This document shows, piece after piece, positions 1-64,000 of a DNA stretch of 64,000 nucleotides. Below the pieces are notes generated by a model. It had not been told where the DNA came from, did not search any database, and saw nothing but the letters and a program-made list of their open reading frames with translations. Where the stretch lies: contig OZ038527.1 in the NCBI GenBank assembly GCA_964036665.1, forward strand, positions 15,345,835 to 15,409,834. The letters are read 5' to 3'. The position numbers and the translations under genes were made by a program. This stretch comes from Gordius sp. MW1 (Eukaryota; Nematomorpha; Gordioida; Gordea; Gordiidae). Within the stretch, counting starts at the first letter, position 1, and each line of letters begins with the position of its first letter.

Positions 1-606
1 ACGCTCAATAGAGCGATATTGAATGGCTAAAAAAATTTTTTAAACCTCTAAGTGGTAGAACCAACTTAGGGTAAAACATTGAAAAATGATCCCTATTGTT
101 TTTACTTTTTCCAATATATCGAATTTAAATTAATCCCTATGTGAAGCGGCATCCTTTGAGCCTCCCTCCCTCCCTCTCAATCTAATTGGGTTTATAACAC
201 TAAACTCTTGGTGCATGGAAGTGATTGAAGGATGATGTGGGGGTGCGTGTGTAAGAGTAGTGGCGTATACGAGCTATTCCTCTAAAAAGAGAGGGAGGAT
301 GACAGGCGTAGTAGTAGGAATAGTTCGTATTAACCCACTACTCTTGCACCCACCACACTCATCAATCACTTACATGCACCAAGGGTACAGTGTTATATAA
401 GCATATAAGCCAATTAGATAGAGAGGGAGGGAGGCTCAAAGGAAGCCGCGATTTCGCATAGGGACTAATTGCATTTTTGATATATTGGAAAAAGTTAAAA
501 CAATAGGGGAAAAAATCATTTTTCAATGTTTTACCCTAAGTGGGTTATACCACTTAGAGGTTTAAAATTTTTTTTTAGCTATTCAATTTCGCTCTATTGA
601 GCGTCA
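1..606. mobile_element. Fold-back (long inverted repeat) element
   Basis: The first ~273 bases are the imperfect reverse complement of about 316-606, with a spacer of some 40 bases. The outer end reads CGCTCAATAGAGCG at left and CGCTCTATTGAGCGTC at right, and this terminal motif is itself a small palindrome. There is no coding capacity, so it looks like a non-autonomous DNA element. The left terminus appears to lack one base because the window starts there, so a target duplication cannot be read. Confidence 0.75.
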
Positions 607-1405
607 AAAACGGTCATTTTCGCAACTGAAATATCGGTTGATTTTTTTTGTAGACCAGTGAATCCTGCTAAAAGTTATATTGGGTCGAAAAGGTTCAAGG
701 AAGAAACCAGAAAAGCCCGCCCCCGGCTCGTTGTTCGGTCAAAAATTTAGATTTTCTTGAAAAATATGACAAAAGTTTTACTATTTAAAAAATCATTATT
801 TGGACCGAGAATTTCGGACACATAGAAGGGTTAGGGCGGGCAACTTAGTAATAAAATCGGACCGAGCCGGGTCTGGGCAGAAATATTTAAACAAATATGA
901 CGTCTGGTTCAAGGTAAAAGCTTATATATTTATTTATTGCTTGTTTGAGTATGGGTCAAAAATAATATTTTTTAGGAATTTAAATGTCTGGTGGACAAAA
1001 AAGCTTAACCTAAAGAAGTTTGAAATACCGATATTATTTAAGGTTCTAAATAACTGTAGAATTTTTTTTTGAGTCTCATTTTAAATAATAATATTTATTA
1101 ATTCAAGGGTTTAGTAGGGTTTATTATATATATTACCTTAAGGTGTTAGGGCTAGAGAAAAATCAATTTTAGACTTGGCTTGCGTAAAAAGATAAAACTT
1201 GTTTCAGGTTGGGTTAGGTTAAGGAATTTCGGTAAATTTAAGTATATATTAATATAGATTAAAATGACCTTTGAATGTTGTAATCGCGGATTTTAAAACA
1301 AATTTCCATAATAGAATTATTTGAGCTTTTAAGTATTTTGAATATAAATAATATGTTATATTAATTTTACATTAAATTAATATTAAATCTATCAATGTTT
1401 AACAT
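607..1405. other. AT-rich stretch, no gene seen
   Basis: No convincing gene. A GC-rich inverted pair (CCCGCCCCCGGCTCG near 714 and CGAGCCGGGTCTGGGC near 862) suggests the remnant of one of the minisatellite-ended elements seen elsewhere in the window. Confidence 0.4.
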
Positions 1406-1562
1406 GGGCGTAGCCAGGGGGCGGCAGGGAGAGACGGCTGCCCCCTCTAAGCCCAATTTCTTTAAATTTAATACAATTATGGCCTAAAGTTAAAAAAATT
1501 ATCATTTTGCCCCTCCCTAAAGCATTAGTGCTTCCCTCTGTTTAAATCATGTCTACGCCCTT
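1406..1562. mobile_element. Short MITE-like repeat with GGGCGTAGCC ends
   Basis: It begins ATGGGCGTAGCCAGG and ends GTCTACGCCC, so the ends are near inverted repeats. The same end motif recurs near 2789, 3780-3866, 12032/13722 and 29277/29456, which marks a dispersed family. The CAGTGGCGTAG-like start is typical of hAT-type non-autonomous elements; that assignment is inference. Confidence 0.5.
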
Positions 1563-2788
1563 GAGCTTAATATAAACTTTTAACTATCAGAGTTAAGAAA
1601 TATAAATTTATTAAGAAAAAGCTTGTTTTTTTGTTCAATAAAAAGTACCATGGTCGAATCTGATTTTATACTCAGATTTTGAAAATTAGGATTTTCGCTC
1701 TTTTTCATACATACGCATTTAGATTCTAAGCTTTTAAAAGGAATGCCGTTTGGTAATCCCTACCAGACAAAATTGCAAATTATGAATGGCTTTTATAGGC
1801 GATAAGATTTTTAAGTTAAAGCACACGCTAACCAAATGTTAACTGTGTGAAAACACTATGTATCAAGCATTCGAACATTTGTATTTACAAAAAACATTTA
1901 ATCTACTATAGAAACTTTTACGAGATTATAACATATACCTAGTCTAAAATATTTTGTAGGTAAGCGTACAATAAGAATATTTATAAAATCCCCTAAAGGA
2001 TTCCTTCTAATTCCTAATATACTTATGATAAAAAAAAAGATAGCGCAATATGATTTTTACCTGTAAGTGATAATAGAATATTGATTTTGTGTCAACAATT
2101 ATGGAGGTGAATATTTTTATGTAGCCTACCTGCAGTATTATCGATTTTTTAAGAGATGGGTCAAAAATTAAAGCTTGGGCAGATTAACCCCTTTCATCCC
2201 TTAACAAAAATTGTTCATTGATTTATATGCAATGCCGTATAATGAATTGCGAAAAGTATTCTCCTCTTTTGTTCATAAATATGTTTTTAAAATACAAAAT
2301 TAATTATATATATATATGTATGTAATATGTATGTATCAATTTACATTTAATACAGTATAAGTAAAAAATATATTTCCAAGAATATAAATTATAAATTTTA
2401 CAGAGGAATAAAATTTTTTATAAAATTTTTACATAAATATATTATGAGAGATAATTAAAATTTTGCAACAACTTTTTTTTTAAAAAAAACTGTTATTACA
2501 TATTAATGAGGTTTATTTAAAATTAGGGGACGGAACGAGTCAAACAGGGGTAAAGGTAGGCTTTTTATGTTTATATTTTAAAAAAGAGAATCTGTGTGAA
2601 AAAGTTAAACGAAAGCAAGTAGATTTGTGAAATAATGAAATTTGTTCTTAAGGAGGCATGTCATTCAGTCGCGTAGTTAGCATTTTTCCTTTGGGGGGTC
2701 GAACTTTAATTTCACACAAGTGGGGAGGGGTTAACTCGATTGAAAAATTTTCCCCGTAGCCATTTGTTAAATCATGGTGAGAAATTCC
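1563..2788. other. AT-rich stretch, no gene seen
   Basis: Nothing recognisable as a gene, RNA or complete element on either strand. Only A/T runs and short TATATA and TATG tracts near 2305-2335 are present. Confidence 0.4.
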
Positions 2789-3866
2789 CAGTGGCGTAGC
2801 AGGGGGCCTTAATTTCCATCAGGAGGAACGGCGGCTGAATTTTTTTTCTATATACTGGTTTGTTAAATAGTGATCTTTTATGTATTTTCTCCGTTATATC
2901 TCTTCATAGACCGAATTCGCTTGAGCTACCTTATCAATATTATAGGTCCAATCAGCTTAGGTCCACCGACTTTACGCCTAGTCTTAAATCAGGATCAAAA
3001 ATATCTCCCCAACAGATTTTTTTAATGGATAAAATACATCGAAAAAAACAACGGCAATATGTAAAAACGGCTGTATCAGGGCAATTAAGAATTATTGTAT
3101 GTTAAGTCTATAAAAATATTGTAAAAATACAAGATGGAACCCGCACCAGTGGGGGGGGGGAGACGAAAAATTCCCCCCCCCCCTGTTTTTTGATTAACTA
3201 AATTAAATGGGTTAAAATATTATAGTTTACTTACATCAAAGACTTTAAGACACCTATAAAAACCTACAAACATAATATATACATCTAATTTTTTTGATTC
3301 AATTTTTGACAAAATGCGTTGTAAAATTTCCGAATTTGTTTGAACATTTATTCAGACCGCCCCAGAAATTGTCTGCCAAGGCTAGCCAAAACCCTTTAAT
3401 TGCCCAATTCACTAATGCTGTCCTAACAGCCGAGCCCAATGACGATTCTAAATTTCAAGAATTTTTGTCTTATTTTAAAATTTTTTGATCTTATTCTAGA
3501 ATTTTTATAAATTGAAAGGTGACAAAAAAAGTAAACTATATAAAAAATCTCATTATGGTGCCCGCCCAAACCTATTTAAAAACTCAATTTAGAACGGTAG
3601 CCTGCCCGACCCCTTAACCGAGTGGGACCAGCAGTATCGAAAGGATCGATAGGCCATGCTTTCACGGTTCGTATTCATACTGAAAATCGACTTTTTGGTT
3701 GTTTAATTTTTACTTTTAATTACAAATAAAATGGGGGGAAAAATTTTGCCAGATTCGCCCCCCCCCTGGTGAAAATCCTGGCTACGCGCCTGGGCGTACC
3801 AAGGGGGGGGGCAGGGAGGGCGGCTGCCCCCCTCTTAATCCAAAAATTGGTTAAAATTTATGGCTA
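2789..3866. mobile_element. hAT-like element with CAGTGGCGTAGC ends, plus a short relative
   Basis: The left end CAGTGGCGTAGCAGG (2789) pairs with the right end CCTGGCTACGCGCCTG (about 3777-3792). A second, much shorter repeat of the same family (GGGCGTACCAAGG to GGCTACGCCC, ending about 3866) abuts it. Long G or C runs (3151-3182, 3758-3768, 3804-3815) sit just inside the ends, as in other copies of this family. No transposase was seen and no target duplication could be confirmed. Confidence 0.4.
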
Positions 3867-5136
3867 CGCCCAAGACTTGCACAATGTATAAAATTATCTT
3901 GAATGAGAAATCTACAATTAATTAAAATAAACACGACGATGTAACGGTGTTGCATCACCCTCATCTATGTATAACCACATAAGCATAACAAATCAGCTTC
4001 CTTTGGTTGAGTTTTTTGGGCCGAAATTAAATCGGTAACAATGTAGTAAAATTTTATAACCTTTTTAAAACCCCTTAAAAGTCCATATATATATTATATT
4101 TTAATTGTAATTATTTAAATAAAACTATTGTACAATGTGAAATCAATTATAGGATTGAAGTCAATATATTATTAGCCCTGTATCCCTAAAAATAAAATTA
4201 GTGCCTAAGATTAAGCTTGGGGGCCGAAGTGGTTAAGATTTTTCTCTATAGGTGGACGAAGGGGCCATAATTTAGCTCTTGGCCTTACCTTAACAATGCC
4301 ACTGATCTCATTGAAATCATATTTTATTTGCAATTATTTTGAAAAATTATTTTTCATAATATTTATTCATTAATTTTAGTAGCAAAGATATGTAACTATG
4401 AAAATAATGTAATAACATATACCACTATTCTTCTGGCTTTTGAATTTTATTAAATTTTTTTGTTTGATCTCAATTTATAAGAAATCAATAAAAACCCAAT
4501 TTTTCCTTAATAGAAATAGTTCCTAGAATATCTTTTAAGAAAATATAATCAAATTTATTCAATTCAAAGACTATTATATAATCAAACATAAATAAAGAGT
4601 TATTTCACATATCTCAAACAATTAAATAAAGTGGACCTTTGTATACTTCCTGTCATGTTAAATGATTTTGATATAAATTAAGCAAAATTTGGCTTATACA
4701 GTCATTACCAAGATTTGCTAATCTATTTTTTATATTCATAATACTTATTCTAAGCTTATGTCTTCATATGATCAATAAAGTCTTTACTTCAATACTATTA
4801 AAATTGTTAATTTAATATTGATGCTATAAGTATTATAATATTAGATAACAAAATATACATCTTTTAAAACAGTTAAATCTTATAAGCTATAAATTTGTGA
4901 TAATGAGCACATCATAATTTAATTTGATTTTACCATAAAAAATCTCTTTTGGATCTATAGACCAAATTTATAATTCAGCATAATAAAATAATACAATGTT
5001 AAATTACAATAAGAACAATTAAAATCATTATAATCTTTAACCAAAAAATGGTGACATTAAATATCAATTTCACTAATTCCACTTGAAAACTGACATTATT
5101 AATATAATGCTTAACATCATAAAGCAAATGATAAAC
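3867..5136. other. AT-rich stretch, no gene seen
   Basis: Very A/T-rich sequence without an open frame, RNA gene or complete repeat that I could support. It lies downstream of the small gene at 5137-5538 on the minus strand and may hold its 3' untranslated region. Confidence 0.4.
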
Positions 5137-5538
5137 TTAAAGGGCATATAGTTTCTTTTGTTCTTCAAATTCAAACTCAGAGAATGAACCAAATTTGTCG
5201 GAGTTAGCTTCCATCAACTTAAAAATAGATTTTAATTGTTCTCTTTCAACCCTAAAACTATAGATTCATAGTAATAAAAAAAACTTTTTTTCGTCTTTTA
5301 TGTCTTCTTCCGACAATTTATCCATGGCTTTTATAATTTTTTTATTTTTATTTTTAGACCCGGCATAATCCAGTTTTTTATAATAGCCATCTGGTTGAGT
5401 GGATGTCTTAGCTGTCTAACAATTTCACATAGGTTTTTATTCATATTATACCTTATTGTTTAAAAATAAATAAATAAAAACGGGAATAATTATTGTGACT
5501 AAAATTGTAAAAATTGCAAGAGGTACATATTCCATCAT
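5137..5538 (-). CDS. Small single-pass membrane protein, MXRA7-like
   Basis: Three exons fit by GT/AG signals and phase: 5452-5538, 5285-5415 and 5137-5251, separated by introns of 36 and 33 bases. They sum to 333 bases, i.e. 110 residues plus stop. The start is a double ATG (MMEYVPLA). Residues 5-26 form one strongly hydrophobic segment, then a Lys-rich acidic linker follows. The C-terminal part (EREQLKSIFKLMEAN, then DKFGSFSEF and EEQKKLY) resembles my recollection of the C-terminal domain of the animal protein MXRA7 (QLxxIFKLM...FGxxS...EQLxLY), which also has an N-terminal membrane segment. MXRA7's biochemical role is not settled, so no function is claimed. Short length and tiny introns match the other genes here. 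Alternative: an unrelated small membrane protein. Confidence 0.62.
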
Positions 5539-5579
5539 ATGATTGGTGAATCGGTGTCAAAATATAATGTGACAAAATA

Positions 5580-7073
5580 TAATCGGCACCGGTGTAATGA
5601 TCTGAAACGTCGACATTTAAAAAACGACGACGCTCAGTTGAACATTCCTATTGGTTAATATGGCATAATAACGAGTTATATGCCATATCACGTGATCTTC
5701 CTAAAAGCTCAATAGGTTAGTTTTGGCACAAAAACATGTATTTTTTTTCAAGACACTAAAATGACGACACAAGACTTTCAAAATATTTCAAATAATTACT
5801 ATGCATAATTATCTAAATTATAAATTAAAATTTAGAGAATCACTAACAAACTATCAATTTAGCCATTTAAGTATATTTTAAAATCTTTTTTTTCACATGT
5901 ATTTTATAAATTTAGGTTAAATCAAGAAAATTATGAATATCAGTTTAGTCAAGCTCAAGCATTTGTATTTTCATCTCTAGTTTTGTATAAAAATGCACAT
6001 AATTATTTGAAGCTTATTAAAAAATCTTTTACTTTATTAGTCTAAGTTATAAACTTTACCTTAGTTTTAAGCTTATAGACAATAAAAATAATTAATAGGA
6101 TAGGCTTATAAACATAGATTAGATATAATGATCATTAGCTCAAGCTCAATGTATTCAAGTACTAACTCAGCTATTCCTTAGGTTATTATAAATGTACCAA
6201 ATACAATATTGAGTTTATCATTTAGCTTTACCAAAATTACAATTAAAAGGATAGGCTTATAAACATAGATCAGTTATAATGATCATTAGCTCAAGCTCAA
6301 CAGATATCCCTTAGGTTATTATAAATATACCAAATACAAAATTGAGTTCATCAATTAGCCCTACCAAAATTACAATGAAAAGGATAGGCTTATAAACATA
6401 GATCAGATATAATGATCATTAGCTCAAGCTCAACAGATATCCCTTAGGTTATTATAAATATACCAAATACAAAATTGAGTTCATCAATTAGCCCTACCAA
6501 AATTAAAATTAAGAGGAAAGGCTTATAAACATAGATCAGATATAATGATCATTAGCTCAAGCTCAACAGATATCCCTTAGGTTATTATAAATGTACCAAA
6601 TACAATATTGAGTTCATCAATTAGCTTTACAATTAAAAGGATAAGCTTATAAACATAGATCAGATATAATGATCATTAGCTAATGTATTTAAATACTCAC
6701 TCAAATATCCCTTAGGTTATTAAATGTACCAAATACAATATTGACTTTATAAATTATATCAGCCATTTAAAAGGAATTATAAACATAGATCAATGATCAT
6801 CAGCTCAAGCTCAAAAATACATATCAAAAGAAGTAAATGCAGAATGCTAAATATGAAAAATTTTAATTACAAATATGATAAATTTTAATTAATCTTGTAA
6901 ACCATGGTTGAATTATAATCAATATTTTTTGTGAATTTTATGGGTTAGTAACTAAAAACATCTGTTGATTGACGTTTATCTTAGCCCATAGAAATTTAAT
7001 TTCAAGTTTTAAGAAAAATTTTTGATTGGCATGTCGATTTTTTTGAGCGTCGTGGAAATAGATATTACACCGG
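5580..7073. mobile_element. Non-autonomous TIR element carrying a minisatellite
   Basis: The left end CACCGGTGTAATGATCTG (about 5588) is mirrored at the right by ATTACACCGGGTCG (about 7058-7071). CGACGCTC at left (about 5627) mirrors GAGCGTCG at right (about 7034). The inside has no transposase and is occupied by a six-unit tandem array. Exact outer ends and a target duplication could not be fixed. Confidence 0.5.
6103..6815 (+). repeat. Six-unit minisatellite, about 133 bp per unit
   Basis: Units begin with GGCTTATAAACATAGATC at about 6103, 6253, 6387, 6520, 6644 and 6776. They share TATAATGATCATTAGCTC, a CCCTTAGGTTATTATAAAT block and ACCAAATACAA. The outer units are more diverged and shorter than the central ones, as expected if expansion occurred from the middle. 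Confidence 0.8.
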
Positions 7074-7125
7074 GTCGAGGTAGCAGAAAAAAAGCAGCCA
7101 AATTGATCAGATCAAGATTGGTCAG

Positions 7126-7168
7126 GAGGGTTAGGGTTAGTGTTTTAGGTTAGGGTTAGGGTTATTTG
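7126..7168 (+). repeat. Interstitial telomere-like TTAGGG repeats
   Basis: About five copies of GGGTTA/TTAGGG with one degenerate unit (GTGTTTTAGG). A second short run is at 16064-16076. This is the canonical animal telomere motif in an internal position. Confidence 0.6.
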
Positions 7169-7491
7169 CACATCAAATTACCTCCCCATTTAAGATTTAA
7201 TTCTAATATATTGATAATCTAAAAAGATATTTTTCACTTTTTATTAGTTCTGCTACTTTGACCCCGATTCTTATAATCGTTGAATGTCAGGGTACATTAA
7301 GATATTATTAATACATTTTAGTGAAACTGTTAAATGTTGAGTTCATTTACCTTGATAGAGATTTGGTAGGGATACGCACAAGGTTAAAATAGAAAAAATA
7401 CGTGAGTAGAATTAAATTAAATTTGAATGGTTTATTATTACTTACAACACTTACTGATATTTAAATGCACGTTATATATTCCTTACTAATG

Positions 7492-7795
7492 CATAGACTA
7501 ATAAACCATATATTGTCAAACAGCTGATAATTTTTCAGCAAATAAAGCAAGCGCCATTCTGTGGGAAATTGCAATTAAACAATAGAATTCAGCATAATTT
7601 ATTGTTCTAATTTACTTATTTTTTATTAATTCATAAATTAAGCTATTAGTCTTATTTATTTTCTTCGATATTTTATCGTGGAGAAGCATAATTACACCTG
7701 TTGTTGAGTTTTTCCCATAAGATGGCAGCTATTTTGGTGTATGAATGATTTTAATAGTAAAAATCAGCTGTCCGGCAGTCTTTTATTAGTCTATG
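7492..7795. mobile_element. MITE of the CATAGACTA family, 8-bp target duplication
   Basis: The ends are CATAGACTAATAAA and TTTATTAGTCTATG, with further matching inward to CAGCTGAT on both sides. It is flanked on each side by TACTAATG (7484-7491 and 7796-7803), a perfect 8-bp target-site duplication. Two relatives are at 14225-14674 and 39294-39681. Eight-base duplications point to a hAT-type transposase acting in trans. Confidence 0.8.
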
Positions 7796-8249
7796 TACTA
7801 ATGTAATAATTTCGATATAATAAAATACACTACCAACCCTTTTTGGGGTCACCAGTTTATTGTAAAAAGTGTTGATGTCATCTAGATGCTAGATTATTAA
7901 TTACGTTTATTTAATTTAGGGTTGTATCTAAGGGCTGTCGTTATTTTGGAAGATTTGCATGAATTTGTTTTTGTAAATAAATTGAAAAAGAATGTTTTAA
8001 AAAAACCTATATTGTTGAAAGCTTGGTGGGATTTTAAAAGTTTTGGAAAAGTTAATATTATAGCCTAATGGAAAAGATCTTAGATTTTTGGGAACACAAA
8101 TACTTCTGATTTTATGGTAAGAATGTTAATTTAAAATAAAGTTTTATGGACAAAAGTTTTTTGGTTTTACTGATTCATATTTTAATTATAATGTTAATTC
8201 CTTATAATAGATGTTTTCGATTATTTTTATTAAAGTTGTTATTATTTAC

Positions 8250-8740
8250 TGTATAGGTAAGCCTAAGAAGTACACATTTTTATCCTTACCGTCCCATTTC
8301 ATGTCATCAGAAAGAATAAAATTCAAATTATTATTCTCATTTTGACTTCTGTATACTACAATTTCTTGTTCTGGCTTGCCATCTAATATATTATAAACCC
8401 ACTATATATTCATGTCTAGCATTTGAATCACAATACCAAACTAACTGATTAGATGATATGTGACGTAATACCAGTTCCACATAAAATTTGCTGGTTTCAT
8501 TAAATATATAGAAACTTTTAGCATAGTATTTCCTAATAAGTTTATTATTGGCAGGATAAATAATATTCACAACACCTAATTAAAGGAATAACATTCAAAG
8601 CTTATTTAATATTCTTTGATGTGGGTGGAAATTGACTTTAAATTTTTTATGAATAACATTTCCCCATTTATCCCCTGATTTTGAGGTAAATGAATGTATA
8701 TCAGTGAGGTCATTTAAGTTAATAGACGTTTTCTTAATTA
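8250..8740 (-). pseudogene. DCPS-like (scavenger mRNA decapping enzyme) N-terminal half, broken
   Basis: Two coding blocks on the minus strand, 8442-8740 and 8250-8401, are joined by a 40-base GT-AG intron in phase. Read together they resemble the N-terminal domain of the m7GpppX diphosphatase DCPS: a VIKKTSINL block (family: ILEKTPF), a VVNIIYPAN block (VVYPAT), then WVYNILDGKPE (WVYNILDKKAE) and DDMKWDG (PDLKWN). The enzyme hydrolyses the residual cap dinucleotide after 3'-5' mRNA decay. Inside the first block two in-frame stops (TGA, TAA) lie around 8579-8596 with no usable intron to remove them. No exon with the catalytic HIT motif (HxHxH) was found downstream. The upstream side runs into a Helentron-like element at 8812. 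It is therefore probably a disabled or truncated copy; an unusual intron or an unseen distant exon remains possible. Confidence 0.5.
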
Positions 8741-8811
8741 CTAAAATCAACTTAAATATGCAAGCATGTTAGCCTGGTTTCCATAATGTTGTCTATCCAA
8801 AAATTTTATTA

Positions 8812-9892
8812 ATTGCTATGCAATTTATGAGCTCGTTTTTTATATGGGCTCGTTTTTGATTTTACGTTGTCCGTTGTCCGTTACCCTTCAAGTTATTGGC
8901 GCCAGCTTTGTGACCTGGAGGTGTCGGGTTCAAGCCAGGGAGGGGACGAATTTTTTTAAATTAAATTAATATTTTGTTCTTGTTAATACCATTGATAATA
9001 TGACTTTTTGACCTTCCGCTGGCTACTGACCGATGAAATATATTGATTTTCTAAACATAAAACACAACTTTTAATTGCTATGCAATTTATGGTATTATTT
9101 TATTATCTATATAATTAACATAAAAAACTTACTATTTTAAAAGCAGCATGGTGTGACGGGTTATAGCGCAGGCTTTTAAACAGATGCCTTTACTGATGTG
9201 GGTTCGAATCCCGGAGAGGGCAAAATTTTTATTTTTTTTTTAAATTAAATTAATATATTGTTCCTGTTAATAACATTGATGATATGACTTTTTGGCCGTC
9301 CGCTGGCTACTGACCAATAAAAAAAATGACCAATGGCCAAATAAATCGAACTTTTTTTTTCCGTTTTGAAATGGTTAACATTGATAATTACCCTATGCCC
9401 TCCCCTACAAGGGCCTATGCCTCTATTGATATGGGTCCCTGTGCCCCTACAAAAGGCCTATGCCTCTACTGATGTGGGTTCGAATCCCGGAGAGGGCAAA
9501 ATTTTTATTTTTTTTAAATTAAATTAATATTTTGTTCTTGTTAATACCATTGATAATATGACTTTTTGATCGTCCGCAGGCTACTGACCAATGGAAAAAA
9601 TGACCATTAACCAAATAAAAGGAAATTTTCTTTTCGTTTTTAAATTGGTTAACATTGATAATTACCCTATGCCCTCCCCTACAAGGGCCTATAACTAATT
9701 ATCTAAATATTTTGCATTTAATACCCCCCTATAGGCATTCTCGCCCCTTCCCACCTTTCTCGCCCATAAATTGCATAGCAAATATGCTACGTTTATACGG
9801 AGTATAGAAGAGTTCCCCCTTCCCTTGCCCCCTTCCCTTCCCCTACTCCCATTCCCCTCTTCCCCTTCCCACGAGGGCTGAAGGCCCGAGTT
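8812..9892 (+). mobile_element. Helentron-like non-autonomous element, copy A
   Basis: The 5' end is TTGCTATGCAATTTATGAGC followed by GTTGTCCGTTGTCCGTTA. Near the 3' end the same motif returns inverted (CATAAATTGCATAGCAA, about 9765-9781). It is followed by a purine/pyrimidine-biased tract and a terminal hairpin GGGCTGAAGGCCC (9875-9887), ending ...CGAG next to TT. This arrangement (5' motif, inverted copy near the 3' end, terminal hairpin, internal tandem repeats) is the known plan of Helentron-associated non-autonomous elements. Inside are two ~280-bp units, each with a tRNA-like T-arm (GGTTCGAATCC at 9201 and 9478) and a GGCCAATGGTCAT/ATTGGTCAG hairpin block. Copies B and C share both ends in the opposite orientation. 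Confidence 0.65.
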
Positions 9893-10207
9893 AATTGTTA
9901 ATTTTTGATAATCAAACTCTTCATTCAACTCGGAGAAAAAACCTGTTGATTTCAATTAGATGTTTGTATTTATATTGCCTCGTAGCTTTAAATAAATTAA
10001 TTGTGCTCTGGTGCTTTGTCCAACTGCGTAACTTTTGTTAAAAATCTCAGATGTTTAAGATTTCAGACCTAAACGCACCAGTTCAAAATTTCAGGCGTTC
10101 ATATCGGAAATAGTGTGAGATTTTTAAAATGTCTTAAATAATCGAAAAATGCCTCGTGATATCTTACATATACTCAAATGTAGAGACCTCTATCGGCGGC
10201 CAAATCA

Positions 10208-10326
10208 TCACCCGGTGGTTTTGGGTGGCGCTCGTGCCTGAAAAATTAAAGGTAAAAAATCCCAGGCCGCGCCATAAATACAAAATCAAGCGTCTCCTTT
10301 ATTTCAAATGGATAAAAATGATATTC
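10208..10326 (-). CDS. Possible last two exons of an unrecognised gene
   Basis: Two short frames fit as exons: 10282-10326 (EYHFYPFEIKETLDF) and 10208-10237 (ARAPPKTTG then stop), separated by a 44-base intron with GT and TTTTTCAG ends, in phase. The intron size matches those of the firm genes. Twenty-four residues are too few to name a family, and upstream exons were not found. This is a weak prediction. Confidence 0.25.
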
Positions 10327-11391
10327 CTGAGAAAATAATTCTATTTTTTATATTGAAAAATATCTCAAGCGCTTAGTAAGAGATTCTTTGTGTCTTATAT
10401 TTGGTAAGACAATTGATTAATCGTTTTGTCCACCTTAAGAATGTTATAACCTAAACCTCCTGGGTAGTTTATTCGCGCCAAATTTTTGTATACAATTTTT
10501 TTATTTGAATACTCATTATTGTATCTTGATACGTAGCTCTTATTTATTTTCATAAATTCGAGGCTGCGTCAATCCGGGCAAGGAATTAGTTTTTCTTATT
10601 AAATTATTATACCATTCTGCAGGTCTTTAATCAGGATAGGGGAGCCAAATAATGAGAGACTAATGTATTATAAAAAGACAGTAAAATTGTTGGCAAATTA
10701 ATTTACTTTATTATAAATAATTGAATTTTTGTGACATGACTTGCAAAATTTTTTATAATATTAATTTTTTTGTGCAACAAAGGTTTATTTAATTGTGTGT
10801 GATACATGTTAAAATATATTAAATTAATGAGTTGGCATCGAGCCATGGATTTAGAGTATATTCAATTTTACAATTTTCATGGATTAATCAAGTGTAATTT
10901 TTTTGAAGGCTGTAATAACACATCTTAATTGTCTTAGTATTTAAATACATAAAAAATACTAATTTTTCAAAATAACATTACTATGACGGTCCCAAGTCCG
11001 TGTCCAAAAACTGGAGGGTTGGCGTCAGGTCGAAAATCGGCTACTAAAACCAACTTCAAAATTATGATAGTTTAAACAAAGCTTTACAACAGAAAGCCTG
11101 AGCGTCCTTCACAAATGACGCGCACTGCATACCCCTTAGGTGCAATGTGAAAAATGCATTAAGGTTAATGCCCGACTCACAAAAGGGCGGTTAAGGAAAT
11201 TATTTGTGGGTAGAACGAATGAGCATCGCGGTCGCACAAATGCTAAAAAGAAGAAAGGTACACAGCGCCTGCCTACAAAAGACGAGGTAGATTTGAACCA
11301 AATCTCGAAAGTTAAGAGAAGGATACAAACTATTCTACAGTGGGTAGCCAGATCGTAGAAACGGGGTCGGTATCGTTCTAAGGAAATCGTT

Positions 11392-13950
11392 CAAGGTAGA
11401 GAAATCCACGGGTGACCCAAAACCCTCCGGACCCGATATCCGGTCGGGTTTTGCTTCAAAATTTGGGTCGGGTCAAATCGGGTTGAAAATTTTAAAATGC
11501 TTTCGGGTCGGGTTCGGGATAAAAATTTTAATATGCTTTTGGGTCGAGTCGGGTTGGATTTAAAGTGTCGGATAAAAATGAGTCCGACATTGCAAAATAC
11601 ACGGGACCTTTCTTTTAAATTAATGCTATTATGTATAATATTTTTTAAACAACATCGAGATGTATAATTGAAGATCGATTAAATACCTTTTGTTTCTTTA
11701 AATCTGATTGTTATATTTGGACGCAAATTTTACTCATGAAAGCTAAATATATCAACAAAATAATATTTTTAAATAATATTTAAATAGTGTGAAGTGGTAG
11801 TTCATTAACTTAAACTACATAAATAAATATCCATAAAACAAATAAAAGTAAGTTTAAATTTATTAAATAATTCATTTGCAAAACTATATAATTTAATGTG
11901 ACGCGATATTGTAGATGCTATCATATATTATATCTCTATATTAAATCATTCAAATATATTTAGTAATAAAAATCTGTGGTATCAATTAGTTTCATAAATC
12001 ACTTTAATTTGTCGATTAAATTAACACCGTCGTAGGCCAGGATTAAAATTAGAGGGGGGGCATTTTTTAAAATTTTAGGCATAATTTCATAAAATATATA
12101 AGATTTTTTGTACAGTCGAAATTGTATAAGTGAGAATCGGATAATTCATAATATCTATAAATAATAAATACGCGATGTTTTGAACACATATCTAAAATTT
12201 ACGCTTAATCTATTTATAAGTGAGAATTGGTTAAATGCTTGAAATCGGAAAAGTGGTAGGATTATAAATTTTTAATTAATTTCTACATTAAATTTAGGTG
12301 TTTGAGTGTGAATGAAAAAAACTAACTTACTATGATATGTTAAAAGTCATTGAAGAGGCCAAACATACCAGCAAATCAACTTTAGCCAATAATTACAGAG
12401 TGGGACTAGGGATAATTTATACTATATGCAAAAATGCAGCTGAATTGCAGACATTGCTTTTAATAACATAACTCTAAATAAAAAGAGACAAAGGAAAATT
12501 ATTCTTGTTGATATAAATCAAAATTGTTTAATTCAGCACAATACCTTAAAACCGAACAGGTTTTGCTAAAATGGTATGCAGAAATTAGTCCAAAAAGATG
12601 TGCAATTCGTGCTTTGCTTCTTACCAAGATAAAATATTTTTCAAGGCATTTTAATAAAGGTAAATCTGTTAACATTAGCCAATTCTCACTTATACAATTT
12701 CGACTGTATTATAAAAATAATAGACTTTACTTTTTAAAATTTTTTTCTTTATTGGACTCTTTGTTTTTGATTAAAGCATCTTGGAATGCCGTTTCTTGCA
12801 AAACTATAAAAAATTGTTTCAAAAAACCGCTTTAACGTTAATCTTAGTCTGCAAAATGACAGCAGGATTGATGCTGCAGGTTGTTTGAATGGATTCTTTA
12901 GTTAGCACCTCATTTTCTACAACCAATGATTCTCTTAACTATGATTATAATTGTATTAGCTGTTTTGGTGATTATACTGATGCTGATATTATAGAGGAAA
13001 TTAGGTAATTTTACATTTTAATTTTTTTATAACATTTGGAAAGTCATGATGATCCTGCCTTTGATAAGTATAATGAAGTTGAATTAGTTGAAGAAATACC
13101 CACCAAAGAAGAATCACAGATGGGATTTTTCACTTTAGCCAAATAAGCCCATCAAATATTAAAAGATGAATATCACACAATTTTTTACCAAAAATTAATA
13201 AATTAAATAAATATTTATGTATTTTTTATATGATTTTAATAAATTCGACTTAATAATTTATGTCTAGTTTCTGGTATAATTTTTTTTTATTAAACTTCTT
13301 AAAAAGATCAGAAGGCTTGTTACAATAATAAACTTTTAGTAATTTTGGTTGTAAACACTACTTATTTTAATTTCGAATTTTTAATGTATGTTGTATGCAA
13401 TGGATACAAGTGTCAGCTGATTCTGTTTAACAACATAAAGTACATAAAGTTGAGTTTGCTCAAAATTTTAAATTTCTTCAAAGCCTATATATATGTATAA
13501 TATATTAAAAAAAGTAATTTTTGGAACCTCAACCTTGATAAATAGCATGTGTTGAAAAGATTCATAAATTAAATGAATAATTGAATTAATCGTATAAGTG
13601 CTTAAAATCGCTTAAATGAAATTTTTTAAAATTTAAGGCCCAGCGATTCTCACTTCAGCTATTTCGACTGTATATAGAGGGGGGCTGCCACCCGTCTTTG
13701 TCACCCCCTGGCTGCGCCCATTCACACCGCATTTTTTCTTACTCTCGCGTTGTACACCAAAATTTAAAACGCCTTCGGGACGGATTCGGTTAAAAATTCA
13801 AAGGCTTTCGGGCTGGGTCCGGTTCGGGTTAAAAATTTTAAAATGCTTTTGGGTCGGGTCAGGTTTGGGTTAAAAATTTTTAATTGCTTTCGGGTCGGGT
13901 ACGGGTTGGAAATTTTTAAATAATTTTGGGTCGGGTCAAGTTCCGACAGG
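11392..13950. mobile_element. hAT-like element with GGGTCGGGTT minisatellite ends
   Basis: It begins TAGAGAAATCCACGGG directly after GTTCAAGG of the interrupted LINE. Both end regions (11400-11580 and 13770-13945) are arrays of ~40-base units built on GGGTCGGGTT and AAAATTTTAAA. The right end is eroded: the LINE resumes at AGGTTAATGTGACGG, so most of the expected duplicated GTTCAAGG is missing. The TAGAG start and end-array design resemble hAT elements such as those at 31350 and 25518. It carries a GGCGTAGCC-type MITE (about 12032-13722) and within that a Tigger relic. Confidence 0.55.
12113..13670 (+). mobile_element. Tigger/pogo-like DNA transposon, transposase remnants
   Basis: The ends are CAGTCGAAATTG...AGTGAGAATCG and the mirrored CGATTCTCACTT...ATTTCGACTG, flanked by TA on each side (12111-12112, 13671-13672). 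The plus strand retains pieces of a pogo-type transposase: a CENP-B-like N-terminal helix-turn-helix (MLKVIEEAKHTSKSTLANNY, about 12338-12440), the second DNA-binding helix bundle (YLKTEQVLLKWYAEIS, about 12540-12590) and an acidic C-terminal tail (YNEVELVEEIPTKEE, about 13070-13115). The DDE catalytic core between them is not recognisable. An extra, almost perfect inverted copy of the terminal repeat lies inside at about 12681-12710, next to TA. Two overlapping or nested copies are therefore possible. Confidence 0.65.
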
Positions 13951-14224
13951 TTAATGTGACGGAGATGCAGATCAAAGGGGCCTCCTACCTTTATGAGCGA
14001 GTAAGCTTCCTTTGGGTGTATGGAATCAGAGAAAGACATTTTCTTCGATTGATTAGAAAAAATACAAGGAATAGCGCCCACGTAGTGAAAGAGAGCCTTG
14101 GGTAGAAATCATGGAGGCGGGGCATGGTCGGAAGAACAAAGAAGGGGAAAAACTTCTAAAGTATCCCAAGCATACGACAAGGCGATCACACCTATTTTCA
14201 AAAGCGCAAAGATCATATTGTGAC

Positions 14225-14674
14225 CATAGACTAGATAGACTGCTCATCAACGCACAAAATGTGTACCCCTTTTTCCACCATTTTAAAAGGCACATTGTAA
14301 AGTGGTGATCATATAGAAATTCGTAATTTTCGCAAATTAAATAATCTTAAAAAGGTGAATAAAAAATATTGAATTGGGCAAATGGCAAAAACAGCATTTT
14401 AAAATAAATATCATTTACACAATACATAAAATTGTAAAAAATGCGATTAAAGTTTGTTTAATTATAAAGCGCCATCAATATTAATTGCTATTTTTTTAAT
14501 ATTAATTTATTGAAGTTCGTTTTAATTTATAAACTAGTGACGAAGGTAAATTGACTGTTATAGGGCAAAATTACATGGTTAAAATACACCAGTTGCCCTC
14601 TTCAAAATGGAGGAAAATTTGACACACAATTAACCCTATGCAACATATTGCATGAGCAGTCTATCTAGTCTATG
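14225..14674. mobile_element. MITE of the CATAGACTA family inside the LINE
   Basis: The ends are CATAGACTAGATAGACTG and CAGTCTATCTAGTCTATG. Perfect 8-bp duplications ATTGTGAC flank it (14217-14224 and 14675-14682). It splits the endonuclease/linker part of the RTE copy. No coding capacity. Confidence 0.85.
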
Positions 14675-15492
14675 ATTGTGACTTATAGAAGTGGGAAGCA
14701 TTGTAGTTTACTATTTGCTCATATGGCGAAAGGACTTATGCAGCATTAAAGTTTGCAAATTATACCGGGAGTAGAAATCGCCAGGTAACATCGTCCACTT
14801 GTGATAGATCTTGAAAGAAAATATTTTTCTGAAAGAAGTATTTAAGAACGTCAAATTTTATAAACGCTAACGGATACGTCAACTAACGATAAATATCATC
14901 AAAAAGATACCTCACTCTTTGGTGCAAGGAAGTTTCAGAGGGAAGTTGATAACGATTTGAGACGCCAAATAAGGACATAAATGAAACAGCGATGTTCGAG
15001 AACAGACCATAGGAAGCAAAGCTATGAATAGGGAACTTTGATGATGGGATTAAAGATTTCATCGAAAGAAAGAGAGATTCACATAGAGGGTGGCATAAAT
15101 CAAAAAAGTCGGAGGATTATCAAGAGTATAGGGAGGCAAAGGGAGCGGCGAAAAACGGCGTTGCAATTGAGAAGAATGCCGCGTGCACCGAGATAACAAG
15201 CAAACTGGATCATAAAGGGGGCGATAAGCTTATGTACAAATTGGACAAGATAAGGGAGAAGGAAATCGCGATGTCGGAGTCTTTAAAATAGTCAAAAACA
15301 AGAAAGGTCAGACCTTTTTCAAGCCGAAGGAAGTGATGGAAAGGATATTTCAAGGAACTTATAAATATTGTAAATGACAAAGATTCCCTTACCGATATTG
15401 AGCCAAATATAAGTGTTGGGCTCTTCAGGAAGATGAAGTTAGAACACGAATGAACAAGATGCAAATAAAAGGCTAATGTCCCAGATGGAATA

Positions 15493-18182
15493 GGGGAGAC
15501 AGAGGCAAATCGTAGCCCGGGGTCACTATTATTTAAAATTTAAACCATTTATGTATTTTTTAATAAGGTATAAGATATTTTGGTTAGAAAAAATAAAATT
15601 TAAAGTTTTTATAGAAGAAATACGACTTTTCGGGGCTATTAGTAGCCTTGACAAACTTTTGTATTTTGGACATAAAATTTTTTGGATGTATATTTTGGAC
15701 TAATTTAAGTTTTATCTTATAAAGGGTTTTATTTTATATAAAATCCGTAAAATAATTAAATTTTTATTCGCAGTATAACTGGTTAAATTATTAATTCTTT
15801 ATAAAAAAACTCGGGCCTTCGGCCCTCGTGGGAAGGGGGAGAAGGGAAGGGAAGGGAAGAGGGGAAGGGAAGGGAAGGGGAGACGACTCATCTGTACTTC
15901 GTATAAATGTATCATATTTGCTATGCAATTTATGGGCGAGAAAGGTGGGAAGGGGCGAGAGTGCCTATAGGGGGGTATTAAATGCCTAATGATTAATTAA
16001 TTATTTATACAAATTTTCTATTATAGGCAAAATGTAATATAGGCAAAATGTAATATAGGCAAGGGTTAGGGTTAGATTTAGTGTTTGCATCTAGTTGCGT
16101 ATTACATTAGTTTTTATGGCCTTTAGTGATTATGGGTCTAACAAACATTATATTATAAAACAACACAATGTTAAGAATTTGCAGAATTGTTGGGAGAAAT
16201 TTTTTGTTGAATTTGAACAATTTTTAATTAAAAAAATCAAAAATTTGGCCAATGGTCACTTTTTCTCTATTGGTCAGTACCAACAGATACTCTATAAGTC
16301 AATGATAGCCAAAAAAACGGAAAAAAAATTTTGATGCTCACTTTGGCCAATGGTCATTTTTTCCATTGGTCAGCAGCCAGCACACGGTAAAAGTGGATAT
16401 AAATTCATAAGAGTAAAAAAAACGAAAAAAAAATTTTCGAATCACATTTTGGCCAATGGTCATTTTTTTTTATTGGTCAGCAGCCAGGACACGGTAAAAG
16501 TGGATATAAATTCATAATAGTAAAAAAAAAACGAAAAAAAAGTTTTCGAATCACATTTTGGCCAATGGTCATTTTATTCCATTGGTCAGCAGCCAGCGGA
16601 CGGCCAAAAAGTCATAACAGCAATGGTAGGAACAGGAACAATCATAATAGTCAAAAAAAACGAAAAAAATAATTTCGATTCACATTTTGGCCAATGGTCA
16701 TTTTTTCCATCCGTCAGGAGCCAGGGGACGGCCAAAAAGTCATAATAGCAATGGTAGTAACAGGAACAATCATAATAGTCAAAAAAAAAACGAAAAAATA
16801 AACTCGGATTCACATTTTGGCCAATGGTCATTTTTTTCATTGGTCAGCCAACGGACGGCCAAAAAGTCTTATTATCAATGATAGTAACAAGAACAATCAT
16901 AAGAGTCAAAAAAACTCCGGGATTCTAACCCAAAAACTAGTTAAATTGCATTGCAATTAAAAGTAAACAACTTTTATTTATGTTTATTATATAACATTGG
17001 TCAGCAGCCAGCGGACGGCCAAAAAGTCATAATAGCAATGGTAGAAACAGGAACAATCATAATAGTCAAAAAAAACGAAAAAAATAATTTCGATTCACAT
17101 TTTGGCCAATGGTCATTTTTTCATTGGTCAGCAGCCAGCGGACGGCCAAAAATTCTTATTATCAATGATAGTAACAAGAACAATCATAAGAGTCAAAAAA
17201 ACTCCGGGATTCTAACCCCAAAACTAGTTAAATTGCATAGCAATTAAAAAGTAAACAACTTTTATTTATGTTTATTATATAACTAGTTAAATTAGTTAAA
17301 TTGCATAGCATTAAAAGTAAACAACTTTTATTTATGTTTATTATATAATAGATAATTTAACAAATCTTATATATAACACACCGAGGGAGATAGAGATGAG
17401 GGGTGGGGGACCTCTTATGCATTAATTTAAAAAATAACACAGCGAGGGAGATAGAGATGAGGGGTGGGGCACCTCTTTCTCATGCATTAATTTAAAAAAG
17501 CGATAACCTAATATACCCAATGCAAATAGATAGGGAGGGTAACGGACAACGGACAACGGACGGACGGACACCAAAAAACGAGCCCATAAATTGCATAGCA
17601 ATTAATAGGGGTCGAGGTTAGTCGGAGATAGGCTAGTTCTAGTTTTTTATTGTGTCTTACAAATGACAAGGTTTAAAAACAAAAATTTTGCTTATAATCC
17701 AACTTTGTGTAATTTAGAATAGAAATAGACTATGATTATACTTTAGAAAACGACTAAAAGTTGTTTTTCCATTGCAAAATCTGTCTTTTAAGTGTCCTTC
17801 AGTCAGATTGTCATCTTGACCCTTTTTTATTTGTATTATATAGAATACAATCATATTGCAGTTGCATTTTATTTGTTTTTATAATGTAACAATCTTTTTA
17901 TTGATTTGAGTTAGTCTACACTATTAAGAAGTGAAAACGTCATGAATCTTTCCCCTGAACAGGGCAACTAGCCATGGGCACTTTTAAAATTTTATGAATT
18001 TTTGATTTTTTTAAACTCAATTTATCAAAAAACTATGAGCACCTTTTTCTCAATTTTTTCCCGATAGTGGAAATAGACTATAAAAATGTATTCCAAATTC
18101 CAATAAAGAAATTATAAAAAACATTTTTAGTTTTTTTTAAACGTGATTTTATTTTTTTGGCCATTTGGTCCATGGTCTCCCC
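15493..18182. mobile_element. TA-flanked TIR element carrying a Helentron-like insert
   Basis: It begins GGGGAGACAGAGGCAAATCG and ends GGTCCATGGTCTCCCC, so the terminal repeat is GGGGAGAC plus a partly matching extension. TA dinucleotides flank it at 15491-15492 and 18183-18184. Removing element and one TA restores the LINE reading GGA-ATA-CCT-ATG (G-I-P-M), matching the intact LINE copy at 41 kb. The element's own sequence is 15493-15810 and 17607-18182, without a transposase frame; the middle is Helentron-like copy B. TA duplication and ends fit a Tc1/mariner-type non-autonomous element. Confidence 0.75.
15811..17606 (-). mobile_element. Helentron-like non-autonomous element, copy B
   Basis: Read on the minus strand, the 5' end is TTGCTATGCAATTTATGGGC followed by the GTCCGTTGTCCGTT run (17530-17605). 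The inverted subterminal copy is at about 15919-15940. The terminal hairpin GGGCCGAAGGCCC is at about 15813-15825, with GAG then a T run outside. The interior (16240-17200) holds about nine units of 95-130 bases, each containing TTGGCCAATGGTCAT and CCATTGGTCAG, i.e. a self-complementary CCAATG...CATTGG hairpin, next to CGGACGGCCAAAAAG. Three repeats of ACTAGTTAAATTGCAT with CAACTTTTATTTATG follow (about 16935-17345). Confidence 0.65.
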
Positions 18183-18529
18183 TACCTATGGAAGCAGTGT
18201 ACAGATGCCGTGAAGAAGAAGTCACGACCATAACGCTCTTTAACAAGATACTGATACAAGAGCGAATTCCTAATCAATGGAGAGCAAGTAGGATTATATC
18301 CTAATTCAAAGACAAAGGAGACCGTCAGTGTAGAAATTACAGAGGTATCAAACAAACTCACTCCTTGGAGCTTATGGAAAGGATCTTATAAACAAGACTG
18401 AAAAACGAGGTGGAGATATCGACTAATCAATTCGGATTTGTGGCCAACAAATCCACTCGACCCAATTTTCGCACTAAGACAAATGATGGATAAATATTGT
18501 AAAAAGAGATTTTATTAATGCTGTAAACA

Positions 18530-20263
18530 GTATGTATGTATGTATGTATGTATGTATGTATGTATGTATGTATGTATGTATGTATGTATGTATGTATGTA
18601 TGTATGTATGTATGTATGTATGTATGTATGTATGTATGTATGTATGTATGTATGTATGTATGTATGTATGTATGTATGTATGTATGTATGTATGTATGTA
18701 TGTATGTATGTATGTATGTATGTATGTATGTATGTATGTATGTATGTATGTATGTATGTATGTATGTATGTATGTATGTATGTATGTATGTATGTATGTA
18801 TGTATGTATGTATGTATGTATGTATGTATGTATGTATGTATGTATGTATGTATGTATGTATGTATGTATGTATGTATGTATGTATGTATGTATGTATGTA
18901 TGTATGTATGTATGTATGTATGTATGTATGTATGTATGTATGTATGTATGTATGTATGTATGTATGTATGTATGTATGTATGTATGTATGTATGTATGTA
19001 TGTATGTATGTATGTATGTATGTATGTATGTATGTATGTATGTATGTATGTATGTATGTATGTATGTATGTATGTATGTATGTATGTATGTATGTATGTA
19101 TGTATGTATGTATGTATGTATGTATGTATGTATGTATGTATGTATGTATGTATGTATGTATGTATGTATGTATGTATGTATGTATGTATGTATGTATGTA
19201 TGTATGTATGTATGTATGTATGTATGTATGTATGTATGTATGTATGTATGTATGTATGTATGTATGTATGTATGTATGTATGTATGTATGTATGTATGTA
19301 TGTATGTATGTATGTATGTATGTATGTATGTATGTATGTATGTATGTATGTATGTATGTATGTATGTATGTATGTATGTATGTATGTATGTATGTATGTA
19401 TGTATGTATGTATGTATGTATGTATGTATGTATGTATGTATGTATGTATGTATGTATGTATGTATGTATGTATGTATGTATGTATGTATGTATGTATGTA
19501 TGTATGTATGTATGTATGTATGTATGTATGTATGTATGTATGTATGTATGTATGTATGTATGTATGTATGTATGTATGTATGTATGTATGTATGTATGTA
19601 TGTATGTATGTATGTATGTATGTATGTATGTATGTATGTATGTATGTATGTATGTATGTATGTATGTATGTATGTATGTATGTATGTATGTATGTATGTA
19701 TGTATGTATGTATGTATGTATGTATGTATGTATGTATGTATGTATGTATGTATGTATGTATGTATGTATGTATGTATGTATGTATGTATGTATGTATGTA
19801 TGTATGTATGTATGTATGTATGTATGTATGTATGTATGTATGTATGTATGTATGTATGTATGTATGTATGTATGTATGTATGTATGTATGTATGTATGTA
19901 TGTATGTATGTATGTATGTATGTATGTATGTATGTATGTATGAATGTATGTATGTATGTATGTATGTATGTATGTATGTATGTATGTATGTATGTATGTA
20001 TGTATGTATGTATGTATGTATGTATGTATGTATGTATGTATGTATGTATGTATGTATGTATGTATGTATGTATGTATGTATGTATGTATGTATGTATGTA
20101 TGTATGTATGTATGTATGTATGTATGTATGTATGTATGTATGTATGTATGTATGTATGTATGTATGTATGTATGTATGTATGTATGTATGTATGTATGTA
20201 TGTATGTATGTATGTATGTATGTATGTATGTATGTATGTATGTATGTATGTATGTATGTATGT
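18530..20263 (+). repeat. 1.73 kb (GTAT)n microsatellite
   Basis: About 433 uninterrupted copies of a 4-base unit, broken only by a single T-to-A change at 19943. Because 4 and 3 share no factor, all three forward frames stay open and encode a repeating M-Y-V-C peptide; this is not evidence of a gene. The tract starts abruptly after CTGTAAACA and ends at GTGGATAAGAGCTGAATTC. Confidence 0.97.
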
Positions 20264-20937
20264 GGATAAGAGCTGAATTCTGAAACTACAGCCCCGATTC
20301 GCGCAAAACTTTACCCGTAGGTTCCCAGGGCGGCCAGGGGTAAATCAGCTTTTGCAGAATCCTAAAATTCCTTTTAGTTTTAAAAAAGGACTAAATTCTG
20401 AAACTACCTGCCCGATTCGCGCGAAAATTTAGCCGTAGGGGGCCAGGTAAAATAGCTTTTTCAGATTCCTAAAATACCTCTTCGTTTTAAAAATATCGGC
20501 CATTTCCCTGCCAGTTTCATTTATAACTTCATATACAATGATGACGTAATACATACAAGGCTGAAGTTTTCTTGAATTAGACATTTAAAATTATAATAAA
20601 AATGTTACAGTATACTGTCAAAATTATTGGGGTTTAACAAACTATTTAAATTAAATAAATAAAATTTAAATTATGCAATTTTTGCCATTATTATCACGTG
20701 GTCGATCATAGAAGCATATTTTTAATAATTATCCATCCTTCAATTAATTATTTTATTATATTAAAGAAAATTGTATTTCAAATAAATTAGCTAACTAGAA
20801 AAATAAAAAAATGGTATTATTGTGTAATTAGGCCAACATTGTCACAAATTCTTATTTTAACCATAACCACATACCTATACACTTATAGTATTTTCTAGAA
20901 ATATATATAGCAAAACAACGTTTGCCGGGTCAGCTAG
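18530..20937 (+). mobile_element. Microsatellite-bearing Helitron-like element (probable)
   Basis: After the (GTAT)n tract come two copies of a block GCTGAATTCTGAAACTAC ... CCCGATTCGCGCG ... CCCGTAGG (about 20271 and 20395). The 3' boundary reads GCAAAACAACGTTTGCCGGG then TCAGCTAG|T: a short hairpin (GCAAA...TTTGC) about 12 bases before a terminal CTAG, as Helitron 3' ends have. Microsatellite plus such a core plus hairpin end is known from Helitron/Helentron-derived interspersed elements. The 5' boundary is unknown; it may be just before the microsatellite. No Rep/helicase gene. Confidence 0.5.
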
Positions 20938-21039
20938 TTCAATATAAATGAATGTCTTATATTTTTTAACACAATAAATTAGCCATGATAAAAATAATAG
21001 TTTTATTTTGATAATATAATTATAAATACAATATAACAT

Positions 21040-21640
21040 AATAGAGCGAATAAAGATTTTTTATATATATAAAAATTTTTTAAATACGTTTTAATAATAA
21101 CTGTTTTTCAAAATTTTCGTCGGATAAACAGGAACGCTTGGTAGTTAATACAGCATTAGCTATACTAAAAACCCGTTCCACAGGGGCAGATTTGAGGATT
21201 GGAGTATTATACTTAATAGACAAATCTTTTAAGCAGGAAATTTATTAAAAACATTTAATGTTTTGTCCCTCACTTTAAAAAATTGTGATAAGAGATATCA
21301 TCCTCCAATCCGCCCTCTACTTCCCCGTCAGAAAAAACGATATCTCAGAAACGACAGTTCTTTCATTATCAATTCTAGGGGGTTCAATCCCTTTTTTTAA
21401 TAAAGCTAAAAGTTTATTCTTTATAGGTTTCTGGAAGTTTAATCCAAGGCTATTGAAGCCTTAATATTGGATGTATAATAGCTGAAACAAGATAGATCTT
21501 CTTATTAAAATCTTTTAAAAAAATATATGTTATTATTTTGATAATGATAGGTTTATTACCTTTTATTAATCCCATTTAATACAGCGTCAATCAATGGTTG
21601 ACCATATTTTAGGACAGTGATTTTTTTAATTTTAAAATAA
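21040..21640 (-). pseudogene. hAT transposase C-terminal remnant
   Basis: Read on the minus strand in several frames: YGQPLIDAVLNGINKR (about 21545-21600), SAIIHPILRL (about 21455-21485) and, best preserved, SAPVERVFSIANAVLT followed by KRSCLSDENFEKQLLLK (about 21110-21205). The last block is the hAT family dimerisation domain at the C-terminus of these transposases. Several stops and frameshifts separate the blocks, and the N-terminal zinc finger and catalytic residues are not seen. It sits between the Helitron-like end (20937) and the point where the RTE reading resumes (about 21655). Confidence 0.75.
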
Positions 21641-22730
21641 CTATTGTTATTGTTGGGGTGATAGAAAAAAGGAAAAACAGCTGATTAAATTATCGACTTG
21701 AATAAAGTATATGACATGGTCCCTCGCGTTTAAATATGGTAGTGCTTGAGAAAAAAATATTCCTGTTTTATATATACGGCTTATCAAAAAAATTTTTGAA
21801 GTGTCAAATTCGTGTGTTAAGGCGAGTGGAGCCACGGAACCTTTTCGGGTTGATGCTGGATTACACCAAAGATCTGCTCAAGGTCCCTATGTAGTTAATA
21901 TAATTATGGACAGAGAGACATTCAAAAGCCATCGCCATGAAGAATGCTATATGCCGATGATATAGTAGTATCGAAGAGAGAAAGAAAAAAGTGAAGAAGC
22001 CAAGGTGGTCAAGGCGCTTAGCTGGATATGGTTTAAAGGTCCACGATCGAAAAAGGTTTATATCAAGATGAACGTTGCAGGCACCCCATCTCTAGATGAC
22101 TCTCTAAAGTACCCAAAAGTCGACAGGTTTACATACCTCGGCTCGATGTTACATCAAGAGGGAGTTTAGGCAATAGAAGTCAATGACCGGATTCAAAAAG
22201 ACTGGCCTAAATGGCGAAGAATATCCGGTGTAATGTGCGACAAGAAAATGCCAATATGGTTGAAGAGCAAAGTCTACAAATCCGTAGTAAGACCGGTGTT
22301 ACTCTATGGAAGTGAAACAGTGGCATTTAACACCACGGAGAAAAGCTAGTTCAAGCCGCGGAGATGAGAATGATACGGTGGAGCTTGGGGTATACTAAGC
22401 TTGACCATATGACGAATAGCTTTCTCATGACAAAAATGGGTAATAAACCTATGGCGGACATTATTAACGAAAATCGGCTAGGTGATATGGGCTTGGGCAT
22501 ATTCTAAGAAGAGAGTCAAATGATGTAAATCGAAAAGTACTGGACATGGAGTTACCGGGGAGGAGAGAAAGGGGACGACCTCGTGTCATGTGGAAAGGGC
22601 TGGTCGACAAGTCATGAAATTAAAGAAGATTAAAGACATCGACTTACCGTATTAAGATGGAAAAAACTCATCAAAGCAAACCCCAAGACTGTGGAACCAA
22701 ATATTTAATAAAGAAGAAGAGGTGTGACTT

Positions 22731-22890
22731 GTAGAATTCCATATGTCTAAAATTAAACATTTTTATTAATTTTATGATTATAAATTGTTTGAAACATTTT
22801 AACTCTATATGGAGTTAATAAGCATATTTAGTTCGAATGATTTATAGGAATGAAAATTTTGTTTTTTACAATTTTATTTTAAACTATATA
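22731..22890. other. Short spacer between LINE end and LTR
   Basis: AT-rich unique-looking sequence that ends in ATATA, the left target duplication of the gypsy element. Nothing else seen. Confidence 0.5.
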
Positions 22891-23067
22891 TGTAGTGTCA
22901 GTTATTAGTTATTTAGTTACTTGAATTTATCCTTTGTTATTTGTAACATAATTACCTATTTTAAGTTTATGAATTTATCGTCTGCGTATAATTTTATCGT
23001 CTGCTTATAATTAATTACTCGCTGTTATTGAAATAAATTCGTTTGTTTGGTTTGCTACTTCACTACA
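22891..23067 (+). repeat. 5' LTR of the gypsy element
   Basis: 177 bases with TGTAGTG...CACTACA inverted ends. It shares with the 3' LTR the blocks TTATTTGTAACATAATTACC, TTTTATCGTCTGCTTATAAT and TTTGGTTTGCTACTTC. Confidence 0.88.
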
Positions 23068-23136
23068 TTTGGCGACGAGGAAAAACTTCTAAATCCAAAA
23101 ATATTTCATAATGAATGCTGCTAGCCTTTGTTAATC

Positions 23137-26100
23137 AGAATGACCAAGAAGAAGCCCGATATAGATTCAAAATTCGAATCAAATTCCGGAAATTCTCTTG
23201 ATAGGGTTAGAGATATTACACCATATGATTCAACTAAAAATATTAATGATTATTTATCAATTGGAATTAATCTTTCGTCTTAGAAATATTAACGGAGATT
23301 TGAGAAAAATTGTGTTATTAGCTTATATAGGGACCACCCACCTGAGTAAAATAAGAAGTTAGATTTATCCAAAGGAGTTGATAGTGTAACTTACGAGGAG
23401 GTTAAGGAATCTTTACGGATATATTGTGATTAAAATTCAATTTATTATTACAGGGAAATGTTATTTCGATCAGAGAGAGTTAATGAAACTAAAATTGATT
23501 ATTCAAAGCTAAAAAATATTATCAATCGCTTCCAATATTAATTACCCACTGATGAAATTTTAAGATATTTTTAACCTAGGAGTAAAATTAAGATTAAATG
23601 TTGAATTAAGAACTAAATACCCCATGGGCAATATAACATTTGACGAAACAATAAATTTGGCTCTTGCTCTTTCATCAATTGAAGGCGAAACCTCTCGCGA
23701 TTTGGACATAAATAAATTACATCGGGATAAAAAACCAACTAGGAATTTCACTAATAACTAAAATACTTTTCCAACAAGAAAATAGTATGTTAAAGGTGTG
23801 GTAAACCAAACCACCTGGCTCGCTGCTGGTCAAATTTGCCGTCAAGAACTATATCTGACTTGAAATACGATGGAGCGGTAACAAAAGCTGAGATCGACGT
23901 TTTAATCAATCAGAGACAGTTCGCTTTTCAATTCGATACTGGTGCAGCCTGCACAGTCATTGATGAACCGACTTGGCTTAACATCGGGAAACCATCATTA
24001 TCGCCAAGTTCAAATGTTTACGGTTATGGCAAAACAAATATCCAAACTTTGGGGAAGTGCAGTGCAAGGGTAGAAGTATCACATGTCATAGATACGCATG
24101 TTGTAAAAGGGAAAGGAAATTTGATCTTCGGTATCCTTCACATCATAAAATTTAATTTGTCACTCCCATCAATCATCCATCAATCATTAAATTAAACTTT
24201 ATTTCCGATGAGAAAAATTTTTTAGCTGAAGAAGATATTTTTAAACAATTTCCAACGGTTTTTAGTCAGAAATCGGGTAAAGTAAAAGATCTTAAAATGT
24301 TATTGAGGTAGAAAATACAGCACGTCTGATAAGTTTTACCGCAAGACGCGTACCATTTCCGCTACGTCACGCAGTCGAAACAGATTTGAAACGTTTAGAA
24401 GGTGAAGGGGTTATTAGAAAGATCGACCCGATAACAACTCCGATAAATTGGGCGACGCCTACGGTAAATATTAGGAAGAAATCTGGTGACGTCCGCATAT
24501 GTGGGGATTTCTGATTGTCTTTAAACAAATTCCTATCAAAAGATAACGATCTTCTGCCAACGTTCAAAGATGTTGCAAGTAAAATAGCAGGTGGTAAATT
24601 ATTCTCTATCAATGATTTAAGAGATGCTTTCCTTCAATTACTAATTTCTGAGGAGAGTTCTAAATTGTTAAACATAGCTACTCATATTGGGTATTTTCAA
24701 TATTTACGGTTACCTTTTGGGTTAACTACGGCGCCTATGATATTTCATCGTTATATAAAAAACTTGCTCAAAGGCTTAAAAGGCTTAAGCGTTTTTATAA
24801 ACGATGTCATAATAAGCGGGAAAAACAACGAGGAACATAATAAAAATCTAAAAGAAACATTAAACTTAATCAAAAACGCAGGATTAACGACAGCCCTTAA
24901 TAAACTACAATTGTTCAAAAAATCAGTAAAATTTTTGGGTCATACTATAGATGAAAATGGCATTCATCCTAATGAAGACAAAGTTAAGGCAATTAAAAAT
25001 TTTAAGTATCAATTAATCGTATAGAATTGAGATCATTCTTAGGTTTAGTTAATTATCTTGCAAGTTATATTAACAATTACAATCCAAAAGTTCAATTTTA
25101 TATAAATTAACATCTACAAGAGTAAAATGGAATTGGAGCATGACAGAAACACAGGCCTTTTAACGAAATAAAAAACTTAATTTCAACGGATAAAACAATA
25201 ATCCCTTATCTAAATAATTTACCCATTATAATTTTATGCGAAGCATTAGACAAAGATTTAGGAGCTGTAATTGCACATTAATTCATTAGTGGTCAAGAAA
25301 GATTGATAGCTTTTGCCTCTCGTACTCTAAGTCCAGCAGAACGGAATTATTCTGTAATTGACCGCGAAGCCGCTGCTATAATGTTCGCCATTTCACGAAT
25401 ACATTTTTGGGAAGAAATTTACATTAGTCACAGACCATCGTCCTTCAGAAAGAATTTTTGGTTCTTATAGAGATTTAAGTAAAGTCACTAATAATCGATT
25501 AGTTAGATGGGCAGCAGTAGTGATGCGGAAAAACCGAGAAAAATCTCGGTCTCGTCTCGTCTCGTCTCGAAAAACCGAGACGAGACGAGACGAGAATTTG
25601 AAAAATGGAGTCGAGATCGAGACGAGAATTTTGATGTCGAGACGAGACGATACGAGATTTTCTCGGCGAGATCTCGACTTTTTATTGATCGTTAGATTTT
25701 AGTGAATTATTGTGTATTTTAATTTACATGATTTAGTATTAAGTGTAAACCAATATGTATGGAATATATTTGATATTAAAATAATTCCTAAGTGTAGTAA
25801 ATATTATATATTTTTGCAAAAAAATTAAAATTTGGCAGTTATTTACCTAAGTATGGTTGATTTTTGTCATACATTTAAATACGTACTCTTTAATTTAAAG
25901 TTTAAAACCTTATGTTCTTAATCCTATAATAATGCTGCTTTTATTGTTGTTTTTACAACGTTTTAATTTGTGCAACTAGTTATCAATTCTGTAAATAATA
26001 AGAACATCATTAAATGTCACTTGCACTTTGTGGTTTATAGCGCTAGAGTAAACATGCAATAAATACTATGGGCTATAATTGAAGATGGTTATATCAATGG

Positions 26101-27720
26101 ACTTAAACGTTTGCCTTAAACATGTTGAGGTCTACTTTGAAGCTTTAGCAAGGGTTAATAAGGGTCTCAATTTACTCAATTATGCAACTAAGTCAACTAT
26201 AAGCGAACTTATAATTTTCGAAGTCCATTTATAGTTGACAACACAGTGAATTTGATACAAATGTTATAATTTGCTATAACAATAAAATTAAATTTTCTAT
26301 TTTTTAAATTTATTTATAGTTTTTTTAGTCTGCACTTTTTATAGAAAATGTTATCTTTATGAGTTAATTTATATCTTAATATTGTCAATGAGATGTCGTG
26401 TCCCGCTAAATTTTAAAAAAGTTTGTATATTAAAGTTTTTCCAAAAATATAAAAGTTTGCCATTTGGATTTTTGAACACTTGTTTATATTTTTAATAAAA
26501 CAGGAGAAATTTTTATTCCGTATATTAAAGTCGAGACGAGACGAGAATTCTCGTCGAGACGAGACGAGACCGAGATTTCTCTAGACCGAGACGAGACGAG
26601 ATCGAGATTTTCATAATCGCTCCCGAGACGAGACGAGATTTTGTTTTCGAGACCGAGACGAGACGAGATCGAAACACTAGGCAGCAGAGCTCTTACACTA
26701 TGATTTTGATATTAAATATTTATCTGGATCACGAATAAATGCGCGGATGCTTTATTACGTATAATTCCTATTTCTAATTATTCTGACCCGAAATCGGATC
26801 ACCAAGATAAATTAATTAAATTAAACTTAATAGACGACTTATCCATTAATCGTAAAACTATGATAAATGAAACTTTGAAAGATGATGTACTAAAAGAAGT
26901 TATAATATTTCAAAATAATTGGCCATGTCTCTAATGAAAAAGTTAAAAAATATTTCGATTTGAAAAATTATATATCGTCCGAAGATATAATATTATATTT
27001 CAATGATAGACTCATTATACCCTCGTTTGAAATCTGAGATTTTAAAAATACTACATAATGGGCACCCAGGGATTGGAGCCATGAAATCTCTAGGAAGATA
27101 TTACGTATTTTGGACCAACTTGGACAATTACATAGAACAATACGTAAATGATTGTAATAATTGCCAAGAAGGTAGACCATAAGCGAAAGAAGTACCAATT
27201 TCTTCCTGGAATATTCCCAATAAGCCTTGGGAAAGGATCCATACAAACAATTATTGGTTGGTATGTATTGATGCTCCTACAAAATGGCCGGAGGTTATGG
27301 TTATTAGGCAAATCAGCAGTGCGAACATAATTAAAAATTTACGAGTTTTGTTTTCCAGATATGGACTTCCACGATACATAGTTAGCAACAATGGACCACA
27401 ATTTACGTCGGACTAATTTCAAACTTTCTGCAAAGCAAACGACATTCGACATTTTCGTGGCGCATGGTTTGGCGGAGAGATACATTAGGACAATTAAAAG
27501 CAAATTTTTTGCGGGGAGGAGACAGGAGTTAGATGATCATGAAAATTTGTTGCAAGTTTTATTTAATATGCGTACGACGGTGAATACCATTACTGGTATT
27601 AGTACGGGAGAAGGCATGTTTAACCGAAGACTCCATTCATCTCTCGACCAACCAAAATGGACGCACAATGATAGAATAGGTGATGCCTTATGGAAACAAA
27701 AAGACACATATCTACGTACA
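23137..27720 (+). pseudogene. Gypsy gag-pol remnant
   Basis: Domains in order: a capsid-like region (23137-23760), a zinc knuckle with a stop inside (23788-23829, C-x2-CGKPNHLARC), an aspartic protease (FDTGAACTVID, about 23929-23961), reverse transcriptase (about 24400-25010; LPFGLTTAP, LFKKSVKFLGHT), RNase H (about 25210-25415), the tether up to W-A-A (25516), the hAT insert, an integrase zinc-binding HHCC region (about 27040-27180), and an integrase core (GLPRYIV about 27365; AERYIRTIKSKF about 27471). The RT catalytic box reads F-I-N-D instead of F-x-D-D, and the integrase Asp before NGPQF is Asn. Multiple frameshifts confirm it cannot make an active polyprotein. Confidence 0.85.
25518..26679 (+). 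mobile_element. (CGAGA)n-ended hAT-like element, copy 1
   Basis: It begins TAGTGATGCGGAAAAACC and ends CGAAACACTA. Duplicated GGCAGCAG flanks it (25510-25517, 26680-26687). The first ~170 and last ~150 bases consist of CGAGACGAGA-type pentamer arrays and their complements, so each end can fold on itself. The 850-base middle is AT-rich without a gene. Short frames through the ends (DAEKPRKIS, SRLVS) are translations of the repeat. It interrupts the gypsy element between RNase H and integrase. Confidence 0.88.
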
Positions 27721-27779
27721 AAAGTGTATCCGTGCCACCTGTCAGATACACCGAGGGTTCCGCTTAAAGAAGGGAGAAG

Positions 27780-27948
27780 TGTTGTGACAGTTATTAGTTA
27801 TTTGAATATACGCTTCGTTATTTGTAACATAATTACCTATTTTAAATATGTGAATTTATCGTTTGCGTATGATTTTATCGTCTGCTTATAATTAATTACT
27901 GTCGGTTATTAAAATAAATTCGTTTTTTTGGTTTGCTACTTCACTACA
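27780..27948 (+). repeat. 3' LTR of the gypsy element
   Basis: 169 bases, TGTTGTGACAGTTATTAG...CACTACA, preceded by the polypurine tract and followed by the ATATA duplication. Confidence 0.88.
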
Positions 27949-27953
27949 ATATA

Positions 27954-28441
27954 CACACTATAGCGGCTTTTAGATACAATAGCCGGCAAATTAAGCCTTT
28001 TAATGCTATAGTTGTAATCAAAGATGGGTCTACGTTATGAGGGTGATGTAAACAATATTTCCCCTAATTTTAATAATCTTTGTGAATTAATGGAATCTAT
28101 ATCTTCATTGACTCTGGCTTATAGGCAAGCGTGTAGGGCTGAACTTTGTAAGGTTTATCGATACTTCATCTTTTAGAATATAAGTTTCGCGTGATGGCGA
28201 TTTATTACGATCCCATGAATTTAGGTCGGATCAAGCGGTAGGCATACTGGCAAAGCTAATGAAACAATCTTGAACACTCGTAATACCAACTTTATCACTT
28301 TGCGCTTGATAGAGGGTGAAACTTGCATAATCGTCATTTAGTTCAAATATATCATTATTTGTAGTTAGGTCGCTCTCGCCATCATTTCTTGCCTCATGAT
28401 CGTTATTTCGCTTCCACCTTCCACTTCAACTGTATAACTTT
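27954..28441. other. Gap; one minus-strand coding-like block
   Basis: No firm gene. On the minus strand, about 28210-28400, an open block encodes LTTNNDIFELNDDYASFTL and SVQDCFISFASMPTA before a stop. It could be a further exon of the frame at 28442-28978, but no GT/AG pair joins them in phase. Confidence 0.3.
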
Positions 28442-28978
28442 CTAAATTTTTGTTACATCTTTTTTTTCTATTTTCTGGGACTCTATTTCCATGGCGTTAT
28501 CGTGTTCTCGGACATCTTCCCATTTCAAATATAATGGGTATTTTTTGCCGCATTTATCTAAATCAGCCATTAGATCTGGCTTTGGATCTTGCCATCTGTC
28601 ATTTGTTATAATTATCTCGTCCTTTAACATGAAATTTCCATGAATGGCATTATTCTCATTGTTTTTACACATTCCACAATATTTACTAGAATTACTCGTT
28701 CCAGGCTGTTCTTTACTCGTCAATTTTCTTTTGTTCGTTAAATTTATGTCAAGTAATAATCTTCTTATCTTATTTAAACCTCCATTCTTACTACTTTTTC
28801 CAGCAACTTTTTCTTGGCTATCACTGCTAATACCGCAAAGACTTTTTTCTTTATTCAAATCTTTTTTCAGGTAAAAAATTATTTCTTCATGCTTTTTAGC
28901 TCTAGCTCTTGCGTATGAGGACCAATCTTCAACATTTTTTACATTTTTGCATTTCAAGAATTTACAAAAGTCAAACAT
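28442..28978 (-). CDS. Unrecognised 178-residue open frame
   Basis: The frame runs from ATG at 28978 (MFDFCKFLKCKNVKN) to TAG at 28442. It is Lys-rich, with a possible amphipathic helix near residues 20-50 (ARARAKKHEEIIFYLKKD) and a C-x2-C pair (YCGMCKN, about residue 115). The sequence after it is distinctive (DRWQDPKPD, KYPLYLKWEDVREHD), unlike translated repeats. Base composition is slightly less A/T-rich than the flanks. I do not recognise the family. It may be one exon of a longer gene continuing toward 28210, or a gene relic next to the gypsy 3' LTR. Confidence 0.4.
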   Translation of the reverse strand: MFDFCKFLKCKNVKNVEDWSSYARARAKKHEEIIFYLKKDLNKEKSLCGISSDSQEKVAGKSSKNGGLNKIRRLLLDINLTNKRKLTSKEQPGTSNSSKYCGMCKNNENNAIHGNFMLKDEIIITNDRWQDPKPDLMADLDKCGKKYPLYLKWEDVREHDNAMEIESQKIEKKDVTKI

Positions 28979-29276
28979 CACAAGCAAATTGTTTTACAAT
29001 GAACTTAATAACAATTGAATAACTTGTACTTGTATAGAATTATGACGTTTAACTAATATACTTAATCATTATTGTTAGTATAATTAAGCTACATAAATTT
29101 AATGGTTGATGGTTCCGCCTATTTTCCGTTGTTTTATTAAACTTTGCAACTTTATTATTTAATATCCCTTTTCTAAATAAATACTGTAGGTATTGATGGT
29201 ATCCCTATACCGCATGAGACAGGGAAAAATTATCATTCCTTAATTTAATAAACATAATTAATTACTACTGTTCTTC

Positions 29277-29457
29277 ATGGGCGTAGCCAGCATTGAGATT
29301 AGAGGAGGGCAATAATGATTTAGGGAGAGGCAAAATCATCTTTTTTAAATTTTAGCTATAATTTTAATAAATTTTAACACATTTTTAGATTTAGATAGGG
29401 GCAGCCACTTCTCCTTACCCCCACCCTCTTCCCCCCCCCCTTAGCTACGCCCATGCT
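29277..29457. mobile_element. MITE with CATGGGCGTAGC ends
   Basis: The ends are CATGGGCGTAGC and GCTACGCCCATG, perfect 12-base inverted repeats. G-rich and C-rich tracts lie just inside, as in other members of this family (1406, 2789, 13722). No target duplication was readable. Confidence 0.65.
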
Positions 29458-29516
29458 GAAGGCGTTAGAAGCCTCGCCAGTTTTAAGGTGGTGAGTCATA
29501 GAGTAGTAGATAGTAA

Positions 29517-31353
29517 CTCAGGCGTTTGGTCCTCGTGGGAAGGGGGGAAGGGAAGGGGGGAGGGAGGTGCAGGAGGGAAGGAGGAACGAAACTCACTCCG
29601 TATAAACGTAGCATAGTTGCTATGCAATTTATGGGTGAGAAAGGTGGGAAGTGGCGAGAATATCTATAGGGGGGTATAAGATGCAAAATGATTAGTTAAT
29701 TATTTATACAAATTTTTAAAAAGTTAAATTTTTGTAAAACCAGCTATTATTAAGGAATAGGTTTCTTTCATTCATTCTTATTTATCAACTTCTAAATTAA
29801 TAAAATGACCCTTGGAAAAGCCAATACCAAAAGGTACAACTTTCAATTTAGAGTTTTATTGATACTGTATAAATTTAAGCAATTTGGTGTAGGCGACCCA
29901 TAATTTGAATTATGATTATAGACTCTATTCAAATCATGCGCATATGTATAGTATAAACAAGATATTAAAAAAACGAAAAAAATTTCCAATCAGACTTCCA
30001 TCACTTTGGCCAGTGGTCATTTTTTCTAATGGTTAGCTGACAGCCAAATAACTAGCCTATAATTATAATCTGAAAAAAATCGATTTTAGTCTCACTTTGG
30101 CCAGTGGTGATTTTTTCCATAAGTCAGTAACCAGCAGACTGCCAAATACTTGCCAATAATAATAAACTAGAGAAAAAATTTGATCTTAATCTCACTTTGG
30201 CCACTGGTCATTTTTTAATTGGTCAGTAGCCGGCAAACGGCCAAATAGCCTATTTTTAAAATATAGAAAAAAAAATTTGCTACACTTTGGCCAATGGTCA
30301 TTTTTTTATTGGTCAGTAGTAGCCAGGACACCGTCAAAATGAATATAAATACATAAGAGATGAAAAAAAATTTCTATTTATACTTTGGCCAATGGTCATT
30401 ATTTTCATTGGTCAGTAGCCAGGACACGGTCAAAAAGGATATAAATACATAAGAGACGAAAAAAAACGAGAAAAAAATTTCGATTTATACTTTGGCCAAT
30501 GGTCATTTTTTTCATTGGTCAGTAGCCAGGACCTGGTCAAAAAGTCATATTATCAATGATATTAACAATAACAATATATCAATTTTAAAAAAAAAATAAA
30601 AAAAAATTTGCCCTCTCCGGGATTCGAACCAGCAATTAAGAAATGGCCCTCACCGGGATTCGAACCCACATCAGTAGAGGCATAGTCTTTTGTAGGAGGG
30701 GGGGGGGCACAAGGACCCATATCAGTAGAGGCATAGGCCCTTCGAGGGCATAGGGTAATTATTATCAATGTTAACCTAACATACCAATTCAATAACGAAA
30801 AAAAAATTTCGAATTACAATTTGGCTAAGGGTCATTTTTTCATTGTTCAGTAGCCAGGCACGGTCAAAAAGTCATATTATCAATGGTATTAACAAGAACA
30901 ATATATTAATTTAATTTTAAAAAAAAAAAATTTTGCCCTCTCCGGGTATCGAACCAGCAATTAAGAATTTGCCCTCGCCGGGATTCAAACCCACATCAGT
31001 AGAGGCATATGCTTTTGTAGGGGGGGGGCACAGGGGCCCAAATCAGTAGAGGCATAGGCCCTTCTAGGGGAGGGAATAGGGTAATTATCAATGTTAACCT
31101 AATATACCAATTCAAAAATGAAAAAAAAGATTTCGAATCACAATTTGGCCAATGGTCATTTTTTTTCATTGGTCAGTAACCAGGACACGGTCAAAAAGTC
31201 ATATTATCATTGGTATTAACAAGAACAATATATTAATTTAAAAAAAATTTTTGCCCTCTCCGGGTATCGAACCAGCAATTCAGAAAGTTGGACGGACGGA
31301 CAACGGACAACGTACGGACGGACAACAAAAGGCGAGCCCATAAATTGCATAGC
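29517..31353 (-). mobile_element. Helentron-like non-autonomous element, copy C
   Basis: On the minus strand the 5' end is GTTGCTATGCAATTTATGGG followed by GTCCGTTGTCCGTCCGTCC (31280-31353). The inverted subterminal copy is at about 29618-29640, preceded outward by the same AAGGG-rich tract and a degraded terminal hairpin (29519-29540). The interior has CCAATGGTCAT/ATTGGTCAG hairpin units of ~95 bases (29990-30560). Two to three ~310-base higher-order units (30600-31260) follow, each containing inverted tRNA-like T-arms (CTCTCCGGGATTCGAACC near 30613; CTCACCGGGATTCGAACCC near 30649). Confidence 0.65.
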
Positions 31354-32332
31354 AACGGGCCGGGCCTCGGACGACCTTAACAATTAATGGAACGGGCTCG
31401 AGCTGGCCTCACATTTTTTGAACGGGCTTGAACGGGCCTGAAATATTATAGACGGGCTTGAACGGGCCAGAGATTTTTTTTTTTTATTAAAAGTTTATTG
31501 AATCAAATACGTAGATATTGACAATACAGGATATGAAATAGGTTATGGAGGTACAGGTTTAAACGTTCAAACAATTATATAAATATATGATTTTTATTAA
31601 ATATATAGATTATTAATTGCTTAATGATTTTAACCTCTAATTTTTGTATATCCTGTAGCATTCATTCCTTTTTTAAGCGCTAAATTTGACTTTAAAACAT
31701 TTTTATTCTAATTACTATAGATTTTCGTTTATATAATTTAAGATTATAGCATCGTATATTCTTTTATAATTAAGTTCCATTACTTAGTTACAATGCACCA
31801 AAATTTGTGTTTAATTTTATTACAAATTTTATAGGTATAATTATTATTAGGGCTTTAGAATTTAATAAATATTTTTGTTATAATCTAAAACATAAGTGTA
31901 ATAATTGATATAAATTAATCAAATAAAATTAAATTGTTGGAAGTGGAATATTCTCTTGTAATTTTTTAAAGCAATTTTATGGTAGTACTGTATTGAAATT
32001 TTTTAGATGTATGAACTGCTGAATTGATGATTTATTATTTTTACATGATAATTATTGATGTTTTTTTATAAATATATAAAATTTTTGATGCGGCCGGGCG
32101 CTAAGTTCTTTTAAAAAATTTCAAACGGGCTTGGGCAGGCTGGACGTTTTTCTAAACAGATACAAACGGGCCTGGAAAATTACGGACGGGCCCAAAAACT
32201 TTACGGACGGGCTCGGACGGGCCTGAAGTGTTGAAAAAAAAACTAAGGGCGGGCTCGGACGGGACTTGAAATTTTGAAAACGGGTACGGGATGCCCGACC
32301 TTCTAAAAACGGCCCGTTGCAGATCTCTAGTC
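31350..32332. mobile_element. Element with ACGGGCTTG minisatellite ends
   Basis: Both ends (31350-31470 and 32090-32310) are built from ACGGGCTTG/ACGGGCCTG units 20-30 bases apart. On the minus strand the right terminus reads TAGAGATCTGCAACGGGCC. The left terminus starts at GCAACGGGCCGGGCC, directly abutting copy C, so it may be truncated there. The ~600-base middle is AT-rich with no gene. The TAGAG start resembles the element at 11392. Confidence 0.55.
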
Positions 32333-32334
32333 AC

Positions 32335-33935
32335 TACATCTTCAGTAAATAGATAGAGTTAAAAAAAAGTTTTGCTAAGGACAAGATTGAGAGTAAGCTC
32401 ACAAATGTTAAAACAATGACTGCAAAATGTAGTGTTTCGATCTCGTCTCGTCTCGGTCTCGAATACAAAATCTCGTCTCGTCTCGGGAGCGATTAGGAAA
32501 ATCTCGATCTCGTCTCGTCTCGGTCTAGAAAAATCTCGGTCTCGTCTCGTCTCGACGAGAATTCTCGTCTCGTCTCGACTTTTAAAAAAAAATATATACG
32601 GAATAAAAATTTCTCCTATTTTATTAAAAATATAAATAAGTGTTCAAAAATCCAAATGGCAAATTTTATATTTTTGGAAAAACTTTAATACACAAACTTT
32701 TTAAAGATTTAGCGGGACACGACATCTCATTGACAATATAAAGATATGAATTAACTCATAAAGATAACATTTTCTATAAAAAGTGCAGACTAAAAAAACT
32801 ATAAATAAATTTGAAATATAAAAGATTAAATTTTATTGTTCTAGCAAATTATAATATTTGCATCAAATTCACTGTGTCTGTCAACTATAAATGGACTTCG
32901 AAAATTATAAGTTCGCTTATAGTTGATATAGTTGCATAAGTGAGCAAAATGAGACCCTTTATTAACCTTTGCTAATGATTCAAAGTAGACCTTAACATAT
33001 TTAAGGCAAACGTTTAAGTCCATTAATATAACCATCATCAGTTATAGCCCATAGTGTTTATTGCATGTTTATGCGAGTGACATTTAATGATGTTATTATT
33101 ATTTATAGAATTGATAACTAGTTGCAGAAATTAAAACGTTGTAAAACAACAATAAAAGCAGCATTTTTATAGAATTAAGAACATAAGGTTTTAAACTTTA
33201 AATTAAAGAGTACGTATTTAAATGTATGACAAAAATCAACCATACTTAGGTAAATGATTGCCAAATTTTATTTTTTTTGCAAAAATATATAATATTTACT
33301 ACACTTGTGAATTTTTTTAATATTAAATATATTCCATACATATTGATTTACACTTAATACCTTAAATGTAAATTAAAATACACAATAATTTACTAAAATC
33401 TAACGATCAATAAAAAGTCGAGATCTCGCCGAGAAAATCTCGTATCGTCTCGTCTCGACATCAAAATTCTCGTCTCGATCTCGACTCCATTTTTCAAATT
33501 CTCGTCTCGTCTCGTCTCGGTTTTTCGAGACGAGACGAGACGAGACCGAGATTTTTCTCGGTTTTTCCGCATCACTAGCAAAATGCAGAGAATTTTCTGA
33601 CTCCTTCAGCAAGCGACGGGGGCTGATATAGCCTGTACTTAAAAACAAGATGGAAAGGAGCAAAAGCATGGATGATAGGTGAAAACAATAAACTTTACTT
33701 CAATGACTTAGAAACGCATAAATATGGTGTTACAATCATACAGCTTTGCAGCTGCAAGATAAACTATTTGGAATAGGAAGAAAAAGTGGGCGAGATGTGA
33801 TGTTTAAACTCTGCATAGACGATCAAATGATTAATTCAGTGTCCCGTTATGCCCCGCAAATAGGATGCACATATGAAGAAAACGATGATTTTGGGAAGAA
33901 TTAGACGAAATGCTTCGCATGATACCTATATTTTC
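32335..33935 (+). pseudogene. RTE endonuclease fragment, interrupted
   Basis: The plus strand encodes pieces of an RTE-type apurinic-like endonuclease: TRWKGAKAWMIGENNKLYF (about 33644-33700), GVTIIQLCSCK (about 33728-33760) and SRYAPQIGCTYEENDDFWEE (about 33840-33905). Stops and frameshifts interrupt it. The upstream part (32335-32429) is separated from the rest by hAT copy 2. Confidence 0.65.
32430..33577 (-). mobile_element. (CGAGA)n-ended hAT-like element, copy 2
   Basis: It is the inverted relative of copies 1 and 3. On the plus strand it reads TAGTGTTTCGATCTCGTCTC at left and CCGCATCACTA at right. The 8-bp duplication GCAAAATG is at 32422-32429 and 33578-33585. Compared with copies 1 and 3 it lacks a short internal segment near 33074. 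Confidence 0.88.
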
Positions 33936-36216
33936 TTTTAAAGACTTAAGATGCGGGTGTTGCAAATTAACTAGTAGCACATCCTTTTGTCATAAAGACT
34001 CGATTGTGCCATTCGATTTATGCTTAGGGGGTTTTAGCTAGTTGGTATTGTCAATAATACGCTGTGTTATATAAATAATCTAGTCTTCGCAATCGCAGTC
34101 GGGTGCTAAAAAATTAACATCCCTTGACCCATAATTGTTGTAAGATTGGCCAAGGAAAGAAAATTAATAAAAAAGGAACCCTACACTAGGGAAGCGCATC
34201 TCACGCTAGACAGTTATAATGGTGATGGTACTAAGTTTTTTTATTCCTTTTAACAGCGCAGGTATTAAAACATTAATTAAGGCGAATAAATATTGAAAAT
34301 AGCTGTGGCATTTTATTTAAATTACAAAATATTTATTTAAAAAAAATGTAAATCACTTAATAACGTACAAAAGTGAAAATCACTCTTCTTAGGTAGACTT
34401 TCTTTTAATATCAAGATAAGATTTAAAAAATACACGCGATTCTAAGGTTATACGAGGTGAGGCTATTGCAGCCCAACACAGACTTGTTGTGAAAACGCAA
34501 AAGCAGGAGAGACTTGTAAAGAATATCAAGTTATGACTCCTTTATTTTTATTCTTAAACAAACAAATAATAGGGGTTAAAATTTATAAACGGTGAAATTG
34601 AATATGAGCGAGGATATTAAAGTAACGATGATAAAAGCTAATTAGCAGGTTGAATGAATAGTTCATGTGTGTTGAGTGTATTGGAATATCCAGATAAGTG
34701 TAGTTGAATGGAATATCCAAATGTAATGTGATAATGGTAGAATAAGTTGTAAACGCGAATGTAGTGAATAAATGGAATATCTGAAGGGGCTGGGCGAAAT
34801 TGAAGTGAGTGGTATTGAAGTGGAGTGATGATCGTTTGGTTGAAATGAAATGTAATTTAATATTCATATGGAACAATCTGGAATATCCCATAAATTTTTG
34901 TTTCCAGCAAATGGATACATCGAAGTCGCTGGTTCACTACAGACTAAATGGGAAAATTAAATGATTCTGTTCTGACTATAAAACTTACTACTGCAGATAG
35001 AAGATCACCAGAATGCTAACGAGGGATTCACATAACTAACACGGTACTATTAGTAGCGAAATGTGTTCTAGGAGAAGGTAAACAAGGTATACAATAAGAT
35101 AAATAGACATGGTGGTGGAAGGCTGACGTGCAAAGCTTAGCAAATGATGGTCAGGCGACAGAATTGAGAAGTAAGATTGGCATATATTAAAGCTGAAAAT
35201 GAGGCAAAATTGTGGGGCCAAGGATAAAGTAGCTGTCTATTAGAATCTGAACGCCGAGTTAACTAGTGAAGGAGGGAAAAGAACCAAAATACAAGACAGA
35301 TACCTTACCCTCAAAATGGATAAATTGCATAGCTAGAAAATATGAACATTATAAAATGGAAGATTAAATACTTCACATTGCATTAATTTTTCGCAGTGAA
35401 CCCAACGTTACCCTTACTGTATATATAGAAACTTAATATCAATTCATGTTTTTTTTTAATTTATAGCTTAATCTTAAACTTAATGAAAGAATTGATTACT
35501 GAAATAGAAGCCATAGGCTGAGCTCCAAAACCTTGGATAACCACCATCTTAATAACATGAATCATGGAGTTAATTATATGGATAACATTTAGTGTTGCAT
35601 CTAAGGTAAGGATTGATGATCAAAAAGATATTGTAGGTATAACTCTAATATCTTCTTCGAATACACCACTTAATTATGAAGTAGAAAGTTAGTTTTATTT
35701 AAAACATTTCGCTTTAAAATATAACCTAAAATTTCCTGAACCTAAAAAAAACATGTGTCTACATCATATATTTTAATAAATGATTAAAAAAAATAAATTA
35801 ATTTTGAACCTTAAAAATCTATATAAACATGACAAAAACTTTATTAATATTGCAAATCTTAAACTTAAATACTTATATAATTCTAAATATCCAGTACACA
35901 TTTGGCAAATTTAAAAGTTTCTAACGCTAAAAATTATCAACATCAACATGACAATAAAATTTTGGTAAATGTTATAAATTTTAATACTTATAAAATCCTA
36001 AATATACAGTATTTTGGCAAATAATTTTTTTAGTTACTATTATAACTAATGTGATAATTAATCTAAGTATAAATATACACAGCATATTCTATTAACAGAT
36101 TTTATTTTTAACATAGATCTTACAATGTATTTCTAATAAAACCTAAAAAAAATTATAATTTATGTGATAATTATTTAACAAACTAATAACCCTTAAAATA
36201 CTAATATGAATGTACC
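33936..36216. other. AT-rich stretch, no gene seen
   Basis: No gene or complete element recognised. A run of GGAATATC motifs (about 34680, 34712, 34772, 34870) hints at an old repeat, and A/T-rich filler follows to 36216. Confidence 0.35.
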
Positions 36217-36530
36217 TGTGGTGTATTTTCCCCCCTCCCACACACATACACACACGAGCGTCCTAAGTTATGTTAAATTTTACCCTTTCTTTTATTTTTG
36301 CTGTTAACGATATTTGAGTTATATATAGTTGAAACGCGTAAAAAATCGATAATTTAATAGTTTTCTTTTTTCAATGCCGAGATGTATCAATAAAAATATT
36401 TGTTTGGACTAATTCGTCCTTTTGTCGCTGATATTTTAATTTATAACTAGCAAATAAAATTTTTACTATCCTGAACGGATATGAATACACCACAACCTTA
36501 AATAAATACTTCTTTTTCTTTGAATTTATT
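36217..36530 (+). repeat. Left LTR of the short element
   Basis: It starts TGTGGTGTATTTTCCCCCC. An inverted version of the start (AATACACCACA) occurs at 36484-36494, so the true end could be 36494. Similarity to the right repeat continues to about 36530. Confidence 0.5.
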
Positions 36531-37745
36531 ATTATCGCCGGAATAAAAGGAAAAGCGTACCCACCCCATCCGGAAAATTCGTTTAAAACACCGTATCCTT
36601 TTCCCAACAGAAAAACAATTTCGATAACAAAGAAAATACCCACCCACTATTACGCTGATCATTATTCGAAAAATTGATCCTTTCTTTAATCAACAAGGGG
36701 ACGAAGAAAAAAAACTACACTCGTCAACCAAAGAAAAACAAGCAAAACACTCTAGGATTAAAATTCCACCGAAAGCAAAACAAGCACATTCAAAAGAAAA
36801 AAACGGCTAACAATTCCGCAATATTCCGAACAGATGGGTCAAGCAACCAAACGGCGACAACCGTACAATATAGATGTCTCCGAAAACAAACGGTAAATAT
36901 TCAACGAAAGAAAAATTCCTACATTCGAGAATTAGCAAACAGAAAAATAAAAATGTATCACACTTGTTTTTATCTAATAATTCATATATTTTAGATTATT
37001 TAAAATATTGTTGCTTTAGTGTCGTAAAAATAAAAATACAATTGTTAACCAATACCCAACCCCCATCGCGATTTCTTTTGCAAAAAGATAAAAACGCAAT
37101 GCGGTGGCGAGTTCATCATGTGAATGCAGGTGCTGCCGATAGGCAGTCTGATCATGATCGATTAGAACTCTAAAACGCCTAACATAAAATTAGGAAAGGG
37201 TGGAGGGAAAAGAATAAGTTTATCTTATATCCTAATATTAGATATAAAAATTAACGCAGCGGCGCGAGAAATGATAATTCTATCGAATATAATAACAGCA
37301 AAATAGCAATTTACAGTGTAGGTCTAAAATAATAGTTAAATGGTACAGCCTTTGTAATAATTTAATATAAATTAATTTTATATTTTTTGAGGCTTTTGCT
37401 CGATACTTTGTAGATCCGCTAGCCATGAAATACCCTTTTATTGCTGATTTACAGATAAATTAGTCGATCCGTGGGCAGAGGCAAAAAGCTGTTCAAAATG
37501 ACAGGCGATATTAATTTTGGCTAAATTTTAGGAAATGTTTGAAAATTATGTAGGCTAAACAAATGATTCATTTGTAAGTCGTACCTAGAGATTGTTCTGA
37601 CTTTGATTATAAAAGATAAAGCAGATCACCGCCTCGACCTCTAAATAAAAGAAAGTTGCATCCAACAACACTAATTACATTTCATTCCATGACCTTTATC
37701 GAAACTTAAGGACACAAGTCTTTGACTTCTCAATAAAGGGGGAGA

Positions 37746-38064
37746 TGTGGTGTGTTCCCCCCCCCCCACACATTCACACATGAGCGTCGTAAATTATGTT
37801 AAATTTTACTCTTTCTTTTATTTTTGTCGATTAACGATTTTTATTGCTTTTTGAGATATATATAGTTGAAACGCGTAAAAAATCGATAATTTAATAGTTT
37901 TCTTTATTTGATACCGAAATGTAGAAATGAAAATATTTGTTTTATCTAATTAGCCCTTTTTATCGCTGATATTTTAATATATAATTAGCAAATAAAATAT
38001 TTTCTATCTTGACGTGATATAAATTACCCTCGACCTTTAATAATTTTTTTCTTGAGACTTTATA
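37746..38064 (+). repeat. Right LTR of the short element
   Basis: It starts TGTGGTGTGTTCCCCCC after the purine tract and ends next to GTACC. It has diverged visibly from the left copy. Confidence 0.5.
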
Positions 38065-38818
38065 GTACCTAAGCAGTCCTGCTAGTTTGAAATTTAGTAA
38101 ATGCTAAAAAAATTATTTATTCTAACAGATTTTATATTTAATACAGAATTAGAAACAGATCCTACAATAATATATTTGTAAATTACTAAATACCAGACTT
38201 AGTCTTTGATATTGAAATAATTTCGATTCTATTGATGCGAAAAAAATTATAGTTTTAAGGGGCAGCAAGAATTGTTAAAAATGCATTTGATAACCCATTT
38301 CTCTGATTGGTAGAACTTAAAAAGCTACGATCGTTAGCTTTCGTTAGCTTTTTATAGCGATTGTTATTGTGACCGGTTGACACCCTTGAAAGGATTAAAC
38401 AGTTGCTAAACAGATGCCAATATTGTTAAGTTTTAAATCTAATAGTAGTTAACTTTTTGACTCTGCTTAAAAAAATTGTCTATTAGTATTATATTCAACT
38501 CGTTCTTTTTACAAAAGTATCTTGATAAAGCAATCATCATTTACTTAAAAATATTTTGATTAAGTAGTAATCATTTTATTTTTTACAAATTATTGTTGTG
38601 AAAATTATATATATTTGTATTCAGGACTTTGTTTTTGATTATGTTCTAAACTTTTTTTATTTAAACAATTTGTATATAACATTTAACAGATATATGGCTT
38701 TAATTAATAATCTAAAAATAGGCATGTTATTTATTTTTTTTAGTCCGATTTTACTATTATTTTATATATAGTGTTTACATGCCAAATTTAAGAATCACAG
38801 TATTATCAAGTTCTATTA

Positions 38819-41800
38819 ATGGACAATGACCTTGAATGTATCTATCCTATAACTGATGTTGATTATCCATCACTGTTGAGTAATAAACATTTTTTGAATC
38901 TTAAATAAATTTATGTTTAAAGAGCAAAATTCATTAAAATTTTTGGATAATTATGGCTGTGGTCGAGTTTATGAAAACAAGAATATTTGGAAAAAAGCTG
39001 CTTGGAAAGCATGTCGTGCGAATTCTAATCTATGGGAAGATTTTGATCTAAATGTGAGTTATTATTAAAATTTTTGATTTGGCTTACAACTGTAAACAAG
39101 TTTTAGAAAAGATTTTTTTGGTAAACTCAAATTATAAATATTATTAGAATATTTTGGTTTTGGATTAGCCCATGTGAATAATATTATTCTTTTTATTTAT
39201 GGCAAATTTTGCATTTTATCATCCAACCCCTTAAACAATGGCTTTAAATACTTTTTCACTAAATATAATATGACATCATTTGGTATCTACATACATAGAC
39301 TGCTCATGTCATACGTTTATATGAAGGAATCTGTACCATTAAATTCACCATTTTGAATTTGGCAATCTCCACTGTCTTTCTTCAGTGTCCCCCATAAGTG
39401 AATTTACCTTCCTCATTAGCTAATAAATAAAAAGAGTGTTAATAAATGATTATTTAATAAATGCAATTGCTTTAACATTACATCATCACGGATTTTTGGT
39501 TTTATGGTTTAAATAATATTTTTGCTGTTTTCAATGTTTAACAAATAAGATTTTTCATTACGTTTTAACAGCCCAAAATCACTAAAATTTATATAACCTT
39601 TCCTTTTTTGTGCACATTTAAAAATGGCGAAAAAACAATACACTTATTTAACGTTGATAGCTGCAGTATATCTAGTCTATGTCTTCATACAACACACTTG
39701 TGAAGTGATATTTTAAGGATTCTAGAACGTTTTCTCACGAGGATCTAACTACTTATAATATTTTCTTTTTTAAAATTAATGTCAAGGCATGCTTTTTGTA
39801 AACTTTTGATGATTTGTATTTGTAAGCTTTTTGTATTTTTAGAAATTCTTGATTACATTATTAAGTTTGTTTGTAAGCCAAAATAGTTTTTTTGTTTTGA
39901 AGTATATTGTTAGGTTTGACTATTATTTATAAATTATATTCTTATTGAAATTATGATCATACGCTACAGAGAGCTCTGCTTTAAAGACCTGCATTAAAAA
40001 TCATGTTTACGCCAAAAATAAGTTATCAACATACCCCCCCCCCCCCCTCACGACCTTAGAATCAGTTTAAAAGGCTTAAATAAATACAGCATTGAATATA
40101 ATTCTTCTTCTTTATCAATTCGTAGGTCCCACATTCGTTGGGTTTTTTTATCAGTTTCTTCCATCTAGATCGTGTTAGAGCCATATTGGGACTTCTTATT
40201 GAGCATAACTTTGTCCACTTGTCCTTTCCAGGTACCACGAGGTCGACCTCTTCCTCTTTTTTCCGGCACTTCCATGTCTAGTATTATTCGATTGACGTCA
40301 CTCGCATTTCTTCTCAAGATATGCCCATACCATCTTAGCCGATTTTCGTTAATATAGTCGGCTATTGGCTGAATACCCATTTTTTCTCTAAGACTTTCAT
40401 TCGTCATATGGTCCAACTTTGTGTATCCCAAGCTCCAGCGTATCATTCTCATTTCCGTCGCTTGTAATAGTTTTTCTTGGGTCGCGTTCAAGTTCCATGT
40501 TTCACTTCCGTAGAGTAACACCGGTCTTACGATAGATTTGTAAGCTTTACTCTTCAACCATATTGGCATCTTCTTGTCACACATTACACCGGATACGCTA
40601 CGCCATTTTAACCATCCCTTCTGAATTCTTGCATTAACTTCTTTCGCGCAACCTCCCTCTTGATGTAGCATCGAGCCGAGGTACGTAAACTTGTCAACTC
40701 TTGGGAATTTCAATTGTTCATTCATCGATTGTGTGCCTTCCGCGTTCATCTCCATGTATACCGTCTTTCGGTCATTGACTTTGAGCCCATATCTAGCCAA
40801 ACGTTTCGACCACTTATCGGTTTCTTCAAATACGATATCCTTCTTTTCCTCGCATAACACTATATCATCGGCATATAGCATACACCAAGGGGGTGGCTTC
40901 TGTAAGTCCCTCGTTATCGTGTCTATAATAACGTTAAATAGAAACGGACTTAGGGCAGAACCTTAAGGTAAACCAATATTGACCTGAAAGGGCTTAGACT
41001 CTCCAACTGTCGTTCGAACGCACGATGTTGAGGCTTCATAGATGTTTTTGATTAGCCGTACATATGCATCCGAGATGCTCTGTCTTCTCAAGCACCACCA
41101 AATCAATTCGCGGGGAACCGTGTCATATGCTTTCTCCAAGTCAATGAAGACCATGTGTAGATTCCTTCTTTTCCCTCCATACTTGTCCATAACTTGTCTT
41201 AGCGCAAAGATCGGGTCGATTGTGGATTTACCGGCCACAAAACCAAATTGGTTAGTCGATATGTCCACATCCGTCTTCAACCTTGCTACTAAGATTCTTT
41301 CCATCAGTTTCAAGGAGTGGCATGTCAGCTTGATGCCTCTGTAATTACCACAATCTTGAGGGTCTCCTTTCCCTTTGAATATGGGTTTGATCGTGCTTTG
41401 TCTCCATTGATCAGGGATGCGTTCTTCGGCCAATATCTTGTTGAATAGCTTCGTCATAGTCGTGATTCCTTCTTCCCTGCACCCTACCAACGCTTCCAAC
41501 GGAATTCCGTCTGGTCCATTAGCTTTTCCTTTTTGCATCTTTTTCATTTGTACCCTAACATTGAATATAATTAAAATTAAATATTTAGTTTGGAATAAGA
41601 ATACATCTCGTGTAACTGATTTCAGTGGTATTAAAATTTAAGATTATATAATAAAATTAGGAAAGTTTGTGTAACCCTTAAGTAGTATGTAATATGTTCT
41701 TGCTTTTAATTTGGTAAATTTATCCCCAAAGCATTATTTATTGCGTTTTGACTGCGGCCTACTTCACTCAATTAAATTGTAATCTGTTCTTGTTCAGTTT

Positions 41801-44800
41801 AATCTTTATTCTTAAACCTAAACATATTTTATGGTAGATAAAAACAGATGAAGGTATACGACATAAATATAATCCCCAAACTGCTTCATGGACTTCACAA
41901 AAAGTCGAACTTAAGTTGGAAAACGAACCATTCGATTCGGGCGCACAAAGGATATGCTATCGTTTGTAATTTTTTACATTTAAATTTTGCACATATTTTT
42001 CTTAGTTTTTATAATACATATAAATATTACTATTAAAAATTGATTTTAAATACTTATTATATGACATACGCAGGAAAAAGATTCCAACCGTGTACGATAA
42101 ATTTGGCAAAGAAATTGTGAGGAGTGATTTAAGCGCCAACACTAAGGATAACAATGATAGGTACCGTTAACTTTATAAATTTGTGAACATTTTGACTTGA
42201 CTTGTTTTATGTTGATAGGTGGAAAAATGCCTCAAATTACGTTGCCAAACGATACAAAAGTATTACGTCGAAATCGACTTACATCAAAGATATTCAGCTC
42301 CAGATGGATGCCAAATTATGGGGTGAAGAATATAATCGGCACAAACCCCCTAAACCGGTTACATTTTTAATGTTAATATATTTATAAATATTAGATTGAT
42401 ATAATCCAATCAACGCTTTTGGAAATACCTAGTCGAACGAAACATAAATTTTATCACCTGGAAAGATTTATAGAGGGAGACTACGTGAAATACAATTCTA
42501 ATACTGGCTTTGTCTGTGACGAAAACACCAGGCTCACACCACAAGTATTTTTGTATTATTTAATACATTAATAAATTATTTTTCATTTTAAATTTATAAA
42601 AGATTTTAACTTTAACTAAATAAATTTTAAGATTAGTTCAAGCTTTATTTATATCAACATCATTAAAATTGTTAAGTTTTACTGCAGGTATCCTGACTGA
42701 ACTTTTTTTGCAAAAATTTATAATTCTTAAAGCAATTCTTCGCAGGCATCTGAAGTCGGCAAATGAATGTTATTATTTAACGGAAAAATTTGAAATAAAT
42801 TTACAATTAGTAAGTGGAGTGCAGGAAGACATTTAATGACGCTTTATAATTAGTTTTCCAGGATATAATTGCATATAAGCAGAGACCCGTTAACCGAGAA
42901 ATTAGTTTATTGAATAGGAAAATTAGTTAAGATTTTCTATATTGGTCAAATATTTAAAATACGTTTTGTTAAACGATATCAGTGCTAATAAAATTTAGTA
43001 GAACACTCAATAAAGGTATGATTTTGTAATGAAAATCGGGTCAAACAATAAACGCGAATTGACTTACAAAATGTGTTGACATTTTTTTTATGCATTTAGG
43101 CTTTCAGTCATTTTACCTTTGAACGATCAGGTCATACCCTAATCATAGTCGATATTCAGGGAGTAGATGACCTCTGGACAGATCCTCAAATTCACACGAT
43201 AAACGGTATTGAATACACTGAGGGAAATATGGGTAATGATTTTTAGTGATAATGTCGCTAAATTTTAGGCAGAGCACTAACTCTTTTTACCAATGTTTTT
43301 CATTATTGCAACATAATTAGCTCAAAGTGTAAATATTGTTAAATGAAGATCGGTATTTAAAAAGTATGAGAAAAGCTAGTTTTATGAAACGTAAAAGCTT
43401 GCCAAAAGATTGGGTTTTTGTATTTAGAGAGAGTTAGTAAATTTTGAGGCCTTCTAAATTTTGTTTCCTATAATTAATATAAAAATATTGAAACAAAATG
43501 GTTTAAATTTATTTTTTTTCAATTTTTATAAAATATAAATTCACAAACAATTAGCCCATGGAACACAACCTACTAATTTATTTACCAATAAATTTAAATA
43601 TTTTATATATATATGATTTTTGATTTATTGGTTATTGAATAACGGGTAAAGATTGAATTATTTAGCATTTTAAAAATTATAACATTTATCATATACGCAG
43701 GTATTCATGGAATGGCCTTATTTTTCCATTCTCACATATGTAACACAATTTGCCACAATCTAAATTTGTCCACTTTTGACCTTTCACCCAATGAAAAAGC
43801 AATTCACCAAGCTTATACCAAATCCATGGAGGTATGACAAGGCTGAATATTTTTGTATTAACCTCCTTGGTCAGGTGAATTGATATTAATAATATAGGGA
43901 TTTAATATCCATGGACTTATCAAATTCTTGTTTTGTATGCCATATTGGGTTCATTAACAAACTTGTAAGAAATATATACTTTCTTGGCTACAACCCCATA
44001 ATACATTCTTTAAATGAAATTCTTGAATATAGCTTTTGCGATTTTTGAACAGTTTTACTCATCAAATTCGTTAACACTAAATGCTTGTAAGGTTATCAAA
44101 ATATGGATTTTGTAATTTAAAATTATTAAATTGACCAATGGAGGGTTAAAATTATTTGTTTAACTTTTGCCTTACACAATGAATGTCTCTTTGCTTAGTC
44201 TTCGGAAACATGTTTACGTGTGGATGAAATGAAGCGCTGCCATCCCCCAAAAATAGGTTGTGATATTTCATCATTTTTAAAATTATTTTCCGTGCTTTAG
44301 AAATCAATTTTGAAAACGCTTGCTCGGATCAAACGGTCGATGTCTTGAATGAAGCGGTAAACTTTAAATGTTTTGAGGTAAACTCGTTTAGGAAACTCAA
44401 TACTTTGAAACCATATTTCACAAAACGTCTTACAGGCACAGATCTTCTTGCATAAGAAATGAGATAGGAATATTGGAAACTAAATTGATGACGTTAGATA
44501 ATGTTCCTCACGAAATTTCCATATTAGGACAGGTAACTAAGTTATATAATCAATCATTTTGGTATTTGCATAGGTACACCTCGAACTATGTAAATGTCAT
44601 GAAAACGGGAGATTCGTTTGTGATATAAACCCAAAACCCGATCATACTTCGGCGTTTTATCACCTTGAATTAGCCGCTAAATGCCACGTCGTGGAGGCAT
44701 GTTATGCAATTGCTAACATTTATTTAAACCTTCCCAGCGAAATATTGGATGGATATGAGCCTCAAGTAGTCTATACAAATTCAACAAAATCTGTTCCTAG

Positions 44801-45804
44801 AATTATTAGTCTAAAAAAGGCGTGAAAGGGTTATTGATTGTTTGCGCTCTACTTTCTTAATATAAATTTTTAACTTTTTTTTAATATGGCCTTGAGTTTT
44901 TGTTTTTAAAATGTAAATTGTTCTTTGTTTTAGTTAATTGCGATAATAATAACAATAAAACCAGCGTAATTTGTAGCCATACTCTTCCCAGAGCCAATTT
45001 TAATTAGTGTTTGCCATTTTTTTAGGAAGGGGCTTTTCTTTGACATTGACACCTTATTTTTTAATTTATACTGACGAATCACATGGGCGATGAAGAATAT
45101 ATAATAATTTTTTTTGATATTTCAGTAGATAGGTTGAAACGTTTTAATAAAGAAATGAGGGGTTACCCATTGTTAGATATATTTATTCTAAAACGGATTC
45201 GGCAAAATGCCAAATTTTATAGTATTTTTGTTTATACTCTTTGATATTTTAACAAATAAAAATGTTTGTAAATTTTTTATTATTAAGTTGCAGTAGTATG
45301 ATTATTTTATAAATATAGTGCGATGAAGCTAAAAGGTTTGAGAAAGGATTACTTTATATGAAAGCTGCAGCCCGAGGTAATAATAGAAGTGCAATAATTC
45401 ACTTGGCCGACATGCATGAAAACGGGATCAAACTAAACGGGAACGAGTAAATTGTTTATGTGTAATTTTCAATAGCCTCGTTCAAGTATAAAATCCATAA
45501 GCGAAGCAATCCATTGGTATACAAAAGCCATAGTGGCATCAAATGATAATTTGGAGGATAATTACGATACATCAAACGATTATCCGATATATAGATTATA
45601 TGCCAAACTTGGGTACTTGTACAAAATGGGTGGAAATGATTTTGAGCCATGTTTTTTGAAAGCAGGTAACACAACTTGATAAAGTTACACAGTATCCCTC
45701 TTAAAGCGAGTTATTATAATAAAGCGGCAGAAATTGCGATGAACAAAATGAAAGGAAAACTTGCCAATGAATATTTTATGATGGCTGAAAATTGCTGTGA
45801 ATAA
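38819..45804 (+). CDS. EEF2K: Eukaryotic elongation factor 2 kinase
   Basis: This Ca2+/calmodulin-dependent alpha-kinase phosphorylates eEF2 and slows translation elongation in the cytosol. Fifteen exons: 38819-38879, 38923-39053, 41838-41965, 42074-42160, 42219-42357, 42395-42544, 43100-43232, 43701-43831, 44199-44256, 44301-44356, 44392-44532, 44574-44765, 45319-45446, 45487-45665, 45707-45804; total 1812 bases, 603 residues. Residues 43-62 form the calmodulin-binding helix (W48, W58). The alpha-kinase domain spans about 65-320: YVAKRY (K146), VDIQGVDD (D250), GNMGIHG loop, zinc-site H236/H288/C290/C294. T324 aligns with the activating autophosphorylation Thr348; D329 replaces Thr353. The linker is about 75 residues, roughly half the vertebrate length. 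SEL1-type helical repeats fill 406-603, ending KGKLANEYF. The start ATG gives an N-terminus (IYPITD) resembling the family's ICPITD. Length is 603 against ~725 in vertebrates; no inactivating change seen. Confidence 0.93.
39294..39681. mobile_element. MITE of the CATAGACTA family in eEF2K intron 2
   Basis: The ends are CATAGACTGCTCATG and the mirrored ...ATATCTAGTCTATG. The flanks are TCTACATA (39286-39293) and TCTTCATA (39682-39689), an 8-bp duplication with one difference. It lies in the 2.8 kb intron between exons 2 and 3. Confidence 0.65.
40104..41558 (-). mobile_element. Young 5'-truncated RTE LINE in eEF2K intron 2
   Basis: It is flanked by perfect 14-base direct repeats CATTGAATATAATT (40090-40103 and 41559-41572). 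Read on the minus strand it starts inside the ORF (VRVQMKKMQKGKANGPDG), so the 5' part is missing, as after incomplete target-primed reverse transcription. It ends with a GAAGAAG tail. The reverse transcriptase (41547 to about 40600) keeps FIDLEKAYD, NIGLP-GSALSPFLFN and the catalytic YADD. The C-terminal domain (40600-40165) keeps the RTE motif GRGRPRGTWKG. The single defect is an in-frame TAA at 40963-40965 where the family has CAA (Gln) in LPQGS; the frame is otherwise open from 41547 to 40165. Confidence 0.92.
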
Positions 45805-45805
45805 A
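45800..45805 (+). terminator. Poly(A) signal overlapping the eEF2K stop codon
   Basis: AATAAA spans the last coding base pair through the TAA stop (stop 45802-45804). It is the only canonical hexamer near the end. If used, the 3' untranslated region would be only 15-30 bases, which suits the 74-base gap to the opposing Hrs stop. Confidence 0.5.
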
Positions 45806-45878
45806 TTAAGTGTAAACTAAACAAAGACGGGTGAGATTAAATAATAATTTAAACATTAATCATATTTTATATAGGTTA

Positions 45879-48800
45879 TTAATCGAACGTTATCAATTCA
45901 GGGGTAGGTAAATCTTTAGGCGCTTCATTTTGCTTTTTGTCTTCATGACTCTCATTCGGATTCATTTGTGCCAAATTTTTAAAGTTCGCTATGGTTTGAA
46001 CGTTGCCTGGTATGGTTGGCCGATTCTGGTTACCATCGATGGCCTGATTCAAGCCTAAATTATTAATATGCATTATATATAATGGTATTTTAAATGTTTT
46101 TTTACTAATAAAAATTTACCTTGCAAATTAAAAGTATTTTCCGAGTAAGTAGGCTGGTTTTGAAAATTTTGCGGAATGCTAGATTGGTTCGGTGGATAAT
46201 AATTGTAATTAACGTGTTGCTGTTCAGGGTGGCTTGTACCAGGATGATAACTCGTAGACATTTGATCTAATAAAATGTATTGATATTTTAATATAGTAAA
46301 TACTTTCGTTTGTTATCGGGAGCATTGTTGGTTGAAAAGTGATGTTTGAATCATAGCCCTTCATTCCGGTATAGGATCCCATAAACGGCTGTTGGTTCAC
46401 ACCCGGTGGCATGCTATAATAATTTTTAATATAAGGAAATATTATATTACTTGACAGGTGGGCTTGGTTGCTGATATTCAATGGTTCTATTGTATTGATA
46501 AGGCATGGTGTTTCCCATATCACCAAATTGTTCTTGAGCTAACCTTTGTAGAGTTACTTGTCGTTGATAATCCATCAACTCCTAATGTAAAAAATTAATT
46601 ACAAATGTATTCGAGAAAAGTTATAAAAAATAAGCTTTAAAAATAAAGTGTTACTCGTTTCTTTTGCCGCATATATTCTAATTTTTGGGAGAGTTGAAGC
46701 TCCCTTTGAAGTCTCATCTCTTCCGCTTCCCGTTTTTCTTTCTGATCAAACTCATCTCTTAATGCTATTAACGCTGCCCTTGACTCTTTAATTTGAGATA
46801 CTTTATCTTGAAGATTTTCCAGATGATCTATATATCCATAAATATTCATATTGCAAATCCTTAACTTTTTCCTTATTAAAGTTAAATTTAGATGTAATGC
46901 GTGACTGTCAAGTAGCGAGATTTGTAGCAGGCCATTTTTATAGCAAATTTTTATTAAAATCATTAATAGAGACAAGCATTGAAAATGGGATATTATGGAA
47001 AAGAGCCATATTTATAAACAAATGGTACACTTTAATTTGAGTCTAAGCAAGCTTTTTGAAACAACAATATAAATCTGTTTAGTTTAATAGGAAATTTGTT
47101 AAGCAAAAATGAGTTAAAATTTTTATTTAAATTTTATCATTCAAATAATAATAAATGCGCATTAAAACATTTCAAAATTAACGCCCAACCCTGCATATGT
47201 TCTTTGTTAAATTTACGAATTAAGTTATTTATGACAAAAATAAAAATACTATATTTTTATAAAATGTGATTGGCTATCGCTTTAAGGAAGCGCTAATCGA
47301 TGTTGTGCCTTAATTGATTTCAAAAACGATTTGATCGCTCTATTTAAAAGCGAGCGAATAAAAACACCAAGTGCTAATAATACTTCTTTTGTCTTCCTGA
47401 ATCTTTATTTGTTCTAGTAGTTTGGGTTGCAAATGGCTTAACGTAGTAAATAACGTTTGCACGGATGTATCGTTAAGGATAAGACGGCCTCTGGAGGCGT
47501 TGCTTTGCATCCTTTTCACAAATATATTAATACCATTTCGTAAGGCTGTGACAAACTCTTCCAGATCTCCTATGCTTTCCCCTTGCTCATTCTGAACTAA
47601 ATTCTTTGAAAAAGACATGAAGTAAGTTTAAAAAACAATTGTCGGCAAAACTACAAGCCTAGCAATATTTTTACTTCGTGCAGTATGGTTGTATTTACGT
47701 CAGGTCCTAGTTGTTTGGATTGGGATCTAACATTTATAAAACCCTGTGGATTTTGGGATGTCTTAGAAGGAAGTAAACCGGGTTCGGGGGCAGATGGTAA
47801 GGTAACGTTTTTAGGCGAATCGAAGGTGAGTTGTTTTTTTCTATTTTCCCAAAAACTCCTATCGAGGTATCTCGCCAACTCGTTTTCCATGTCAGCTTCG
47901 ACCGACGAATTTATACCCAAAGCCGCAGGATGCAAATTCTCAAATAAATTATAATTGTATTTAATTAGAAGTTAATCTTCCAATACTTATTTGTGAGCTA
48001 TTGAGAGTTATTTCCAAAATGCTGGATAAATTTTATCAAAACAAACTATTACTAAGTTAAGCAAATTTACCTTAAAGATACATAAATAAGTGAGGTAACG
48101 GGATTAAAATTATAAGGTAATATCTATTTTGTACTTGTTCAAGTTTATTACTAGTGCCCTCTGGTCTAGTTCCCATATAAGAGTATTTCGAAGCCTAATA
48201 AATTATAACATAAAAAGGTGAAGATAAATTATTCTCAAGGAATAAGTAATAACTGCCGCATTGGATTATCACCAGAGGCACCAAAATGTTTAGTTAAAAG
48301 GTGGCGGCGCTGGAAAAAACGGAATCTGGTGCAAAATGTAATAATTAAATACATATTATCAAATAAATCACTAAATCTAACCCTTGCCTATATTACATAT
48401 TGCCTATATTACATGAATTTACAAAATAAACGATAATAATATTGGAAAACTTAGAAAACGCGAAGGGTTCAGTCACACTATAACTGCGCATGCGCATAAG
48501 CAATTCTTGCCCGTATTACATTTTGCACAGAAGTGAAAAAACGACTTTAATATAGAAGTTACAATAAAAAAGGGGTTTTAGCGAAAACTACCAATCTGCA
48601 GAAAAATATCGTGTGTTGTACAATAATGTACATCGAAAAAACTGCAAAAAAGCGAATATTTGAGGTTAATTTTTAATAACTTCCCCAGAGGACACCGTTA
48701 AAGTCAGGAACGACAATATTCCTACATCCTAATTTTATTTTTTCAAACCTTATACTTTACGCTTTTCATTACCGTCTCCTAAGAAATTGTTATATATTGA

Positions 48801-51800
48801 CACTTGGCAATTAACATTCTTAAAAATTCTTAATCTTAACTAATGCTGCTGAATAAATTAAATAGCGTTTAACACAACTTCCCCTTTTCTTCTCTAAGGC
48901 TAGTGTAATGCCTAAACGGTTTTATAATTGTATATCTATCAAAACAGTCAATCATTGTCCGCATAACCTTAGAAGACAATTTCCCCTAAAGGTAGCTTAT
49001 ATTTAAGGCAAATGTTTATGTCCATTGATATTACCATCAATTATAGCCCATAGTGTTTATTGCATGTTTACTATAGCGTTATAAATACAAGGTGCGAGTG
49101 ACTTTTAATAATATTATTATTATTTACAGAATTGATAACTAGTGGCACATATTAAAACGTTGTAAAAACATAATTAAAAGCGGCATTATTATAGCATTAA
49201 GAACATAAAGTTTTAAACTTTGAATTAATCATTTACTGGAATAACATTTATGAAACATATCATTAAAAGAATGTGAAATGGAAATTTTAAAGCTGCTAAC
49301 TATGTCTTGATACTTGCTTTCATGCTACTATCTCATTATATAAATCAACGTGTTAACCTTCACTTCCTCTATATTTTTGCAAAACAAATCTACCCTAACA
49401 AGGTCAATTGGTTATTTATAAACATCACTATATAAACCCATCGTCTATCGTATTGACCAAGTTTTTTTTACCCATGCCACAAAAGCCGTTCCCCCCTTTT
49501 ACTAACATAACTAATACCCCATCCTCGCATAAAATCAAATTATCCTCGATGTTAGATTTTTTATACATATAAACCTTTTACTAGTACCCTTTATATGTAA
49601 TCATTAAATGAGCATCTTCAACAATTTTCTCCGAAACATTACACATTCACCCTAAATATGTATATAAGAACTTTTACTTTTGCCGCTTTGGCGAGATTTG
49701 CTTCAGCTTCGCTAGCCGACAAAGCGAGAGCCAACTCGATCTCCTCCCTTTCTTCTTGTTCCGTTTTTAAGGGTGGTTCCTGCGGCTGCCTACTCAAAGG
49801 GCTATTCACGTACTCGGATGGTAAAGCGTTTTTTCCTTCTGTCGATGTCTACATTTATATTTACCATAAAATAAGTTCAGTTATAAGGCATGCATTGAAA
49901 TATTAGCGTCGCACTAAGTTGGTTTCCAACAAAAACTACTACATTTTTACTGCCATAATTTTTGCGAGAATAAGCCTTAAATGACAAAACTTAAGATTAT
50001 AGATTCTAAACATCAAAAGTCGAACTAAAGGAACAAATAATGACTTTTTTACGATATTATTTAACGAAAGCATGTTTAGATTATGCGAATACCTTGAATG
50101 ATTCGTAGGCTTCAGACTCGTTGCCGGTAGTACTAGAGGAGTCATAAAAATTTTCATACATTTTGGGAGTGGAAGATTTTAACGCTTTTGCACTGCCCGA
50201 AGATTCGCCGGTCGATGTTAAATTGTTATTCAAATCGTAACATTCGTCACAAACCCTTACAACTCTTTCGATCCCATATTTGGGGATGATAGATACTTTA
50301 GACGAACATTTCTGACAAAACACTTGCCCACAACACCGGCAATGATGCTAAATTTATTAGCAACAATATATTGGATATATTAAAAAATAGTTTCCCTTTA
50401 ATAATTACAAAAAATTATGTGTAAAAATTACTTTTCTTTGGACAAGTGTGAAGGTCGTATTGCAATTGTGACAATTTTCACCATCAATCCAATCGGGTGG
50501 GTTTTCGGTCATAAACATGGCGTCACTTTCTTTCAGCATGGGAAATGTGTAGCCTTAACACTTAAAATATAATAACACTCGCCTTATATACCTTCCATTT
50601 TTAAGAGCACGTACGTATCTTTAACGATATGATAATTAGGTTCGTTGCGAAAAACGTAGGACCAAATCTGGATTAATTCCAATATTTTATGCTTTATAGG
50701 CTCATTGTTACATTCCTAAGCAATATAAGTGATTTTAAATAATATCAATAGTAACTTTAAGTATATCTTTCAAATCAAGCATAAAATCTTTGGTGGCAAC
50801 TTCTTTATGAACACTTATCCCACAATTTTTGACAACAGATTCCAAAACCTGTAAATCATATTAACATCATAGCAATAATTACTTGTAATGTGTAAAGTAC
50901 GACATTTGGATTACAAGAGCTTAATCTTCTTTTAATAGCTTGAATGGCCGCCTTTGAACTGCAAAAAGTGAAAACATATGAACGTTGAAATGATGGGATA
51001 TACTAACAATAATTAGTAACTTAAATGGCTGGGGAAGGTTGAAAAAAGGATTAAAATTTTTAGTCTCCCCACGTTTCTCTCCTTTTACAATAAAATTCAT
51101 AACATTTACTTTTGAATGACCTAATTTTGTGTCATTGTTCACACCCAGTTGTGTGTAAAAAAACAGCATGCAAAGACTTAAATATTAGGACTTATGTATT
51201 ATAAAAAGTCCATCAAAAAATCTATAAAAAAATTCATTATTTTAAAAAAATTATCAGGGAAAATCAAGTTGGGTAAAATTTAGTGCAATATACTATAAAT
51301 ATTTAAGCAGGCATGCAAATACATCTTATATCACAAGTTCAAAAAATAGGCAAAAAGAGTGTGTTATTAGTCATAACTATTTTAATATCTTATCGTTTTT
51401 AAAACCTAAACTTTTAAATAATTTAAAACGTTTATTTATATAACCTTCCAAGCAATATGCTAAAAATTTTAAGTCAACTAAAAATTAATGATTATTAGCT
51501 TTAAATTTTAATAGTTTTTTTGCAATTTTAACTCACAAAAAAATTGATTTTACAAAGCCTACAATAAACTTATTGTCATATATATTAAATTTATTAATTT
51601 TTTGAGCTTTGAATTTTAAAGGTGCACTTTAATATTTTAAAAAGATTATCTACCCTTCTCCCAAAAATTAACAAACAATATGCCTTTTCAGAGCAATTAA
51701 TAAATATACACATTTGAAGACAGATCTGTGTGAGAAGAATGTATTAGATTCCATTTTAGGATAAATCATAACTTTTCAGTTATCATAATTAAAACTCCCT

Positions 51801-54800
51801 AATTTTCCCAATGTTTTAAAACAATTTTGACAACAAACTTATTAATTTATATTTTTAATATTAAAAAGGATAAATAAAACTAATTTTAAAGTTTAAATTA
51901 CTTAATTCTTATACAATTGTTACCAAAAATTTCTTAAATAAACATTTTAAAAAAAATAGTTTTACAAAATATGATTGAGTTAAAAAATCATATACCATAT
52001 ATATATAAGCAAATGTGTACAAGCTTTATGGAAAACAATGACAAAATTTTGAAGAACGAAAATAATTTGATTTGACCAGTTTTGCAGTTTATTGTGGATG
52101 AAAGAATATTAATTAAAATTTGCAATACCATTATAAATCGCAAATTGCCATACTTTAGTGTTTGATAATTATATAATAGATTGTAAAACTTAAAAGGAGA
52201 TAATTAATTTCTTTAAATAAAACAGCAGGTTATAACTAAAATAATTATAATCTGTCATAGGTTATAATTAAAATTATTATAATGGGACATTCCATGTCAA
52301 ATCGCCACGTTTTCGGCCGACCCCCTCAGAATTTTATAAAATTTGGTGGAAATGTTAAAACTAGTAAAATTAATTTCCGAAAATTTTAGCTCATTTGGGC
52401 CACTACTTTTCGAGTTGTGTGCTCTCAAAGGTCGAAAATCGGCCATTCAAAAAATCGGGTTGTGACGCTATATTCAATAAAATTCATAAGTTATTGGCCC
52501 CCAAATCATAGAATCTTGTTGTAGTAATAGGTAAGACCAATCTCCATAGGGAAAAAATCCAAAAAATTTTTTTTGTCGATTGGTCATCTCATAATGGCCG
52601 AAATGGCCAATATGGCATAACTACTGTTGAACCCTCTCAAACCGTTTCAAATTTGAGACAAATGTTTTATACTACCTATTAATCAAATTAAATAAAAGAG
52701 AAAGTTGGGCGGCCATCTTGAAGTGGTCATAAATTGCTAGAAACGGTATTTTATTTATTTGGCGCCAAAATGACCCTCCAAAATTGGTTTTTTTACTCAT
52801 TTAGCCATCTTATAATATTATTATATCTATTATACAAATATTTTTGCTATAAATTAACACCCCAACCCCCCCCCCCCCCCATATTTCCTATAAATTACAA
52901 TCAAAATAGGGAGTGGTTTTTCTTCGAATTTTGAAATAGAAACAGCTTTGAAAAATCACCTTAAATAATAATTTATTTCAAAGTATATATTCATTGTTTG
53001 TTATTCGATATGTAAAAGTATTAAAAAAAAGTATGACGGAGGGCATGTCTTCAAGCGCATATAAAAAATTAATTTAACATATCTGAAGTATATTTTAGGT
53101 AGGGCAATATGTTTTAGTGTCGCATCAAGCATTTCGTTTTAAAAAGGTATAAGTTCTCCGGTTGAGGTTAAAGGTGATACAATTTTTAATAAATCCCATT
53201 TCTTTAGAGATATTTTGTGAAATTTATCTAAGCGAAAGGGTTCGCATGGGTTAAGCAAACTAACTATTATTTTTTCATCGTCATAATTTTTATTATAAAT
53301 TAGATTCAAAATTTTGAACGTCTAGGGGATAATTAGTTGATAGTAAAATTAAACGATAAAGTAATTTTATTAAAAGAATTCGACATCATTTAAAATTCGC
53401 GCTAGAGGTCATACAAATTAATTCATACGCGCCAAAAAAGAAATCAATCTGTGTTGATAAGGCAATTTTAAAGCCTATATTCAATAATCCTGACGATTTT
53501 ATTATCTATTTCACGAGCCTGTTTCCAAATTACAATAAAATAATTTGTGGGAAAAAATTACTCGCTATTTTGATTTAAGATTAAGGGGGGGGGGGGGGGG
53601 GGTTGGGGTGTTATTTTATAGCAAAAATATTTGTATAATAATATTATAAGATGGCTAAATGAGTAAAAAAACCAATTTTGGAGGGTCATTTTGGCGCCAA
53701 ATAAATAAAATACCGTTTCTAGCAATTTATGACCACTTCAAGATGGCCGCCCAACTTTCTCTTTTATTTAATTTGATTAATAGGTAGTATAAAACATTTG
53801 TCTCAAATTTGAAACGGTTTGAGAGGGTTCAACAGTAGTTATGCCATATTGGCCATTTCGGCCATTATGAGATGACCAATCGACAAAAAATTTTTTTTGG
53901 ATTTTTTCCCTATGGAGATAGGTCTTACCTATTACTACAACAAGATTCTATGATTTGGGGGCCAATAACTTATGAATTTTATTGAATATAGCGTCACAAC
54001 CCGCTTTTTTAAATGACCGATTTTCGACCTTTGAGCGCCCATAACTCGAAAAGTAGTGGCCCAAATGAGCTAAAATTTTCGAAAATTAATAATTTTACTA
54101 GTTTTAACATTTCCACCAAATTTTATAAAATTCTGAGGGGGTCGGCCGAAAAACGCCTTTTTATGATCGATTTGACATGGAATGTCCCTAATCTGTCATA
54201 TAAAAATAAGTTTCATTTTTAGCCAACAATGTTTTATCTTATTGAAAGAGCTTATAAAAAATACATAATTACAAAGTATTGAAGACAATTATTTGCCCCA
54301 AAAATCCATACTTGTATAATCTCTAAAACATTAGTAAACAGCAAATATAATGTAGACTATGCTGATAAATTCATTGCTTCCCATTATTTTTAGATAATTT
54401 TGATTGTCCCCAAACAATTATAACTTAATTATTTTAAAAGATTACCTTTATACATGATTTATGCATAATTTTTTAACTTTGGTACGCAAATTCCTACACA
54501 TATATAGTTCTTTAAATTTTAGTCTCATGAAAATTGACCAATTTTTTAAAAAAATTAGGGCCAAAACAGGGTATAAAGAATGCAAATATTAAAATTTATT
54601 GACAATTAAAATTTCAATCATTTATTTCTTAAAGGCTGCATTAATATGCTACAATGCATCACAAAAAAACTTATCAAATTTTATCTATTTTCCCTACCTT
54701 ACATCCTTCTGCCTAATCATATCACAAATTTGTAATATAGCATCCCAATCAGGTTCCAAGAGCATATTGCTGGTAGCCTTATCTGTTTATTTATAAAGCA

Positions 54801-54854
54801 TATATAAGCTAAATATATACCAACGAGATTTTCAAAGGTAGACATGCGAAACAT
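45879..54854 (-). CDS. HGS: Hrs, ESCRT-0 subunit
   Basis: Hrs binds ubiquitinated cargo and PI3P on early endosomes and recruits clathrin and ESCRT-I. Fifteen exons, 5' to 3': 54821-54854, 54698-54782, 50883-50958, 50756-50848, 50592-50715, 50432-50553, 50093-50347, 49678-49848, 47675-47938, 47384-47603, 46655-46827, 46451-46581, 46304-46413, 46120-46266, 45879-46054; total 2181 bases, 726 residues (human about 777). The VHS domain is residues 1-140 ([28 protein letters not shown]). The FYVE finger is 159-218: [28 protein letters not shown], with all eight ligands. A double-sided UIM lies at 295-312 (LALALSASE). An [12 protein letters not shown] motif (family ELARYLNRNYWE) is near 335. A helical core with coiled coil covers 409-560, then a Gln/Pro/Tyr-rich tail ends in the clathrin-box-like LITFD, as in other Hrs proteins. 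A second in-frame ATG (54845) could also start it. Confidence 0.93.
48375..48412 (-). repeat. Fragment of a Helentron-linked repeat
   Basis: It contains CTAACCCTTGCCTATATTAC and a second TTGCCTATATTACAT. This is the reverse complement of the ATAGGCAAAATGTAATATAG repeats at 16024-16072 inside copy B. It lies in Hrs intron 8. Confidence 0.5.
48996..49240 (-). mobile_element. Internal fragment of the (CGAGA)n hAT family
   Basis: It matches the interior of copies 1-3 (AGCCCATAGTGTTTATTGC, GAATTGATAACTAGT, TTAAAACGTTGTAAAA, TAAGTTTTAAACTTTGAATTAA-like) in the orientation of copy 2, without either end array or target duplication. It lies in Hrs intron 8 and is more diverged than the full copies. 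Confidence 0.7.
51174..52227. other. Hrs intron 2, no feature seen
   Basis: A/T-rich intronic sequence with no open frame or recognisable element before the fold-back insertion. Confidence 0.5.
52228..52283 (+). repeat. 32-bp tandem duplication with an intact reference copy of the insertion site
   Basis: A 32-base unit beginning GGTTATAACTAAAAT and ending ATAATCTGTCATA (52228-52259) is followed by a second near-identical unit starting at 52260. The second is cut after ...ATTATAAT (52283) by the fold-back element and continues at 54189 as TAATCTGTCATA. The first unit thus shows the pre-insertion sequence. Confidence 0.85.
52284..54188. mobile_element. 1.9 kb fold-back element, 4-bp target duplication
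   Basis: The termini are GGGACATTCCATGTCAAATC and the mirrored GATTTGACATGGAATGTCCC-type end. The arms 52284-52880 and 53583-54188 are nearly perfect inverted repeats of about 600 bases whose inner edges are a long C-run and G-run. The ~700-base centre has no gene. TAAT is duplicated on both sides (52280-52283 and 54189-54192), confirmed by the adjacent uninterrupted unit. It lies in Hrs intron 2. The superfamily is not certain; 4-bp duplications occur in a few groups (for example Sola, or TTAA-like groups with altered site). Confidence 0.85.
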
Positions 54855-55117
54855 TTTATTATTATGTGTGGCTTGAAATTATGATAGACTGACCTAATCC
54901 GAGTCAACCGAGAAATATACAGCTGAACAAAATGAAAATGACGGTAACCGGTCAAAGGAGCGAAAAAATAGCATCGAAATTCGTCTAAATGTGCAACAAA
55001 TTAGACTTAATAAATTTTAATAGATTATTAAGATATTGGCTAATAATATATATGTGCAAGCAAAGTATAAACATAACAATGTAAATGAGATGTTGTTTTT
55101 AAAAGAAAAGACAATCA

Positions 55118-55215
55118 TAACAAATTCTTTACATTGTTGTTTTGCCATTACATCAAGAGATTGTTAATCTGGCAAAATAGATCTAATAAACTACTATAAA
55201 AAGACTAATTTTAAT
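55118..55215 (+). repeat. Direct repeat flanking the hAT fold-back (left copy)
   Basis: It shares with 59569-59672 the blocks AAATTCTTTACA, TGTTGTTTTG, ATTACATC and AATCTGGCAAAATAGAT in the same order and orientation. At the right copy this sequence lies just beyond the stop codon of the terminal exon at 59654, so it may be 3' untranslated region that was duplicated. Confidence 0.6.
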
Positions 55216-55789
55216 ATTTAACGAAAAATTATCTGGACTTTTAAACTTTTTAACACTTTTAAAATATATTCATATATTATTAAATTTACAAAGCCAATAG
55301 TTTTCCAAAATATAGTTTGTACTAGTGTTGTAAAAACGGCTGGCTGGTTTTTCCCAGCGTATTGCTAAGCTTAGTTGTTGGCGTTTTTTTTCACCCAACC
55401 TTTTCAGTGTTAGGTGAATTTTCTTGGGAGGGCTTTGGCGTTTGGCGTTTTCGTAAAAAACACCCAAAGCGTTTTGGGTGTTTTTTTTGGGGGCACCTTT
55501 GGCGTTTAGGTTTGGGTGTATTAAACAGCTAAAGGGTTTGGGTGGATAATATTATTAACCTTTTGGTTTGGTTTTGGACGTTTTGGGTTGGGCATGCAAA
55601 TATATCTATTTGTTTATATTGTTCATCATATTTGTATATTTAGATTTAGGTAATGAACTTTTAATTTAAGAAAATAAAAATAAATGTATCATGACGTCAG
55701 TAAATTCAGTAAATTATAATTAATTATTATGCATTATAGAAGTAGGGACTGAATTAATGTGTTTATTTATGCAAAAAATTTGTGAAGAT

Positions 55790-56765
55790 TTGCCCCCCCC
55801 CTTATTTTTTACCCTCTTTCTCACCTGGGGAGGAACGGCGGGCAGGTGGGGTGTTTGCCCCCCCCCTAATTTTTTACCCTCTTTCTTAAGCGGGGGAGAG
55901 GGGGGTGTTTTGCACCCCCCCCTAATTTTTTACCCTCTTTCTGATGTGGGGGAGAGGGGGGCATGGGGGGTGTTTTGCCCCCCCCCCTTAATTTTTACCC
56001 TCTTTCTGATGCGAGGGAGAGGGGGGGCAGGGGGTGTTTTGCCCCCCCCCACCTAATTTTTTACCCTCTTTCTGATGTGGGGGAGAGGGGGGGCATGGGG
56101 GGTGTATTGCCTCCCCCCCCCCCCCCTAATTTTTTACCCTCTTTCTGATGCGAGGGAGAAGGGGGCAGGGGGGTGTTTTGCCCCCCCCCCCCTAATTTTT
56201 TACCCTCTTTCTGATGCGGGGGGGGGGGCAGGGGGGTGTTTTGCCCCCCCCCCTAATTTTTTACCCTCTTTCTGATGTGGGGGAGAGGGGGGCATGGGGG
56301 GTGTTTTGCCCCCCCCCCCTAATTTTTTACCCTCTTTCTGATGCGAGGGAGAGGGGGGGCAGGGCGTGTTTTGCCCCCCCCCCTAATTTTTTACCCTTTT
56401 TCTGATGCGGGGGAGAGGGGGGGCAGGGGGGTGTTTTGCCCCCCTCCCCCCTAATTTTATACCCTCTTTCTTAAGTGGGGGAGAGGGGGGCAGGGGGTGT
56501 TTTGTCCCCCCCCCCTAATTTTTTTATCCTATTTCTAATGCGGGGGAGAGGGGGGCATGGGGGGTGTTTTGCCCCCCCCCCCTCTAATTTTTTACCCTCT
56601 TTTTGATGTGGAAGAGAGGGGGGGCATAGGGGGTGTTTTGCCCCCCCCCCCCTAATTTTTTATCCTCTTTCTAATGCGGGGGAGAGGGGGGCATGGGGGG
56701 TGTTTTGCCCCCCCCCCTATTTTTTACCCTCTTTCTGATGCCGGGGGGAGGGGGGGGGGTGAATC
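55790..56765 (+). repeat. Left G-run/C-run minisatellite, about 15-16 units
   Basis: Units of 60-68 bases: TTTTG, a run of 7-13 C, TAATTTTTTACCCTCTTTC, TGATGCGGGGGAGAG, a G-run, CATGGGGGGTG. Unit length varies mainly through C- and G-run length. Each unit has three or more runs of at least four G, spaced by 1-4 bases, so it could form quadruplexes on one strand and i-motifs on the other. Confidence 0.9.
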
Positions 56766-56825
56766 GCCCCTCTTCTTATTTTTTATTCTCTTTCTCACCA
56801 GGGGGGACCGAAAAGCCCTTTTTAA

Positions 56826-57130
56826 CCCTTTCAAAATATTTTTGTGAATTTTTGCGGTCACGGTGGTGACAAATGTCATAATCAACATTTTCTATTGAAA
56901 TTAATATTTTTTTTTGAAAATAGGCTTATTATTTATGTTCTACTATTATAAAAAATATTTTTGAGAAGATTTACGGTCACAGTGGTGACAAATGTCTTAA
57001 TCAACATTTTCTATTGAAATTTATTTTTTTTTTTGAAAATTGACTTATTATATGACAAAGTTTTCTAATATTTGAAAATATATTTTTGAAGATTCGCGGT
57101 CAACAATTGTCTTAATATACCATATCAATT
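56826..57130 (+). repeat. Three ~118-bp tandem units in the fold-back centre
   Basis: Each unit contains AAAATATTTTTG, CGGTCACGGTGGTGACAAAT (short palindrome GTCAC...GTGAC) and CAACATTTTCTATTGAAAT. The third unit is shorter and more diverged. Confidence 0.75.
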
Positions 57131-57254
57131 AAAATAAATTTTTTAATTTAACTTCATTTAAGAATAAGCTGTATTATTAAATATAATATTAATATGAAAT
57201 CTTACCAATTTAAAAAAATTTGCCATCATGGGTAAGTAAGTTTTACTATTTAAG

Positions 57255-57420
57255 TTATCTGGGCATTTTATGGAAAAACTTAAGGTATTTCCAAAAAGCA
57301 TATCATGCTATTAATTACTATGCTTTCACAAGGCACCAACACTCTATACGTCCTGTTGACTTAGACCTCGCGTTTACAATGCTTATAAGGATAATAAAAA
57401 AATCGGACTTTTCTGAGTAA
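57255..57420 (+). CDS. Coding-like block inside the hAT fold-back
   Basis: An open frame encodes YLGILWKNLRYFQKAYHAIN, then YAFTRHQHSIRPVDLDLAF and TMLIRIIKKSDFSE before TAA. The composition is unlike translated repeat and unlike the surrounding A/T filler. It is preceded by a donor-like GGTAAGTAAG (57230) and an acceptor-like TATTTAAG (57247-57254), so it may be the last exon of a gene. I do not recognise the family. Being between the arms, it could be host sequence carried by the element. Confidence 0.35.
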
Positions 57421-58109
57421 CAAAAATGAGTTAAGCATCTTAATTTAAATTATTGCTTATTATTTAATAAGAAACCTAATTTTCTAATTGCTTATGACTT
57501 AATTCGCAGTTGACATAATAAAAAAAGTTTAATTTTCATTAATTTTATTTATAATAATATGATTCGCAACTTCTACATACCTTGATATGTTACGTTAAAA
57601 AAGAAATGAATGTAAAATGATGTAATAAAGAGCCTAGCCAGCCCACGCCACACCATGCCTTGTTGTGCCATTTTTTTATATATTTAGTTTAGTACTTAAC
57701 TTAAATCTGATAGGTTGCGCATGCATTGCAACGAGAGAAGGGAGAGAGAGGGTGGATTAGTACATGAACATGTACATGCTACATGGGAGTGGTGATATGT
57801 TGAGTCGCGCGGGATGCCGTTCTCTCATATAAAATATAGTTTAATAAATATAAAATAAAAGGGATATTATATAATTAATAAGTCTTTATCTTTTACAAGA
57901 GGCGAGGAATTCAAAATATATTTAAATTAAATTTTGTGATAAAAATTGCTATTGCCGGGAATATTTAAATGGGGGTCTGTTAGCTGTCATTAATTTAGAA
58001 TGAATTAAAATATTAATTTTTAATTGAAGGATTGAATTCAAAATCTGCTCTCGAATGGCCAGATAAATCTCATTTTATAATCGTTTTCTATTTATTGAAA
58101 ACACCACAC

Positions 58110-59010
58110 CTGCACCCCTCTCCTCCGCATCAGAAAGAGGGTAAAAAATTAGGGGGGGGGGCAAAACTACCCCCATGCCCCCCCTCTCACCCGCATTAGA
58201 AAGAGGGTAAAAAATTGGGGGGGGGGCAAAACACCCCCCCTGCCCCCCCCCCCCTCTCCCCCACATTGGAAAGAGGGTAAAAAATAAGGGGGGGGGGCAA
58301 AACACCCCCCATGCCTCCCTCTCCCCCGCATTAAAAGAGGGTAAAAAATTAAGGGGGGGGGGCAAAACACCCCCCATGCCTCCCTCTCCCCCGCATTAGA
58401 AAGAGGATAAAAAATTAGGGGGGGGGGGGTGGGCAAAATACCCTTTGCCCCCCTTCTCCCTCGCATCAGAAAGAGGGTAAAAAATTGGGGGGGGGGGGCA
58501 AAACACCCCCCATGCCCCCCCTCTCCCCCGGATCAGAAAGAGGGTAAAAAATTAGGGGGGGGCAAAACATCCCCCATGCCCCCCTCTCCCCCGCATTAAA
58601 AAGAGGGTAAAAAACTAGGGGGGGGGGAAAACACCCCCCATGCCCCCCTCTCCCCCGCATTAGAAAGAGGATAAAAAATTGGGGGGGGGGGGCAAAACAC
58701 CCCCCATGCCCCCCCCCCCTCTTCCCCGGACCGGAAAGAGGGTAAAAAATTAGGGGGGGGGCAAAACACCCGCTATGCCCCCCCCCTCTCCCCCACATCA
58801 GAAAGAGGGTAAAAAATTAGGGGGGGCAAAACACCCCCCATGCCCCCCTCTCCCCCACATCAAAAAGAGGGTAAGGGGGGGGGCAAAACACCCCCCTCTC
58901 CCCCGCATCAGAAAGAGGGTAAAAAATTAGGGGGGGGGGCAAACACCCCACCTGCCCGCCGTTCCTCCCCAGGTGAGAAAGAGGGTAAAAAATAAGGGGG
59001 GGGGGCAAAT
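58110..59010 (-). repeat. Right G-run/C-run minisatellite, about 14-15 units
   Basis: It is the inverted counterpart of the left array: G-run, GCAAAACACCCCCCATG, C-run, TCTCCCCCGCATCAGAAAG, AGGGTAAAAAATTAG. Unit number and run lengths differ from the left arm, so the arms have diverged by unit gain or loss. Confidence 0.9.
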
Positions 59011-59568
59011 CTTCACAAATTTTTTTTCATAAATAAAACATATTAATTCACTACCTACTTCTATAATGCATATTGCATAATAATTAACTATAATTTACTG
59101 AATTTACTAGATTGTGACGTCATAATACATTTATTTTTATTTTCTTAAATTAAAAGTTTATTACCTAAATCTAAATACACAAATATGATGAACAATATAA
59201 ACAAATTGATATATTTGCATGCCCAACCCAAAACGACCAAAACCAAACCAAAAGGTTAATAATATTATCCACCCAAACCCTTTAGCTGTTTAATACACCC
59301 AAACCTAAACGCCAAAGGTGCCCCCAAAAAAAACACCCAAAACGCTTTGGGTGTTTTTTACGAAAACGCCAAACGCCAAAGCCCTCCCAAGAAAATTCAC
59401 CTAACACTGAAAAGGTTGGGTGAAAAAAAACGCCAACGCTTGCAGGCAACCAATAGAAACCCTTGGTTTTTTACAACACTAGTTTGTACACCATTTTAGA
59501 AATTTTATTCAAAAAATTTTCATTCATAATATATACAAAATAAAACATTACATTGTATTTTTATGATA

Positions 59569-59672
59569 AATTCTTTACAATGTTGTTTTGTTATTACATC
59601 CGAAGAATGAAAATCTGGCAAAATAGATTTAAATAATAATAAACAGGATCTTCTTATTTTAAACATTTAGCC
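59569..59672 (+). repeat. Direct repeat flanking the hAT fold-back (right copy)
   Basis: It is the counterpart of 55118-55215. It overlaps the stop codon and presumed 3' untranslated region of the minus-strand exon at 59654-59781. Confidence 0.6.
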
Positions 59673-59881
59673 TCTTCTATATCAATCAGTCTTTTAAGTT
59701 GATTAACAAACTGATTTCTTTTGTTACAAGGTCTATTTTCTTTATCAAGATCATCTAAGGTGCTTGTGGTGGGAGTTTCACCTTTTCCACAAACATGATG
59801 TCATTCATTTTGAAAGATTATCATACCTTCACACCATATAATTTTATTCTTTTCAATGCTTTTGATCAAATATAAACTTTG
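59654..59881 (-). CDS. Last two exons of an unrecognised protein
   Basis: Exon 59827-59881 (QSLYLIKSIEKNKIIWCE) and exon 59654-59781 (GETPTTSTLDDLDKENRPCN, then KRNQFVNQLKRLIDIEEAK and stop) are joined by a 45-base intron with GTATG and GGAAAAG ends, in phase. The acceptor GGTATCAG precedes the first. Intron size and composition match the firm genes. The acidic-then-basic tail has no motif I can name. Upstream exons would lie beyond 59890, where only inverted repeats and hAT copy 3 are seen, so the gene may be split by insertions or be a relic. Confidence 0.4.
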
Positions 59882-60039
59882 CTGATACCTAAAAACTCAA
59901 AATTCATATAACATTTACGCTTAAGAAAAATCTTGCACCCTACAAAATCGCTGTTATGTTATGCGTCTATAATCGAAATCTCCTGTAAATCGGATATTAA
60001 GACACGGCTATGTTAAAACACGTATGACGATTTTTGCTG

Positions 60040-61690
60040 CGCGTAGAAATCCGATATTAAGACAAGCCCTAAGGCGGCGTTCGTGATGACGCGCGAAGCG
60101 AAAAAAAGCGGAGTGAATTTTGGGGCTATTTTATCAACTCTTCGTTCTTTTTCTTAATATCTTTATATTCTGGTGAAATTTATCATATATCCCAAAAATA
60201 ATAATTGTAAATAGTAAGCGTTCATAGTGAAACCGCAGACGATTGTTTTCGCCCGCGGCAAAAATAAGATACAAATCATTTTTAGTGATGCGGAAAAACC
60301 GAGAAAAATCTCGGTCTCGTCTCGTCTCGTCTCGAAAAACCGAGACGAGACGAGACGAGAATTTGAAAAATGGAGTCGAGATCGAGACGAGAATTTTGAA
60401 GTCGAGACGAGACGATACGAGATTTTCTCGGCGAGATCTCGACTTTTTATTGATCGTTAGATTTTAGTAAATTATTGTGTACTTTAATTTACATTTAAGG
60501 TATTAAGTGTAAATCAATATGTATGGAATATATTTGATATTAAAAAAATCCCAAGTGTAGTTAATATTATATATTTTTGCAAAAAAAATAAAATTTGGCA
60601 ATCATTTACCTAAGGATGGTTGATTTTTGTCATACATTTAAATACGTATTCATTAATTTAAAGTTTAAACCTTATGTTCTTAATTCTATAATAATGCTGC
60701 TTTTATTGTTGTTTTTACAACGTTTTAATTTGTGCAACTAGTTATCAATTCTGTAAATAATAATAACATCATTAAATGTCACTCGCACTTTGTGGTTTAT
60801 AGCGCTATAGTAAACATGCAATAAACACTATGGGCTAAATTAATGATGGTTATATTAATGGACTTAAACATTTGCCTTAAATATGTTAAGGTCTACTTTG
60901 AAGCATTAGCAAAGGTTAATAAAGGGTCTCATTTTGCTCAATTATGCAACTAAATCAAATATAACGAACTTATAATTTTCGAAGTCCATTTATAGTTGAC
61001 AGACACAGTGAATTTAATACAAATATTATAATTTGCTAAAACAATAAAATTTAATTTTTTATATTTCAAATTTATTAATAGTTTTTTTAGTCTGCACTTT
61101 TTATAGAAAATGTTATCTTTATGAGTTAATTCATATCTTTATATTGTCAATGAGATGTCGTGTCCCGCTAAATCTTTAAAAAGTTTGTGTATTAAAGTTC
61201 GAAAAACATAAAATTTGCCATTTGGATTTTTGAACACTTAATTATATTTTTAATAAAACAGGAGAAATTTTTATTCCGAATATATTTTTTTTTAAAAGTC
61301 GAGACGAGACGAGAATTCTCGTCGAGACGAGACGAGACCGAGATTTTTCTAGACCGAGACGAGACGAGATCGAGATTTTCTTAATCGCTCCCGAGACGAG
61401 ACGAGATTTTGTTTTCGAGACCGAGACGAGACGAGATCGAAAACTAATCATTTTGTACTTTGAGCGCGATGGTAAAAAATTGAATTTGGTATGTATGTAT
61501 TTTTTTTATAATTTTATATGTTTATAGAATAATTAATTAATGAATATCATTGATATAATTAATTTCACGATGAATATAAAGATAATAAGAAAAAGAGAGA
61601 AGAGTTTGATAAATTATCCCAAAAATTCACTTCGCTTTTTTTCGCTTTGCGCGTCATCACGAACGCCCCGTAACACAAATGACGATACTG
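60040..61690. mobile_element. Inverted-repeat element containing hAT copy 3
   Basis: The left arm about 60066-60190 (GGCGTTCGTGATGACGCGCG, AGCGAAAAAAAGCG, TTTTTCTTAATATC) is mirrored at about 61548-61680 (CGCGTCATCACGAACGCC on the plus strand). The arms lie just outside hAT copy 3, which therefore seems to have landed near the centre of an older fold-back element. Confidence 0.65.
60283..61446 (+). mobile_element. (CGAGA)n-ended hAT-like element, copy 3
   Basis: It begins TAGTGATGCGGAAAAACC and ends CGAAAACTA. The 8-bp duplication ATCATTTT is at 60275-60282 and 61447-61454. Same orientation and layout as copy 1. Confidence 0.88.
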
Positions 61691-61851
61691 CACATTATAA
61701 CTTCAATACTAAATATTTAATTGAGGCAATACTGTTATTGGCATTAATTTATAAAGCTATATAGAGAATATAAAAAAGCACGTGTTGATCATCATCTATC
61801 CTATAATATGGTTCTCCTAAATCTCTATTTTTACTTTTCCATCTTTCTTGG

Positions 61852-62049
61852 TGTTAATTACTTGAGAAATATAAACTATAGAATATCCGGTTTATTAGGT
61901 AACATATAAGAAACAAAACAAAAGGTGACTGATGGTAATTACAATAACACGTTTAAATAGACATTCAATTTACAACCAATTAAAAATCAATTAACATTAC
62001 ATTTCAATTCGAACGCTCAAGGTCAAGAAGTATTTGCATACATTACATT
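61852..62049 (-). repeat. Possible 3' LTR of the second gypsy copy
   Basis: On the minus strand a purine tract (AAAAGGGGAAG, 62051-62061) is followed by TAATGTAATGTATGC, where a 3' LTR should begin, and AATAAA appears about 160 bases on. The outer end (GTAATTAACA near 61852) is a guess because the other LTR is outside the window. Confidence 0.35.
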
Positions 62050-62059
62050 ACTTCCCCTT

Positions 62060-64000
62060 TTAAAGTTGCCCTACATCGTATCGATCAGGTGGTTTGGATA
62101 CCCTTTTGTGTTCTAGAATGTTTCGCTCGGACACCGCACCTTGGTCAATCGTTGTTCTTTCCCGTAACTGATCTCCGTGTTTCCTTCTTGTATTTCCGTC
62201 TATATTAACGTCATACGTAGTCGAACTTGTTCGTGCTTCTACAGTCCTTCCCTCCATCCCGGACTTGTGTCTTTATGTACCCACACCTGCTGCTCGGGTT
62301 CGAAAAATCTTTCTTGGGTCCATCGGTTTTTATTCAACCTTGTCGCGAGTTGTTCTTCTGAGCTGGTCTAGCGTCGTACGAATCCTGATTGAACATCGCC
62401 TCAGCCGGGCTAATACCTGTAATCACGTTTTGACTACTACGCATGCTCATTAATACTTGTAGTAAGTTTAACGAGTCATTAACCCCCGACTTTTTATTAG
62501 CATAGAACTTACTTTTAATAGTTCTAATATATCTCTCGGCTAAACCATATTTGGGGTGGTAGAGCGGTCCCGTAAACTGAACTATGCCATTGTTTTTAAA
62601 AAAAATTATAAATTCCGTATATTTAAATTGCGGGCCATTGTCACTGACAATATATCTAGGCAACCCAAAACGCGCAAATATTGTCCTTAAATTTTGGATA
62701 CTTTTTGTTGAGTTTATCTCGCCCAGCACCATTACTTCGGGCCATTTTTTAAAAGCATCAATGCAAAATAACCAATACTTCTTGTTGATGGGTCCCGCTA
62801 GATCTATGTGAACCCGTTCCCAAGGCTTGTTAGGAACGTTCCAAGAGTATAGGGGTCGTTATTTGAAGAGCCTTGCCATCTATTTTTAAATTGCTCTATA
62901 ACTTCTTTTAGTACATTATTTTTATTGTTTCCTCTACAATATTTTTTGTATTCAAAGTCAAGTCATCGATTAATTGTAATTTAATTCTTCGTATATCATT
63001 ATCTATGTTTAAATTATGAGGTGAATCCTTTGGGCATAACCGAGAAAGTGCATCAGCACACTGATTAGATTTCTCTGGGATGTATTTTATATCATAATCA
63101 TATTGAAGTAATTTAATTGCCCATCTTAGTAACCTATTATTGGTTATTTTACTAAGATCCCGGGTTGTCCCAAAAATATTTATAAGAGGGTGGTGATCTG
63201 TCTGAATTGTGAATTTACGACCATAAATATACTGATGGAATTTATTTATCGCATAAATTGCTGCCGATGCCTCTCTGTCGATGGCAGGACAGAGTAATTT
63301 TTCTCAGCGGGATTTAGGGAACGAGAGGCGTAGGCAATAGGTTTTTCTTGGCCTGAGGAAAACTATGCGCTATAACTGCTCCTAGACCTAAATCTGACGC
63401 GTCGATTGAAATTATGATAGGCAATTCTTTTTGATAAGGCACTATAGTTTTTCTGTTAGAAATTATAGTTTTAACTTTTTCAAAAGTTAGTTTTTCTAAG
63501 TCGCCCCATACCCATTTTGTATTTATGGAAGTTAATTTGTATAAAGGAGCGCAATTTATCTGAAGTTTGGGGATAAAAGTTTTTAAATAGTTTACCAACC
63601 CAAGGAAAGAACGAAGTTCCTTTTTGTTTTCTGGTGTTTAAAACTTTTAATCTTTAGAACCTTATCCTCACTCGCTGTTATACCTTCACTATTAATTGTA
63701 TGTCCTAAGTATTTGACAGACTTTTTAAATAGTTGCATTTTTGTTTGAGATGTTGTTAAACCAACAGTTTGAAAGAGATTTAATACTATTACTAATTTGT
63801 ATAAGTGATCCTTTCCGTTTTTACCGCTAATTATAACATCGTCCATAAAGACGCTCACCCCGGGTATGTTATTAACCAATTGTCTCATAAACCTATGAAA
63901 GATAATCGGCGCTGTTGTAAGCCCAAACGGTAATCTCTTATAACGAAAATATCCTATATGCGTTGATATGTTTAAACATTTCCTTGATTTCTCATCAAGT
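62060..64000 (-). pseudogene. Second Ty3/gypsy copy, pol region, runs off the window
   Basis: The minus strand reads, from the window end downward: reverse transcriptase (LPFGLTTAP; VFMDDVIISG with intact catalytic Asp pair near 63840; LFKKSVKYLGHT), RNase H start (SIDASDLGLGAVIAH near 63400), integrase core (GLPRYIVSDNGPQF near 62650 and LAERYIRTIKSKF near 62530) and an integrase C-terminal tail ending DRYDVGQL at 62060. At least two frameshifts (about 63600 and 63310-62740) break it. It belongs to the same family as the copy at 22891-27948 but keeps catalytic residues which that copy has lost. Confidence 0.85.

What the first reader, a model, noticed from the sequence alone, without database searches (positions are those of the whole stretch)
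8812..31353. A Helentron-like family with tRNA-like arms and tandem hairpins (three copies)
Copies A (8812-9892), B (15811-17606) and C (29517-31353) share a 5' TTGCTATGCAATTTATGGG terminus, an inverted copy of it near the 3' end, a GGGCC...GGCCC-type terminal hairpin and TT at the 3' junction. This is the published plan of Helentron-associated elements, but the interior is unusual: repeated tRNA-like T-arm/acceptor segments and many CCAATG...CATTGG hairpins. I know of no description of this combination.
Basis: partly seen in the sequence, partly recalled or inferred. Interest (0 to 1): 0.75.

Follow-up and report, generated by a model that had tools for sequence, protein, structure and literature searches.

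The report
Abundant rolling-circle transposon family (HINE)
Three copies of a very abundant non-coding jumping-DNA family lie in this window; it has the hallmarks of Helentron-dependent rolling-circle elements, jumps into runs of T without duplicating the target, and shares its genome with an apparently intact Helentron enzyme, so it is mostly a good new example of a known kind with an odd interior.

Summary
The copies belong to a family with thousands of copies: the 19-base end (up to 2 mismatches) occurs 9405+9493 times, against 0 for the reversed control. The anatomy matches published HINEs (non-autonomous Helentrons): palindromic 5' end, inverted subterminal copy, 3' hairpin, GTCC microsatellite, central tandem repeats, insertion in T runs. 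Copy B sits inside another repeat; all 40 scored matches span its joined flanks, and six of eight empty sites read have TA-TTTTT-AT. No target duplication appears in 30 paired ends. The same genome encodes a Helentron: one open frame with DUF6570, Rep, PIF1 helicase and AP-type endonuclease, related to a protein of the mite in which HINEs were defined. The 5' motif found beside it is the family's end minus two bases. A partner with identical ends was not found, and the Helentron's 3' end was not located. The 'tRNA-like' parts are only a T-arm-like stretch: no tRNA model matches, and 31 of 54 have lost the key C. The hairpins vary almost only on one side. Verdict: a new HINE family, with internal 5'-end copies as its most unusual trait.

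The parts
8809..9891 (+). copy A, complete element TTAATTGC...GGCCCGAGT
8809..8831 (+). copy A 5' end with palindromic subTIR (AATTGC-TAT-GCAATT)
8866..8886 (+). copy A GTCC-type microsatellite near the 5' end
   Evidence: sequence, by eye
9071..9093 (+). second, internal 5'-end copy inside A (TTAATTGCTATGCAATTTATGGT)
9184..9692 (+). copy A central tandem repeat, period 274, 1.9 units
9201..9221 (+). T-arm-like 21-mer GGTTCGAATCCCGGAGAGGGC
9477..9497 (+). T-arm-like 21-mer, second unit
9763..9781 (-). copy A 3' subTIR (inverted copy of the 5' end)
9875..9887 (+). copy A 3' terminal hairpin GGGCTGAAGGCCC, followed by GAG|TT
15809..17605 (-). copy B, complete element, inserted in another abundant repeat
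15813..15825 (-). copy B 3' terminal hairpin GGGCCGAAGGCCC
15918..15936 (+). copy B 3' subTIR
16311..17283 (-). copy B central tandem repeats (periods 109, 128, 287) with CCAATGG...CCATTGG hairpins
17542..17570 (-). copy B GTCC microsatellite
   Evidence: sequence, by eye
17583..17605 (-). copy B 5' end, TTAATTGCTATGCAATTTATGGG
29516..31355 (-). copy C, element with degenerate 3' hairpin and no TTAA at its 5' end
29617..29635 (+). copy C 3' subTIR
30035..31247 (-). copy C central tandem repeats (periods 100, 107, 327) with hairpins and T-arm-like pieces
31337..31355 (-). copy C 5' end 19-mer

Best explanation
The three copies are members of a high-copy HINE family: non-autonomous rolling-circle transposons moved in trans by a Helentron (a Rep/helicase with a fused endonuclease). 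Proposed working, inferred from the known superfamily: the Helentron Rep nicks at the palindromic 5' end (TT|AATTGCTATGCAATT), the helicase peels off one strand, the 3' hairpin (GGGCCGAAGGCCC-GAG) marks the end of the transferred strand, and the strand is joined into a run of T without cutting out the donor and without duplicating the target. Extra copies of the 5' palindrome inside the central repeats can act as further starts and give shorter elements. Shown here: ends, target, empty sites, absence of target duplication, presence of an open Helentron frame with a related 5' motif beside it. Inferred: the nicking, strand transfer, trans mobilisation, and use of internal starts as a general route.
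For: Ends: 19-mer 9405+9493 (up to 2 mismatches), control 0; 3' end CACGAGGGCCGAAGGCCC 1608+1642 exact, control 0; 5' end with GGGCTC 2987+2942 exact, control 0 (the patterns leave out sites with G at one far flank base). Flanks: T at -4 in 97 of 100 and A or T at -3 in 93 of 100 listed 5' ends; T in 60, 56 and 54 of 60 at the three bases after GAG, 60 of the 100 listed 3' ends being used. No target duplication in 30 unambiguous pairs, best of 125 length and offset choices z 1.4. Empty sites: copy B, 40 of 40 scored matches (of 1063 first-look candidates) span the joined flanks at 83-87%; 8 read, 6 of 8 with CGACCC(C/T)TA-TTTTT-AT against filled CGACCCCTA-TT|AATTGC...CCCGAG|TTTTTTT-ATAA; L065 against L039, T6 empty, TT and T7 filled. 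Helentron: open frames of 1767 and 1580 aa, Pfam DUF6570, Helitron_like_N, PIF1, Exo_endo_phos, 46% and 38% identical over the two parts to a protein of Galendromus (Metaseiulus) occidentalis, only 27% over 190 aa to a canonical Helitron of the same genome. The motif TTAATTGATGCAATTTATGGG beside it equals the family's TTAATTGCTATGCAATTTATGGG minus CT; 8 of its 11 exact copies lie within 5 kb of listed Helentron coding pieces on the same strand, at 4 loci. HINE definition read as passages in PMC4067079 and PMC7492417.
Against: No Helentron with exactly this family's two ends was found. The 3' end of the Helentron was not located in the 6 kb read beyond its frame on C8, and its 5' motif shows no inverted partner there at up to 1 mismatch. 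The motif lies in tandem arrays, 1.2-4.6 kb upstream of the frames on C6 and C8, and one of the eight copies lies on the downstream side of a coding piece, so its status as the true terminus is inferred. Three of its 11 exact copies are not near a listed Helentron piece. A 10.6 kb stretch bounded by family ends showed no Rep or helicase frame by eye in the 9.9 kb read (L068). The Rep loci of the first search that I looked at belong to canonical-type groups, though I read the 3' end of only one group.
Confidence: 0.92

Rival explanations
1. A non-autonomous canonical Helitron: TC...CTRR ends, insertion between A and T, moved by the abundant canonical Helitrons of this genome.
For: Canonical-type Helitron Reps are abundant here (150 scored of 714 candidates).
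Against: Ends are TTAATTGC...GAGT, not TC...CTRR; target is a T run; a canonical Helitron group of this genome ends in hairpin-CTAG|T, unlike the family. That subTIRs are foreign to canonical Helitrons is from PMC4067079 passages and recall.
Confidence: 0.03
2. A MITE-like element moved by a cut-and-paste DDE transposase.
For: Inverted copies of one sequence near both ends; DINE-1 elements were once filed as MITEs (PMC2374699, abstract beginning in a listing only).
Against: Asymmetric ends (one inverted copy lies about 100-110 bp inside the 3' end), no target duplication in 30 pairs and none at two empty-site sets. TTAA before TTGC is element sequence, absent from the 3' side and from the empty sites.
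Confidence: 0.02
3. A tRNA-derived SINE array: the T-arm and its neighbours are a pol III promoter and the family spreads by retrotransposition.
For: B-box consensus GGTTCGAATCC (recalled) exact in 13 of 54 held T-arm stretches, a possible acceptor complement, and a T run just downstream.
Against: No tRNA model match; the key C is lost in 31 of 54; no target duplication; ends are DNA-transposon-like.
Confidence: 0.01

Closest known systems
HINEs of Metaseiulus occidentalis and DINE-1-like elements (Thomas et al. 2014, PMC4067079, passages read)
   Same: Palindromic subTIRs close to the 5' end and short of the 3' end, 3' palindrome, insertion in T-rich sequence, Ts of variable number at both ends, no target modification, copy number above that of the Helentron.
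   Different: 3' subTIR about 100-110 bp from the 3' end against 38-60 bp in the mite; long, complex central repeats; a pyrimidine-rich tract between 3' subTIR and hairpin.
Cg_HINE elements of the Pacific oyster (PMC7492417, passages read)
   Same: Left module with subTIR and GTCC/GTCY microsatellite, central array of satellite-like tandem repeats, right module with subTIR and palindrome.
   Different: Here the repeats hold 5'-end palindromes, hairpins and a T-arm-like stretch; no such content was seen in the passages read, and the term tRNA does not occur in that paper's main text.
Autonomous Helentrons (Rep, helicase, AP endonuclease; RPA)
   Same: The genome's own frame has this domain order, and RPA-like exons (by eye) lie downstream.
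   Different: The family itself has no coding capacity; the 5' motif beside the Helentron differs by two bases and the Helentron's 3' end is unknown.

Membership tests
HINE (non-autonomous Helentron) | Inverted subterminal repeats, one next to the 5' end and one near the 3' end | tested here: met
   palindromic core AATTGC-TAT-GCAATT folds as a hairpin (fourth sequence)
[quoted passage not shown]
   GGGCCGAAGGCCC, 3250 exact 3' ends; intact in A and B, degenerate in C
HINE (non-autonomous Helentron) | Insertion in T-rich sequence, Ts at both junctions, no target-site modification shown by empty sites | tested here: met
HINE (non-autonomous Helentron) | No coding capacity | tested here: met
   none of the 12 open frames of 150 aa or more in the window lies in A, B or C
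HINE (non-autonomous Helentron) | Microsatellite and central tandem repeats (common, not obligatory) | tested here: met
   GTCC runs by eye in all three copies; central repeats by TRF
HINE (non-autonomous Helentron) | Termini shared with an autonomous Helentron of the same genome | tested here: inconclusive
   Related 5' motif differing by CT, 8 of 11 exact copies beside Helentron pieces; identical-ended partner not found, 3' end not located
HINE (non-autonomous Helentron) | Rolling-circle movement | not testable with these tools
   needs an experiment; only inferred
Autonomous Helentron (C8 and C6 frames) | Rep and Pif1 helicase fused to an AP-type endonuclease | tested here: met
   whole on C8, endonuclease part broken off on C6
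Canonical Helitron | TC 5' end, CTRR 3' end, insertion between A and T | tested here: not met
MITE of a DDE superfamily | Terminal inverted repeats with target-site duplication | tested here: not met
tRNA gene or tRNA-derived SINE | tRNA fold or model match, A and B boxes | tested here: not met
   only a B-box-like T-arm stretch, intact in 13 of 54 held stretches

The most novel reading that the evidence does not exclude
The central repeats are not passive satellite but an array of spare 5' replication origins: the B subfamily carries the palindromic 5' end again inside its repeats (AATTGCTATGCAATTTAACTAGTTTT, 2462+2570 exact, control 0; spacings of about 121 and 289), and these internal starts are used, so one element sheds a nested set of shorter elements and grows its own array. 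In the loci held, 2 of 45 such motifs stand as element starts next to other sequence (L057:1527, right after another element's 3' end, and L053:2925).
Probability: 0.3. Interest if true: 0.5.

Novelty: new member of a known kind. Interest (0 to 1): 0.35.

Why it matters
The family has about 5900 exact 5' ends of one form, and the 30 pairs measured have a median length of about 1.75 kb, so it may make up around 5% of a 212 Mb genome (my rough estimate). It shares that genome with an open Helentron frame, and some copies are 97.6% identical, so it could be a workable system for asking how Helentrons choose their 5' end, why they insert in T runs, and how central satellite arrays grow. These are open points for Helentrons to my knowledge. 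It does not change the known classification.

Tried and rejected
Partner among PF14214 hits: 30 loci of about 3.5 kb, none with the family end within 2 mismatches; 14 lower-scoring hits resemble the same groups; a Helitron array with 12.46 kb spacing also lacks the ends in the 16 kb read. Only 150 of 714 candidates were scored, and the Helentron frames are not among the rows printed. L039, picked because a 5' end lies 4.4 kb before a Rep: the end is an unrelated fragment of about 75 bp. L068, picked because 5' and 3' ends lie 10.6 kb apart: no Rep or helicase frame by eye. A second such pair (C1:1682468-1693089) was not read.

Partner ends: upstream stretches of four more Helentron copies gave no family 5' end at a credible place; one holds an AATTGCTAACAATT palindrome (L091), one a HINE fragment (L093), one a piece of the hairpin unit (L092), one nothing (L094).

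tRNA: a full tRNA was tested for and not found. RNA folding of three T-arm pieces gave z -1.75, 1.11 and -0.17. Hairpins: a single unit folds well (z -4.1). A first parse of 290 units (62 perfect) was spoilt by units read out of register; a stricter parse gives 176 units, 59 with seven perfect pairs, and at most 3 cells of 1232 with a change on both sides that keeps a pair, against 61 and 31 one-sided G-to-A changes at the two pairs next to the loop. The strict parse anchors on the right arm and so favours left-arm changes. No sign of selection for pairing either way.

TTAA as a piggyBac-type target duplication: rejected by the empty sites.

Host: not named by the tools. Where a row names an organism (120 of 196 rows listed) it is an arthropod, which is a hint only.
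Full report
What was checked. The three copies were read. The 19-base end TTGCTATGCAATTTATGGG occurs seven times in the window at up to 3 mismatches, against 0.05 expected from shuffles. The window lies in an unnamed 211.8 Mb genome of 12 contigs, where the same end occurs 9405+9493 times at up to 2 mismatches and the reversed control 0 times. The family is therefore real and very abundant. Exact 3' ends number 1608+1642 and exact 5' ends of the form ...GGGCTC 2987+2942, controls 0 (both patterns leave out sites with G at one far flank base).

Anatomy. From its 5' side an element reads: TTAATTGCTATGCAATTTATGGGCTCG (palindromic core AATTGC-TAT-GCAATT), a GTCC microsatellite, central tandem repeats (period 274 in A; 109, 128 and 287 in B; 100, 107 and 327 in C), the inverted subterminal copy CGCCCATAAATTGCATAGCAA, a pyrimidine-rich tract, and the hairpin GGGCCGAAGGCCC-GAG. 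Limits in the window: A 8809-9891 (+), B 15809-17605 (-), C 29516-31355 (-). C has a broken hairpin and lacks TTAA. Of 30 unambiguous 5'/3' pairs on contig C1 the lengths run from 381 to 2850 bp, median about 1755. Among 27 elements or 1.4 kb element parts, 204 pairs gave a megablast alignment of 400 bp or more, with median identity 93.2% and maximum 97.6%; window B reaches 97.2%, while A and C gave none of that length, so the three window copies belong to different subfamilies.

Target and empty sites. Among the 100 listed 5' ends the flank shows T at -4 in 97, A or T at -3 in 93, and T at -2 and -1 in 97 and 96; among 60 of the 100 listed 3' ends the bases after GAG are T in 60, 56 and 54 of 60. 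A test of 30 pairs over 125 length and offset choices against shuffled partners found no duplication (best z 1.4). Six junctions were tested in one genome search; all 40 scored rows (of 1063 first-look candidates) belong to copy B, which sits inside another abundant repeat, and all span the joined flanks at 83-87% identity. The other five junctions gave no row among those scored, so they are untested rather than negative. Eight empty sites were read: six have TA-TTTTT-AT, one TATGTTTATG, one a shortened form. The filled site has TT before AATTGC and seven Ts after GAG, that is nine Ts against five. A second case, L065 inside a Helitron gene whose empty counterpart is in L039, has nine against six. 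So the element enters a T run, brings a few Ts of its own and duplicates nothing else. This is what PMC4067079 reports for HINEs (T-rich target, at least two Ts at each end, no target modification, Ts variable in number; passages).

The enzyme. The PF14214 search scored 150 of 714 candidates. The 30 loci cut out lack the family end, and 14 weaker ones resemble the same groups. One of these groups ends in a hairpin and CTAG, the canonical Helitron end (the others' ends were not read). The frame on C8 reads Rep, helicase and endonuclease without a stop; on C6 the endonuclease part is cut short by other sequence. Pfam gives DUF6570, Helitron_like_N, PIF1 and Exo_endo_phos. Relatives of its Rep part include a protein of Galendromus (Metaseiulus) occidentalis, the mite in which HINEs were defined; the two parts of the frame match it at 46% and 38%, while a canonical Helitron of the same genome matches only at 27% over 190 residues. 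The genome shows 54 coding segments of this kind at E up to 1e-10, 41 of 252 candidates being scored. RPA-like exons lie downstream of the C8 copy (by eye).

Link between enzyme and family. Upstream of the C6 and C8 frames stands TTAATTGATGCAATTTATGGG, the family's end without CT. This motif has 11 exact copies in the genome and 5 more with one mismatch. Eight of the 11 lie within 5 kb of a listed Helentron segment and on its strand, at four loci (C6:2.71, C8:4.09, C8:19.83 and C3:2.29 Mb), one of the eight on the downstream side; three do not (C5:15.18, C6:5.53, C8:29.74 Mb). At C6 and C8 the motif stands in arrays together with pieces of the first coding stretch, so its place as the terminus is inferred. 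No 3' partner of the motif was found in the 6 kb read beyond the C8 frame. The family's own partner, with identical ends, is thus not pinned down.

The interior. The T-arm-like 21-mer occurs 560+550 times exactly, control 0. No tool sees a tRNA. Of 54 stretches in held loci (one SINE-like match in L038 set aside, overlapping loci counted once), 23 keep the C of the T loop and 31 have lost it; 13 keep the full B-box consensus, and 13 keep both the C and AGAGGGC. It is best read as a relic, perhaps of the 3' half of a tRNA gene, carried along by the tandem repeats; an imperfect palindrome of other origin is equally possible. The CCAATGG...CCATTGG hairpin is stable as a single strand (z -4.1), but only 59 of 176 strictly parsed units pair perfectly and the changes are almost all one-sided: no sign of selection for pairing. 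More unusual is that the repeats of the B subfamily carry the 5' palindrome again (AATTGCTATGCAATTTAACTAGTTTT, 2462+2570 exact, control 0). In held loci 43 of 45 such motifs have element sequence upstream and 2 stand as starts next to other sequence, one right after another element's 3' end. Copy A also has a second 5' end at 9071.

How it most likely works. By analogy with Helentrons (inference): the Rep of a Helentron nicks at the 5' palindrome, the helicase unwinds, the 3' hairpin ends the transfer, and the strand enters a T run. Internal 5' palindromes may give shorter elements and feed the arrays. Shown: ends, target, empty sites, no duplication, an open Helentron frame with a related 5' motif beside it. 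Not shown: nicking, strand transfer, mobilisation in trans.

Known or new. The plan is that of HINEs (PMC4067079, PMC7492417; passages read). Tandem repeats inside HINEs are published. Searches of the held library for Helentron with tRNA (7 papers), with tandem repeats and hairpin (9 of 11 listed), Helitron with tRNA-like and related terms (20 of 276 listed), Helitron with pol III terms (15 of 48 listed) and HINE or DINE-1 terms (26 of 28 listed) showed no title or abstract beginning on a HINE with a tRNA piece; the passages of PMC6934838 and PMC10294476 read do not describe one. The library is partial. I file it as a new member of a known kind.

Noticed in passing
window 18530-20263: A nearly perfect (GTAT)n array of 433 copies, 1.7 kb, 99% matches; Rfam mir-297 hits there are this simple repeat.
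   Followed up: partly
window 10969-11022 (+): Weak match to type-P1 twister ribozyme, 29.7 bits against a gathering score of 67.2, E 0.009.
   Followed up: no
window 24515-25024, 27382-27891, 62334-62858 and 40165-41637: Open frames that look like retrotransposon reverse transcriptase and integrase pieces, by eye, not searched.
   Followed up: no
window flanks of copy B, 15509-15808 and 17604-17905: Copy B splits another abundant repeat of unknown kind; 40 of 40 scored relatives are uninterrupted at this point.
   Followed up: partly
G000 C3:19107893-19136352 (L021, L067, L020, L018): Rep hits of a canonical-type Helitron at three places spaced 12.46 kb, 99.8% identical over 3.5 kb between the two units read together; looks like a head-to-tail array.
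   Followed up: partly
L087, L089, L091, L092 (upstream of Helentron frames): Tandem copies of the Helentron 5' region with its first coding stretch (MSTDTPEDVEARLARRRE...), as if replication restarted many times from one side.
   Followed up: partly
L092 about 600-650: A piece resembling the family's hairpin unit (CTACTGACCAATGGAAAAAAATGACCAT) upstream of a Helentron copy on C2.
   Followed up: no
L090, minus strand, about 100-950: Exons of an RPA70-like single-strand binding protein downstream of the C8 Helentron frame, read by eye.
   Followed up: no
L090 minus strand 1905 and 2193; L086: Other HINE-like ends with the same or nearly the same AATTGCTATGCAATTTATG core but different following bases (CCTTAACG, TAATATA).
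   Followed up: no
L038 minus strand around 138: A separate SINE-like stretch with better A- and B-box resemblance than the HINE T-arm, by eye.
   Followed up: no
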